Shown in pieces: positions 1-64,000 of a stretch of 64,000 nt of DNA. The stretch is from Paracyclopina nana (taxonomy: Eukaryota > Arthropoda > Copepoda > Cyclopoida > Cyclopettidae), in NCBI GenBank assembly GCA_019096065.1, contig JAGUCH010000010.1:1-64000 (forward strand), given 5' to 3'. Within the stretch, counting starts at the first letter, position 1, and every line of letters begins with the position of its first letter. Below the pieces are notes generated by a model that was not told the origin of the DNA, made no database searches, and worked only from the letters and a program-made list of their open reading frames with translations. The position numbers were made by a program, and so were the translations under genes.

Positions 1-3000
1 GTTCGCTGTATTCGCCACTGTTTGCCCATGTTTGATGTGTTAGCCTGTGTTTGCCCATGTTTGCTGTGTTCGCCCGTGTTCGCTTAGTTCGCCCTTGTTC
101 ACTGTGTTCGCCCGTGTTCATTGATGTGATCACCCGTGTGTTTGCTGTGTTCGCCCGTGTTTGCTGTGTCTGGCCTGTGTTCGCTGTCATCGCCCGTGTT
201 CAACCCGTGTTCGCTGTGTTTGCCTCAAGTTCGCTGTGATTGCCTGTGTCTGGCTGTGTTTGCCTGTGTTCACTGTCATCGCCCCGTCTGCGCTGTGGTT
301 CGCCCGTGTTTGTTGCTTTTGCCTGTGTTCGCCTGTGTTCGCCCGTGTTCAAACCGTGTTCGCTGCCTGCAGCCAGTGTTCACCCAAGTTTGCTGTGATC
401 TGCCTCCTGGTGTTCGCTGTGTTTGCCTGTGTTCACTGCAAAGACTGCCTGTGTTCGTTGTGGGTTCGCCCGTGTTCGCTGTGTTTGCCCCAGTTCGCTG
501 TGTTTGCCTGTGTTCGACTGTGTTCGCTCTTTTTGCCCGTGTTTGCTGTGTTCCTTGTGTTTGCGGTGTTCCTTGTGTTTGCCCGTGTTCGCTGTGTTCG
601 CTCAGGTTTGCCTGGGTTCGCTGTGATTGCCCGTGTTCGCTGTGTTTGCCTGTGTTTGCTGTGGTATCGGTTTAATGCTCACTTCCGTGTTCCTTGTGTT
701 TTTGTGTTCCTTGTAGTTTCACCATGTTTGCTGTGTTCACTCGTGTTTACAGTGTTTGCCTGTGTTCGCCCATGTTTGCTGTGATCGCCAGTGTTTGCTG
801 TGGCTGTCTGTGCTCGCTGTGTCTACCCAAGCTGTTGTGTTAAGCCTGTGTTTGACCATGTTTACTGTGTTTGCCCGTGTTTGCTGTGTTCCTCAGGCAC
901 GCACAGATCGGCCTCGTGTCTGCCCGTGTTCAACCGTGTTCGCTGTGTTCGCTTGTGTTCGCCCCGTGTTTGTTGTGTTTGCCTGTGTTTGCTGTGATCA
1001 CCGCAGTGTTTAATGTGATTCGTGTTTGCTAGTGCTGCCTGTGTTTGCTGTGATCGCTTTGTGCCTTGATGTGATTCGCATTGCCGTGTTCGCTGTGTTC
1101 GCCCGTGTTTGCTGTGGTTTGCCTGTGTTCGCTGTGATCGCCCGTGTTTGCTGTGTTTGGTCAGGTTTGCTGTGATCGCCTGGGAGCTGGCTGGGTGGGC
1201 TTGCCCGTGTTTGCTGTGATCACCTGTGTTCACACGTGTTCGCCCATGTTCGCCCAAGTTCGCCCAAGTTTGCCCAAGTTTGCTGTATTCTACCATGTTC
1301 GCACTGTTTGCTGTGTTTGCCTGTGTCTGACCGTGTGTTCACCCATGTTAGCCCGTGTTTGCTGTGTTATTTGTGTTTTTGCTGTGTTCCAGTTCGCTAT
1401 GTTCCTTGTGATCACCACCGCCTGTGTTCGCTGTGATTGCCTGTGGCTTGCTGTGTTTGCCAGTGTTCGCCGCTGTGATTGCCTGTGGTTTGGACGTGTT
1501 CACTGTGGTTTCCAAGCTGTGATCGCCCGTGTTTCGCTGTGATCTGCCCAAGCCAACTGTGTTCGCCCGCGCTGCTGTGATCACCTGTGTTTGCCCGTGT
1601 TCGCCCCAAGTTCACTGTGTTCGGCTGTATTCTCCCCTGTTTGCCCATGTTTGCTGTGTTCGCCAGTGTTTGCCTGGACAGGTATGTTTGCTGTGTTCGC
1701 CCGTGTTTAGCTTGGTTCGCCCTTGTTTGCTCAGTTCGGCCAGTGTTCACAGATCACCCCATGGTTTATGTGTTAGCCTGTGTTTGCTGTGATCACCCAT
1801 GTTTGCTGTGTTTGTCCGTGCTCTGCCCTGTGTTCACTGTGTTTGCCTGTGTTCGACTGTGTCTCGCCTCTGTTCGCCTGTGTTTGTTGTGTTCCTTGTG
1901 TTCGCTGTGTTCCATGTGTGTGCCCGTGTTCGGCTGTGTGCGCCCGTGTTTGCTGTGGTTTGCTGTGTTTGCCTGTGTTCGCTGTGATCGCCTGTATTCG
2001 CCCATGTTTGTTCATGTTTGCTGTGTTCGCTTGTGTTAGCCCATGTTCGCTGTATTTGCCTGCAAGGTTCTGCCAGATCACCCGTGTTCGCTGTGTTCAC
2101 CTAAGTTTGTTACTGTGTTTGCCTGTGTTTGACCATGTTTACTGTCTTCGCCCGTGTTTGCTGTGTTCCTTGTGTTCGCTGTGTTCCATGTGTTTGCCCA
2201 TGTTTGCTGTGATTGCCCGTGTTTGCTGTGTTTGCCTGTGTTCGCTGTGATCGCCTGTGTTCGCCCATGTTCAACTGTGTTCGCTGCTTGGGTTCGTGTT
2301 CGCCCGTAAGTTTGCTATGTTTGCCTGTGTTCGCTTGTGTTAGCCCATGTTCGCTGTGAACACCCGTGTTTGAATGATCGACCATGTTTGCTGTGTCTGC
2401 CTTTGTTCACGGTGATCGCCCGTGCTTGCTCCGTGTTCAACCATGTTCGCTGTGTTCGACTGTGCTCCGCCTTGTTCGCCTGTGTTTGCTGTGTTCCTTG
2501 TGTTTGCCCGTGTTTGCTGTCTCTGCCCGTGTTTGCTGTGTTTGCCTGTGTTCGCTGTGTTCGCCCACGTTTGCTGTGATCACCTCTGTGTTTTGCTGTG
2601 TTCGCCTGTGTTCGATGTGTTTACCCTAGTTTGCTGTGGGGCTTGCCCGTGTTCACAAAGTTCGCTGTGGCCCGCTGTATTCACTTCCTGTTTGCCCATG
2701 CTGATGTGTTAGCCTGTGTTTGCCCATGTTTGCTGTGTTCGCCCGTGTTCACTTAGTTCGCCCTTGTTCACTGTGTTCGCCTCAGAAAACGCTGTGATCA
2801 CCTGTGTTTGCTGTGTCTGACCTGTGTTTACAAGGGCTCGCCTAAATTCGCTGTCATTACCCGTGTTCAACCGTGTTCATTGTGTTTACCCTAGTTTGCT
2901 GTGTTTGCCCGTGTTCGCCCAAGTTCGGCTGTGTTCTGGGCTGTATTCGCCCCTGTTTGCCCATGTTTGATGTGTTAGCCTGTGTTTGTCCATGTTTGCT

Positions 3001-6000
3001 GTGGTCTGCCCGTGTTCGCTTAGTTCGCCTCTTGTTCCACTGTGGGTTCGCCCAAAGCTGCTGTGTTTGCCGGTGTTCGCTCAGATCGCCCGTGTTCGCT
3101 GTGTTTGCCCGTGTTCGGCTGTGTTCGCCCAAGTTCACTGTGTTTGCTCAAAAGGTTCGACTGTGTTTGCCTTTTTGTTCGCCCGTGTTTGCTGTGTTCC
3201 CTGTGTTTGCGGTGTCTCGGTGTCTGCCCATGTTTGCTGTGTTCGGCCCGTGTTTGCTGTGGTTTGCCTGGGTGTTCACACATGTTTGCTGTCATGCATC
3301 CCCTCGTGTTTGCTGTGTTCGCCTTGTGTTCTGGCTGCAGTTCACGCAAGTTTGCTGTGTTTGCCTGTGTTTGACCATGTTTACTGTGTTCACCCGTGTT
3401 TGCTGTGTTCCTTGTGTTCGCTGTGTTCCTTGTGTTCGCCCATGTTTGCTGTGATGGCCTCGTATTTGCTGTGTTCGCCTGTGTTCGCTGTGATTCTGTA
3501 ATCTGGCCTCGTGTTCAACCGTGTTCGCTGTGTCTGCCAGTGCTTGCCCAAGTTGTCTGTGGATTGCCTGTGTTCGCTGTGGTTTTATCCGTGTTCACTT
3601 TTGATCACCTGTATTCGCTGTGTTCACACCTGTTCGCTGTGTTTGCCTCTGTCTGCTGTGTTTTGCCTGTGTTCGACTGTGTTCGCTCTTGTTCTGGCCC
3701 GTGTTTGCTCTATTCCTTGTGTTTATGTGTTCCTTTTGTTTGCCCGTGTTTGCTGTGTTCTGCTGTGTGATTGCCAGTGTTTGCTGTGTTTGCTGTGTTT
3801 GCCCGTGTTTGGCTGTGATCGCCCGTGTTTGCTGTGTTTGCCCGTGTTTGCTGCAAGGACACTGTGTTTGCTTGTGTTCACCACAATCGCCCAAAGCCCT
3901 GGTTTGCCCAAGTTTGTTGTATCTTCGCCTCTGTTCGCCCAAGTTTGCTGTGGTTGTCTGTGTTCGACCGTGTTCGCCCATGTTAGCCTGGGTGGTTTGC
4001 TGTGTTACTTGTGTTTGCTGTGTTCCTTGTGTCTGCTTTAATTCCTTGTGATCTACCGTGTTCACTTTCTGTGTTCGCTGTGATTGCCCGTGTTTGCTGT
4101 GGTCGGCCTGTGTTTGCTGTGTTCTGCCCGCATTTGCTTGGGGTTTGGTCAGTTCACTTGTGGTTTGCTGTGATCACCCGTGTTTGCTGTGATTGCCTGT
4201 GTTTGCTGTGTTCGCCCGTGTTTGCTGTGATCACCTGTGTTTGCCCGTGTTCGCCCAAGTTCACTGTGTTCGCTGTATTCTCCCTGCCCGCCCATGCTTG
4301 CTGCAAGCCCTCTGTATTTGCCCATGTTTGCTGTGTTTGCCCGTGTTCAAGGTTCGCCTCTGTTTGCTGTGTTCGTCTAGTGTTCATGTGGGTGATCACC
4401 CGTGTTTGCTGTGTTCGCCCGTGTTTGCTGTGATCACCCGTGTTTGCTGTGTTTGCCCGTGCACTGCCCAAGTTCACTGTGTTTGCCTGTGTTCCGACTG
4501 TGTTCGCCCTTTTGTCTCTGCCTTTCGTGTTTGCTGTGGTTCCTTGTGTCTGATGTGTTCCTTGTGTTCGCTGTGTTCCATGTGTGTGCCCGTGTTCGCT
4601 GTGTGCGCCCGTGTTTGCTGTGTTTGCCTGTGTCTGCTGTGATCGCTCTGTATTCCCACTTCATGTTTGCCCATGTTTGTTGTGTTCGCTTGTGTTAGCC
4701 TATATTCGCTGTGATTGCTCAGAACACAGATCACATCAGTGAGCCCGCTGTGTTCACCCAAGTTTGCTGTGTTTGCCTGTGTTTGACCATGTTTACTTTG
4801 GCACCACCTGTGTTTGCTGTGTTCCTTGTGTTCGCTACAGTTCCATGTGTTCATTGTTGCTCTGGGCTGTGATCGCCTGCGTGTTTGCTGTGTCTGCCTG
4901 TGTTTGCTGTGATCGCCCGTGTTTGCCGGTGTTCAACCGGGTTCTGCTGTGTTCGCCTGTGTTTGCCCAAGTTCGCTGTGATTGCCCTTGTTCGCTGTGT
5001 TTGCCCGTGTTTGCCCTTGTTTGCTGTGTTTGCCTGTGTTTGCTTGCAGGCAGCCCATGTTCGCTGTGAACACCCGTGTTTGATGTGATCGCCCATGTTT
5101 GCTGTGTTCGCCTTTGTTCCGCTGTGATCGCCCGTGTTTGGCCCGGGGTGGTTCAACCGTGGTTCGCTGTGTTCTGACTGTGTTTGCCCTTGTTCGCCCG
5201 TGTTTGCTGTGGTTCCTTGTGTTTGCCCGTGCTTGCTGTGTTCGCCCGTGTCTTGCTGTGTTTGCCTGTGTTCGCTGTGTTTGCCCGTGTTTGCTGTGAT
5301 TGCCCGTGTTCGCTGTGTTCATTGTGTTCGCTTGTGTTCGCCAAAGTTCAGCTGTGTTTGCTCAACATTCGACTGTGTTCGCCCTTGCTCGGCCCCGTGT
5401 TTGCTGTGTTCTTTGTGTTCGCGGTGTTCCTTGTGTGTGCTCCGGGTGAATTGGCTGTGTGCGCATTTGTTTGCTATGGGTTTGCTGTGTTCACCTGCTA
5501 TCTGTGTTTGCCTGTGTTTGACCATGTTTACATTGTGTTCGCCCGTGTTTGCTGTGTTCCTTGTGTCTCGCTGTGATCGCCCGTGTTTGCTGTGTTTGCC
5601 CGTGTTTGCTGTGTCTGCTGTGTTCGCCCGTGTTTGCTGTGTTTGCTCGTGTCTGGCTGTGATCGCCCGTGTTTGCTGTGTTTGCCTGTGTTTGCTGTGA
5701 TCGCCCGTGTTTGCTGTGTTTGCCTCCGTGTTTGCTGTGATCACCTGTGTTTGCTGTGTTCGCCCATGTTCGCCTGCCCGCCTCAAGTTTGCCCAAGTTT
5801 GCTGTATTCGCCCATGTCTGCCCATAAGTTTGTTGTGTTTGCCTGTGTTCGACCGCGTGTTCACCCATGTTAGCCCGTGTTTGCTGTGTTACTTGTGTTC
5901 GCTATGTTCCTCAGCATCGCCTGTGGTTCGCCTGTGTCTGGCCAGATTGCCTGTGGTTTGCTGTGTTTGCCAGTGTTCACAGATTACTCGTGTTTGGACG

Positions 6001-9000
6001 TGCCCGCCGTGGTTTGCTGTGGACGCCCGTGTTTGCTGTGATTGCCCGTGTTTGCTGTGTTCGCCCGTGTTTGCTGTGATCACCTGTGTTTGCCCGTGTT
6101 CGCCCAAGTTCACTGTGGTTCGCTGTATTCTCCCCTGTTTGCCCATGTTTGCTGTGTTCGCCTGTGTTTGCCCATGTTTGCTGCTGTGTTCGCCTGTGTT
6201 TGCTTTGTGGGAGCCCGCTCTGTTTGCTGTGTTCGCCAGTGTTCGCTGTGATCACCCGTGTTTGCTGTGTTAGCCTGTGTTTGCTGTGATCACCCGTGTT
6301 TGCTGTGTTTGCCCGTGTTCGCTCAAGTTCACTGTGTTTGCCTGTGTTCGACTCAGGTCGCCCTTGCCCGCCCGTGTTTGCTGTGTTCCTTGTGTTCGCT
6401 GTGTTCCATGTGTGTGCCCGTGTTCGCTGTGTGCTCCCGTGTTTGCTGTGTTTGCTGTGTTTGCCTGTGTTCGCTGTGATCGCCTGTATTCGCCTATGTT
6501 TGTTCATGTTTGCTGTGTTCGCCAAAGCTAGTCTCTCCATGTTCGGTCAGATTGCCCGTAGTTCGCTGTGGACACCCGTGTGTTCGCTTGTGTTCACCCA
6601 AGTTTGCTGTGTTTGCCTGTGTTTGACCATGTTTACTGTGTTCGCCCGTGTTTGCTGTGTGTTCCAGTTCGCTTGTGTTCCATGTGGGCTTGCCCATGTT
6701 TGCCGATTGCCCGTGGTTTGCTGTAGTTTTGCCTGTGTTCGCCAGATCGCCTGTGTTCGCCCATGTTCAACCGTGTCTGCTGTGTTTGCCCGTGTTCGCC
6801 TGTTTGCTGTGTTTGCCTGTGTTCAGTTTGTGTTAGCCCATGTTCGCTGTGAACACCTCGTGTTTGATGTGATCACCATGTTTGCTGTGTTCGCCTTTGT
6901 TCGCTGTGATCGCCCGTGTTTGCCCGTGTTCAACCATGTTCGCTGTGTTCGACTGTGTTCGCCCTTGTTCATCAAATGCTGTGTTCCTTGTGTTTGTCTG
7001 GGGGCTGCTGCCTCTGCCCGTGTTTGTTGTGGTGTTTGTCAAAGTCTGCTGTGTTCGCCCATGTTTGCTGCAGATCGCCCGTGTTTAAGTGTTCACTGTG
7101 TTCGATGTGTTTACTCCCAGTTTGCTGTGTTTGCCCGTGTTCGCCAAAGTTCGCTGTGTTCGCTGTATTCGCCCCTGTTTGCCTCATGTTTGATGTGTTA
7201 GCCTGTGTTTGCCCATGTTTGCTGTGTTTGCCTGTGTTCACTTAGTTCGCCCTTGTTCACTGTGTTCGGCCGTGTTCGCTGTGGATCAATTGGTGGTTTG
7301 CCAGGCTCACCCGTGTTTACTGTGTCTGCCTGTACTCCGCTGTCATCGCCCGTGTTCAACCGTGTTCGCTGTGTTTACCCTAGTTTGCTGTGGTTTGCCC
7401 GTGTTCGCCCAAGTTACGCTGTGTTAGCTGTAATTCGCTTCCTGTTTGCCCATGTTTGATGTGTTAGCCTGTGTTTGCCCATGTTTGCTGTGGTTCGCCC
7501 GTGTTCGCTTTAGTTCGCCCTTGTTCACTGTGTTCGCCACGTGTTTGCTGTGGTTTGCTTTGGTGTTCGCTGCGATCGCTCCGTGTTCGCTGTGTTTGCC
7601 CGTGCATTCGCTGTGTTCGCCCAAGTTCACTGTGTTTGCCTGTGTTCGACTGTGTTTGCCTCTTTGTTCGCCCGTGTTTGCTGTGTTCCTTGTGTTTGCG
7701 GTGTTCCTTGTGTCTGCCCATGTTTGCTGTGTTCGCCACGTGTTTGCTGTGTTTGCCTGTGTTCGGCCCATGTTTGCTGTGATCGCCCGTGTTTGCTGTG
7801 TTCGCCTGTGTTCGCTGTGTTCCACGCAAGTTTTGCTGTGTTTGCCTGTGTTTGACCATGTTTACTGTGTTCGCCCGTGTTTGCTAGTGTTTCTTGTGTT
7901 CGGCTGTGTTCCTTGTGTTCGCCCATGTTTGCTGTGATGGCCCGTATTTACTGTGTTCGCCTGTGTTCGCTGTGATCGTCACCGTGTTACGCCCGTGTTC
8001 AACCGTGTTCAAAATTGTGTTCGCTTGTGTTTTGCCCAAGTTCTGCTGTGATTGCCTGTGTTCGCTGTGTTTATCCGTGTTCACTTTGATCACCCGTGTT
8101 CAGCTGTGTTCACCCCACGTGTTCGCTGTGGTTTGGCCCTGCAGTTCGCTGTGTTCCTTTGCCTGGTGTTCGACTGTGTTCGCCCTTGTTCGCCCAAGTG
8201 TTTGCTCTATTCCTTGTGTTTTGGCGGTGTTCCTTTTGTTTGCCCGTGTTTGCATGTGCTTCGCTGTGATTGCCAGTGTTTGCTGGGGTTGTTTGCTGGG
8301 TGGGGTTTGCCCTAAGTGGTTTGCTGTGATCGCCAGTGTTTGCTGTGTTTGCCCGTGTTTGCTGCGCGATCACCTGTGTTTGCTGTGTTCGCCATGTTCG
8401 CCCCAAGTTCGCCCAAGCTCTTGCCCAAGTTTGCTGTATTCGCCTCTGTTCGCCCAAGTTTGCTGTGTTTGCCTGTGTCTCGACCGTGGGTATTCGCCCC
8501 ATGTTATTATGTGCTTCCCGTGTATTGCTGTGTTACTTCAACGGTGTTTGCTGTGTTCCCTTGTGTTCGCTTTGTTCCCTTGTGATCGCCCGTGTTCGCC
8601 TGGGTGGTGTTCGCTGTGATTGCCCGTGGTTTGCTGTGTTTGCCTGTGTTTGCTGTGTTCGCCTGTGATTGCTCGGGGTGTTTGGCCGTGTTCGCCGTGG
8701 TTTGCTGTGATCGCCACGGTGGTTTGCTGTGATTGGCCTGTGTTTGCTGTGTGTCTGCCACGTGTTTGCTGTGATCACCCTGTGTTTGCCCGTGTTCGCC
8801 CAAGTTCACTGTGTTCGCTGTATTCTCCCCTGTTCGCCCATGTTTGCTGTGTTCGCTCTGTATTTGGCCCAATGTTTGCTGTGTTTGCCCGTGTTCGCTT
8901 TGTTCGCCTGCTTGTTTGCTGTGTGTTCGCCCGTGTTCGCTGTGATCACCCAGTGGTTTGCTGTGTTCGCCTGTGTTTGCTGTGATCACCCGTGTATTGC

Positions 9001-11945
9001 TGTGTTTGTCAGTGATCGCCCAAGTTCACTGAACAAAAGTTTGCCTGTGTTAGGCTGTGTTCGCCCTTGTTCGCCCGTGTTTGCTGTGTTCCTTGTGTTC
9101 GCTGTGTTTCCTTGTGTTCGCTGTGTTCCATGTAGCTGTGCCCGTGTTCGCTGTGTGCGCCCGTGTTTGCTGTGTTTGGCCTGTGTTCGCTGTGATCGCC
9201 TGTATTCGCCCATGTTTGCCCATGTTGCTCTGCTGCCCTTGTTCGCTTGTGTTAGCCCATATTCAGCTGTGATTGTCCAGTGTTCGCTGTGATCACACGT
9301 GTTCAGCTGTGTTCACCCAAGTTTGCTGTGTTTGCCTGTGTTTGACCATGTTTACTGTGTTCGCCCGTGTTTGCTGTGTTCCTTGTGTTCGCTGTGTTCC
9401 ATGTGTTCGCCCATGTTCGTCTGTGATCGCTCCGTGTTTGCTGTGTTCGCCTGTGTTTGCTGTGATCGCCCGGTGTTTGCCGTGGTGTTCAACCGGAGTT
9501 CACTGTGTTCAGCCTGTGTTTGCCCAGAAGTTCGCTGTGATTGCCCTTGTTCGCTGTGTTTGCCCGTATTGCTCCAAGTTCGCTGTGTTTGCCTGTGTTT
9601 GCTTGTAGGTTAGGGCCCATGTTCGCTGTGAACACCCGTGTTTGATGTGATCGCCCATGTTTCTATATATGTGTTCGCCTTTGTTCGCTGTGGATCGCCG
9701 GTGCTTTGCCGTGTTCAACCGTGTTAGCTGTGTTCGACTGTGTTTGCCCTTGTTCGCCCGTGTTTGCTGTGTTCCTTGTGTTTGCCCGTGTTTGCTGTGT
9801 TCGCCCGTGTTTGCTGTGTTTGCCTGTGTTCGCTGTGTTTGCCCGTGTTTGCTGTGATTGCCCGTGTGTCTTCGCTGTGTTCGCCTGTGTTCGCTGTGTT
9901 ACGCCCAAAAGTTCGCTGTGTTTGCCTGTGTTCGACTGTGTTAGCCCTTGTTCGCCCGTGTTTGCTGTGTTCCTTGTGTTCGCGGTGTTCCTTGTGTGTG
10001 CCTCGTGTTCTGCTTGTGTGCGCACGATGTTTGCTATGTTTGCTGTGTTCACCCAAGTTATCTGTGTTTGCCTGTGCTCTTTTGACCTCATGTTTACTGT
10101 GTTCGCCCGTGTTTGATGTGTTCCTTGTGTTCGCTGTGATACGCCACGTGTTTGGCTGTGTTTGCCCGTGTTTTGCTGTGATTGCTGCGTGTTTGGCCGT
10201 GATTACGCCGTGTTTGCTGTGATCGCCCGTGTTTGCTGTGATGCGCCCATGTTTGCTGTGTTTGCCCGTGTTTGCTGTGATCACACCTGTGTTTGCCCGT
10301 GTTCGCCCAAGTTCGCTGTGTTCGGCTGTATTCGCCCCTGTTTGCTGTGTTTGCCTGTGTTTGCCCATGTTTGCTGTGTTCACCCGTGTTCGCTTTGTTT
10401 CCGCCCCTGTTCGCTGTGTTCCGCCCGTGTTTGACTGTGATCACCTGTGTTTGTTGTGTTCGCCCGTGTTCGCTGTGATCACCACGTGTTTGCTGTGTTC
10501 GCCCGTGTTTGCCCGAAACTCTTTGTTTGCTGTGTTTGCCTGTCTTCGACTGTGTTCGCCCTTGTTCACCACGTGTTTGCTGTGTTCCCTTGTGTTTGCT
10601 GTGTTCCATGTGTGTGTGCCCGTGTTCGGCTGTGTGCGCCCCGTGTTTGCTGTGTTTGCATGTGTCTCGCTGTGATCGCCCGTATTCGCCCATGATTGCC
10701 CATGTTTGCTGTTGTTCGCTTGTGTTCAGCCCATGTTAGCTGTGATTGCCTCGTGTTCGCTGTGATCACCCGTGTTCGCTGTGTTCACCCAAGTTTGCTG
10801 TGTTTGCCTGTGTTTGACCATGTTTACTGTGTTCGCCCGTGTTTGCTGTGTTTCTTGTGTTGTTCCTTGTGTTCGCCCATGTTTGCTGTGATCGCCCGTG
10901 GTTTGCTGTAGTGTTTGCTGGTTGATCGCCACGTGTTCGCATCCTGATGATTCGCCCGTGTTTGAGTGTGTTCCTTGTGTTCGCGGTGTTCCTTGTGTTT
11001 GTCCCGTGTTTGCTGTGTTCGCCCGTGTTTGCTGTGTTTGCCTGTGTTCGCTGTGATCGCTTGTGTTTGATGTGATCGCCCGTGTTTGCTGTGTTCGCTC
11101 TGTGTTACGCTGTGATCGCCACGTGGTTTGCTCACGTGTTTGCTGTGTTCCTTGTGTTCGCGGTGTTCCTTTTGTATGTTTGCCCGTGTTTGCTGTGTTT
11201 GCCCGTGTTTGCTGTGTTTGCCTGTGTTCGCTGTGTTCGCCCATGTTCGCTGTGATCGCCACGTGTTTGCTGTGTTCGCCTGTGTTCGCTGTGTTCACCC
11301 AAGTTTGCTGTGTTTGCCTGTGTTTGACCATGTTTACTGTGTTCGCCCGTGTTAGCCCGTGTTTGCTGTGTTCCTTGTGTTTGCTGTGTTCCTTGTGTTT
11401 GCCCTTGTTCGCTGTGATCGCCCGTGTTTGCTGTGTTTGCCTGTGTTTGCTGTGTTTTCCCGTGTTCGCTGTGATTGCTTTCGTGTTTGGCTGTGTTTGC
11501 CGTGTTTTCTGTGATCGCCCATGTGTTTGCTGTGATCGCCCGTGTTTGCTATGTTCGGCCTGCGTGTTTGCTGTGATCACCTGTGTTTGCCCGCGTGTTC
11601 GCCCCAAGTTCGCTGTGTTCGCTGTATTCGCCCCTGTTACTGCCCATGCTTTGCTGTGTTCGCCTGTGTTTGCCCAATGTTTGCTGTGTTCGCCTCGTGT
11701 TGCGCTTTGTTACGCCCTTGTTTGCTGTGTGTTCGCCCGTGTTCTGGCTGTGATCACCCGTGTTTGCCCGTGTCTCTTCTGTGTTACCGCCCGTGTTCGC
11801 CCGTGTTACTCCAAGATTCGCCCAAGTTACCGCTGTGTTTGCTCTCGTGTTCGCCCGTGTTTGCTGTGTTCCTTGTGTTCGCTTTTTTCCTCAGGTGTTC
11901 CGCCTCTGTGTTTGCCTGTGTCTGCTGTAATTTCGCCCTAAGGTT
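1..11945. repeat. Satellite array of a degenerate 19-bp unit
   Basis: Almost the whole stretch is built from a 19-bp unit close to TGTGTTCGCCCGTGTTTGC, itself two related half-units of 9 and 10 bp, with recurrent variants TGTGATCGCC, TGTGTTCC and CCATGTTTGC. Roughly 600 units fit. Because 19 is not a multiple of three and the unit has few stop codons, long open frames appear on both strands; they are cysteine/valine-rich on plus and Thr/Asn/His-rich on minus, and I regard them as non-coding. A longer segment containing GTTTGACCATGTTTACTGTG recurs near 850, 2127, 3368, 4779, 5515, 6622, 7848, 9340, 10080, 10811 and 11324, so the array has higher-order repeats. It may be heterochromatic, which is inference. 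The array runs off the left edge. Confidence 0.95.
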
Positions 11946-11983
11946 AGGTTTGTTGCTTGTTGTTTGTTGCAGAGACTCTAGCC

Positions 11984-12142
11984 CGGTTCCAACACGGGAT
12001 ATCAGCATAGTGCAGTACTGTAAACTAGTTAAGTCAGGTCGAGCTGAGCCCAGCCTTGAGCCAGCTGTGACCTGGGACTATGCTAAAAAGTCAAGTTCAC
12101 GTCTCTTGACTATGCTATGCTGATTTTTCCTTGTTGGAACCG
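11984..12142. mobile_element. Short foldback/MITE-like element
   Basis: The segment begins CGGTTCCAACACGGGATATC and ends with a near-perfect inverted copy finishing in TTGTTGGAACCG; the two arms (about 27 bp each, 11984-12010 and 12115-12142) pair with a few mismatches around a 104-bp centre without an ORF. This is the form of a small non-autonomous inverted-repeat transposon. No convincing target-site duplication is visible. It sits exactly between the end of the satellite and the start of the decayed Gal3ST duplicate. Confidence 0.5.
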
Positions 12143-12595
12143 AGGCTTCTTTGTTCTCAGTCCTCAACTCATTCACACCCAAGTCCTAGAGGGAGCCGAT
12201 TTGCACTGAACCAACAGCTTCATAAAAAGCACAATGATCAATGTATAAATGTTGTTAACGTATTCATCCAGGCTTTGCAAAGCAAAAGCTAAACAATCTC
12301 ACTTTTTAGGCTCTTGTCTCAGTGTTAACTGAGCGGATTGGTCATAAAATTCCTCTAAGCTGTCTCCAACTAGGTCATCTTTACCTTTTTAAAAAGGTAT
12401 GCTCAAGTTTTCAACAAGGCAACTGGCCTTCATAAATCAGGTTGTCTTGGATCTCAACCAGGCATGTCATAGACATTGGCCCTGTTGACCTCATGATGTA
12501 TCTGCAAATTTGATTCCAATCCGCTGAGTTATTACTAAAGGTACGAAGCCTTGAAAGTGCTTTTGCTTCATCTAGCTTTTTTATCTAGCGTATAT
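12143..12595 (-). pseudogene. Decayed partial duplicate of the Gal3ST gene (exon 2 and intron 1 sequence)
   Basis: This stretch aligns in the same orientation with 38480-38945, which is the 5' part of Gal3ST exon 2 plus most of intron 1. Shared landmarks include ATTCACACCCAAGTCC, TTTGCACTGAACCAAC, AATGTTGTTAACGTATTCATC and GTTGACCTCATGATGT. Many substitutions and small indels separate the copies, including loss of a block present near 38680-38745, so identity is clearly lower than between the LTRs. The copy stops abruptly at both ends, at the foldback element on the left and near 12595 on the right, and cannot encode a functional enzyme. It is probably an old tandem or ectopic duplication fragment. 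Confidence 0.75.
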
Positions 12596-13289
12596 TAGGT
12601 TGCAGTTTGCATCTGCACAAAAATAGTTTGAAAAGTATGAGTCCAGTAGAAGTGGCGTACTATTCAAGCAAAAATTTGTTTTGCAGTTTCCATAGTGTCA
12701 ACACTCCAAAAACATTAGCTTTCCAATTGCTTTCAATCAGTGGCACTAGCTAGTTACATTCATTCACAAAAGCATTGTGGATGTGTGCAGAAAAATAGAC
12801 ATGACATTTTTGCAAGTTATTTGCACCTTAATTGTTTCATCAACTGCAATCCTTTGCATTAAAAAAGTATCAGCAAACCTCCTTCATTAAAAGGATCTTA
12901 TGACATTTCCAAGCCATGATGTTTCACAAGTTTGCCTGAAATTAACCAACCCATGTAGGCTGTAACTTTAGAAAGCATTGGGAAACTGTTAATATCTTGC
13001 CAATCATGAATAGGTGCTGCGCTTGAGTTGCTCATTTGCTTGCCTGAGATCTTTGGAATGTAAATGGCTTCCAAATTCTCCATGAATCCATCTGTAAATT
13101 GACCAATCATATACCAGTCAAAGCGATTGCAAGCTCAGCCAAATAAGGTTGAGCTATGGCTATCATCCAAAGCCAAGTTTTACAGGTTTATGTAAAAATT
13201 ACTTTCTTTAGGAAAAAATAGTGGAAAACCTTTCTGTGAAATTCTCGCTTCCAGTTCCTCTCATTTTCTGCTGATTTCTACATTTTCGA
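12596..13289. other. Unassigned DNA, no clear gene
   Basis: AT-rich sequence between the Gal3ST duplicate and the doubtful kelch-like remnant. A 70-codon open frame on the minus strand at 12898-13110 has a W-x2-I-x-S-F-P pattern vaguely like a kelch blade, but it has no supporting neighbours and I do not call it a gene. Nothing else is recognisable. Confidence 0.3.
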
Positions 13290-14190
13290 GCGGTGAAATC
13301 TATGATTTCAGTACATCAAGAGTCATTGAGTTTAAGCCTGCTGTATTTTAATGCACGACATGGCCCATTGCTAATAAGGCTGGTCCATTCATCCTCAGCC
13401 CAAAAGCGGGACTCTCCCAAGAGTTCTGCCAATGATTCAAGAGTACCACTAAATATCCAAGTGTGGAACATTGGAGAGCCCTCAGTGACTTAGAAAACAG
13501 TAATTGAAAATACATCAATTGGTTTAAAGTGGACTGCAGGATGGGCCTCCATGGATGATGTCATGTTCTACATTGGAGTAGGAGGCAATTAGCAAATAAT
13601 TCAAAGTTAACATCTTTTTTAAAGTGTATCTTGCATTACAGCAAGTGACAATGTGGCTTGGGGATATACTAATGGCAACTGGAAGAAGCTTCGATCATTT
13701 TCCAAATCTATAAGATACACATGCTTGCAGCATTTGTTTCCTGGTGACACTGACTCTGTGTACATAATGGGTGGTTGTGGCTGATGCCAGCTTATATATC
13801 TATGCTCCTTTTCAACAAATACATATTCAACTTTTGGATGTGGACAATTCTCATGAACTTTAAGTTTATTATTGGATGTGCAGGATGGATAAGGACGCCG
13901 GTGGAAAGCAAGTATTTCATTCGTGTAGGTGGAAATTCTCCTGAATTAGGACTTTTGAACATAGTGAAAATGTTTTGCATCCAATTGCAATGCTCCGGGG
14001 TGGACTTCATTGCCCAATTACTCCTACCAATATCTTCAGCTCATCAGTTATTAGAAGCAAATGGTATTCTCTACTCATTTGGAGGCGCTTTCAGAGGGAA
14101 TACTTGAACCAGAAGTCCCCCTTCTTAAGGTCTACTCACTGGATTTGGTGTCACCTTCAAAACCTGGACTGAAGTTAGAGATTTGCCAAA
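13290..14190 (+). pseudogene. Possible kelch-repeat gene remnant
   Basis: Short plus-strand pieces in several frames resemble kelch blades: around 13650-13770 a piece reads like NGNWKKLRSF followed by DSVYIMGG, and around 13990-14080 another reads GWTSLPNYSY followed by a YSFGG-like end. Kelch blades typically have a tryptophan, a short spacer and a following hydrophobic-GG strand. The frame changes repeatedly and stop codons interrupt it, so if this identification is right it is a dead copy or widely spliced exons. The call rests on motif likeness only. Confidence 0.25.
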
Positions 14191-14384
14191 TGAGAAATGA
14201 AAAGAAGTAATGCAAGTATGTTGTACGCCATATCCCCTGATGAATCTGCTTTACCAATTGGTTTCAATAAAAAAGTGTTGAAAAAATCTGTAAATTGGGT
14301 GTCATTGATTGTATGAGACTTAAATGTTTTAAAGAAGTATACTTCATTAGACACAAGAGTGTATTTTTATTGCGCTAGGGTGTA

Positions 14385-14580
14385 TTTTGTACACTGAGTG
14401 TACTAGGTGAACTGAGTGTATTTGGTGTACTGAGAGTACTTGATTTTCTGAGTGTACTTGGTGTACTGAGTGTACTTGGTGTACTGAGTGTATTTAGAGA
14501 ACTGAGTTTACTCGGTATAGTAGTGAGTGTACTTGGTGTACTGAGTGTACTTGGTGAACAAAGTGTGCTTGATTTAGTGT
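14385..14580. repeat. Minisatellite, 18-bp unit
   Basis: About ten imperfect copies of an 18-bp unit near GTACTGAGTGTACTTGGT. It lies just downstream of the 3' end of the Gal3ST gene (minus strand). Confidence 0.85.
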
Positions 14581-14719
14581 GCTTGGTGTATTGGATGTAA
14601 TTTGGGATATGAGTGTACTGAAGATGCTGGATGATCTAATACTATTCGAAAGCATAAAGCATGAATGTATTATTTATCTATTTTGGTTAAGCACCACTCC
14701 ATTGAGATCAGTGATAGAG

Positions 14720-14952
14720 TTAGCCTTTTTGTTGCTCTTGAGCAGCTCTGATCAGTTTCACAAATTCTGTTTCCCTGATGATGAATTGAGTGCAGTTCTC
14801 GTTGGCATCAATGGCCTTGATCATGTCATGGCCTTGGTGTAACAATGAGCCTTTGAGCAGTTCGTTGTCGACATCATGTATTGCACAGCCTTGTTTCAGC
14901 TCTTGATTTGTCCTCTGGAGCTCGCTGAGGTTTTGCAGCAGTTCGGCTTGAC
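14720..14952 (-). pseudogene. Gal3ST exon 3, distal part (C-terminus), separated by the retroelement
   Basis: Reading from 14952 to 14720 this continues the Gal3ST exon 3 frame that is broken off at 38155, more than 23 kb away. The piece begins in the middle of a glycine codon and encodes about 77 residues starting GQAELLQNLSEL and ending EQQKG followed by a stop. The alpha-helical, glutamine-rich C-terminus fits the end of galactose-3-O-sulfotransferases. Joining it to 38293-38155 after removing the element and one TTTG duplicate gives 372 nt, exactly 124 codons, which is strong evidence that both pieces are one exon. Confidence 0.85.
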
Positions 14953-14956
14953 CAAA
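14953..14956. repeat. Target-site duplication, left copy (TTTG on the minus strand)
   Basis: The four bases next to the left LTR (CAAA on plus, TTTG on minus) match those at 38155-38158 next to the right LTR. A 4-bp duplication fits Ty3/Gypsy integration. One extra matching A could belong to either the LTR terminus or the target. Confidence 0.8.
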
Positions 14957-15884
14957 TGGTGTGCGGCGGTCACACCCTCTGAAGCCTAGGATGGTTGCCA
15001 TCGGCTTCATGGTCGTGATACCGTTCGCAGCCTCCGGGTGCTGGCCGGATGTCTACCCGACTTGGACCCAAAGCCGCAGCCTCGGTGCTCCAACTCCGGC
15101 GAGATACATCACATGGCAAGCTTCAGTGCTGTAGACCTGTGATTGGGCCTCCTACCCACGTCCTCAACGGCCTCAACAGCCTCAGACGAGGGATGCATAA
15201 CTGCCCAGGAAACCTCTATACAAGTTATGGTCGAACAAAGTCAAACAAGGTTGTCTTATTCACTCAGCTTTTAACACCACACAAATTAATGGCAGCAAAT
15301 ACAAAGAAATAAGTACTGCAGTAAATATTCTTGTGGCCATCTTCTTCATGCCCTCAGCACACTTTGGAGAACTTTGGTGGGACAATAGCAGGGCAGAGCT
15401 CACTCAATGGGCCATGTGCACTTGGTCCATGTCTTGTTTCTCTGAAGTCCCCCATCGAACTCCCGAGTCTTCTCCTTCTTCTCCACTCGATGCATCGCAG
15501 CAAGTTCCATCAGCTTCCATCTGCTTCTCTCCGTTATCATGCAGCTGCAGGTCCTCTCTATGTAGCAGCTAGCAACTCCTCCACACAATGGCTAGCAACT
15601 TCTCCACTCAAGGTCAGGTGAATTGCCATAGGTGAGGCTCAACGCATGGTAGTAGCAGCAGCAGCAGCAACAATCAGAGAGTTGGAGGAGATGAAAAGGT
15701 GTTTTTTGAGAAGGGAGGTTTTGTGATTTTGAGATGGTGATGCTTAGCGGTGAATGGGCAACCTTCCGGACTTCTGGCGGCTCCACGGGCTCCACAGTTT
15801 CCACAGGTTCCACTGGAGGGGTCCAATCAAGTCCTATTCTGGTCGTAACGTGCACCAGAGACATGATGTACTTATTGCCCATCA
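14957..15884 (-). repeat. 3' LTR of the retroelement
   Basis: On the minus strand it begins TGATGGGCAATAAG at 15884 and ends CGCACACCA at 14957. It matches 37229-38154 with about eight substitutions and five small indels, several of the indels in short homopolymers. It contains a short AGC microsatellite near 15650. Small open frames in it are not gene-like. Confidence 0.92.
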
Positions 15885-15905
15885 TTCCCAGGCCCTAACT
15901 TTTTC
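15885..15905 (-). promoter_or_regulatory. Candidate polypurine tract
   Basis: Immediately upstream of the 3' LTR on the minus strand the sequence reads GTTAGGGCCTGGGAA and then the TG of the LTR. It is purine-rich but interrupted by pyrimidines, so it is an imperfect primer site for plus-strand synthesis; position is the main argument. Confidence 0.4.
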
Positions 15906-15986
15906 AGCTTTTGAAATAGTTTTAAGCTCTAAAAATATAAAAAGGTGTCATTGATCGCTTACATCACATTAAGGTTGATACAGTTA

Positions 15987-17868
15987 TTATACTAACGTCG
16001 CGCCTCCCAGGCCCCTCATTCGCACAGTAAGGCGCTGATTTTGGTCAGCATCTTTCTTGCGATCTCCTCTATTATGGCGAAGCCGTGGGCGGGACGTATT
16101 AGCTATCACATAGCCTCCAGCATCATAACGTCGGCTGCATACTCGCCGCCTTTTCCAAATCACTTTGCCCATACACGTAAAGCCCAGTGCTGCAGACAAT
16201 AGGCTCACCGTCAGGATTATTTCCCAATTATTGAATAAACCTCCAAGTTCATCTTCAGAATTTTGTAAAGAACTTCACCATATCACTTTCCCAAGGAGAG
16301 TCCTCGTATCCAGTACTTTGAGTTCCAAGGGAAACCTTACAATTGCTAAGGATCTGATAGGATCCTGGTTCCAATACCACCGAGTTCTTGAAGTCATTTA
16401 AACAAGTCCTATTAATCATTGCACTTGAGACCAAATTTAAGAACCCTTTATAATTAGCACATCCCACATCAGTGAGCGTGTTAGTTTTAAGTGGCTCTAA
16501 TTCACAGGCGTCAAAGGGTCACCCAGAGCTAGCCCTAAAAGTACTTTAGCACAGTGCTGGACTCCTTCTGTCAAAGTCAAAGTCCTTGTTTTCACACACG
16601 GTTAAATTATGGTCATGAACGAAGCAATCACTATAGATGGGTATTTCCCGAGACACAAACACTAGATCATTTCGGCGGGTCAAATACCTATCATGCAGTA
16701 AGAATCCGTTTTTGCTTCGTGACACAATATGATATGTGACCTCAGGGTAGGGTCCATTTCTTTATACCCAACTATTCCCTGAGTGACAAAGTCTCCACTC
16801 TGCTCAGTGTTCATAAAGGTTCATAAACATTAGTAATGGTGGCCGCATTTCTGTCACTATTATGCGCCCAGAGTTGGTAAGCTGAACCGTGTGCCTGCCT
16901 GCCCAAAATTTCTGGCAAATTGCACAACTGTGTCAGCATATGACAATACTTGCTGCAGATCATTTGGTAATAATCCAGACTTCAAAAATACCTTGCTAAA
17001 ACCTTTCAGTAGTCGAAAGGCCAAAGAAACTTTCGGTGGTACTCTCAGTGGAGTGGTATTTGCTATCATGCCATCGGTGAATTTTGTCGATTTACCTGAT
17101 TCTGCTAGGGCCATCACGGCGTTGTAGGCCTTTTCAAGGAAGCTTTTCCTCCCAGACAATTCAGATTTGACAAAGTCCTTATGGGTGATGACAAAGTCAT
17201 TTTGAACACATATTGTTGCCTTCCCATCACTGTGTGGTGCATGGGCTTTAACTGACGTCATGGTCCTCGGCCCTTGTCCCACAGTGAAATACCCCGTGAT
17301 ACACGGGTAACCTGCAATTATCTCATCATCCGGTTTTCTCCTTACCCCACTTGAGGAAATGTGGTTTTCCCATCCAAGGACATAGGTACCTCATTGATGA
17401 TCCGAAACTTTACACATAAAGTTACCGTAGTAGCAAGAGGGCTTTCCTTTGCCGTATAACGTAATAGTTCTAGAAAAACGTCCATGTCTTCATAAGTTTT
17501 AGGGGCAAATGGTACAAACCCTTGACGTTTGGAACAAGCTTTGTCGATGGTGTTAGGGGTACTCTCTTCTCCAACTGCCAACATATTCCCAATATGGACC
17601 AAGTCCTCCTTGTCCTTAACTTCTTTTACCACGGTGTCAATATTATTCAGGACGCCAATTGTTGATTGCAAAAGGCCACTGTAATCCTTCGTATCTAACA
17701 CCATAGCCTTTTTCACCATTCTAGGATGATGGACCACTCTAACTGGAACTAGGGCATGTCCGGAATGGCAAAGTGCCTCATCCAGTACGAACTGAGTATT
17801 TGGGTAGTTGGACAGGCCCCAAGTGCCAGATCCCAAAGGGTGAGTATGAAGGCCAATTCAAACGACAT
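15987..17868 (-). pseudogene. Envelope-like membrane glycoprotein of the retroelement, frame-broken
   Basis: This is the last minus-strand coding block, ending 103 bp before the 3' LTR, the usual place of env in retroviruses and errantivirus-like elements. The ATG at 17868 opens a short hydrophobic N-terminus that looks like a signal peptide. Open pieces follow at 17836-17342, 17282-16860, 16467-16255 and 16208-15987. Several N-glycosylation sequons and scattered cysteines are visible. Near the C-terminus a membrane segment (about 16230-16160) is followed by a run of arginines and a basic tail of about 55 residues. At least four frame changes or stops interrupt it, one at a GGGG run near 17340. 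I could not assign it to a known viral glycoprotein family; the call rests on position and architecture. Confidence 0.6.
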
Positions 17869-18002
17869 CTTACCAGCACAAACTCTGATCAGAAACTATT
17901 TGGGCCCCAAGACCGCTAACTTTCCTTATAAACCCAGACAAGTATGGGCACGCCACCTCACTATGTCTAGACATTCTTTGCTTTTTCCATTGGTTTTTAT
18001 TA

Positions 18003-18807
18003 TCATAGCATGTCGACATGTATGGTAAAAGTTAAGAGTATTGGCCCACAACCAAGTATTTTATCAATATGTACAATTCGATTCTGAAGGGTAATTTCAT
18101 TTTTAGAACTGCCCGACAAATCCATTAATCGCCTCAGTGAATACCTTGATGTCGCTGGGGTCATTTCCTCCATTTTAGCCTGGAGGAGATAGTTCACACG
18201 CTCCTTATTCTTATCGACTTTGGAGCGCTTAGCGTGCAAAATGTCTGGTCCATTCGTTCCTGCGCCAAAGGGCGCCCGCGCGCTATCCATCGGCGTACAG
18301 TCTAGGTCCTCGCCTTGGTTTTTGTTGCCAAGACTTCTCCACAAACGCGGCTAGTTTTTGGGGCCTGGCCCCGACTGTGTACCTCACGCATTGCGGATAT
18401 GTTCCAATGGCTTGATCGACAAACTGGGCTACCATGGTAGGCAGGAGTGCGGTCATATCGATCTTCACGTCCAATTTTCGTGGTGCTTGAGCCACGCCAT
18501 TGTTAAGGCAGGACGGCGGTCCCACATACAGTTGCACGTAAGGCGACGTCAAATCATGGAACATCCGCGGATCCCAAAATGATGAGTCCAATGTTGGCAT
18601 GATCTGAATGCAGCCTCGCTTGGTATAATGTTTGGGGCCTACTCCAGGGGGTTGAGCTCCACCTTTCCCAGGGATCCAATGCACATAATACCCAACAGCT
18701 GTTGGGCTCTGGACGGCAGACCAACTCCTGACAGTGGCCAACTTATGGACATTCTCGTGATATTCCAGCTTGTCAGGCAAGTTGTAGACTGGTAGATTGT
18801 CTAGCAT
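18003..18807 (-). CDS. Retroelement ORF B, unknown function
   Basis: Two open pieces, 18807-18283 and 18344-18003, overlap in different frames; a single frameshift near 18300-18340 would make one product of about 265 residues. The ATG at 18807 overlaps the stop of ORF A within the seven bases ATGCTAG, an arrangement that allows termination-reinitiation. The first part is rich in Pro, Gly, Tyr and Trp, and the second is charged and helical. No signal peptide or membrane segment is evident and I do not recognise the family. Lying between ORF A and env, it could be an accessory or structural protein, which is inference. Confidence 0.5.
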
Positions 18808-19400
18808 CGGAAGTTTAACAAGAAGATCGGAATCTCCCCTCCTTTACTCACTGGCTCGATAATCAATTCAATGCAGTCAAAGTTTTTCACCTTCAATGGC
18901 CTACGAGGCTCGGTCCGTTCATAGGGTTCTCCATTTATCCTAATCGTCAGGTCAAAAGGCACCTCCTTTCCAACAGTCATGACCTCTTTCGTAGCTATCT
19001 TCAACAGGCTTGCATCATAATGCTGCTGTATAGTAGCTCTGGTCCGGCTCGCCTCCCTCGCATAGGCCTGTAGACCCTCCATGTGGGGAGGCCTGATCAA
19101 ATCCTCAAATGGCAATGGGTACCCCAAACTGGAGGATACCCTTTCCAATGGGACCTCGAGGGGTTCCTCTTGGTCCTGGTGCCTAGTCGTCTGATTCTGG
19201 GCTTGGTTCTCAATATTGACAGCAGGCATGTTGCGATCCATAACTGGCTCATCATCCTTTAGGAGCTCACTAACCTCTTGTTCGTTGAACTCTCCAGTCT
19301 TATCAGTCTCCATCATAGAGACCAATGCAGATTCTCCTTCCATGGATTCGGTGATCAGAGACATCCTTAGATTATCGAGGCTATTCAAGCTATCGCTCAT
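18801..19400 (-). CDS. Retroelement ORF A, unknown function
   Basis: An intact 199-codon ORF. Residues 1-90 are acidic and Ser/Gln-rich and look disordered. The second half is more ordered, with a beta-rich stretch including TIRINGEPYERT and a hydrophobic C-terminus. A good TATA box (TATAAAAGG on the minus strand, 19443-19435) lies about 35 bp upstream of the ATG, suggesting that a separate transcript starts here rather than at the LTR. The ORF overlaps ORF B by seven bases. I do not recognise a domain. Confidence 0.55.
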   Translation of the reverse strand: MSDSLNSLDNLRMSLITESMEGESALVSMMETDKTGEFNEQEVSELLKDDEPVMDRNMPAVNIENQAQNQTTRHQDQEEPLEVPLERVSSSLGYPLPFEDLIRPPHMEGLQAYAREASRTRATIQQHYDASLLKIATKEVMTVGKEVPFDLTIRINGEPYERTEPRRPLKVKNFDCIELIIEPVSKGGEIPIFLLNFRC

Positions 19401-19760
19401 TTCCAGACTGTTGCTGTAAGGCCGTAACCTGCCCTTTTATACACATCTTTACAGGTATGCCCCACACTCTCGGGCATTTCAATGCGTGGGGTGTCCCTTT
19501 TCAAAAACCCAAGGTCATTTTTGTCTAGGTAAAAAGAACAAGTTAACAGGACTTATACCACTTCCTTATAAGATGGCGCGTGCGCGCACGCTCATCGTCG
19601 AGTTGCACGGACATTTTTGACTTCCTAGGTCGAGAAGCGTAGCGAGGGTGCAACAGGCAGTTGCAACTCTCAGCTTTCACTTAATGTTGATCATTCTCCC
19701 ATCGGACTTCGTCCAAGCTGGTCACTTTTCTAGAGATATTCCAATCCCAATCAACTCGCG
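19401..19760. promoter_or_regulatory. Divergent promoter-like region inside the retroelement
   Basis: The 360-bp gap separates ORF A (minus) from the spliced plus-strand gene. The minus-strand TATAAAAGG at 19443-19435 points to ORF A; the plus-strand TATAAGATGGCG at 19567-19578 points to the 19761 gene. A perfect 14-bp palindrome GCGTGCGCGCACGC lies at 19578-19591. A pyrimidine-rich stretch ending in TTTTCTAG near 19733 could instead be a splice acceptor for the plus gene. Function is inferred from motifs and layout. Confidence 0.5.
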
Positions 19761-20728
19761 ATGGTCATTTTAGCCTGGGTTTCTCTAACTCCAGAGGGCA
19801 GCTCTACAGAGGCTCCCACTGAGGTTCCAATCCAGCCATCAATGGTGGATCCTGCGCTAGTGGATTCTCAAACCACGGGCCCAGTAAGTCCTACTGTTGC
19901 TATTCCTGAGAGTGGCATTTCTGAAGCCGGGGGTGGACCTGGATTTGGCCCAGCTCCTGTCGGCCCCTTTGAAGTGGAGGTGTTTGACCCCCGAGATTTA
20001 ATGCCAGCGGTACCAAATGGTTATCGTCCCATTGCCCCTCAGAGGGACTGGATCGATGAGGTTTTCAATTACCACCGATACGGTGTAATGGGATGGATCG
20101 GTCTTGGAGCGTCCATTGGGATGGCTTTGGTAAGTTCAACCTTATAACTAGTTTTGCAACTATGGCCAAACTTTTATTTACCACCTTCTTTCTTACAGAT
20201 TTTGCTTGGCATGTTGGTGTACTTCTGCGTGTGGACGTCACGATGGTGCCGAAGGTTCGTGGCCACGTTTCGAGCTATCCGTACGGAATCAGCGGCTGCC
20301 AGTGGGGAAGCCATGCAAATGCTTCCAACAAAGGCCCCATCAGAGCATGCAGCGGTATTTCACTGCTGTACCCCAGAGGTCCGAGCTTTGCCACCAGCCC
20401 CGATTATGCGTGACCCTGATGTCCATTCGCTCCAAATGGCAATGGCTGCCATGGACCCCTATGGAACACTACGCCGGAATCCCAGCATCATGTCCGGGCT
20501 GGCCCACATCTATGACGTCCCTAATCCCAAGGGCTGGGTAAGGACCTATCAATTTATGAACTGTAAACAGGTTGCTCATGTACTCTTTTTCATGCACCTT
20601 TTCAGGTACCTGTTACTGAAGGGTGCGGGCCGCGGACTTTGAAGAGGCGATCTCGCCAGGCTCGAGCCGAGATAACCGTCGCTTGGATTCGCAGCGGAGT
20701 CCATCCCGGACAAGGACGAAATCACTGA
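19761..20728 (+). CDS. Antisense spliced single-pass membrane protein gene within the retroelement
   Basis: Three exons are proposed: 19761-20129, 20199-20537 and 20606-20728, about 276 residues. Both introns (69 and 68 bp) have canonical ends, GTAAGT...TTACAG and GTAAGG...TTTCAG, and all joins are phase 0. Residues 10-90 are rich in Pro, Glu, Ser, Thr and Gly. A membrane segment (GWIGLGASIGMAL then ILLGMLVYFCVW) spans the first junction and is followed by basic residues, then a tail with tyrosine-containing motifs. The third exon is the weakest: another frame stays open to about 20811 and looks acidic, so a small indel may hide the true end. I do not recognise the protein. Introns antisense to the element mean that it would be transcribed from its own promoter. 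Confidence 0.6.
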
Positions 20729-21410
20729 GGCTGAACCTCTCTCCATCGCAGATGAGGACCAGGATTCAGCTGGATCAAAGGCTTCCCAAGGCGTCAGCAG
20801 CGATGCCAACTAAGGATCGCCACGAACTTGAGGCGAAGATCGCTCTCTTTTACGCACGTTTTTAAGCGCGTTTTCTGCAACTTTAGCACTTTGTCCTTCT
20901 TATCGCGTGCGAATTCTCACTTTATAACTTGCATTTCCCGCAGTCTTCGCGGACTTTTCCACTTTTTCGAGATCTCGCAAACTTTTCGAGGCCTCGCAGA
21001 CTTGCAGACTTCAAAGCCGGCTTTTGGCAATTGCACTCGTCTTGTTTTTATTTTGATCTCAAAGCTTCCAATATACTCGAGTATATACTATAGTACTTGT
21101 ATTCTATATATATGTAATAAAGAATTCGAATTCAAGTGGGGTAGCAGGTATTAGCGAAGCCGTTACCTTCATCTAACAGCGCTCCCAGACTTCACGTAGA
21201 GGCGCGTAATAAAAAGAGGCTTTTTCACGTAAAATTTGGCCGATTTCAGACCGGATTTTTCTGGTAGCGTGCCTTGTTTACTAAAAAGTCCAAAACATGG
21301 CGGGCTTCCTTCACGGCTTGTTCGTAAGTTTTTATTTCGATTAAAATCCGTTGAATCCTTTCGTAAAACTGTATCTTTTTCATTGGGAATGTAGAATCCT
21401 TCTACCACAA
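20729..21410 (+). other. 3' region of the antisense gene with polyadenylation signal
   Basis: No sustained coding frame. The plus strand has AATAAA at 21117-21122 in an AT-rich setting, a plausible end for the transcript of the 19761 gene. A short series of GACTTTTCGAG-like words occurs at 20950-21010. Confidence 0.35.
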
Positions 21411-22020
21411 CAGTGGCCCCCGCCACTGAGGCTCCCGTAGGGGCGCCCCCACAGCCGAGTCCGCGGCGGGGGTGGCCCCAGCCACCTGCGGCCCCGCCCG
21501 CAGCCCCTTTGGGCCATCAGGAGGCGTGCCCTCCCTGCCCCGTTCAGGGCTTCGTAAGTGCATTATTCGTTATCTATTTGGTCAAAGCTCGACTTTTTTC
21601 TCGTATTACAGGCCGAAGAGATCCTCTAGGGCGTGGCCCTGAACGTGGCAGGGGCGGCCACCTATTATTTGGTGGCCCTGCCCGCCCTCGCCTGGGTCCA
21701 CCGGGCTAGGCCCAGGGCCCTGTATCGGCTCGTCAGCCGGGTGTGGGACGAGCCCACCGACCTGCCCAGGGTCTCGGCCTGGGTCCTCCACCTGTTTGTG
21801 GGGGAGGAGGACCCCCTCGAAGGAGTCGTCTAGTAAGTCTAACTTATTCACTTAAGTTATCACAGCTTCACTATATTCATTCTTTTCTATTGCAGAAATC
21901 GTCTCGTTATCGGTAGGCCACCGCACCGGCCAGGGCTGGCCCCAACGTGGCCCAAGGCCAGCCCGCCCCCACCAGCCAGGAGGCCTCCCTTTCGGGACAA
22001 TAAAGTCCACGTTCTTTGTA
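21411..22020 (+). other. GC-rich segment with intron-like signals
   Basis: Composition changes sharply to GC-rich Pro/Ala/Gly-type sequence. Two intron-like intervals are visible on plus: 21557-21611 (GTAAGT...TTACAG) and 21835-21895 (GTAAGT...TTGCAG), followed by AATAAA near 22000. Open pieces exist at 21413-21556 and 21633-21833 but they do not join in frame with those splice sites, so I cannot give a coding model. It may be a second small antisense gene with an indel, or a non-coding transcript. Confidence 0.35.
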
Positions 22021-24403
22021 CTTTTGTGTCTACTGTGTTTACCGCAACTCATTTCGCGTTTACCTCAGCAGATAGCTCAGCCTTATGAAGCTCAGCACCT
22101 TTCTAGTCAAGTTCAGCAGTTCATTATCATAGCCAAGCACATTTCGAGTCCAATTTTTTACATTTCATGGCCAAAAGGACCGTAGACCATATCTCAGGTG
22201 TCAAGAATTGCATTTTAATTGCATAATTAATCATTAGCGAATCATTAGCGGCCCAAATCCACAGATTCGGGCCTGTAAATAAGCTAGCATTCCAGCTCGA
22301 CCTTGACGGCCTTGACACTGCAAACGATGCTTCAATGTTCAAGAAAAGCGTTCACTATAGCCCTGCATTCCAGCTCGGGCTTGATGCAGCACCATATTTG
22401 AGTGTCTGCGATTACTACCGGCCAAGCGTTGGTGCTTATGGGCTACCAATGCCAATTTGGCATCCTTTTTTCCTTGGGCATTCCGGCTCGGCCTTGAGTG
22501 CGGCGAAGGAAACGTAGTCCCTACAGGACTGGAAAACCGGCCGTATGTCATTGCACATAGCAAAAGCAAGCTCAAGCACTAGGCAATGGCACAATATTCT
22601 TTTCCATATCAGGCTAGAAGACGTGTATTTTTCATTTTCTCATATGTCAGTCTACAATGTGTGCTGACCTAGCTTGTTTTGCTAGTGCTGTGTTTAGCGT
22701 AAATTGAATTCTCCACCAAAAGAGAGGGGATTCATGTGGCGACTGCAAGATAGCCACATTTCAGCACTTCTTTTATTTAACAATATGCCTAATCTTTGTG
22801 CACTTTGAACCTTTTCTTCTGTTAGTCCATCTGGCGATCATTAGCGGTATCATTATAACATTAGTCATTTTCATTCTCTTGACTTTTATGCAACGTTTTA
22901 TTTTATTCCTTGTACCCGCATAATAAATCCCGGAATTTGAGTCACCACTCGAGCCAAGTATGGCCATTTTCGAGTTTAGTTAGGTTCAAAAACCTTCCCA
23001 GGTGAATTGTAGGTGCACCGGCGGTTCCAATCTTCATTGTTCGTTTTAGCCTTGGGCAAAACGTTTTTGGTTCGTGGTTAGGCGCATGGTGGCGCCACCA
23101 TTCTACATCTCCAAGCGAAGCCGCTCAAACTGGATTTTTCTAGTGTGGGAGCGTCTCTGGATTTTTGTTCCATAACAACTTTTTGCCCCCCTTGGAGTCG
23201 GGTATCTGTTCGACAAAAGCTGGCTCAGCGTCTTTGCGCAATGCAACTCACATTTCAGTCTATCTTGCTCAAATGTTTTTGTCTAGCCATTTTAAACAGA
23301 CTCATAGATTATGTTTTATCTGCTATTACTCACTTGCATTGCGATTATTGCTTTGCAGTCCAGCTCGGTCTTGATGCGTGCATCAAGTTCGAAGTGTTCA
23401 TAACCGAAATTAATTTAAAAGATTGAGGTTGTCAGCACCGATCTTTTCAGCTAATTTCGGTTAGCACTAATAATAATATATGAAGCAGATTTTGCGACAT
23501 TTATGTGCTAGTGTTCAGGTTTATAGTTTTTGTAGCCATTTGCCATTTCCAGTTTTTTCTAGAAATTTTGTTTACAATACTTTCTCAGAGCACGAGGGCG
23601 CTCAAATGTTGTGAAATTTTTGGGGCGCAGGCTGCATTTCCTGCGGCTACGTATATATACTCCCCCCTCCACAATTTTCTGCATTTTGTGGGAACTGCAG
23701 TGAGCAGTCACACAAAATTCAGGTAAGTATGTTTTCGAATCTTTTACTATAAAAGATTTATCAGCTAGGCTAATTTTATTCAATTTTATTTGAAATATGG
23801 CGCCCATGGGCACCATACATGATATCACAAACCTAAATCGTGCCACCGTAAGGAAGGAAGGTCGGCACACACTAAATTTTATTTTTATTTAGAATTACGA
23901 TTTCCAAAACAAGTTTAGTTGTCACACATAGACTGTTGTGGCAATCGAACTTAAAATGGTATTTTATGGGGAAACACTTGTTCAACCCCCAAAATACCCC
24001 AGTTGTATCCAAAGCTGAAGAATTCACCAGCATATAGGATTTTCGTTGTCTTTAGTGGCCACAAGGGAGCGGCCCATTCCAATAGTGAGTGGGTCCCTAC
24101 ATTTTGTTGAGGCATGAAGACCATAGTTTGGGCTGATTATTCGCCCAGGCACAAAGCTGTACTTAGTATTTCAAGATCCCTTCTTAGGGAGATGAATCCC
24201 ATTTTTGTACAGATTTCCATGTTCCATCCTACTCAAAGTCCGGAGGCGTCACGCCTAGACCTGCGTTATGCAACCAGGTCATGGTCGAGACACTCTGATA
24301 TTATAGGCACAGTAGTCGTTGCAACAGAGTTTTTGTTTTATGGCATATACTACTGTGGTATCGTTTCCATGCCAGAACATGTGTGATTTATAATCGTCCT
24401 TTT
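22021..24403. other. Non-coding stretch of the retroelement with a dispersed 20-bp motif
   Basis: No convincing genes. A motif near CATTCCAGCTCGGCCTTGA recurs at about 22289, 22366, 22488 and 23355 with small changes. Otherwise AT-rich and without recognisable domains. Confidence 0.4.
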
Positions 24404-24718
24404 TTATCGATGCCCAATCCTCATTTCAGAGGTTGTGCATTTTCCTAATTTCTTCTGGAAGTTTTCAATATCGTTCCAAGATTTTATATAGTAATGCGGC
24501 CAACACAAGCCCTCATGCGTATTGTGAGGTTTATTGTGTCCCACTTGCACAGTGCCTAGTGCCAACTTTTGCTGTACCAAGGTACGAATGTCCCAGTAGC
24601 TATCAACCCACGCGAGGCATGGAGTGGATAGCGGTTCCATTTGGACATAGCTCAGTGGAGCTTTAACCATAGTTTTCAACACATAGCTATTCAGATGGGG
24701 CATTACGCCCATCTGCAA
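24404..24718 (-). CDS. Short unrecognised ORF of the retroelement
   Basis: A 104-codon minus-strand ORF with a composition unlike random sequence (many Trp, His, Tyr and Cys) but no family I know. It lies between the integrase tail and the antisense gene. It may be one exon or a fragment of a larger lost protein. Confidence 0.25.
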   Translation of the reverse strand: MQMGVMPHLNSYVLKTMVKAPLSYVQMEPLSTPCLAWVDSYWDIRTLVQQKLALGTVQVGHNKPHNTHEGLCWPHYYIKSWNDIENFQKKLGKCTTSEMRIGHR

Positions 24719-25651
24719 CTTCCCTCTTGCATGGCGTGTTTATAGTACTTTACTTTATATAACTTATATAATAGTTAACTTTATTCAGGCCAATCGGCCT
24801 ATCGTCTATTGTAAGCTTGGCCTCCTACTATAGTAGTAAGGGGCAAGCACACATAAATACCGGTCAAATTTTGATTTGCATCGGTATTTATCAGGAAACA
24901 GGACAAAATTAGTTGTCCCATCAATATTGTAAAAATAACCTACGCAAACTTCATTTATTTTGTCAAAGCAAGCGAGGTTTGGTTTGTTGTTGGATTGAAC
25001 AATCCCTGGAGGAAGTCCAAATCCAGTGCCTTGTGGCTTCCATCATTTTTATACATACTTCTAGAACCGCTAACGAACTGCAGAGAGTATGTTTCGTTAG
25101 TTGTTTTCTTGCTGTCAATGTACTGTTCAGCAACTTATCACCTTTATGCATATTGTACCTTACTGGCGGGCATGCGAAGAGACATTGCCCGTTCGTATCC
25201 ATTTCTATGATCTTTTTGGCAAGTGGCCAAATTCAGGTCCGCTCTCGACATTTTGCATTAACTTACTTTTGGGTGCGCTTGATTGGTAAAACGGTGCGCC
25301 CATATTGGACTGACAAAGTAAAGGTAGTGACCCCATAAAATATGGGCACTAAGATTACCGTCATCACGTCCTTTCTTACGAATCTCTATTTAAACTTCTT
25401 AAAAGCTAGCTTGTATAGGTCATCATAGGTGAGACGCAGCCGCTTCATTTCATTTATGTTGCTATCATCTTGGTGATCCATGCCAGTCGCTTTAAGAAAC
25501 TGAATATAATCAGGGACTGCAGCCATGTTTTTATTCAGTTTCCAATTAGGAACTACCTCTTCTAGTAACTCTCTCTCTTTTTGGTCTGGCCTTTGGTTCG
25601 TATTTGTAAACCTAACACGGGCGAATTCCTTGTCCTCCCGATCTAAAGGAG
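24719..25651. other. Retroelement interior, nothing recognised
   Basis: AT-rich DNA between the short ORF and the integrase-tail pieces. Only short overlapping open frames without domain likeness are seen. Confidence 0.3.
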
Positions 25652-26422
25652 CTATTCGTGGAATATTAGGGAAGTATTTTGTTCTTTACCAGCTTTACTT
25701 TTCTCTTTCCCATACTTTCTTATGCCCGCTAACCTTCTGTAATCTACAGTTTCTTTTCTCTCCCGCAGTTGTCGTCTGGGAAGGATCCGTATTGGAGTGG
25801 GCTCACTAATCTCCAGGTTCAACTGTTGGTTGGACAGCGGCCGAGGATTCTGGTTCCTTTGGTTCGGCGAATGATGTGGCTGCCGAACTACTCGGCTGGT
25901 CAGAAGACACCAAAAGGTTCGTGTCAAGGAGCTGTTGAACATTCTGTGAAGGACTTGTATCCTGTTCAGTTGTCAATGCTGCTTCGGAACGAGTCAATGC
26001 TTCAGAGGGATCAGGCTGAGCAATCGCAGGAAGACCCGCAGGCACGTTCTTTTATTATACTTTTGAAACCCTGCCAGGGAGCGATAATTAACGTTTTTTC
26101 TTCTTCTTAGGTTATGAGGAAGAAAACTTAATGGAGACAACTTTTCTGGTTCATACGGAGCCCGTACAACAGCCTCAGGTGGCTTCTGAGTACCCGGTTG
26201 TGGAACTACTGGGCCAGTTTGCCTGACAGTGGGGTGTGCAACCCCAGGAGTAGCTTGATGAGTAAGGTGCTCCTTTTCAGTCATAGCCAGGTCACCCAAA
26301 GGTGTAACCTTTGCCGAGGGGTGCTCAAGTACGTTTGTGCTTGGCACCAGTTTGTGGTACTCCGCATTTGGTAACTCACTATTTTTTGGTTGCAAATCAG
26401 GTTTTCTGACCGGACTTTTCAT
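25652..26422 (-). pseudogene. Retroelement C-terminal proline-rich region downstream of integrase, frame-broken
   Basis: Open pieces at 26422-25994, 26045-25806 and 25942-25652 are rich in Pro, Ser, Gln and Glu. Two related basic motifs stand out: RRRKNVNYRSLAGFQKYNK near 26080 and RERKETVDYRRLAGIRKYGK near 25700. The repeated (V/N)-x-YR-x-LAG-x-x-KY-x-K pattern suggests a duplicated short module. Function unknown; probably a continuation of the integrase tail or a separate accessory ORF. Confidence 0.4.
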
Positions 26423-26452
26423 TATAGTATACCGAACTTGAGGCTCCCTCCT

Positions 26453-27895
26453 TCAGCTCCCATAAATCTCCGGTTTCGGGGCACTGGGCCCTTCCATAGG
26501 ATTATCGATTGGTGGAGAGGGAGGCCGTTTACGTGGTGAGAGTTCTAACTGGCGTCGTACAATATCGATTGCTTTTTGAACATTCTGTTTAATGCTTTTT
26601 GTCAGCGGTGTACGCCGCAGATTTTTACGAGCAGTATAATAAATTGTGGTTGTGTCATCACTATCACTACTTTCATTTTCATCGTCGTGTGTATTTCCGC
26701 CGAATGGATCAGTAGGCAGTGCTAATTGCATACTTTCCAGGCCAGCAGATAAAGATTCTAGGTCAGTGTCAAATTTGGAAGGTGCGATGAAAGATGCTGC
26801 TTTTTCAACAACCTCCTCTATTTTATCATTGTCCTTATTAGGAGTTGCGGACATACTTTGGTCAGGAGTGTGATATTTCTCCGGACTTTCAGGTATATCT
26901 GGCACACGTTGATCACGGTATTGGCCACGAAAGGCCCACTTTACAGGGCTGACCCCTGCAAGTGTCCCTTCACTGACGTTCGAGCGATCAGGAGTACTAA
27001 TATGGTCAGGTTTGACACTTGGTAAATTTGGGTATAACCGTTCTTGTTGGGCCATTTCAGCAAAAGTCGGAGGGCCACGTTGGCTTAAGGCCAGCATGTC
27101 CTCATAAAATGCTTCATTGGGCCCTGTATTTGCACTTAGTGCAATTGCTTGTTCAATAAAATCATCAGTGTCAGTCTCCGACAAAGATGCACTCGTATCT
27201 TTTTGCGCATTGTTATTAACGGCATTGTTAGCTAAGTATTTTTCTTCTAACTTTTTACGATCATATTGTTCCCATTGCTTTTGCACGAGTTGCTTATTTT
27301 CCTCCTGTATTCGCAAAATATCTGAGGGCTTAAACAAGCTCGCTGCCTTTTGCATGAGAATAGAACCAGAGCGCTTATAGGTTTGGTGAATCGCACTTGG
27401 CTCTGTGTCCATTGATGTGGACTGTGAAATCAATGAACTTTGCGAGGCCACTATACTAGAGGCCTTTGTATGACCCCGCAAACTATAATCATGACTTTCA
27501 GGGGCTGCCCCTTCAAGAAATTCAATAACCTCATTCCTTGCTTTTTTACGTAGAATTTCTTCCGGAGTGTAAGGTCGTTTCAAGAGGTTGGACAACTTTT
27601 CCGGAAGAAATCTATATAGTTCATGGAATCGGTATAACTTTACATGATCTAAGCTTACTTCACGAGTAAGCCCATCATAAAGATACGGCTTTACAGTCAC
27701 AGTTGAATGCTGTCCAATGTCTATGACTTCAAATAAATCATCCATAAATTTATACCGTTGTTTATTTATGGGGTGTTTTATAACCAAAACTAAAGATCCA
27801 ATCTCAGGTTTAAAGGAAGGCCTTTCAGTAGCCTTCATTTTTTCTAAGTGGAACTGTTCTTCTAGATCATGTTCGCGCATGCGTTGGAGCGCCAT
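26453..27895 (-). CDS. Integrase C-terminal (GPY/F-like) domain with a very long disordered tail
   Basis: A single 480-codon open frame. The first ~110 residues look like the end of a retroviral-type integrase: a helix, then the beta-rich sequence around GSLVLVIKHP...VKPYLYDGL...VSLDHVKLYRF typical of the GPY/F module that follows the catalytic core. The remaining ~370 residues are acidic and Ser/Thr/Pro-rich with no domain I recognise. The usual tail in Gypsy elements is far shorter. This is the longest intact frame of the whole element, which argues against heavy random decay here. Confidence 0.65.
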   Translation of the reverse strand: MALQRMREHDLEEQFHLEKMKATERPSFKPEIGSLVLVIKHPINKQRYKFMDDLFEVIDIGQHSTVTVKPYLYDGLTREVSLDHVKLYRFHELYRFLPEKLSNLLKRPYTPEEILRKKARNEVIEFLEGAAPESHDYSLRGHTKASSIVASQSSLISQSTSMDTEPSAIHQTYKRSGSILMQKAASLFKPSDILRIQEENKQLVQKQWEQYDRKKLEEKYLANNAVNNNAQKDTSASLSETDTDDFIEQAIALSANTGPNEAFYEDMLALSQRGPPTFAEMAQQERLYPNLPSVKPDHISTPDRSNVSEGTLAGVSPVKWAFRGQYRDQRVPDIPESPEKYHTPDQSMSATPNKDNDKIEEVVEKAASFIAPSKFDTDLESLSAGLESMQLALPTDPFGGNTHDDENESSDSDDTTTIYYTARKNLRRTPLTKSIKQNVQKAIDIVRRQLELSPRKRPPSPPIDNPMEGPSAPKPEIYGS

Positions 27896-27950
27896 TCAGC
27901 TTTATGAATTTTGTCCTCGCTTTCACTAAGTATTTCAAACACATCCCGTC

Positions 27951-28681
27951 CTAAGTGATAGAACGGCATTTTGTCGAAAAATAATGAGAAAGGGGTGGGG
28001 TGATCTTCACCCCTTTATCATCAGTATATGCCAAATAAGTAAGAGGGCGGTTATTTATTGCGTAAATAGAAGTCTTAAACACATCGCATACCTTCATATT
28101 GTATGAGTTCGAGTTTAAGACTAATGCACTCACTTATTATTCGTATAGCATTTTCAGCGTAAGCGTTCGAATGCTGTATGGCGATAAAGTTCGGTAATGA
28201 CATAACTCCTTAATTTTATAACGATCAACAAGGCGTTGGAGGGCCTTATTAGTCGTTAGCTGGGCACCATTATCTGCAAGTAATGTTTTTGGCACCCCAA
28301 ACAAAAGAAATTACTTCTTCCATAGCATTACGCTACCTGCTTATATTTAGCATCCAATAGTGGTTTAGCAATTATCATCTTAGAATAAACATCGACAAAT
28401 ACTAACAGGTCTTTTGCGGAAGACCCTTTGACTAAAGTGTCATCGAACTTGGCCAAATCAATCATTACCAATTCCCATGGCTGAGTCGGGATGCGGAAAC
28501 GCCCCTTCCCAACAAACCTAGTATTAGCTTGGCGGTATAAAGCACAATGCATGCACGCACCAATAATAATACGACTGATTCTGGCTGAGTAAGTTGAATA
28601 CATAGATTGAGTAAAAAGGGTATTGGTCTTTTTACTCCCCAAATGGTTATGTAACAGATGAATACATGCCATAAGGTACAC
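27951..28681 (-). pseudogene. Integrase zinc-binding and catalytic core region, frame-broken
   Basis: Piece 28681-28328 has an H-x-LLHNHLG...C-x2-C pattern (zinc-binding HHCC) and then PWELVMIDLAKFDD...LLVFVDVYSKMIIAKPL, which contains the first catalytic Asp of an rve core. Piece 28133-27951 carries INNRPLTYL and ITPPLSHYF, the typical end of the core. The 28134-28327 stretch between them is frame-disturbed, so I could not place the remaining catalytic residues with certainty. Confidence 0.7.
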
Positions 28682-28986
28682 AGTTAGGCATACTCATATA
28701 CACTTTTGTATTAGTAGCAACACTGAAGGGTAACTTTACATTCTTGCGTATAACCAACAAGGCACCATCAAGAACTTCGGTATTTTACCGCAACATCTAA
28801 TGGTACTTTCTCAGGAGGCGAAAGCATAATTAAATTTATTATCTTTTGTGTTTTTCTTCACAATTTTGTTGCAACTTAATGAGTAGGTTGCGTGTAATTC
28901 CTGGTAAATGTGGCGATATTCGCCGTTTAACAGTTATTGTATGTACTGTTTAGTTACTTTCTATATGATTTACTGGTGAGTCAAAA

Positions 28987-29235
28987 TCAGCTTCCCCATG
29001 AAACAGAATGAGATAGTTTTGAAAGTATCTCGTCCTCAAGAAATTCATCATCACCATGTTTTGCTTGAAGTAAGGTTGACGTGTCGTCGTGCACAAATGG
29101 CGGCTTCGTGCCGATCATGTCAACCCATTTGTCATTTAGGCAATGCAACCTTTTCTGGAGTAGAGTCTTACTCATAGTTCCAGAATTCACAAGTGTATCA
29201 TACACATGTGTAAGTAATTCCTGTGTCGTTAGCAC
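28987..29235 (-). CDS. Pol linker fragment between RNase H and integrase
   Basis: An 82-codon piece in the region connecting RNase H to integrase; no specific domain is recognised. It is presumably part of the pol polyprotein in its original frame. Confidence 0.3.
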   Translation of the reverse strand: MLTTQELLTHVYDTLVNSGTMSKTLLQKRLHCLNDKWVDMIGTKPPFVHDDTSTLLQAKHGDDEFLEDEILSKLSHSVSWGS

Positions 29236-29368
29236 CTTATCTTTGATTGCATCGGGCAGAGGGTACTTATTTGCATAAATATCCTTCGTAATCTGCCCCG
29301 CAATAGAGTAGGGCGCATAAAATACAGTTTCACCTTCTGGCGTTTGATGGTACTTATTTAATAATACA

Positions 29369-29924
29369 TCAACTACTTCTACCTCTGTGCGAGGTACAGC
29401 TCTCCAATTTCCATGCTACAGGCAGGGAATAAATACGAGCTGCTAGTCTATGAGTGAAAGCATCTTTACCAGTAAGCGAACTAGCCAGCACGCTGGCTGT
29501 TGATAGACAATCCGTAACTATGACTAGTCGCTCATAGGCGAATAGTATGCTTTTAAAATGGTTTATCATTGTTAAAACTCCTAATGCTTCACGCTGAAAC
29601 GAGTGGTCACGAGAGGCAAACTGATAAAGGAAAGCGTGCGCTGTGTGCACCAACACACACAGCTTTACCATCCTCATTCACCTCCATTAATAAAGCTAAG
29701 GTGCTAATTACCCCAGAATCAACCACTAAATAACCTTCTTTAAAACGTGGCAATGCCAGTGACATACCTGTTTTAATCTCGTCTATTACTTTATAGAAAC
29801 ATTTTTCTTGGAAAGCAGTGAAGGTGAACTTTCCTGTTTTCCCTTGCGCTGTTTGTAATACATCTAGCAGTGGAGCTGTGTATGTAGCCATATTAGGACA
29901 GTACTGGCTTAACCAGTTTGTCAT
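29369..29924 (-). pseudogene. Ty3/Gypsy RNase H, frame-broken
   Basis: Piece 29924-29607 begins NWLSQYCPNMATYTAPL, the Gypsy RT-thumb/tether pattern, and reaches LVVDSGVISTLALL, the first catalytic Asp region, and GAHSARF. Piece 29677-29369 continues with REALGVLTMINHF and IVTDCLSTASVL, the second acidic pair. A frame change near 29610-29680 separates them. Order and motifs are those of Ty3/Gypsy RNase H. Confidence 0.75.
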
Positions 29925-29990
29925 TCCAATAAACTTTTGCAGCTGTTTCTTGGTTGTGGGAATAGGAAATCATCAAATGCAGACCTGAAT

Positions 29991-30914
29991 TTATCGGGCA
30001 TTCGCATAGTCATAATCCCATTTTCGTCCAATAGATATTAGGTGCCCTAAGACTGTAGCTTCTTTAACTCCTAATTGTGTCTTTTTAATTTGTAATAGGG
30101 CATTTAAGTCCTTGAGGCTTTGAAACAACTTCCTCAGATCACCTAAATGTCGTATGTAATCATCCAATGTAGCAGGCCTAGGCTTGCCAGGGTTCTTACA
30201 GGCCACAACCAAATCGTCTACATATACACACATGTAAAGGGCAATATCTCAGGGTTAAGGGCCTGTTGGAGGAGCTCTGCGAACATTCTCGGAGCAATGG
30301 CGATCCCTTGTAGGCATGACTTACTTTTCAGAAAGACTGATCTATATATACTGCGAGGGGACGTTACTGCAAAGCAGCACATATCAGCACTATCAGAGTC
30401 CACAGGTAAGTTATCGTATCCGGATGTTACATCGAAAGATGACATTAAACACGAATTAGATAACATCCCTAGCAAGGTAAGGGATAGGTGGCACTATGTG
30501 CTCCGAAGTCGTAAATATCAGATTTTTATTAAAAGATGTTAAGTCAACTAGTAGCCGAGGCTTGCGTTGCTTCATAGGCAGCTTTTCATCATTTGGCCTT
30601 GAAGTCAAGAAACAAGGGCAAGCCGAGTACCTATTAAGTGACTTATCCACAATTTCAATTAATCCAGATGACAGCATTAATGCTATTTTACGGTCAACCT
30701 GCGTAGTTTCATACTCCGACATGTTAAATACTTTTGGCACTAATGGTTTATCATCCTTTAACTGGAACTTCATGGGTTCGACATTCCATAGCCTATATGA
30801 TCTAGGATCCTCCGAGAATATAGTCTTATATTCTATTAAGAGGTCCCTAAAGTCTTCTCTGACCTCATCCGGAATGTGTTCTAGATCCATGTTCAGGATC
30901 GTTTCTGGTTTCAA
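29991..30914 (-). pseudogene. Ty3/Gypsy reverse transcriptase, frame-broken
   Basis: Three overlapping pieces (30914-30456, 30475-30218, 30233-29991) carry in order the RT fingers with PRLLVDLTSFNKNLI, the SSFDVTSGYDNLPV block with the first catalytic Asp, and the active-site YVDD in CVYVDDLVVACKN, followed by VLGHLIS. This is the Ty3/Gypsy layout. Catalytic residues look intact; only the frames are offset by small indels at the joins. Confidence 0.85.
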
Positions 30915-30940
30915 TGGAAATGTATAACCTGCTACTCCAT

Positions 30941-32269
30941 TTAAAACACGGAGGGGTCAAATTCACTTGGAAATTTCAAAAGGAGATTATAAACCTCATC
31001 ATATAGTTTTTGGTTATTTCTCTCATCTTTAGAAAGCTCCAGGCTAGCTGATACGAGGTCTAGTTCAGAAGGACTTTTTAGAACTGTTTGTCTGACACTG
31101 GTATCCACAATAGGACCTTCGTAAATAGTAGTGAAGCTCTTAAGTGGCACTTTGATGCCCATGTTCTTTTGCCAAGCAAGGCTTGCACGAGCAACCATGT
31201 GGTTCAAAGTACAAATGGTATAAATTTACCAAATTTTGTCTTTATATCCTCTTTGGTAAGGTCATCAGGGTACATTTGTAACCCAGATAACACTAGCAAT
31301 GCAGCGGTGGATTGCCATACAAAGTGGGTCACCTACATGCACATCGCCATCCATAAGTGTTCTGATCCACACGTCGTCGGCCACATTTTGGTACCGTAAT
31401 TGACCAATTATTATGTACATAAGCAGTGGTTAAGTAGCCAATATTCTCAGCATGTTCGCTAGGGACATGGAATATTAACTCAACATTGTTGGACAACTTA
31501 AACATGATACCATGAGCTCCAAGAACATTTTAGTTCAAAATACTTATCTAGTTCATTTCTTTGATAAGCAAGGGGTAATTCTCATACTCATGTATCATCA
31601 TAGTTATTATGACCCTATCCATCCCATTGAGGTAGGATTCAATAGGACACAAGAGCAATGGTCATGCATGGTGGGCAAATATACTTATATTTTAGCCATA
31701 CTACTTTGAGTTTATCCACCATCATATTCATCTTTATTACAATGCGCTTTTTTGTTCGCCAGACAAAAGTTTATGCCCTGGGACAATAACAGCCCACGGT
31801 AATTCATCCCCATTTTTCTCGTTTCATAAATTTGCTAATTATCACATCAGTTATCTCTTCGTAACCATCACTTTGGTTAGCTGAGATAAATACGTAATTT
31901 CCTTTTCTACTAATCAAGGGCTTGTGGCTTCCCCTTAATGGCTCATAGGCATTGAAAAAATGCATATCAGTAAAGAAAGACCATTTATATCCGTAAACTG
32001 CACAATTACGTGCGAATCCAAATAATTGCAGTAACATGACTCCATTTCATGCTCCAGGGCCTTTAAACTAATGTTAGCCACATGGGCTGCAACCGTACTC
32101 TTAAATTTCTGTTTACTTGACAATCCTGGCTGCGCCCAATCACTGCATGTGCATTTAAGTAGATGGGATCCTCAGTATTATTCCCAATATTTACTGGGAA
32201 AGTACCTTTACGAGTGACTGCAGTAAGTGCCCCCTCAGAGGTCACTCCGCGGTACTCGTCACTAGGCAT
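30941..32269 (-). pseudogene. Pol region between protease and reverse transcriptase
   Basis: Open pieces at 32269-32063, 32123-31935, 32037-31804 and 31207-30941 are in changing frames. Their content is consistent with the connector upstream of Gypsy RT, but no domain is identifiable. 31210-31800 has no sustained minus-strand frame. Confidence 0.35.
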
Positions 32270-32283
32270 AAAAGTTTAAGTAC

Positions 32284-33282
32284 TTATCCACCAATCCGGA
32301 ATAAACATTTCTCTGGTGATAGAGTACGACCAAGGTCGTCATCTTCGTCAGAGTCAGAATCTATTTGGATGTCATTACTGATGACAGGTAAATCATGAGG
32401 TAAACTAGCCATGGTGGTCACTTCTTCTCCAGGGAGTAGAGTGATCCCTTCATTTATTGCAACTGGGTAGAAAGCCTCTTTTGATAGTAAGAGTGGAATT
32501 TTCTTATGTTTGGACTTTCCAGGGAAATCCATAAAGTGCTTTCCATCTTTACTAGTCATCCGGACATTATTGTCCACTAATAACGAGTTTCCTATCATTA
32601 ATAGTGTATCGCAATCAGATACAAGGAAAATAGCCTGTCTGATTAAAACACGATTCCCAAATGCAACTTGAATAGAGACAGCTTCATTCCCTGGGAATTC
32701 TTCCCCATTAAAGTTCTTAATTACATAATTAGTTTCGACCCGAGGTAGAGTGTAACCAATTTTGTCTTCGATCAGTTTTACAAGAGTGCGTGATATTATC
32801 TGCACCATTGCTCCACTGTCAAATAAAGCATGCAAACGTATTTTTCCAGTTATCTCCACTGGTATAAAATACCTTTCACAAACATTATGTAGTTTTAATG
32901 AGTATATACTCAGCACGTCATCTTCAAGTTCCGGATTCGGTAAAGGTTCAAAATGTGTTACTGGCTCTGCTTCATTAGCATTTACTGAGGCCAGATGTGT
33001 AACGATACCATCATTACTACAAGTTTTTTGCTCATCACTCGTGCTACCTTTTACAAAGTAGTACCATAAAGCTATTATTGCTCCACTACAGATTACTGTA
33101 ATTGGCCAATAATCCCAACCAAATAAGCAATATTGACATATTGTTATTGCAAACAGTATTATGCTAATCTCAATTACAGTCATAGTATGCTGATGGACAA
33201 ACCGACTTTTTCTACCCCTTATTGCAAGGACCAGAGCCTTTTTGTCCTCACTTCCACGAGTCATAATTTCGGCATTTTTCAC
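32284..33282 (-). CDS. Retroviral-type aspartic protease ORF with N-terminal membrane hairpin
   Basis: An intact 332-codon frame. The protease signature LHALFDSGAMVQIISRTLV is at about residues 152-170, and LLMIGNSLLV about 80 residues later fits the second conserved block of retropepsins. Upstream, around residues 35-80, two hydrophobic segments (VIEISIILFAITICQY and ITVICSGAIIALWYYFV) are separated by a short turn, which looks like a membrane hairpin. That is not a usual part of Gypsy proteases. The tail is acidic (DSDSDEDDD). Confidence 0.75.
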   Translation of the reverse strand: MKNAEIMTRGSEDKKALVLAIRGRKSRFVHQHTMTVIEISIILFAITICQYCLFGWDYWPITVICSGAIIALWYYFVKGSTSDEQKTCSNDGIVTHLASVNANEAEPVTHFEPLPNPELEDDVLSIYSLKLHNVCERYFIPVEITGKIRLHALFDSGAMVQIISRTLVKLIEDKIGYTLPRVETNYVIKNFNGEEFPGNEAVSIQVAFGNRVLIRQAIFLVSDCDTLLMIGNSLLVDNNVRMTSKDGKHFMDFPGKSKHKKIPLLLSKEAFYPVAINEGITLLPGEEVTTMASLPHDLPVISNDIQIDSDSDEDDDLGRTLSPEKCLFRIGG

Positions 33283-33405
33283 AGATTGCTCCTTTAAATA
33301 ATCAAAGTAAGCTCGTCCTACTTCTTTGTTACATTCTCCTCATAAATGAAGGCAAGATGTAACTATCTTTATCATTCTTATTGGGAGTTTTTGTACTTGG
33401 TCCCA

Positions 33406-35970
33406 TTATTGTTTACGAGCAGGTCGTGTCTTCCAACACTGTTCTCCCCTAAACTCAAGGTGCAATCCTTTACACAACGGGCACAATGTGCCATCGTTTC
33501 TAATTGAGGTCAAATTCGTGTTCGGGTAATTCGTACACTGTGTAGCGTAATGCAATTGGTTGCAGAACAAGCACCCATTAGTCTGAAGAGGGTTTCCTTC
33601 AGGCAACTTAGATGTATCTATGTTAAAAGTTTTTCCCAGCCTATTTATTTTCTCGGATGGTGATTCAGCTTTCATCATAGCTACTTCAACAGCTTGCCTA
33701 CTCAATTCAAAATTTGCTCTGAGCCAACTCGCTTTGTAGCTCATTTATTATTTTAGCACTTCGTTGACTACGGCCAGAGGCTGCCGACATAGTGCTAGCA
33801 CTGTCTAACACCTCTTCTTCAGTAGCTTCAACCATAGCAATTCTAGGTTTGGCACGCATATTGGGTACCATTGGCAGCCTCTCCTCTTTATGAGCCCTAT
33901 CCAGGTCCCTTGGCACATAAGTACCTAGGTCACTACCAATTAGGTTCATCATGATATTGTAGGCGTGCAAACTCCCTAGCAGGTATATTCGCTCTCAGCA
34001 GATAGTCGTTGTATTTGTTTACTAACGACTGGTAATTCTGAAGGCCAATGACGTCCTAAGTGCAAAACCATCAGAGATGGCTTCAGAGACTGCATGAGCA
34101 TCTCCGCCATCTCCAATGGTTGTGCTTATGTATCTTCATTCGTAGTCGAAGAATTGCCTTAAGTGTGGCAGTGAAGCACTCAGTAGGCTTCCGGATCATC
34201 TCCTGAATGAGGAAATATGGATCCTCTTTACGCACAAACTGCGTGTAGTTAAAGATATCTTGCCATAGCAATTCCATACCATCTTTTCCTTCTCCAGCCA
34301 TCCCCTTAAAATACTCACTAGTATTCTGGGATGAAGCCTCACACATGGCTGTTAACAAAGCTGCATGAGACCAATGCTGTCTGCCAGCCTCGTTCGCCAT
34401 ATAGTCCAGAAAATTTATTATATTCTCAGCAGTTAATGAAGAACTATGTAAATCAAACTTTTTAGTATATTTGTGCCTAATCTCCTTCATTGACTGTGAG
34501 CTTGCATACTTAACATGGCCATTCGTAGGTGCAGCGATGTAACCTCTCATGGTAGTCGGATCATAAATGCTCCTAGAAGTGTCAGCTGATACTCCAGCAG
34601 CCACACTTATTTCAGGGGTCTTCAAGTAGCCCTCTGCCAATATCTGCTTTTGGAGAGAAGTAAACTGCGTCCCTCGTGCTAAGTACACTAGAGAGATTCT
34701 GAATCTCAATCAATTTATTTCCTGAGGATAAGTTTGGGTCAACCATCTGAAGGATTACTCGTCTAGCTGATTCCACATCCTTAATCTCGTCGGTGTTAAT
34801 TAACTTCAGCCTCTCTGAAATCGGAGCAGACTCATCGTAGATGACGTCAGTTTCGACACCATTCTTTCCTTCGTCGCAGCATCTACTATGCTTAAGGTTC
34901 TTTTCTAAATTCTTACTGAAGATAGACTCTACTTTTGCCCCAACCATGTGCTTAGCCGTGATTTGTGCAGAGGCAATGATTTTATTTGCCGTGCTTGCAT
35001 CATGCATTTTCGTGTAGTAAGCTTTTACCGTGTTCAATTCCTGAATATTCAAATGGCCTCCTGACAACATCTTTTGTACCATCCTATGTACAACTTCCAT
35101 TGGAGGAAGCGTGACAGAATTAGTCAAGTTGTGCAAATCACGAGGATTCATTTTAGTCGAGGTTAGGACTGACTTATTTTGGCCATTCAGATCAACACCT
35201 GTAGTGAACTCATGATGGTTAGTCCCAGGTGGACTTGCTATCGAACATATCTGGAACAGCATTACTCGTCTCATTGTTTGGGAAATGTACACTCTGGCCT
35301 GAAGTTTTCTGTGGCTTCAGGTTAAGCGGCTCATTTAGGAAATAATCGATTTGTAGGCCATAAAGCCTCGCTACAATGGAAAATCCATCTCCAAATGCCC
35401 GTATCTTTAGCCAATTCCTGGATATCAATGTCGCAACCATTTCATGCGTCCCTGACATTGCGTAGGTCATGGAGCTTCCATCAACTTCTTGGATACGCTG
35501 CAGATCTTTCTTTTCCTCAATACGAGTTAGGAACTCATCCAGACCAAAACAAATGCATAATAAAGCACAGGTCGTGCTTGTCAATGAATTAGGGTCAAGT
35601 GCATCAATATATTTAACCACATTTACAACCTGGCCTACTGGCTCTTTAAGAGTCATAGTCCTAATGATTGCCGTAATATGATCATCCAACGGTCTAATTG
35701 GCTCCTAGGAACAATTACTATCCGAGTCCTATCCCAGACAGCTGCTATTTGTGCTGGGGTTACCGTAACAAACTCTAGTGCTTCAGGGTAAGCAACGTGT
35801 GGCAAAAATCTTTGCAAGACAGTCCTGCTGGTCCCATTTGGGTGGCATTGGGATAAGTACCCTTGAAAAGTGTCCTCACTAATCCCAAGATGTTGCAACA
35901 ATCGATCCTTTACTTTCGTAACTTCCTCAGCCAGAGTAGGTCCAGTGATCCTAGAATCCTGATTAGCCAT
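33406..35970 (-). pseudogene. Gag with zinc knuckle, frame-broken
   Basis: The first ATG after the leader is at 35970. Open pieces at 35970-35653, 35689-35219, 35292-34612, 34709-34083, 33970-33707 and 33744-33406 overlap end to end in changing frames, as expected for one protein of about 850 residues with several small indels. Most of it is helical, capsid-like in character. The last piece has CLFCNQLHYATQC (C-x2-C-x3-H-x4-C) and then CPLCKGLHLEF...C, a zinc-knuckle pair before a basic C-terminus (RPARKQ). Confidence 0.7.
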
Positions 35971-35999
35971 TCTTATCTTGTAAAAAGCGTGACGGAGTC

Positions 36000-37206
36000 A
36001 CACGAAGTATTTCTTATCTCTTAGAGGTGCAACGGAGTCACACGCAATATTCTGGTCTTAGTACACTACTGTGTGTACTAAATTCGGTAATACCGAATTA
36101 AAAGCTATACGCTGTTCAAAGCACAGGGAAGCTTGTCCTAATTACTACGCCGCGTCAAGTGACACAGAGAAAAAGGTTGCAGTTGCTAAGCTCGTTTATT
36201 TATTTTTTGTCTAGGCTATGAGCGGCCAAGACAAAACACACACACAAACGCACGCACAAATACACACACTCACTTATTACAATATAAAAGATGGAGTAAA
36301 ATTTGGCACTACTGGTGCCAACAGGTGTATGGATGGTAATTTCTTCTAAGTCTCTGAAACAAAGGTGCATCAACTTTTACGCAAAAAGGTATGCCACTTA
36401 AGCCAACCAGTGTCGACTCAGTGAATGAAAAAATAAAAGTTTGCCCACTCCTCCTCGAGTTGCGGGCCGGCCAACCTTCCCTGTGCCCTCGGCAACTTGT
36501 CCAAGGTTAGCCAGTTTTTTGGGCCCCAAACACGCATTTTCCTTTGTGGCTCCCACTCTGGCTCCACGCGTGGCCTATTTGGGGTTCATTGACTCGCAAG
36601 TCATAGATTACATCATCTTCTTCCATCTGTGTGGCCAAACCCACGGACGAGACCCACTAGTGTCGCAACACTCTTGCGCTCACTCGCCCCATTATGGATA
36701 GGCAACAGAGGCTCAGGTCGCAACCTGCACCTTGGCTGGCTTTCCGGCTGCCTTTGCCCCCATACTCCAAGCTCTGCCATGGCGGAGCCTGCACGCATGC
36801 ATTCACCTCCGGGAAAGACAGTGTCATTGTTACTTTGTGTAGGCCCATCATCATAACAATGGTCCATAGGAAGACATCATCAACGGGCTGGTGGTACGTC
36901 ACGGCCTGTACCTTCTTGCACTCCCCCGCGCGCCAGTTCCAACCCGCCAACGGCATCAATGCGCAATTTGGGTCTAAGGGAATCTAAAGCCTACGCACCA
37001 CATAGGCCCAAATGCCATCGGAGTGACCCCCATCGGCTCGTCAGCCTTCGGGATTTTGCTTTTGTACTGTAGTAGACACACCCTGATCGCAATCAGCATG
37101 CGGCCCAACCTGCGCCGCAGAGCAGGAATCCTGATCCACACCAAGACATTTTCCGGGACTTCATGGGGTTTTGGTTATCAAACCTTTAGGAGAGAGAGTG
37201 GCCTTC
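36000..37206 (-). other. 5' leader of the retroelement
   Basis: About 1.2 kb between the primer-binding site and gag. It has no convincing gene. 36230-36270 is CA-rich, and a 7-bp stem with a 5-nt loop (TTGGCAC...GTGCCAA) lies at 36303-36321. Packaging or dimerisation signals would be expected in this region, but none can be named. Confidence 0.4.
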
Positions 37207-37225
37207 AATCCCTCCGGGGCCTCCA
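37207..37225 (-). other. Primer-binding site
   Basis: On the minus strand, three bases after the CA end of the 5' LTR, the sequence reads TGGAGGCCCCGGAGGGATT. Its complement has the form of a tRNA 3' end: T-stem, acceptor strand, discriminator T and CCA. Eukaryotic tRNA-Gln has U at the discriminator position, so tRNA-Gln is a candidate primer, but the isotype is only suggested. Confidence 0.8.
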
Positions 37226-37228
37226 AAA

Positions 37229-38154
37229 TGGTGTGCGACGGTCACACCCTCTGAAGCCTAGGATGGTTAGCATCGGCTTCATGGTCGCGGTACCGTTCGC
37301 AGCCTCCGGGTGCTGGCCGGATGTCTACCCGCCTTGGACCCAAAGCCGCAGCCTCGGTGCTCCAACTCCGGCGAGATACATCACATGGCAAGCTTCAGTG
37401 CTGTAGACCTGTGATTGGGCCTCCTACCCACGTCCTCAACGGCCTCAACAGCCTCAGACGAGGATGCATAACTGCCCAGGAAACCTCTATACAAGTTATG
37501 GTCGAACAAAGTCAAACAAGGTTGTCTTATTCACTCAGCTTTTAACACCACACAAATTAATGGCAGCAAATACAAAGAAATAAGTACTGCAGTAAATATT
37601 CTTGTGGCCATCTTCTTCATGCCTCAGCACACTTTGGAGAACTTTGGTGGGACAATAGCAGGGCAGAGCTCACTCAATGGGCCATGTGCACTTGGTCCAT
37701 GTCTTGTTTCTCTGAAGTCCCCCATCGAACTCCCCGAGTCTTCTCCTTCTTCTCCACTCGATGCATCGCAGCAAGTTCCATCAGCTTCCATCTGCTTCTC
37801 TCCGTTATCATGCAGCTGCAGGTCCTCTCTATGTAGCAGCTAGCAACTCCTCCACACAATGGCTAGCAACTTCTCCACTCAAGGTCAGGTGAATTGCCAT
37901 AGGTAAGGCTCAACGCATAGGTAGTAGCAGCAGCAGCAGCAACAATCAGAGAGTTGGAGGAGATGAAAAGGTGTTTTTTGAGAAGGGAGGTTTTGTGATT
38001 TTGAGATGGTGATGTAGCGGTGAATGGGCAACCTTCCGGACTTCTGGCGGCTCCACGGGCTCCACGGTTTCCACAGGTTCCACTGGAGGGGTCCAATCAA
38101 GTCCTATTCTGGTCGTAACGTGCACCAGAGACATGATGTACTTATTGCCCATCA
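37229..38154 (-). repeat. 5' LTR of the retroelement
   Basis: Minus-strand start TGATGGGCAATAAG at 38154 and end CGCACACCA at 37229. About 99% identical to 14957-15884. By chance its first ~100 bases stay open in the Gal3ST frame, so the interrupted gene would add LTR-encoded residues after LAAF. Confidence 0.92.
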
Positions 38155-38158
38155 CAAA
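38155..38158. repeat. Target-site duplication, right copy
   Basis: CAAA on plus (TTTG on minus), adjacent to the TG start of the 5' LTR and inside Gal3ST exon 3; identical to 14953-14956. Confidence 0.8.
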
Positions 38159-39522
38159 TGCTGCCAATTGCTTGACTAACTTTTGGCTGAAGTAGGAATA
38201 AAGTTGGTAGTCTGGCCATTGCCATTGTTGCAAAATCAGCCTGGTTTCATCGCTCATCAATGTTGACTTGAACTTGTCTTGTCGCTCATTCAACTATGAA
38301 TAGGCTAACATTAGCATTGTGATCATGGTTGTATCGGAACTCACTTTGATGTATTGGATGTCTTCATAGTCCCAGCAAAGCAACTCCTTGAGAAGGATCA
38401 GTGACTCGTCAAACCGCTCAGCAATCATGACCAGGTCAAAGTCTTCATCGATTTGGTGAATGATTTGTCGCAGAGACTCTTTGTCCTCAGTCCTCGACAC
38501 ATTCACACCCAAGTCCCAGAGGAGCTGATTTGCACTGAACCAACCTTCATGAAAAGCACGATGATTAATGTCTAAATGTTGTTAACGTATTCATCAAGCT
38601 TAGCAAAGCAAAGCTAAGCAATTCACTTTAAAGGCTCTCGTCTCAGTATTCACTGAGCGGATTGGTTCCAAATGTCCTAAGTTTCATACATATTGATAGT
38701 CCATGGCATGTATGATTCCTATCGAGGCTGTTCTAAATAGTCCATCTTTACCTTTTTCAAGGTATACCAAGTTTTCAGCAAGGCAGAACGGACCTTTATA
38801 AATCGGCCTAGGATCGCAACCAGGTTTGTCTTGGGCATTAGCCATGTTGACCTCATGATGTCAACCAAATTTGTTGCCAATCCGCTCAGTCATTACTGAG
38901 GTACGAGCCTTGAAAGCGCTTTGCTTCATCAAGCTTTGCGTAGCTGGATGAATACGACAATGATCTTTGATCGTTAAGCTGACTTACTGCTTGCATCACG
39001 CCTGGGAAATGTTGTACTGATGACTGTCTTTGCATACTGATTGATATCCATCTTGAACGAGTTGGCAAGTCCCATGTACACGAATCCGGATTCGAACGTG
39101 TCCACCGGATCACGAAGGAGGGCAATCCGGATTGATGGTTTGGGGATGATTCTGTCCACTTCTGAGCCATTCCATCGACTATGGAATGCAAACATGTCAA
39201 AGTGACCACCAGGATTCCATGCATACTTGGCCACCATGTTTGCATTGAAGGATTCATCGGAGCTGAACACCCAACTGTCGATTGGCAAAGCGAATGTCAG
39301 TCCATGCTTGAAGCCATACCTCAGAATGATGTTTTGCACAGTGGATCCTCCAGTTTTGTGAGTTTTGGCAAATGCCACTCTTTGCTGAGGCAAACATTGT
39401 TTTTCTTCAGTGGTTGATTGAGTCTTCGCAGTGGCTGGCTCTTGTCGAAGGCTGATGAAGTAACTTATGGTTATCAAAGCCAGCAAAATTAGTGTTATTG
39501 ACCCTTTTTTGCTGGTGATCAT
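38155..39522 (-). pseudogene. Galactose-3-O-sulfotransferase gene, 5' part, last exon interrupted by the retroelement
   Basis: Gal3ST-type Golgi enzymes transfer sulfate from PAPS to the 3-OH of galactose on glycolipids or glycoproteins. Exons: 39522-38988, 38571-38345 and 38293-38155, completed by 14952-14720. Introns use GTAAGT...TTTAG and GTGAGT...CATAG, and all phases agree. The whole reading frame would be 377 residues, slightly shorter than vertebrate members. Residues 8-25 are a type II signal anchor. KTHKTGGST at 53-61 is the 5'-phosphosulfate loop and IALLRDPVDTFESGFVY at 133-149 the 3'-phosphate site. Exon 2 carries SRTEDKESLRQII and FDLVMIAERFDESLILLKELL, typical of the family. The element removes the last ~77 residues, so the allele in this assembly is probably inactive unless the element is spliced out. 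Confidence 0.85.
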
Positions 39523-41001
39523 TTTCTTCTCTGGTTGATGCTGCCAGCTTGTTTATAACTGGACCAAGTCAAAATCACCTGCTGCTGATGTTCACTATCA
39601 TCATTTGCCCTATTTACTTTTTTCTCTTATCTATGTTGTTGTGCTTGCAAGTGTTGAGAGAGTCCTTTGAAATATGATTAGATTCAACATTAAGCAAGTC
39701 ATAAATTTGGTGACTTTAAATATTTGATGAATTTTATGCTCTTTTGCATACCAGAACAATTAAATTATACTGTTAAAATAATGAGATTTTATGTATGATT
39801 TTTACTAGTTTATAATTCTTTGATTTTTAATGAGTAATTTATTTTGTCAGAAAATGTGGCAAAATTGAATATATAGCTAATTTTTCAAGCTTACTGGTTT
39901 AATGGAGTGAAAAATTACCATTTTCAGTCTTTTGATTCAGTGAGTTAAAAAAGGCAATTTTTAACCCTATTTTGAAAAATGCAAAAATTGGGTTTTTAGG
40001 CTGAAAAGCATTGAATAAAATATTGGAAATTAAATATACTTCAAAAACAATTTCCACAAAAATAACTGCATAATCAAAACCGATAAAAGAAAAATCAGCC
40101 AATGAGAACCAATCAGAAAAAATGAACCAATAAAAATCAACTTTTCTAAAAAAACTAAAGCAATTAAAAAAGAAGCCAATCAGAAGAAAGGAAAATATAC
40201 ACTATATGTAAACATATCAAACAAAGTAAAGCATTTTAAATATTCAATATTCATCAATCATAATTTAAGTGTAAGACAGATTAAAAAATCTGCCAATGAG
40301 AATGGGGCAAACACATATAAACCAATTAAAATCAAGTACACATAAAAATAAAAAATAGCCAATTTCCTATATTAATAAAAACCAATTAAAATGATCAGCC
40401 AATCAGAATGAAGTAAATAAAAAAATGGGGCAATGAAGATCAAGAACGCCTTAAAAATCGCCAAATAAAAAAAAATATTCAAAAACGATCTCAAAAATCA
40501 GCCAATCAAAATGAAGTAAATTCGGAAACAACCAATCAAAATCAAATCGCTAATTAAACATATTATTCAAAGCCGATAAAATAACAAAAAAGCCGCCAAA
40601 CTGAACTAAATAAATAAAAATCAACCAATCAAAATGCAGAACGCAAAAAAAAATACCCAATTACAAATATTCTCCAAAGCCGATTAAAAAGTCTAAATTG
40701 AAATCAACCAATCAAAATCTAGAACGCAAAAAAATTATTATTTAAAGCCGATTTCAGAGAATTGCCAATCAGAACAAAGTAAACAAAAAAATCTATCAAT
40801 CAACAAAATTAGCCGGTTAATAGAAATCAACCAATCAAAATCATTTTTTTTTAAATCAGCCAATTAGAATGAAGCCAAAAAAATCGGCCAATCAGACGAA
40901 CGAAGAAAAATTAGAAATCAACCAATCAAAATCTATATTTAAAAAAATCAGCCAATCAGAAACTAGAAAAATCGAAATTTCAGCCAATCAGAGCGAATAA
41001 T
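39523..41001. repeat. AT-rich intergenic DNA with a degenerate CCAAT-containing repeat
   Basis: No gene. From about 40090 to 40990 roughly twenty copies of a loose unit near ACCAATCAAAATC or GCCAATCAGAATGAAG occur, giving many CCAAT pentamers upstream of the Gal3ST start. Spacing is irregular, so this is a decayed minisatellite rather than an ordered promoter. Confidence 0.6.
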
Positions 41002-44000
41002 TTATTTTCTCGCGAATTTGGCCTTGTTCATTAATCCGTTGACTCTTGCAATTTCTCTGCCCGATTCGTAAATCTCCTCCAAATCTCCTTGGCCTTTCAG
41101 TTGAGCTCGGGCCAAAACTCGATCCATTTCGGCGCAGAGAGCGTCCAAAGCTTGCGCTTTTGCCTCCATTTCATGGGCATCAAATTGAGTCTGCCATTTT
41201 GGCGGAATTCTCTTGTCCCGATCTGAAAAAAAGCCAATTGAGCCAAAAAGTGGAAAGTCAGCTGTCGAGTGGCGCTTCTTGTTACCTGTCCCATGCGGAT
41301 TGTGCAGTTTGAAGGCCACTGCGCCGGCCTTTTGGCCTTTGGACCCTCTGAATTTTTCCATGGCCTTGAAGTCTTTGGCCTTTTGCAGCTCTCTGTCCAC
41401 TTGAATCAATTCAATTTGCCTTTTTCGCTCTGTTTGCCTTTTTACCGCGATTTCCCGCACTTTGGCTACGCTTGGACCGTTATAAGGCATTTTTGCAGCT
41501 GCAAAAATAAATTTAAATCTTATTTCACTATTTGAGCAAGTATCACATGTTTCAAGCATTGATAAAATTCATTTTATCTTTAGAAAAAGTAGTTCACGAT
41601 TATTGATGATAAAGCTCTGTTTGTGGATGTGTTTTTTTTTTGCGTTTTCTGTGTCTATTTCATGTTTTACAAGGGAGAATTTCAAGTTTTGAATGCGTAT
41701 TTCATGTTTCTGATGGTGTATATTTATAGGGTGTATTTCATGTTTTGAGGGCGTATTTCATGCTATGAGAGTGTATTTCATGTTTTGAGGGTGTATTTCA
41801 TGTGTTGAGGCTTTATTTCATGTTTTAAGGTTGTATTTCATGTTTAAAGGGTGTGTTAACGATGTGTTTGAATATTTTTGTATTCGGAATTTCTATTCCA
41901 AGTTGGGAATGTTTAGTTCATGGTTGGAATGTGTATTTCATGGTTTGAATGTGTATTTCATGGTTGGAATATGTATTTCATGGTTTGAATGTGTATTTCA
42001 TGGTTGGAATGTGTATTTCATGGTTGGAATGTGTATCTTATGGCTGGAAAGTGTATTTTATGGCTGGAATGTGTATTTCATAGTTGGAATGTGTATTTCA
42101 TGGTTGGAATGTGTATTTCATGATTGGAATGTGTATTTCTGGTTAGGAATGTATATTTCACGTTTGGAATGTGTATTTCATGGTTGGAATGTGTATTTCA
42201 TGGTTGGAATGTGTATTTCATGGTTGGGTTGTGTATTTCATGGTTGGAATGTGTATTTCATGGTTGGAATGTGTATTTCATGGTTGGAATGTGTATTTCA
42301 TGGTTGGAATGTGTATCTTATGGCTGGAAAGTGTATTTTATGGCTGGAATGTGTATTTCATAGTTGGAATGTGTATTTCATGGTTGGAATGTGTATTTCA
42401 TGATTGGAATGTGTATTTCTGGTTAGGAATGTATATTTCACGTTTGGAATGTGTATTTCATGGTTGGAATGTGTATTTCATGGTTGGAATGTGTATTTCA
42501 TGGTTGGGTTGTGTATTTCATGGTTGGAATGTGTATTTCATGGTTGGAATGTGTATTTCATGGTTGGAATGTGTATTTCATGGTTGGAATGTGTATCTTA
42601 TGGCTGGAAAGTGTATTTTATGGCTGGAATGTGTATTTCATGGTTGGAATGTGTATTTCATGGTTGGAATGTGTATTTCATGGTTGGAATGTGTATTTCA
42701 TGGTTGGAATGTGTATTTCATGGTTGGAATGTGTATTTCATGGTTGGGTTGTGTATTTCATGGTTGGAATGTGTATTTCATGGATGGAAAGTGTATTTAA
42801 CGGTTGGAATGTGTATTTCATGGTTGGAATGTGTATTTCATTGTTGGAATATGTATTTCATGGTTTGAATGTGTATTTCATGGTTGGGTTGTGTATTTCA
42901 TGTTTGGAATGTGTATTTCATGTTTGGAATGTGAATTTCATGTTTGGAATGTGTATTTCATGTTAGGAATGTGTATTTCCTGTTTGAAATGTGTATTTCA
43001 TGTTTGGAATGTGTATTTCATGTTTGGAATGTATATTTCATGGTTTGAATGTGTATTTCATGGTTGGGTTGTGTATTTCATGGTTGGAATGTGTATTTCA
43101 TGTTTGGAATGTGTATTTCATGGTTGGAATGTGTATTTCATGTTTGGAATGTGTATTTCATGGTTGGAATGTGTATTTCATGGTTGGAATGTGTATTTCA
43201 TGGTTGGAATGTGTATTTCATGGTTTGAATGTGTATTTCATGATTGGAATGTGTATTTCTGGTTAGGAATGTATATTTCACGTTTGGAATGTGTATTTCA
43301 TGGTTGGAATGTGTATTTCATGGTTGGAATGTGTATTTCATGGTTGGAATGTGTATTTCATGGTTGGAATGTGTATTTCATGGTTGGAATGTGTATTTCA
43401 TGGTTGGAATGTGTATTTCATGGTTGGAATGTGTATTTTATGGGTGGAATGTGTATTTTATGGTTGGAATGTGTATTTCATGGTTGGAATGTGTATTTCA
43501 TGGTTGGAATGTGTATTTCATGGTTGGAATTTGAATTTCATGGTTGGAATGTGTATTTCATGGTTGGAATGTGTATTTCATGGTTGGGTTGTGTATTTCA
43601 TGGTTGGAATGTGTATTTCATGGATGGAAAGTGTATTTAACGGTTGGAATGTGTATTTCATGGTTGGAATGTGTATTTCATGGTTGGAGTTTGTATTTCA
43701 TGTTTTGAGGGTGTATTTCATGTTTGGAATGTGTATTTCATGTTTTGAGGGTGTATTTCATGTTTGGAATGTGTATTTCATGTTTGGAATGTGTATTTCA
43801 TGTTTGGAATGTGTATTTCATGTTTGGAATGTGTATTTCATGGTTGGAATGTGTATTTCATGGTTGGAATGTGTATTTCATGGTTGGAATGTGTATTTCA
43901 TGGTTGGAATGTGTATTTCATGGTTGGAATGTGTATTTCATGGTTGGGTTGTGTATTTCATGGTTGGAATGTGTATTTCATGGTTGGAATGTGTATTTCA

Positions 44001-46424
44001 TGGTTGGAATTTGAATTTCATGGTTGGAATGTGTATTTCATGGTTGGAATGTGTATTTCATGGTTGGGTTGTGTATTTCATGGTTGGAATGTGTATTTCA
44101 TGGATGGAAAGTGTATTTAACGGTTGGAATGTGTATTTCATGGTTGGAATGTGTATTTCATTGTTGGAATATGTATTTCATGGTTTGAATGTGTATTTCA
44201 TGGTTGGGTTGTGTATTTCATGGTTGGAATGTGTATTTCATGTTTGGAATGTGTATTTCATGGTTGGAATGTGTATTTCATGGTTGGAATGTGTATTTCA
44301 TGGTTGTAATGTGTATTTCATGGTTGGAATGTGTATTTCATGGTTGGAATGTGTATTTCATGGTTGGAATGTGTATTTCATGGTTGGAATGTGTATTTCA
44401 TGGTTGGAATGTGTATTTCATGGTTGGAATGTGTATTTCATGTTTTGAGAGTATTTGGATTAGTAAATATGAATTTTTGACTCACATGGTCTGAAAATCT
44501 GATTGCGGTTCAGCTTTTCCTCAGTTTTTGGCCATTTGACAGGTTTTTTCGCAAGATGATATGTCAATTCACTTTTTCCCGCACTTTTTGGTTTGAATTC
44601 CAATTTAGCAGGATTTCCGTGAAATTGGACCACTTTCAAGCTGGGAATTTTCCTGAGAACCCGCGGCATTTTTATGAACGCGTTATTCTGCAGCAAAAGT
44701 GTATGCAAACGGAATGGTGTCGACATTTCTGGGGCAACTTCACCCTGGATTTTATCAGCTGACTTAATTGATGAGTTGTCCAAACTTATGCAAAGCTTAG
44801 TTTTCTGACTTGACCTGAAAAAATGCAATTCATTTTTATAATCATCTTTTAATAATTGGCTTTTTTCTCAGTTTTCCAATTGACTCTGTTTTAGCTGAAT
44901 TTTAGCTCAGTTTTTAAGTCTCAGTACTTCAGGCTAATGATTTTAAAAACTGAGTTTAAAACTGAGCTAAAATTGAGCTGAAACTAAGTCAATTGAAAAA
45001 AATGAGGAAAAAGTCAAAAAGAAACTGATCTACTAAGACTCAGCTATTTAGATTTGATCTTCTGAGACTCAGTTACTGAGAATCATATACTGATACTCAG
45101 CTACTGAGAATAATATACTGATACTCAGCTACTGATAATCATTTACTGAGACTCAGCTTCAGACTCAACTATTGAGACCCAACTATTGAGACCCAACTAA
45201 TGAGACTCAACTACTGAGACTCCACTACTGAGACTCCACTACTGAGACTCCACTACTGAGACTCAACTACTGAGACTCAACTACTGAGACTCAACTACTG
45301 AGACTCAACTACTGAGACTCAACTACTGAGACTCAACTACTGAGACTCAACTACTGAGACTCAACTACTGAGACTCAACTACTGAGACTCAACTACTGAG
45401 ACTCAACTACTGAGACTCAACTACTGAGACTCAACTACTGAGACTCAACTACTGAGACTCAACTACTGAGACTCAGCTACTTCAGCAATTGATACTTATG
45501 TACTGAGACTCACTAAATGAGACAACTACAAAGACTCAGCTTCTGTCAGTTCTTGATACTCATCTTCATGAGACTCAACAACTGAGAATCATCTAATCAG
45601 ACTCAGCTACTGAGACTCACTAAATGAGACTCACTTAAGTAGACTCACTTAATGAAACTAAAGTACTGAGACTCACTTAATGAGACTCACTTAATTACAC
45701 TCAAAAACTGAGAATGACTTATTTAGTCTCAACTACTGAGACTCACTTAATTAGTCTCAACTACTGAGACTCACTTAATGAGACTCAACTACTGAGACTC
45801 ACTCAATTAGACTCAGCAACTGAGACTCACTTAATTAGTCTCAACTACTGAGACTCACTTAATGAGACTCACTTAATGAGACTCAGTTAATGAGACTCAC
45901 TATATGAGACTCACTTAATGAGACTCACTTAATGAGACTCACTTAATGAGACTCACTTAATGAGACTCACTTAATGAGACTCACTTAATGAGACTCACTT
46001 AATGAGACTCACTTAATGAGACTCACTTAATGAGACTCACTTAATGAGACTCACTTAATTAGACTCACTTAATTAAACTCACTATTGAGACTTACTTTAT
46101 TAGACTCAACTACTGAGACTCACGTAATGAGATTCATAACTTAGATATTAAAACTGAGACTCGAAATGGGGCTTACTCTTGTCCGGGCAGTTCAGTGGGC
46201 AACTCGGACAAAAAGTTGTCTCTCAAATCCAGCCAAACGAGGCCGGAAAATTGCTTGAAGAAGTCCGTTGGGAGGAGAGTGAGGCGGTTCCTGTTCAAGT
46301 AGAGATGAGTGATCAAATAGGGCAAAACTGGGAGGCTGAGCTGGGTCAAATTTCGATCCGACATGTCCAGTGGAACATCCCTGTTCTCCCTTTCTCTGGC
46401 AAAAGCTGCTGCTTTTTCTGCCAT
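41002..46424 (-). CDS. LRRC27-like leucine-rich repeat protein, four exons
   Basis: Exons 46424-46177, 44814-44486, 41498-41286 and 41222-41002 join with consistent phases (2, 1, 1) to give 336 residues. Donors and acceptors are GTAAGC/TTTCAG, GTGAGT/TTGCAG and GTAACA/TTTCAG. The N-terminus has leucine-rich repeats: ITHLYLNRNRLTLLPTDFF, LVWLDLRDNFLSELP and, in exon 2, LHTLLLQNNAFIKMP and LKVVQFHGNP. The spacing and the FF-x-L-x-WLDLR-N pattern match vertebrate LRRC27. The second half is basic and helical (KRQTERKRQIELIQ), probably coiled coil, as in that family. The molecular role of LRRC27 is poorly known. Introns 1 and 2 are mostly minisatellite DNA. An upstream 5' UTR exon cannot be excluded. 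Confidence 0.8.
41700..44455. repeat. Minisatellite, 20-bp unit, in LRRC27-like intron 2
   Basis: A diverged start (41700-41900) leads into about 130 copies of a 20-bp unit near GGTTGGAATGTGTATTTCAT. A variant block with GGTTAGGAATGTATATTTCA recurs at about 42141, 42421 and 43261, spacings of 280 and 840 bp, so a 14-unit higher-order repeat of 280 bp exists. The unit has no stop codons on plus, which produces spurious open frames of up to 385 codons in all three frames. Confidence 0.95.
44900..46140. repeat. Minisatellites of 14-bp GAGACTCA units in LRRC27-like intron 1
   Basis: Two blocks of 14-bp units: near CTACTGAGACTCAA (about 45160-45480, nearly perfect in the middle) and near ACTTAATGAGACTC (about 45600-46075). 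Both contain GAGACTCA and grade into each other through diverged copies. Confidence 0.95.
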
Positions 46425-46665
46425 TCTGATGCCAATTTATTGATCAAATTTTGGAAGAAAGCTTTTATGGCACTTTTGCTGTTTATGGTGTGTTCACGTG
46501 TGTTTGCAGGTAGAGAAATGGAATGGAGGCTTAAAAGCAGACCTCAGAGGACATATTAAAAATTAAGCCATTGATTGCAGCACAAATAGCAAGATATGGG
46601 CTTTTTTGAAATCTTTTCCCAAGGTTCTATTTTGGCCCTTTTAAATTACACTATAGTTCTAGAGT
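46425..46665. other. Upstream region of the LRRC27-like gene
   Basis: Presumed promoter or 5' UTR of the LRRC27-like gene (minus strand). No clear core promoter motif is seen. Confidence 0.3.
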
Positions 46666-47470
46666 AACAAGGTTCGCAACTTTCAAGGTTCGCAACTTTC
46701 AAGGTTCGCAACTTTCAAGGTTCGCAACTTTCAAGGTTCTTAAGTGTCAAGGTTATTAGTTTTTAAGCTGCTTCATTTGCAAGGTTCTTAAGTTTCAAGG
46801 TTCTTAAGTTTCAAGGTTCTTAACTTTCAAGGTTCTTAACTTTCAAGGTTCTTAACTTTCAAGGTTCTTAACTTTCAAGGTTCTTAACTTTCAAGGTTCT
46901 TAACTTTCAAGGTTCTTAACTTTCAAGGTTCTTAACTTTCAAGGTTCGCAACTTTCAAGGTTATCAATTTTTAAGCTGCTTCAGTTGCAAGGTTCTTACT
47001 TTCTAGGTTCTTAAATAATTCTGTATTTGCAAGGTTTTTATTTTCCAGGTTCTTAATCTGCAAGGTCAAAATTCTTCATTTACAAGGTTCGTATTTTGTA
47101 AGGTTTTAAATTCACAAGGATCATATTTTGCAATGAGCTTATTTTCTTTGTTCTTTATTTGCAAGGTTCTTAATTTTGAAGGTTTTTATTTTAAAGGTTC
47201 TAAATCTGCAAGGTCAAAATTCTTCATTTACAAGGTTCGTAATTTGTAAGGTTTTCAATTCACAAGGATCATTGTTTGCATTGAGCTTATTTTCTTTGTT
47301 CTTAAAATTGCAAGGTTCTTCTTGGCAAGGTTATGAATTTGCAAGGTTCATATTATGCCTGGACCTTATCTTGAATGGTTCTCTAATAACAAGGTACTTC
47401 AATTGTATAGTGCTTAATATGAGAGTTTCTTAATCTGCAAGGTTCTTGAATTGATGAATTTGCAAGGTTC
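46666..47470. repeat. Minisatellite, 16-bp AAGGTTCTTAACTTTC unit
   Basis: Regular 16-bp copies at about 46670-46950, then increasingly diverged copies keeping the CAAGGTTC core out to about 47470, with a few more at 47970-48070 inside the next gene's intron. Confidence 0.9.
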
Positions 47471-47745
47471 TTTATTGAAGTAGTCAATCCTAATTTGGCT
47501 TTCTTAGCCAAGGTCAAAATTAATTGTACTTTCAAATGTCATGAAAAATTTGTCAAACCATGTTTTGAGAAACAACTATAATTAGCACATTCTAGTGTTA
47601 AATGTGCTTTAATGGTGGGGAAAACCATGAGATCCCATGGGGAAAAGTAGCTCTTGTCATGAAACCTTGCTTTCTTTTCACCCAACCGCGATTCGGAGCG
47701 CAAAGGCCGGTTAAGCCAGCCTTTAAAAGGCCGTTGAGGTTGAAA

Positions 47746-49364
47746 ATGGTAAGCAGTCTTTCAAGTGTTGTCAACAATTGCTGGTAATCATTTATTATTT
47801 GTAACTTTTTTGGAAAAACTTACAATTCTCATAATTAAATCTTGACTTAAAATATTAAAGATGTAAACTTTTTCATGAACCTCCTAACTTCAAAATAAAG
47901 TCTAATTGAAGTCTTAAACTATATTTTAAGAAGAAACTTAGCATTGAGTCTATTAAAGGCTCCAAAATTTCAAGGTTTTTTTCAAGGTTCTTAATTTTTT
48001 AGGTTCTTAATTTACAGGATTCTTGACAAGTTTTTTAAATTTGCAAGGATCTCAGTTTCAAAGATTCTTATTTTTATTTCTCAAATTAAACTTATCTTTA
48101 AGCTTAAATTAAGTTCTACATAATATTTTTACCAAATGAAAGCTTAAGAAACACTCAAGTTTTTCATTTTGAAAAAAAAACATTTTTAGCATATTATGCC
48201 ATTTTGGAAGAAAAACAGGCTAAATAATTGAGGAGCCCAAAAATTGGCTTGTATTGAAAAACTATAACATTAATTGAGTTCATGGTTAACCAAGCATAAT
48301 ATTTCTTCTCCTTTTCAGGCAATGATGTTCACTTTTGAACCTAGTCATTATGCATATGCATGGATTGTTATGTTATATATTTCATTTGCCCCTTGCTGCA
48401 AAGGTAATGATTCATGGAAAAACTTACCTTTAATGTATTCTAATTGGATCTATGACACAGGAGATGACAGTGGATTCTTCATGGATAATGGCCAGAATTC
48501 GCTTTTAGAGGATTTGTGGCTGGATTCCCTGAAAAAACACCCAGGGTCAGAGTTCCAGGGCAAACGCATTCCAGGATCAGAGTTCCTGGGTAAACGTATT
48601 CCTGGATCAGAGTTCCTGGGTAAACGCATTCCAGGGTCAGAGTTCCTGGGTAAACGCTTCTCAGGATCAGAGTTCCTGGGTAAACGCATCCATAGACCAG
48701 AGTTCCTGGGTAAACTCTTTCTGGATCCGAGTTCCAGGGAAAACAGATTCCTGGATCAGACTTCCTGGGGAAACGCTTCTCAGGTTCAGAGTTCCTGGGT
48801 AAACCCTTTTCTGGATCAGACTTCCAGGGCAAACGCATTCCTGGATCAGAGCTCATGTGGAAACGCACTCCAGGTTCAGAATTCCTAGTGAAGCGCACAC
48901 CTGGATCAGAGTTCCTGGGTAAACGCATCCAAGGATCAGAGTTCCTGGGTAAACGCATCTATGGATCAGAGTTCCTGGGTAAACGCATCTATGGATCAGA
49001 GTTCCTGGGTAAACCCTTTTCTGGATCAGACTTCCAGGGCAAACGCATTCCTGGATCAGAGCTCATGTGGAAACGCACTCCAGGTTCAGAATTCCTAGGG
49101 AAGCGCACACCTGGATCAGAGTTCCTGGGTAAACGCATCCATGGATCAGAGTTCCTGGGTAAACGCCTAGATGGATCAGAGTTCCTTGGCAAACGCATTT
49201 CAGGATCAGAGTTCCTAGGTAAACGAACCAATGATTTGGCCCAAGATGAAGAACATTCTAAAGACATATACAAAATGCCTCAGCGAAGATCTTTGGAAGA
49301 GCCAATGCCTTACTTCCAGAACTCGGACAGGTCTGAGTTCATGAACTTGCACAACTTATCCTAG
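47746..49364 (+). CDS. GSEFLamide (EFLamide-type) neuropeptide precursor with a one-base frame break
   Basis: A tiny first coding exon ends AAAATG at 47748, followed by GTAAGC; the intron ends CTTTTCAG at 48318 and exon 2 starts GCAATGATG, in frame (the ATG at 48322 alone would also do). A hydrophobic signal peptide (AWIVMLYISF) is followed by an acidic spacer and about 22 ten-residue repeats such as IPGSEFLGKR. KR is the cleavage site and the Gly gives C-terminal amidation, so GSEFL-amides would be released. About twelve units are canonical; others read GSDFL, GSEFQ, ELMW or end GKP/VKR. One base is missing near 48716-48720 (unit TCTTTCTGG against GCATTCCTGG), so the first six repeats are in one frame and the rest, to the stop at 49364, in another. 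GSEFLamides are known from crustaceans; the receptor is related to the TRH/EFLG-amide receptor lineage. Confidence 0.85.
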
Positions 49365-49403
49365 GCAACCATCAACATTGTTGAGTTGTCGTAATTAATC
49401 GAT

Positions 49404-49446
49404 CCCTCATCTGTTGCCCAGAGGAGGAGGAGGCAACAAATGAGGG
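49404..49446. other. Stem-loop in the convergent intergenic gap
   Basis: CCCTCATCTGTTGCC (49404-49418) pairs with GGCAACAAATGAGGG (49432-49446), 14 of 15 positions, around a 13-nt purine-rich loop. It lies between the ends of the neuropeptide gene and LIG4, probably in a 3' UTR. Confidence 0.6.
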
Positions 49447-49503
49447 TGACTTAACCTGTTCTTATAGCAGTAAAGCAATATATATATTATCTATTCATAA
49501 GTA

Positions 49504-52500
49504 TTAAAGCAAAAATTCATTGTCACTGATGAGTTCACCTTGCTCCACACATTGTTCAATCCAATCCGGATTGACAATTTTAAACTTGGCCTTTAGGAGC
49601 CTTCGCTGGGCCTTCGCGACACTCGAGTCAAGGCCAGATATCACATAATAGGCCAATCCAGGCTCCACTTCAGCCTTTATTTGACCACCAAAGAATTCAA
49701 ACATCAATTTGACCAATTGAAGGCCTTCATCAAAGAAAGCGGTCAAAGGCCTAAAAAGGCCAAATTTGGTCAGGTTGTGTTCGTGTTCAAAGTCAGCCAT
49801 TTCCATTTGACTAATTGGCCTTGCTTGGCCTTGCAGTTTCACCTGTTCCATGGAGAACTTGAGAGATTCCACTGTGGCTCGAAGGCCAAAGCCGTCTCCA
49901 AATTTGTCGTAATTGGCCTTGAAGGCTTCGAGTGTGTCCTCAGTGGCCCAGACCATGTCTGATGGCCTCAAAGGCCTGAAAAGGCCATCTGATAGCCAAT
50001 CAGCCTTGATGACATTACAAATGCCTGATTTGACCACGTTTTTGGCCTTCAATGTGTTGGCAGTTTGAACAAAGGCCCAAGTGTGGCCTTTGAGGACATT
50101 TTGCTCCACAATCCCACCATGCTCAACAATGGTCTTCTCCAGTTTGGCCTTTAAATCCGAATGAGCTCTGCTGGCCTCCACAACCAGCACCTTATCGGTT
50201 AAGGCCTTTGAAATGGCCTTGATTTGAGCAAGGCCAGACACCGGTTGGTAAATGGGGTCAACTGAAAGCGAAGGCTTGGTTATCGATACCTTTCTTCGCT
50301 TGGCATTCGAGCCTTCATCATTTGGATCCAGATGTCTTTTCGACAATTTGCCCTCATTGGTGGCCTTCAAGGCCTCTAAATCTGCCAAGGTCATACAATC
50401 AGACCAGCTTTTGTCATGGCGAATGCTCAAAACACGAGGGAACCTATTTGAAAAAATTTACAATTTAAACCATAGGTAATCATGGCAAGCACAATTTTAA
50501 TTTGCCAATGTTCAAATTTGTATGGCTCATAGCTGCTGAACATTCATCGAAATCACTAGTTTTTCTTAAATAATAAATGCCGATGACGTTATAAAACAAA
50601 ACCAAAATGATAAAAGTTTGAGCAAAAAAAAGTTGGTTTTTAATTTGATTTATATATTATACTAATGTACAAAAAAGTATGTACATTAGCAGTTAGAAAC
50701 TTGTTAGCTTTTCATAAAATCTAGTCATTTGAACGAATTCAAGTCATCTTGGTTACATCAATATTTGCACGATGGCAGATTAAAATTGCTCTTAACATGA
50801 TTTATAATGAAAAAAGTTGTGTTAATACCTCAACGTGCAACCAACATCGTAAGTGTCGCTTTTAACAATTTCAGCTGCTCGAATCTCCAGAATGACAGAA
50901 TTCCTAGGATCCACAATCAAATCAGGTCTTTCTTTTCCATACTTGACAATCGACAAAGGCTTCTTCAAATACTTCAATTTCTTAGCCAGATCAAATAGAT
51001 CCTTGTGACTCACTCCAGATCCAACCCTGGTGAATGATCGAAAGGTATCTCCATCCTTGATGCCGCATAAAAAGTGACTTGGGACTTGAACCTTTTGCCC
51101 CGATGAGTGATAAGCACCTAGTACAACCAAGTCACAGGTGTCGGTCAAATTAAGGCAATATTCTGGCTTGACTTTGATCCACCCAGATTTGGACCGACTT
51201 CCAGGCTTGTAAATCGAATCCGGATCCTTGATCATGATTCCTTCATCACGAAGATCAATGGCTTTATTAAGGGCTTCAATCACGTCAGCCTTTGTCGAGG
51301 CTGTGACATTATGAGCAAAATGAACTCTCCCTGAAACACATCAATACAATTCAAAATAGCATTTATGAATATTTTGAAACGATACTTTACTTTTAAAAGC
51401 AAATTCAAGCTGATTGTCAATAATTAGTTGGGATTTTCTACAAATCAAATGCTTGATTGTTCAACTTGCCATGATTTTGGATCACTCAAAAGCCTTTTTT
51501 ATCAGCAAACTTTGATTTGAATTACCTGGTATTTCTTGAGGAATGGCTTTGCGCAGAATTTCGATTCTTTCAGAAAGTCTCTTGTTTGTCAAGACTTGAC
51601 CGTTCAAGTAGACAATGTCATAAACATAGAGGCATTGTTGGTACACCGGATCATTTTCTTTCAGTTGACGTATGTTCATTTGTTCGCCCTTTTGAGTCAG
51701 CGTCCCAAGTTGTTTGTTGAATGGACAAATTTCTCCATCGAGGATCGCAGACTGAACATCTGGCGCCAAAGCCTGCTCGATGAACTGAGCAAATTTCGAT
51801 GTGTCATACGGATTGGCTCCAAAGTCATCAGTGAAATCATGAAGATTCCTCGAATAAAACCTGAAAGTTGTCGTAATCAATCAATGATCAAAAAGGCTTG
51901 AAAGTGATGCGACATTGCATATTGTTGCACCAAAAAGACAATCATTTAAAGAAAATCCTGATTAAATACAAACAAATTTGCTTAAAATGGCTTGATGTAG
52001 TGTGGCATCGTAATCTCAAGCAACGTAAACAATTATTCATTTACTTTACGTACCTGTAAGCCTTATTTTGGTCTCGATGAGCCAACATTCTCTCTCCATC
52101 GTATTTGACTTCAATATAGAATGGCTTTTGACCCATTTGACCTTCAATCTGGTCAATGGGCACGTTTTCAGCCAACATTGGCTTGAAGGCTGTGAAAAGG
52201 CTGATTTCAATTTCGTGAAGCCTCACTTGAGGATTTTTCAAGGCAAGGCAAACCTTTCTGAGGTTGGCATTTGAGTCAAACATCTCCTTGGCATCTTGGT
52301 GTAGGCAATGAAGGATCACATTTGGGCCAAGCCCTGCCAATTTGATGTCCTTCAAAATTATGCGAACAAGCCACTTGATCATGATTGCATCCATCTTGCG
52401 AAACATCTCCATCAGAATATCATTGACGCCTTTCTTCTGAGCATTTTGGAGCACCAATTTGTCCAACTGCTCATTCACCTCATGAATGCTGACCTATAAA

Positions 52501-53941
52501 TAAATTTCATTTCAGCTGATGAAATGTCTCATGACTGACTAGTCTCATGACTAAAACGTCTCACATATTTAATGTCTCAAATCACAAATGTCTCATGAAT
52601 GAAAAGTCTTTATTGTCTCATGACTGAAATGTCTCATGACAGAAACATGTCATGTCTTTAATGTCTCATGGCTGAAATGTATTATGAATGAAATGTCCCA
52701 TAATAGAATTGTCTCAAGACTATTGCCAAGACAATTGTTTCATTCTTTTATGTTCAGAAATGTCTATCGACTGGAATGTCTCATGACTGAAAGTCATTTC
52801 TTCATTGTCTCATGGCCGGCTGGAATGACTAGAAATGTCTCAAGACTTCAACGTCTCATTTTGTCTTTATTGTCTCATGGCTGTAATGTCTCAGGAATGA
52901 AGCGTCTTATGACTTCATTGTCTCAGGACTTAAATGTCCCATAACTGAATTGTCTCAAGATTTTTTTTCAGATCTCATATGTCTCAAGAATGGAATGTTG
53001 TATGCCAGAAAAAGCTCACAGATAAATTGTCTCATTACTAATTAAGCCTCAATTCTAAAATGTCAGACATGTCTTATGACTGCAATATCTCATTACCTTC
53101 ATGTCCCATACTTTAAAAGACACTCAAACTTATCTTGCCTCAATTGTCTCATGAAATGATTTGTCTCATGACTGGAATTGCCTCATGACTGGAATTGTCT
53201 CGAGAATGGAATTGTCTCAAATGACTCAAGACGACTGGATTTGTCTCAAGACTGGAATTGTCTCAAGACTGGAATTGTCTCAAGACTGGAATTGTCTCAA
53301 GACTGGAATTGTCTCAAGACTGGAATTGTCTCAAGACTGGAATTGTCTCATGAAATGATTTGTCTCATGACTGGAATTGTCTCGAGACTGGAATTGTCTC
53401 AAATGTCAAATGTCTCAAGACTGGAATTGTCTCAAGACTGGAATTGTCTCAAGACTGGAATTGTCTCAAGACTGGAATTGTCTCAAGACTGGAATTGTCT
53501 GTCTCAAGACTGGAATTGTCTCATGACTGGAACTTGCTTAAATTATCTCATGATTACCTGACGGGTGTCATAGGCGCGATCCTTGATGACGCTATAGAGC
53601 ACATTGGCAAAATCTCCATTTTGGCTTTTGTAGTTTTTGAGCTTAAGCGCGTCGCTCGAATTCGGTCCCATTTTGAGCAAATCGATGAACAATTTGGCCA
53701 AAATTGTCTCCTTGATTCCATACGAGCCTCGTTCTCGGTCCATTTGCGGGATCAAAAGTCTCACAATGGGGAAAAGACTTTCGTTGTTGAATTTTCTTCG
53801 ACAATCCGCGAGAAAACGCCTCAGTTTCTCCATTTTCTTCGATTTGCTCTCATTTTCCTTTTTTTGCCCGTTTTTCGACAAACTTTCGAAAAAGTCGCAC
53901 AACGCCGAAAAATTGACAGATTTGCTCCACTCGTCGTCCAT
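49504..53941 (-). CDS. LIG4: DNA ligase IV
   Basis: LIG4 seals breaks in non-homologous end joining with XRCC4 in the nucleus. Exons 53941-53558, 52493-52054, 51860-51526, 51330-50829 and 50443-49504 join in phase to 866 residues (human enzyme about 911). The N-terminal DNA-binding domain includes YGIKETILAKLFIDLL. The catalytic lysine is K258 in IEVKYDGERM; later motifs are AILDGEICPFN, DEGIMIK and GWIKVKPEY, followed by the OB-fold part ending RFPRVLSIRHDKSW and CMTLADLE. The last exon has a KRRK nuclear signal and two BRCT domains (around VLVVEAS...HGGIV...KADWL and FFGGQI...NPDWIEQCV) flanking the XRCC4-binding linker. An in-frame ATG at 54001 is a possible alternative start. Intron 1 is filled by a 17-bp minisatellite. 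The gene is convergent with the neuropeptide gene. Confidence 0.95.
52500..53545. repeat. Minisatellite, 17-bp unit, in LIG4 intron 1
   Basis: From about 53160 to 53540 there are some 18 copies of a 17-bp unit near AAGACTGGAATTGTCTC. From 52500 to 53160 looser copies of ATGTCTCATGACTGAA persist. The reverse complement shares the GAGAC core with the arrays at 44900-46140 and 61370-63260. Confidence 0.9.
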
Positions 53942-54770
53942 TTTGTAAACAAACGCGATTTTTTCCGCGAAATGACAACGAGAATTTTTTCGCTTTATCA
54001 CTCATTCCATTTCGCGAGTTTTTCAAAGCATAACAACGCGAAAATGTCAACAAACAAGAAGGGCGCTACTATTTTTAAGGCTAACTAAGGTAGAAATATA
54101 ACTGAAAAAATTGAATGATTACTGAGCGTTTAAGTTTTTTGCTTTAGCTTTTGAATCTAATTTAGAAAATATGCTTTAATTCGGATTTTTTCATTGAAGA
54201 ATAAAAAGTAGGAAAATCTGTGCGTTTTCCTGTGTTTTACCAGGATTGACTTAGATTTTTGATCCGACGGGAAAAAACTCGGGAAATTGTGGAATTTTTT
54301 AAATAAGTGTTTTAAAAGGACATTTTTCTGGAGTTTTCTTGCTCATTTCGCCATTTTGCATGTTATTCATTAAGTAAAAAATATTATTTATAAAATATTA
54401 AGTTTGAGGTTGCGTGAAACTTTTTTTAAATGTTCCGATTATTCAAAAAACAAATAAATGAAATAATCAGTTGAATTGACTCGTTAACGTGAAAATCCGC
54501 GAAAAAATTCAAAACAAGAAATGACACGAAAAAAGGATTTGATTCAATTTAAGTTTCTAAAAAATGGGTAAGTAAGATTTTGTTTAACCTTTTTTCAACC
54601 TTTTTTCCAATTCCTGCGTTTTTAGGACTAAAATCAAGTAAAAGTTTTATTCCACATTTTTGCTCAATTTTTTGTTTTAGTAAAAAGTTGTTGAATTTTT
54701 AGCAAGTTTGAGGCTTTAATACATTTTGTAGCTTACAGTGTGAAGTAAACACTAATAAAATCTGGTAAAT
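53942..54770. other. LIG4 upstream intergenic region
   Basis: AT-rich, no gene recognised. The part next to 53941 should contain the LIG4 promoter; no distinct core motif is clear. Confidence 0.3.
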
Positions 54771-55365
54771 CTGTTCAGTTTCGAATCCGTAAAAGTTCGA
54801 TAGGTGAAAGTTCGATAGTTGACAGTTCGAAAGTTATATATCTTTTTTCTTTTTGAATAGATTATGTTAGATTTGTCCGGGTACCAGTACTTAAGCCTAA
54901 AAAGGGGTCCGTTTTAATATTATTTAAGTTTTAATTATTTAGTTTTAATATAATAGTATCAAAACTTAGGTCTTAGTGTGGTTTCCCATTTGTCCATGTA
55001 GGATTCATATCCCTATTTTTCCTTTTCTTTTGTTGCTTTTTGCAACTAGTCACTTGACTGCTTTGAAGATCAGGACTGAAATCGGTGGTGTTTTTTAGGG
55101 TTTTAGAAATTCAGGGATCTTGTCAGGCTTTCACTCTCACACTGCTGACACTGGTTTATCCAAGGCTAGAAAATCAAGTAGCGTGCTCAACTGTCATGTA
55201 CCAAGATCGATGTACCCAATTTTATTATTTTCATACTTTTTTAGTGTGTTAAAAATATTTTACGAAATATTTCCATGATTTCTTTAGCCATTCAAATCTT
55301 TACTATTCGAAGTTATGCGGATCGAAATTTACCTTTCGATATTTTGCGGATTCGAATTTGAACAG
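54771..55365. mobile_element. Non-autonomous TIR DNA transposon, about 595 bp
   Basis: The left end CTGTTCAGTTTCGAATCCGT and the right end, read on the other strand as CTGTTCAAATTCGAATCCGC, begin imperfect inverted repeats of about 65 bp with several internal TTCGA words. The centre has no ORF. No clear target duplication is visible. Confidence 0.5.
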
Positions 55366-55607
55366 TACAATCTAAAATCTATTTCACAGATATCTAAGTT
55401 TTTTATTAAAAAAACATAAGTTTGGCATATATTCATTTAAAATCGTTTTTGCGCCAAATCCTGTACATGTTGTACAATTATGCTTATCAGTTTTGTGTCA
55501 TCAATACTTCTCTCCTTATCAAGTAGCAAGAAATAGAGTTTATTGCTATTAGTAGCCTCAATGATGTCAAGGACTTGTCACTAGCTAATTTCTATTATAC
55601 CTTCACT

Positions 55608-57389
55608 ATGAAGAGAAGTAAGGAGTTCATAGCTTTACTTGGATTTGGCACTGTTCTCATTCTCTTCACCTTTGCCAACTTCCAATCAAATAGTGGCAAT
55701 AATGTGTCAATAAAAATGATGTCAGTGCAACAGGAAGCAGGCAATAAAGGCTGTCCCATCCAATCTGAGACAAATTTGCTTGACCAGGACTTTATGGAGA
55801 CCAGGCAAGACATTTACAGGGAGAGAAGGGACAGGGTGAGACAGGCCTGTGCCAGGAACAGGCTCACCAGGGGCAGACCTGATGAGCTGGTCATCAACAA
55901 GACTCTCATTGTGAGCCATGAACACAGACTGGTCTATTGTCCCAATGCCAAGACAGGCTCAAGCACCTGGATGCACCATTTCAGGGTACGAAAAAATTTA
56001 TTAAGGGTCTTAAGAACTAATTAAGTGTCCAAGGTGGTGAGCAGCGCTTCACCAACATGGATGATTTGATTTGAGCATTGGACACAAGTTGGAGAACTCA
56101 ATGTTTTTACATCTTCTATTGGTTTTCAAAGGCGTTCAAAGCTAATTGGATAAAATAATCGAGAAAATTGAAGACACTAGGATCAGTATCGCAAAGAAAT
56201 TAGGAGGTGGTAAAAAATTTGTTGAGTTATGAGTTCCCATTTTTTCAATAAGGTCGTACTTCAATCATTTTTAGAGTTGACTCAGACTTATATTAGCATT
56301 GGTGAACTAATGAGTGGGTCTATCGTCACAATGCCAAGGCAGACTCAAGTACGTAGATGACCATTTCCGGTTAAGACGTTTCTAATTAGGGTATTAAGAT
56401 CATCAAAGATCCTAGTTCGGTGTCCACAACACCAAGCATCGCTTCACCAACTTGGATGATTTAATTTGAGCATTGGACACAAGTTGGAGAAATCAATGTT
56501 TCTTAATCTCCTATTGGTTTTCAAAGGAGTTCAAAGCTAATTGGATAAAATATTAGAGAAAATTTAAGAGTCTAGGATCAGTATCGCAAAGACATTAGGA
56601 ACTGGTCAAAAATTTGTTGAGTAATGAGCTCCCATTTTTTAGCTCATTTTTTCCATGATCTTTCAGGAGATGCTTCACTTGCCCAAAGTGGCCTTGGAGG
56701 AGTTCAATGCCAAATTCCACAAGTTGATCCCGATGATGTCCGGATTGCCCAGTTTCCTGTCTGTCGAGCATAAAATCATGCTATTGAAGGAAAAGCTCGG
56801 CTTCACATTTGTTCGACATCCATTTGTCAGACTTGTCTCAGCCTACTTGGACAAGGTTGTCAACAATGATTATCACCGATGGCGAAAGAAGACCATCTTT
56901 TACAAGCGGATCAAGTACCATCCGGATGACATCCCAAGGTTCGATCAGTTTGTCGACTACATCCTCAGTGGCAGGGAAGATGCTGACAACCACATCCAAC
57001 CGTATTGGAAACATTGTGATGTGTGCCACATCAATTACAACATCATTGGCAAAACTGAGACCTCGAGTGAGGACAACAAGTACATTTTCATGAAGGCTGG
57101 CCTCGATGGAGTCCTTGATCCTTCAACACAAGACCATCGAAGCCATTCCGGAAACACAACAGCGGTGGCCAAACAGCTGTTTGGATCATTGACGAAAACT
57201 CAAGCCAAAGGCTTGTACGACAAGTACCAAATGGACTTTGAACTCTTTGGCTATGACGCCATGGAGTACATCGAACTAGCTCAGGAAGACAACGCTAAGA
57301 GGAAGAAGCGAGTCAGAGTTCTTAAGAAAGACGTTCCAAATGATGATGATGACACTTTTGTTAAAAAAATGCAGGAACCCAAAATTTAA
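55608..57389 (+). CDS. Golgi carbohydrate sulfotransferase (HNK-1ST/C4ST/D4ST-type, Sulfotransfer_2), copy 1
   Basis: Such enzymes sulfate N-acetylgalactosamine or glucuronic acid on glycans in the Golgi using PAPS. Exons 55608-55985 and 56667-57389 join in phase 0 to 366 residues. Residues 7-23 form a type II signal anchor. CPNAKTGSSTW (111-121) is the 5'-phosphosulfate loop, with C-P-x-x-K-x-GSS-x-W conserved, and FVRHPFVRLVSAY (174-186) is the 3'-phosphate site. HCDVCHINYNIIGKTET is the conserved C-terminal block. The acidic/basic tail after about residue 320 is lineage-specific. The acceptor sugar cannot be told. The stop codon lies inside the 9-bp target duplication of a DNA transposon, and the intron contains a dead copy of exon 1's end. 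Confidence 0.88.
56280..56380 (+). pseudogene. Dead copy of the exon 1 end within the intron of sulfotransferase 1
   Basis: The segment GGGTCTATCGTCACAATGCC...GACTCAAGTACGTAGATGACC matches exon 1 around 55930-55985 with substitutions and in-frame stops. Flanking intron sequence is duplicated too: 56040-56270 resembles 56430-56650. So a block of about 385 bp was tandemly duplicated and the exon copy decayed. Confidence 0.75.
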
Positions 57390-58729
57390 GGGATATACTA
57401 AAATGCGCGACATGCGCGACAAGCGCGACATGCGCGAGAAACTACTAAAATGCGCGACATGCGCGACTACCAAAATGCGCGACATGCGCGACAAACTGCT
57501 AAAATGCGCGACATGCGCGACTACTAAAATGTGCGACATGCGCGACTACTAAAATGCGCGACATGCGCGACTATTAAATTATGGGACAACCAAAAGTACT
57601 TGGATTATTAATCCATTATTAATAATATACAGTCTGTCCATTCAAAATTGGTCAGTGCTGTACGGAATTTTAAGTATTTTTTTCTATTTTGACAAAAAAG
57701 ATGGGAAAAGGCTCCAGCTTTCCAATGAGATTTTTTAAGTCCAGTATTTCTGGATTATGAAACCCAAAGTTTAGATTCCCACACCGTCCAATATTGAACG
57801 GATGAGTACAGACTGTATAATAACAGGCAAAAAGAAAAGAAAAAATGATAATTCTTTTTTAAGTCTAACATTGTAATTTTTTTTCAAGCCTAACATAGGA
57901 AAGGGGAACCGATATTTCGGACGTCAGCTCAGCTGTAGTGACGTCAGGACGCGCGAGCGTAGTTGACCCGTGCCTTATTGATGTTACAAGACATGTACTT
58001 TAATATCAGGCCAAAAGTAGCCAAATTCTTCAAACAATACTGCCACTTTTATTGAGTAAATCAATTCCGGAAGCACTTTTAAATGGTGCTTTGGCTTACC
58101 CGAAAGCCAGCCTTAAAGCCAGCCTTAAATTTCACTAAAAATTGGAATTTCAGACTATGTAAGGCTCAAAATATGGTCAAATCATAATAAAGTGTATCCA
58201 TATAATGCCTCAAAACAAGTGGAGCATGCTAAAATCCTACCTTGACAAATATAATCATGAGAAAAATTAGCTTAATACTGGCGTACGTCCCAACTTAGGC
58301 AGCAGAAAGACGTCCAAAAACTTACAAAATTAGTCACTAGGCTAGATATGGGGTCTGTTTACTGTTTCCTATAGCAATTTTTTACTTTTCTTACAATTCT
58401 TACTTTTTTTTCAATTCTAAAAATTTTGCATTGTTTTATCTCCTCTCTGATAAAAAACTATGCCATAATTTCGGCAATAACTATAGGTGAACAGTGCAGA
58501 GTGAGCTACTTCAATGTAATATTTATGAAAAAGCATAACAATTAATCAGTAACAGTAAATAGAAAAAATATTTCAAGAAGTGGTAACTAAACATTTTTTT
58601 TTGCATTTTAGTAACCTGTGGTGCTTGTCGCGCATTTTAGTAGTCGCGCATGTCGCGCATTTTAGTAGTTTGTCGCGCATGTCGCGCTTGTCGCGTAAGT
58701 CGCGCATGTCGCGCATTTTAGTATATCCC
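57390..58729. mobile_element. Non-autonomous DNA transposon with 9-bp TSD and GCGCGACAT-rich terminal inverted repeats
   Basis: Starts GGGATATACTAAAATGCGCG and ends with its inverse CGCGCATTTTAGTATATCCC. AAAATTTAA occurs at 57381-57389 and again at 58730-58738, a perfect 9-bp target duplication. Both termini continue into clusters of GCGCGACAT repeats (57401-57565 and 58625-58712). 1,340 bp, no transposase ORF. The 9-bp duplication suggests a Mutator-like element, but other superfamilies are possible. Confidence 0.85.
57628..57817. mobile_element. Nested mariner-like MITE
   Basis: TACAGTCTGTCCATTC...at the left and its inverse GGATGAGTACAGACTGTA at the right, flanked by TA on each side. About 190 bp without an ORF. 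TA flanks with ACAGTCTGT-type ends fit a Tc1/mariner-derived MITE that landed in the larger transposon. Confidence 0.65.
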
Positions 58730-58925
58730 AAAATTTAATATATTGAACTTTTTATTTATTAATATGACATACTGACAATTGGTGACAACCAAGTTGAAAA
58801 AGTTGGGATGTGTCCCATTTCAATTACAACAAAATTGGGAAAACTAGGACTAGGTGTGAGTACAACATGCTAATTTTCATGAAGGCTGTTCTTGATGGAG
58901 CCTTTGAATCATCGTCATCAAATTA
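58730..58925 (+). pseudogene. Fragment resembling sulfotransferase 1 exon 2
   Basis: After the right target duplication, 58805-58920 (TGTCCCATTTCAATTACAAC..., TTTTCATGAAGGCTG..., GATGGAGCC) resembles 57015-57115 of sulfotransferase 1. It is short, diverged and without the rest of the gene; it is a decayed duplicate upstream of sulfotransferase 2. Confidence 0.6.
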
Positions 58926-59023
58926 AGACCGCTTTAGCATATCAGATGTTAAACACTCTATGCACTTGTTCTATTGTTTGTTATAATAATAAGGAGAATC
59001 TTGCTTTTTTTCATGCTGACATA

Positions 59024-59946
59024 ATGTGTAAGAAGTTATGCATTGCATTCCTCCTACTTTTTTCATCATCGATGTCAATACTTCATTTTATGCACACTTA
59101 TAGCAATCCACCTGTAAGTCTTAGTGTCTACAATGAAAGGAAGAGTCACTTGAAGAAAATGTGTGCCCTACTTGGACTTGATCAAGGAGAACCAAATGAG
59201 GATGTCCTTAATGAAGTCTTGGTTGTCAGCCATGAACTGAAGCTTGCCTATTGTCCCATTGCCAAATCCGGATCTTCAACTTGGATCGGTCACTTTCATG
59301 TAACTATCTAAATGACCTAAATTATTAAGTAGAACTGTCAGTAACTTAAATGCAGAAGTTGTTGGACATTCCTTGGAGCTTGGAGGATCATTGGAGCAAA
59401 AGGCATCATGAACTGGTTCAAAACTTAGCAGGTTTACCAAAAGAGTTGACACTTGACGACAAAGTCAAATTGCTTACGAACAAGCTCAAGTTCATGTTTG
59501 TTCGACACCCTTTCAATCGACTATTATCAGCTTACTTGGACAAAGTTGTGCATGACAACTATCATGATTGGAGGAGGAAAATCTGGAAGTTTCACAAGTT
59601 ACCCAGAAATGATTCCGAGGCTCCAGGATTTGCCCACTTTGTCGATTACATTTTAGCTGGCAATGAAGCAGAGGATTTTCATGTGCGTCAATATCATCGT
59701 CATTGTGACCCTTGTCACATTGACTATGACATCATTGCCAAACTCGAAACTGCACATGCAGATAATGAAGTTATACTACACTGGGCTGGATTAGACGACA
59801 TTTTATCAGCAAATCGACATGACCACAAAAGCATGCTAAAAAACATGAGTAACGCAAACTATTTTGCCACATTGACGCCAGACCAAAAGTTCCAGTTGTA
59901 CCAAATGTATAAAGTTGATTTCGATCTATTTGACTACAAAATCTAG
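59024..59946 (+). CDS. Golgi carbohydrate sulfotransferase (Sulfotransfer_2), copy 2
   Basis: Exons 59024-59299 and 59356-59946, phase 0, with a 56-bp intron GTAACT...TGCAG, give 288 residues. Residues 4-22 form a signal anchor. CPIAKSGSSTW (77-87) and FVRHPFNRLLSAY (140-152) are the PAPS-binding motifs, and HCDPCHIDYDIIAKLET is the conserved C-terminal block. The intron position is the same as in copy 1, and the proteins are clearly related, so the two are likely tandem duplicates; copy 2 lacks the charged tail. The ATG at 59024 was chosen because it directly precedes the signal anchor. Confidence 0.87.
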
Positions 59947-59984
59947 CCGAGTTTTTGTACTTTTTCACGGTTTTTATTTGTTTC

Positions 59985-60215
59985 GACACCATTTCAATCG
60001 AATATTTTCAGTTGACTTGTGCAAAGTTGTGCATGCCAATGATCATGTTTGGCAAAGGAAAATCCGGAAGTTTCACAAGTTATCCAGAAATGATCCGAAG
60101 GCTCCAGGATTTGCCCACTTTGTCGATTACATTTAAAATGACCATGTTTTCAACCAGAATCATGATCGATACTTATGAAAAATTTGCCCTTACATTGAAA
60201 TTGATTATGTAAGAA
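59985..60215 (+). pseudogene. Dead duplicate of part of sulfotransferase 2 exon 2
   Basis: Starting TTCGACACCATTTCAATCGA, this matches 59500-59730 (GTTGTGCATG, AAGTTTCACAAGTTA, CCAGGATTTGCCCACTTTGTCG) but has stops and small deletions. It lies only about 40 bp after the stop of the intact gene. Confidence 0.8.
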
Positions 60216-60416
60216 ACACTGGAACTGAAGCCAATAATCAAGGACTGGAATTAGATCTCTACTTTGGATATTGAGGCTTTTCCAATGCGGATTTTCAGCT
60301 ATATGTACCAATTTCCTAGATATTCTGGATAATACCACAATATCCAGGATGGCATTAGATTGCATCATTGAGTACCAAAAAGTATCTTACAATTTTAAGC
60401 TGAAATGTAAACAATT

Positions 60417-60965
60417 ATGCTAGACATTTATGCTAGACATTTATGCTAGACATTTATGCTAGACATTTATGCTAGACATTTATGCTAGACATTTATGCTA
60501 GACATTTATGCTAGACATTTATGCTAGACATTTATGCTAGACATTTATGCTAGACATTTATGCTAGACATTTATGCTAGACATTTATGCTAGACATTTAT
60601 GCTAGACATTTATGCTAGACATTTATGCTAGACATTTATGCTAGACATTTATGCTAGACATTTATGCTAGACATTTATGCTAGACATTTATGCTAGACAT
60701 TTATGCTAGACATTTATGCTAGACATTTATGCTAGACATTTATGCTAGACATTTATGCTAGACATTTATGCTAGACATTTATGCTAGACATTTATGCTAG
60801 ACATTTATGCTAGACATTTATGCTAGACATTTATGCTAGACATTTATGCTAGACATTTATGCTAGACATTTATGCTAGACATTTATGCTAGACATTTATG
60901 CTAGACATTTATGCTAGACATTTATGCTAGACATTTATGCTAGACATTTATGCTAGACATTCATG
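60417..60965. repeat. Near-perfect 13-bp tandem array (ATGCTAGACATTT)
   Basis: About 42 head-to-tail copies of ATGCTAGACATTT with almost no variation, then a few diverged copies to about 61040. No spacers, so it is not a CRISPR-like array. Confidence 0.98.
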
Positions 60966-61369
60966 TTAGGCATTTAAGTCAGAATTTACAGATGTTAGAC
61001 TTTCATGTGTGACATTTTGTTTGAAACTATGCTAGACATTTTTTACACATACTCAGACATTTTAAAAATCCCTTACATTAATGCCACTCCTGATTTTAGA
61101 TAGGCATTTATGTCGGTCATTTTCGACTTTTTTCTTGACTTACTTAGCTCTGAATCCGATATTTTGAGATGCTGGTGAGTAACAATGAATGTTTGCCCAA
61201 TATTAATCCAATCCCGCACGTATTGGATACATCGTCGCATTGTTGAGTAGTTTGCCTCACAATATTATTGAATACTTTGTTGCTAAGCCTCAAAGTGCTT
61301 TCCTGTACACAAAATGATCACTTGACGGCCTCGTGTTCACCATGATTTTTTGGGTCACCTCACACTCTC
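60966..61369. other. Short unique stretch between arrays
   Basis: Diverged tail of the 13-bp array, then about 300 bp of unremarkable sequence; no gene seen. Confidence 0.3.
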
Positions 61370-63265
61370 AGCATTTTGGAGGACAAATGAGACTCACTTG
61401 GAGTGAGACTTGTTTCAAATGAGACTTTGTTCTAATGAGATTTGGTTCGAATGAGACTCAGTTTGTATGAGACTCAATTCAAATGAGGCTCAGTTAGAAT
61501 GAGTCTTAAGAAAGAGTGAGACTCAGTTCAAGTGAAACTCAGTTAGAATGAGACTCAGTTCCAATGAGTCTATATATAGAATGAGACTCAGTTCTGCTAT
61601 TGCTCAGCTCAATTGAGACTCAGCTAGAACAATACTCATGTAAAACAATACTCAGTTAGAAGGAGACTCTGTTGGAATGAGACTCAGTTCAAACGAGTCT
61701 TAATATGGAATGAGACTCAGTTCTGCTAATGCTCAGCTCAAGTGAAACTCAGTTAGAATGAGACTCAGTTCCAATGAGTCGATATATAGAGTGAGACTCA
61801 GTTCCAATGAGGCTATATATGGAATGAGACTCAGTTCTATTGAGTTTATATATAGAATGAGACTCATGTAAAACGATACTCTGTTAGAATGAGACTCTGT
61901 TGGAATGAGACTAAGTTCAAACGAGTCTTAATATGGAATGAGACTCAGTTCTGCTAATGCTCAGCTCAAGTGAAACTCAGTTAGAATGAGACTCAGTTCC
62001 AATGAGTCTATATATAGAATGAGACTCAGTTCTGCTATTGCTCAGCTCAATTGAGACTCAGCTAGAACAATACTCATGTAAAACAATACTCAGTTAGAAG
62101 GAGACTCTGTTGGAATGAGACTAAGTTCAAACGAGTCTTAATATGGAATGAGACTCAGTTCTGCTAATGCTCAGCTCAAGTGAAACTCAGTTAGAACAAT
62201 ACTCATGTAAAACGATACTCAGTTAGAATGAGACTCGGGTGGAATGAGACTCAGTTCAAACGAGTCTTAATATGGAATGAGACTCAGCTCTACTAATGCT
62301 CAGTTCAAGTGAGACTCATTTAGAACGAGACTTAGGTAAAACGATACTCAGTTAGAATGAGACTCGGTTGGAATCAGACTCATATCAAACGAGTCTTAAT
62401 ATGGAATAAGTCTCGGCTCTACTAATGCTCAGTTCAAGTGAGACTCAGTTAGAACGAGACTCAGGTAAAACGATGCTCAGTTAGAATGAGACTCGGTTGG
62501 AATGAGACTCAGTTCAAACGAGTCTTAATATGGAATGAGACTCAGCTCTACTAATGCTCAGTTCGAGTGAGACTCAGTTAGAACGAGACTCAGGTAAAAC
62601 GATACTCAGTTAAATATGGACTCGGTTAAAATGAAACTCAGTTAAAATGAGGCTCGGTTGGAATGAGACTCAGTTTAAATGAGACTCGGTTGGAATCAGT
62701 CTAAAAATAGAATGAGACTGTTCTAATAATGCTCAGCTCAGGTGAGAGACTTGCTTAGACTGAGACTCATTTAAAATGAGACTCGGTTGGAATGAGACTC
62801 AGCTACAATGAGTCTTAATATAGAATGAGACTCAGCTCTAATAATGCTCACCTCAAGTGAGACTCTATTAGAATGAGACTCAGTTAAAGCAATACTCAGT
62901 TAGATACGGACTCAGTTAGAATGAGACTAAGTTAGAATGAGACTCAGTTGAATGAGACTCAGTTAGAAGGAGACTCGGTTAGAATGAGACTCAGTTGAAT
63001 GAGACTCAGTAAGAATTAGACTCAGTTAGAATGAGACTCAGTTAGAATGAGACTTAATATAGAATGAGACTCAGCTCTAATAATGCTTACCTCAAGTGAG
63101 ACTCTATTAGAATGAGACTCAGTTAAAACAATACTCCGTTAGATTCGTACTCAGTTAGAAACGGACTCAGTTAGAATGAGACTTAGTTAAAATGAGGCTC
63201 AGTTAGAATGAGACGTTAGAATGAGACTCAGTTAGAATGAGTCTAAGTTAGAATGAGACTCGCCT
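61370..63265. repeat. Degenerate minisatellite with GAGACTCAGTTAGAAT units
   Basis: Units of about 16-17 bp near GAATGAGACTCAGTTA, with interspersed variants (GCTCAGCTCAAGTGA, GAGTCTTAATATGGAATGA). A longer composite containing AACGAGTCTTAATATGGAATGAGACTCAG recurs at about 61690, 61920, 62130, 62260 and 62520, so longer-range repeats exist. It shares GAGACTCA with LRRC27-like intron 1. Confidence 0.9.
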
Positions 63266-64000
63266 TGAGAAAGAGTGAGGCACTTTTTGGTTGCGACACT
63301 TTGTAGTTAATTAATTGATATTCAGTTTGGATGAGTTTTTCATATTAAATGGAACTCAGCTTTTTAAAAGTGAGATTTTCGAAAAATAAACATAGATTAT
63401 GTTTCCACATCACTATCTTTATCAATTTAGTATTGTAAACAAACTTGGGTCTAGTACAATTCAAATCTAGTTTTTGTCAAGATCAGGGTCAAATCAACAG
63501 TCACATTTTTCACCTAAAATGTAAATAAAAGCATATCCATTCACATTAAAAAAGTGCTTGCTGCAGAATTTATTAAGGTTGTGATCACCTACGAAAGTCG
63601 GGATAATTAGCAGAAGACCACAGCTTTTTTTCAAAGCTGCATCAAGAGCTTGCGCGCGCGCCCGCGCTAAAAATGCTCTTAAAAAAGCGCCCGCTCTTCT
63701 CAGTTGCCGGTTGCATCTCAGTAGATCAAGTATTGAGACAAGTCTCAGCATTGACTCAGCTAAAACGTAAGTGAACTTGAAGTGGCGCCATGAAATCCGT
63801 TAGCCTTTCAGTCTAGACTTCCTGGCGCCTCAATTAATAAACCTTTTTCTAACGGTTTTTCTGTTGTTGTTGATCTCTGGTTTTTTTTTATAAAGAAATC
63901 GGGGAAATACCTGTGTAAACATTGAAATATTTCAGTTTAGTCATTCTGGCACTTGAAATACCATTTTTGTGGTTTTCCATTTTTTCAAAAATGTTGACAA
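63266..64000. other. Right-edge region, nothing recognised
   Basis: AT-rich sequence with a short alternating GC run near 63653-63667 (GCGCGCGC). An 85-codon minus-strand frame at 63494-63751 has no domain likeness and low-quality composition; I do not call it. Confidence 0.3.

Follow-up and report, generated by a model that had tools for sequence, protein, structure and literature searches.

The first 64,000 nucleotides of contig JAGUCH010000010.1 of the copepod Paracyclopina nana (GCA_019096065.1, the window) carry a 23-kb LTR retroelement, and the question is whether the genes between its integrase and its 3' LTR are its own. The original prediction left two readings side by side, a large retrovirus-like lineage or a Gypsy element with a captured block; the reading as a large LTR element of retrovirus-like type, with its env-like gene, held up, while a recent foreign capture did not. 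We consider it probable that the locus represents a recently active env-bearing giant retroelement of an animal, of the Ty3/Gypsy type (metavirus-like), working by the mechanism proposed below.

Element boundaries and layout

The element is delimited, as predicted, by its LTRs, a target duplication (CAAA) and a primer-binding site. The LTRs have TG...CA ends, and their alignment contains 8 mismatches besides 6 gap columns. The primer-binding site, TGGAGGCCCCGGAGGGATT, lies 3 nt from the inner edge of the right LTR and is complementary to the 3' end of tRNA-Thr(AGT), including CCA (tRNA gene on contig C2). Since this site is on the minus strand and internal to the right LTR, the element runs in minus orientation, with the right LTR as its 5' LTR (Table 1). 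The extra DNA after the integrase, estimated at about 10 kb, is indeed a large block but is corrected to about 9.5 kb (15.9-25.4 kb of the window), because the long minus-strand ORF 27895-26456, adjoining the integrase, is part of Pol, whose frame stops near 25386. Two unknown ORFs had been noted in the extra DNA; a frame of 458 aa (ORF458) does lie in the block.

Table 1. Features of the element in the window
Feature	Position	Strand	Remarks
Target site duplication, left	14953..14956	.	CAAA
3' LTR	14957..15884	-	928 bp
Polypurine-tract-like stretch	15885..15899	-	adjoins 3' LTR; resembled in A and C copies
env-like gene region	15990..17868	-	intact copies encode 628 aa; window copy broken
ORF458 region	18103..19477	-	intact copies encode 458 aa; window copy broken
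as1 (antisense gene 1, predicted)	19761..20813	+	exons 19761-20129, 20199-20537, 20606-20813
as2 (antisense gene 2, predicted)	21297..22004	+	exons 21297-21323, 21395-21553, 21612(or 21630)-21832, 3' exon from 21896
Spacer	22005..25385	.	without long frames in fetched copies; 23-nt motif x4
pol	25386..33408	-	PR-RT-RH-IN and long C-terminal extension; broken in window
gag/pol overlap TAATG	33399-33414	-	overlapping frames
gag	33399..35970	-	intact copies have an 862-aa frame (853 aa counted from the first Met); window copy broken
Primer-binding site, tRNA-Thr(AGT)	37207..37225	-	19 nt, TGGAGGCCCCGGAGGGATT
5' LTR	37229..38154	-	926 bp
Target site duplication, right	38155..38158	.	CAAA

Copies in the genome

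LTR pairing was scored for 40 rows out of 125 candidates. Thirty of these rows formed 15 pairs spaced 23.1-23.6 kb, that of the window included; the others gave 4 pairs spaced 29-46 kb and 2 unpaired rows. The genome contains Wnt exons, as expected of an animal, and gave neither a chlorophyll a/b-binding match nor an exact match to an 18S end motif. The LTR pair was identical over 925-926 bp and accompanied by a 4-bp duplication in all five copies tested. One of the five, at C6:6898049, occupies the window's own insertion site, and the duplications of the other four differ. All eight cargo pieces fetched from other copies run collinear to the window for 10 kb (94.9-98.7%). Together with the recurrent LTR spacing, this left the original prediction standing under the refuting condition that came with it. 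The locus C2:114775 was left out.

Compared with the C6 copy, 10 kb of the window shows 80 mismatches and 41 indels, of which 32 involve a single base. The gag and pol frames are open in other copies and broken in the window copy, which is a poor duplicate of the C6 locus; its broken frames are not typical of the family. Introns in pol were considered as the source of the broken frames and ruled out by the open frames elsewhere and by the duplication of the C6 locus.

gag and pol

The gag frame spans residues 1-862 without a stop in 34 of 54 rows, and no credible match to it was found among solved structures. Pol is at least 2551 aa long, with hydrophobic segments preceding the protease. Only its RVT_1 match (E 1.2e-12) passes the curated Pfam cut-off, the matches for protease, RNase H and integrase all being under theirs; the order PR-RT-RH-IN, read from the order of these matches, is that of the Metaviridae (Ty3/Gypsy). 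Ty3 is at the top of 13 PDB matches for the RT/RNase H part (E 9.7e-24). BEL/Pao elements (Belpaoviridae) are marked by BEL-type peptidase, gag or integrase domains, and none of these is among the Pfam matches listed for pol and gag at E values of up to 1. Pol is classified, from its sequence, as a divergent Ty3/Gypsy type.

The env-like gene and ORF458

The predicted env-like glycoprotein was recovered as a 628-aa frame, open over residues 1-628 in 34 of 72 rows, with one membrane span called at 552-570, 15 Cys and three glycosylation motifs, two of them before the span. A hydrophobic start is visible by eye, yet was uncalled in the same scan. No credible Pfam or PDB match was obtained, including none to the baculovirus fusion protein to which errantivirus env is related, and the gene is called envelope-like by the shape of its sequence. 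The top PDB profile match, an archaeal RNA polymerase subunit (E 0.0023), was gone with a wider profile.

ORF458 starts about 280 bp from as1, in divergent arrangement, and likewise had no credible match among solved structures; an AlphaFold model of a 186-aa piece from the window was unusable (mean pLDDT 30). None of the cargo proteins has a credible Pfam match (as1 scanned in exons 1 and 2, as2 in exons 2 to 4), and a search of viral contigs with env, a part of pol and ORF458 found no relatives.

The predicted antisense genes

A single antisense intron-containing gene had been predicted. The opposite strand and the introns agree with our reading, but two genes are predicted there, as1 with three exons and as2 with four, both opposite in strand to gag, pol and env. 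The GC-rich island also noted at about 21.3-22.0 kb is present; it is no separate feature but the exons of as2. The predicted introns are of the GT-AG type and polyA signals are present, that of as2 at 21999. The as1 membrane span would arise by joining exons 1 and 2. In as2 an in-frame TAG stands at 21627, and a span was called in the C form only, with none in the A form.

Starts, donors and acceptors of both genes are identical in all eight A copies, in B (a relative at 65%) and in the window, while the as1 stop and polyA positions of B do not align with those of A. By reading, the exon plan can be followed in subfamily C (45%), and in subfamily E two of its features can be read, the intron that falls within the membrane span of as1 and the TAG of as2. 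As2 exon 3 has 75 rows in the neighbourhood of an env row or of an E LTR, and 74 of these are on the opposite strand. Splicing, promoters and the reading of the TAG are predicted from conservation, and as1 and as2 are accordingly termed predicted spliced antisense genes.

Origin and coding nature of the cargo

If a Gypsy element had recently captured, at the DNA level, a block of host or viral origin (15.9-25.4 kb, in part reversed), this would account for antisense genes with GT-AG introns and polyA signals like those of a host gene, and for their GC-rich exons. This explanation is unlikely. The block is in all eight A cargo pieces, and the same genes recur in subfamilies with env about 65%, 45% and 29% identical, the antisense genes being retained even at 29%, so any capture would be old. 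In addition, 80 of the 82 as2 rows in the genome are assignable to element copies, with one unassigned and one at chance level (E 0.18).

Even less probable is that the antisense exons are not genes but regulatory or structured RNA resembling spliced frames. The as2 region is strongly conserved at the DNA level, A and C for instance sharing 76% over 240 bp; however, the as2 protein is 52% identical over its whole length in the same comparison, and as2 exon 3 has no stop in 79 of 82 rows, in which identity falls as low as 44%. Within A (28 pairs), dN/dS was 0.15 for as1, 0.19 for as2, 0.25 for ORF458 and 0.32 for env. Between A and B it was 0.16-0.19 for as1, 0.18-0.26 for as2 and 0.07 for ORF458, with no value for env, whose synonymous distance is saturated. 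The spliced frames thus stay at 0.15-0.26, which speaks against the RNA reading. No Rfam match reaches its gathering score, three matches in the element being far below, and the GC-rich island was rejected as a structured RNA on the same ground and because it reads as exons.

The unusual length would suit a second transposon nested inside an ordinary Gypsy element, but many copies whose two LTRs are identical also have the same total length and content, the element shows no further pair of ends in its interior, and none of the eight cargo pieces lacked the 15.9-25.6 kb block, the sign by which a nested insertion was to be recognised; the element is not a nested insertion, and the probability left to that explanation is negligible.

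Proposed mechanism

For the giant metavirus-like element we propose that the sense RNA would start at the 5' LTR, be primed by tRNA-Thr, be reverse transcribed inside Gag particles and then be integrated. Pol would be translated by termination and re-initiation at TAATG, where its frame overlaps that of gag, and a sense RNA, either internal or spliced, would encode ORF458 and the envelope-like glycoprotein. Transcription of as1 and as2 would depend on antisense promoters, one of which may lie in the 280-bp divergent gap between as1 and ORF458. The introns of both genes would outlast the RNA stage, since they are not presented as introns in the sense genome. as1 would be a single-pass membrane protein, its outer part with Ser/Thr/Pro. 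The conserved TAG of as2, at a tandem splice acceptor, may decide whether a short product is made or a longer one that includes a hydrophobic stretch. Both proteins potentially have an accessory role at the particle surface or the host-cell membrane.

Comparison with known systems

Like the Ty3/Gypsy elements (Metaviridae), including the env-bearing errantiviruses, the element has PR-RT-RH-IN with Ty3 as best RT/RNase H match, TG...CA LTRs, 4-bp duplications (4-6 bp in the group; here five of five copies and the window) and an env-like gene after pol. It differs in its 23 kb, in the length of Pol and its hydrophobic segments before the protease, in an env without Pfam match, in ORF458 and in the two predicted spliced antisense genes.

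According to the available part of PMC6431247, the planarian Burro elements are giant Gypsy-like LTR elements with an env-like part and extra domains, env being fused into a single very large gag-pol polyprotein that also includes MATH, BIR and ankyrin domains; that part does not mention antisense genes. Here gag, pol and env are separate frames, and MATH, BIR and ankyrin domains were not found in Pfam. Like this animal element, the plant elements Grande, RIRE2 and Retand have antisense ORFs downstream of pol and ahead of the 3' LTR. In the portions of PMC7264820 and PMC11963269 at hand, the Retand antisense ORFs mostly have a TRP28 domain, the sense ORFs there are without membrane regions, and neither multi-exon antisense genes nor introns are mentioned. 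TRP28 (PF04195) had no match in the as1 and as2 exons scanned (exons 1 and 2 of as1, exons 2 to 4 of as2).

Retroviral antisense genes, as outlined in the accessible text of PMC10186651, are HTLV-1 HBZ, which is spliced, and HIV-1 ASP, a membrane protein, one per virus with a promoter at or near the 3' LTR region, whereas here two lie inside the element, each with several predicted introns. Troyka, another deep virus-like LTR lineage in animals, has 3-bp duplications and CG...CG ends (PMC12440569, in part), against 4 bp and TG...CA here. The lokiretroviruses and Odin, also such lineages, carry a dual RNase H (PMC9040795, in part); only RT_RNaseH-type matches were found in our pol. A second RNase H domain, a mark of the Retroviridae too, may be present in diverged form.

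Implications

The LTRs, tRNA-Thr site, 4-bp duplications, gag, pol, coding constraint, splice-site conservation and near-identical copies are read from the sequence itself, and on this footing the element is a giant metavirus-like element with predicted spliced antisense membrane-protein genes. The combination of gag, pol, an env-like gene and two antisense intron-containing genes may be a sign of an undescribed complex retrovirus-like lineage. For a wider proposal the arguments are about evenly balanced. In it, complex retrovirus-like elements of invertebrates, 22-25 kb long and possibly infectious, would make up an undescribed lineage, present in one genome as at least three subfamilies delimited by LTRs (A, C, E) together with the further relatives B and D. 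A co-inherited cassette would consist of env and ORF458 with the two antisense membrane-protein genes of several exons; the amber codon at the tandem splice acceptor would be a conserved short/long switch, and Pol would carry membrane segments.

Genes passing through spliced RNA lose their introns, and antisense genes in retroelements can keep them. Here two predicted antisense genes are kept across subfamilies with env 29-65% identical, in recently copied elements of a 92-Mb animal genome, and the element joins the few retroelements that are longer than 20 kb. The expression of antisense genes by retroelements and its control through splicing become directly testable, as does the faster divergence of surface genes relative to the RT-IN core (45% identity against 77-82% for the core, between A and C).

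Structure and copies of the element

The original prediction delimited the element by its LTRs, target duplication and primer site, and all three were confirmed (see the table). The 4-bp duplication flanking the window element is CAAA. The 19-nt primer site is the complement of a tRNA-Thr(AGT) 3' terminus, CCA included, the gene for which lies on another contig (C2:6687982-6688055). The genome contains 53 occurrences of a 16-base part of this site: 20 adjoin an LTR match, 29 lie near a gag match, one is the tRNA gene and three were assigned to none of these. Because the primer site adjoins the right LTR, the element reads right to left, in the order 5' LTR, gag, pol, spacer, as2 and as1 (antisense genes), ORF458 (a 458-aa ORF), env and 3' LTR.

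Coordinates of features in the window
Feature	Position	Strand	Remark
LTR pair	14957-15884 and 37229-38154		direct repeats; TG...CA ends
Primer site	37207-37225	minus	next to the inner edge of the right LTR
Recurring 23-nt motif (in the pol-as2 spacer)	22287-23377
End of Pol	near 25386
Gene interrupted by the element	14723-14956 and 38155-39552	minus	resembles galactose-3-O-sulfotransferase (by eye)
Stretches related to the interrupted gene	12148-12579 and 38478-38937
Tandem repeats	45-11767; 41656-44449; 45062-46122; 48541-49225; 60411-63261

Among the 40 matches scored of 125 candidates in the whole-genome search with the LTR, we detected 15 pairs 23.1-23.6 kb apart, window included; the rest were four pairs spaced 29-46 kb and two matches without a partner. 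Fourteen 10-kb pieces of other copies, eight of cargo and six of pol, were 92.8-98.7% identical to the window, in a single run for 13 and in two runs for L020. Full-length copies had been proposed as the check on the origin of the cargo, and the 15 LTR pairs and eight matching cargo pieces demonstrate that it belongs to the element. Each of the five copies tested has two LTRs without a difference over 925-926 bp and is flanked by a 4-bp duplication (ACGT, TAAA, TTAA, GAAG, and CAAA for the copy on contig C6, at the window's own site). Sequence comparison establishes the anatomy and recent copying of the element; recent transposition in this family involved the complete element.

The window and C6 copies share an insertion point. 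Against C6 at 6.9 Mb, the right flank has 8 mismatches and zero gaps in 1 kb; the left flank has 12 gap runs besides 18 mismatches. The copies themselves differ by 80 mismatches and 41 indel events over 10 kb. The window copy resembles a second haplotype with insufficient polishing, on what is probably an unplaced haplotype contig, and alternatively the window allele may have decayed for real. Given its differences from the C6 copy, the genes were described from other copies. The window's contig duplicates part of C6 here (C6:6.90-6.92 Mb). Tandem repeats are abundant in the window; one degenerate array, built of roughly 19-nt units, spans nearly 12 kb.

Gag and Pol

The gag frame is 862 aa in several copies, with two Cys-His knuckles at its end (by eye), and is complete without a stop in 34 of 54 matches (53 of 133 candidates scored). 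Three of the six pol pieces (L019, L020, L021) contain an open pol frame, 2452-2566 aa long within the piece, and pol is split into at least two parts in the other three. In all six, the gag stop and the first pol ATG overlap as TAATG and the pol frame has a stop just upstream, so that stop-and-restart is the likelier way of starting pol, rather than frameshifting.

Pfam matches follow the Ty3 order (protease-like, RT, RNase H, integrase), only RT exceeding the curated cut-off, and the best solved-structure match is Ty3. Pol extends several hundred residues past the integrase match. Upstream of the protease lie two hydrophobic segments (L019), kept at the same place (by eye) in subfamily C (L050), though this part is 56% identical; such segments are unusual for an enzyme polyprotein. 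A 23-nt motif in the spacer is present four times in the window and in each of three copies of its own family, A (L009, L011, L015), and five times in subfamily B (L030); the pieces of C and E that were checked lack it.

Env-like protein, ORF458 and related subfamilies

The env-like protein (628 aa) has a hydrophobic start (by eye), 15 cysteines and a single span (552-570), which two of its three glycosylation motifs precede; it is putatively an envelope protein. It is covered without a stop in 34 of 72 matches (70 of 121 candidates scored), among which identity is 65% in a B copy and about 45% in the C set. ORF458 is kept in B (68%) and in C (46-48% over residues 107-458 at five of six loci, the sixth matching in two parts). 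Pfam scans of both proteins in A, C and E, and PDB searches, gave no credible match; the best env PDB profile hit (E 0.0023) was an archaeal RNA polymerase subunit, absent with a wider profile.

The LTRs of subfamily C measure about 709 bp; ten pairs are spaced 24.6-24.8 kb, and two further pairs 23.8 and 37.2 kb. Seven copies of E were found, with LTR starts 22.0-22.3 kb apart and 29% (env), 24% (ORF458) and 39% (as2) identity to A; few copies of B and D were seen. The RT-IN core is 77-82% identical between A and C over four stretches, versus lower cargo identities, and thus env, ORF458 and as1 diverge faster. Of 658 candidate RT matches in the genome 150 were scored; they form several equal-score sets with long open frames, the longest 1742 aa, and other retroelement families seem to have been recently active too.

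Antisense genes

The predicted antisense intron-containing gene is present, not singly but as two genes. In the L011 copy, as1 has three exons (304 aa), and its single span is created where exon 1 meets exon 2. Exon 1 of as2 is 9 codons, exon 2 is Thr/Ala/Pro-rich, exon 3 contains an in-frame TAG 15 bases from its start, and the 3' exon carries a polyA signal. All eight A copies, B and the window share the same starts, donors, acceptors and TAG. Among the A copies and the window the as1 stop agrees (that of B does not align); the first polyA position checked differs in one A copy and B, and the second in B too. The exon plan is readable in C (A-C protein identity about 25% for as1, 52% for as2), and E again has the as2 TAG and the intron that interrupts the as1 span.

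dN/dS was 0.15 (as1) and 0.19 (as2) within A, and 0.16-0.19 and 0.18-0.26 versus B. At the sequence level, coding constraint and splice-site conservation of the element genes are demonstrated; promoters, splicing, a TAG switch and membrane roles of as1 and as2 would be predictions. All 82 candidates for as2 exon 3 were scored, 79 being free of internal stops. An env match lies within 13.5 kb of 68 (at 3.5-7.5 kb for 65) and an E LTR near seven; of the remaining seven, five lie in elements by LTR/gag matches, one is chance-level and one is unassigned.

The antisense-gene segment (L009-L016, offsets 4400-7200) varies among copies several times as much as the neighbouring env and ORF458. Within A it differs by 1.8-6.4%, versus 0.2-1.3% for env and ORF458, and this greater divergence suggests that the segment may have been exchanged between lineages.

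For comparison we considered Burro and Ogre elements (PMC6431247), plant antisense ORFs (PMC7264820, PMC11963269), the HBZ and ASP antisense genes (PMC10186651), Odin and loki (PMC9040795) and Troyka (PMC12440569). In the literature searched for giant env-bearing elements and for Gypsy elements with spliced antisense genes, titles and abstract openings gave no description of such an element. The element is real, recently active and unusual, and its cargo is integral.
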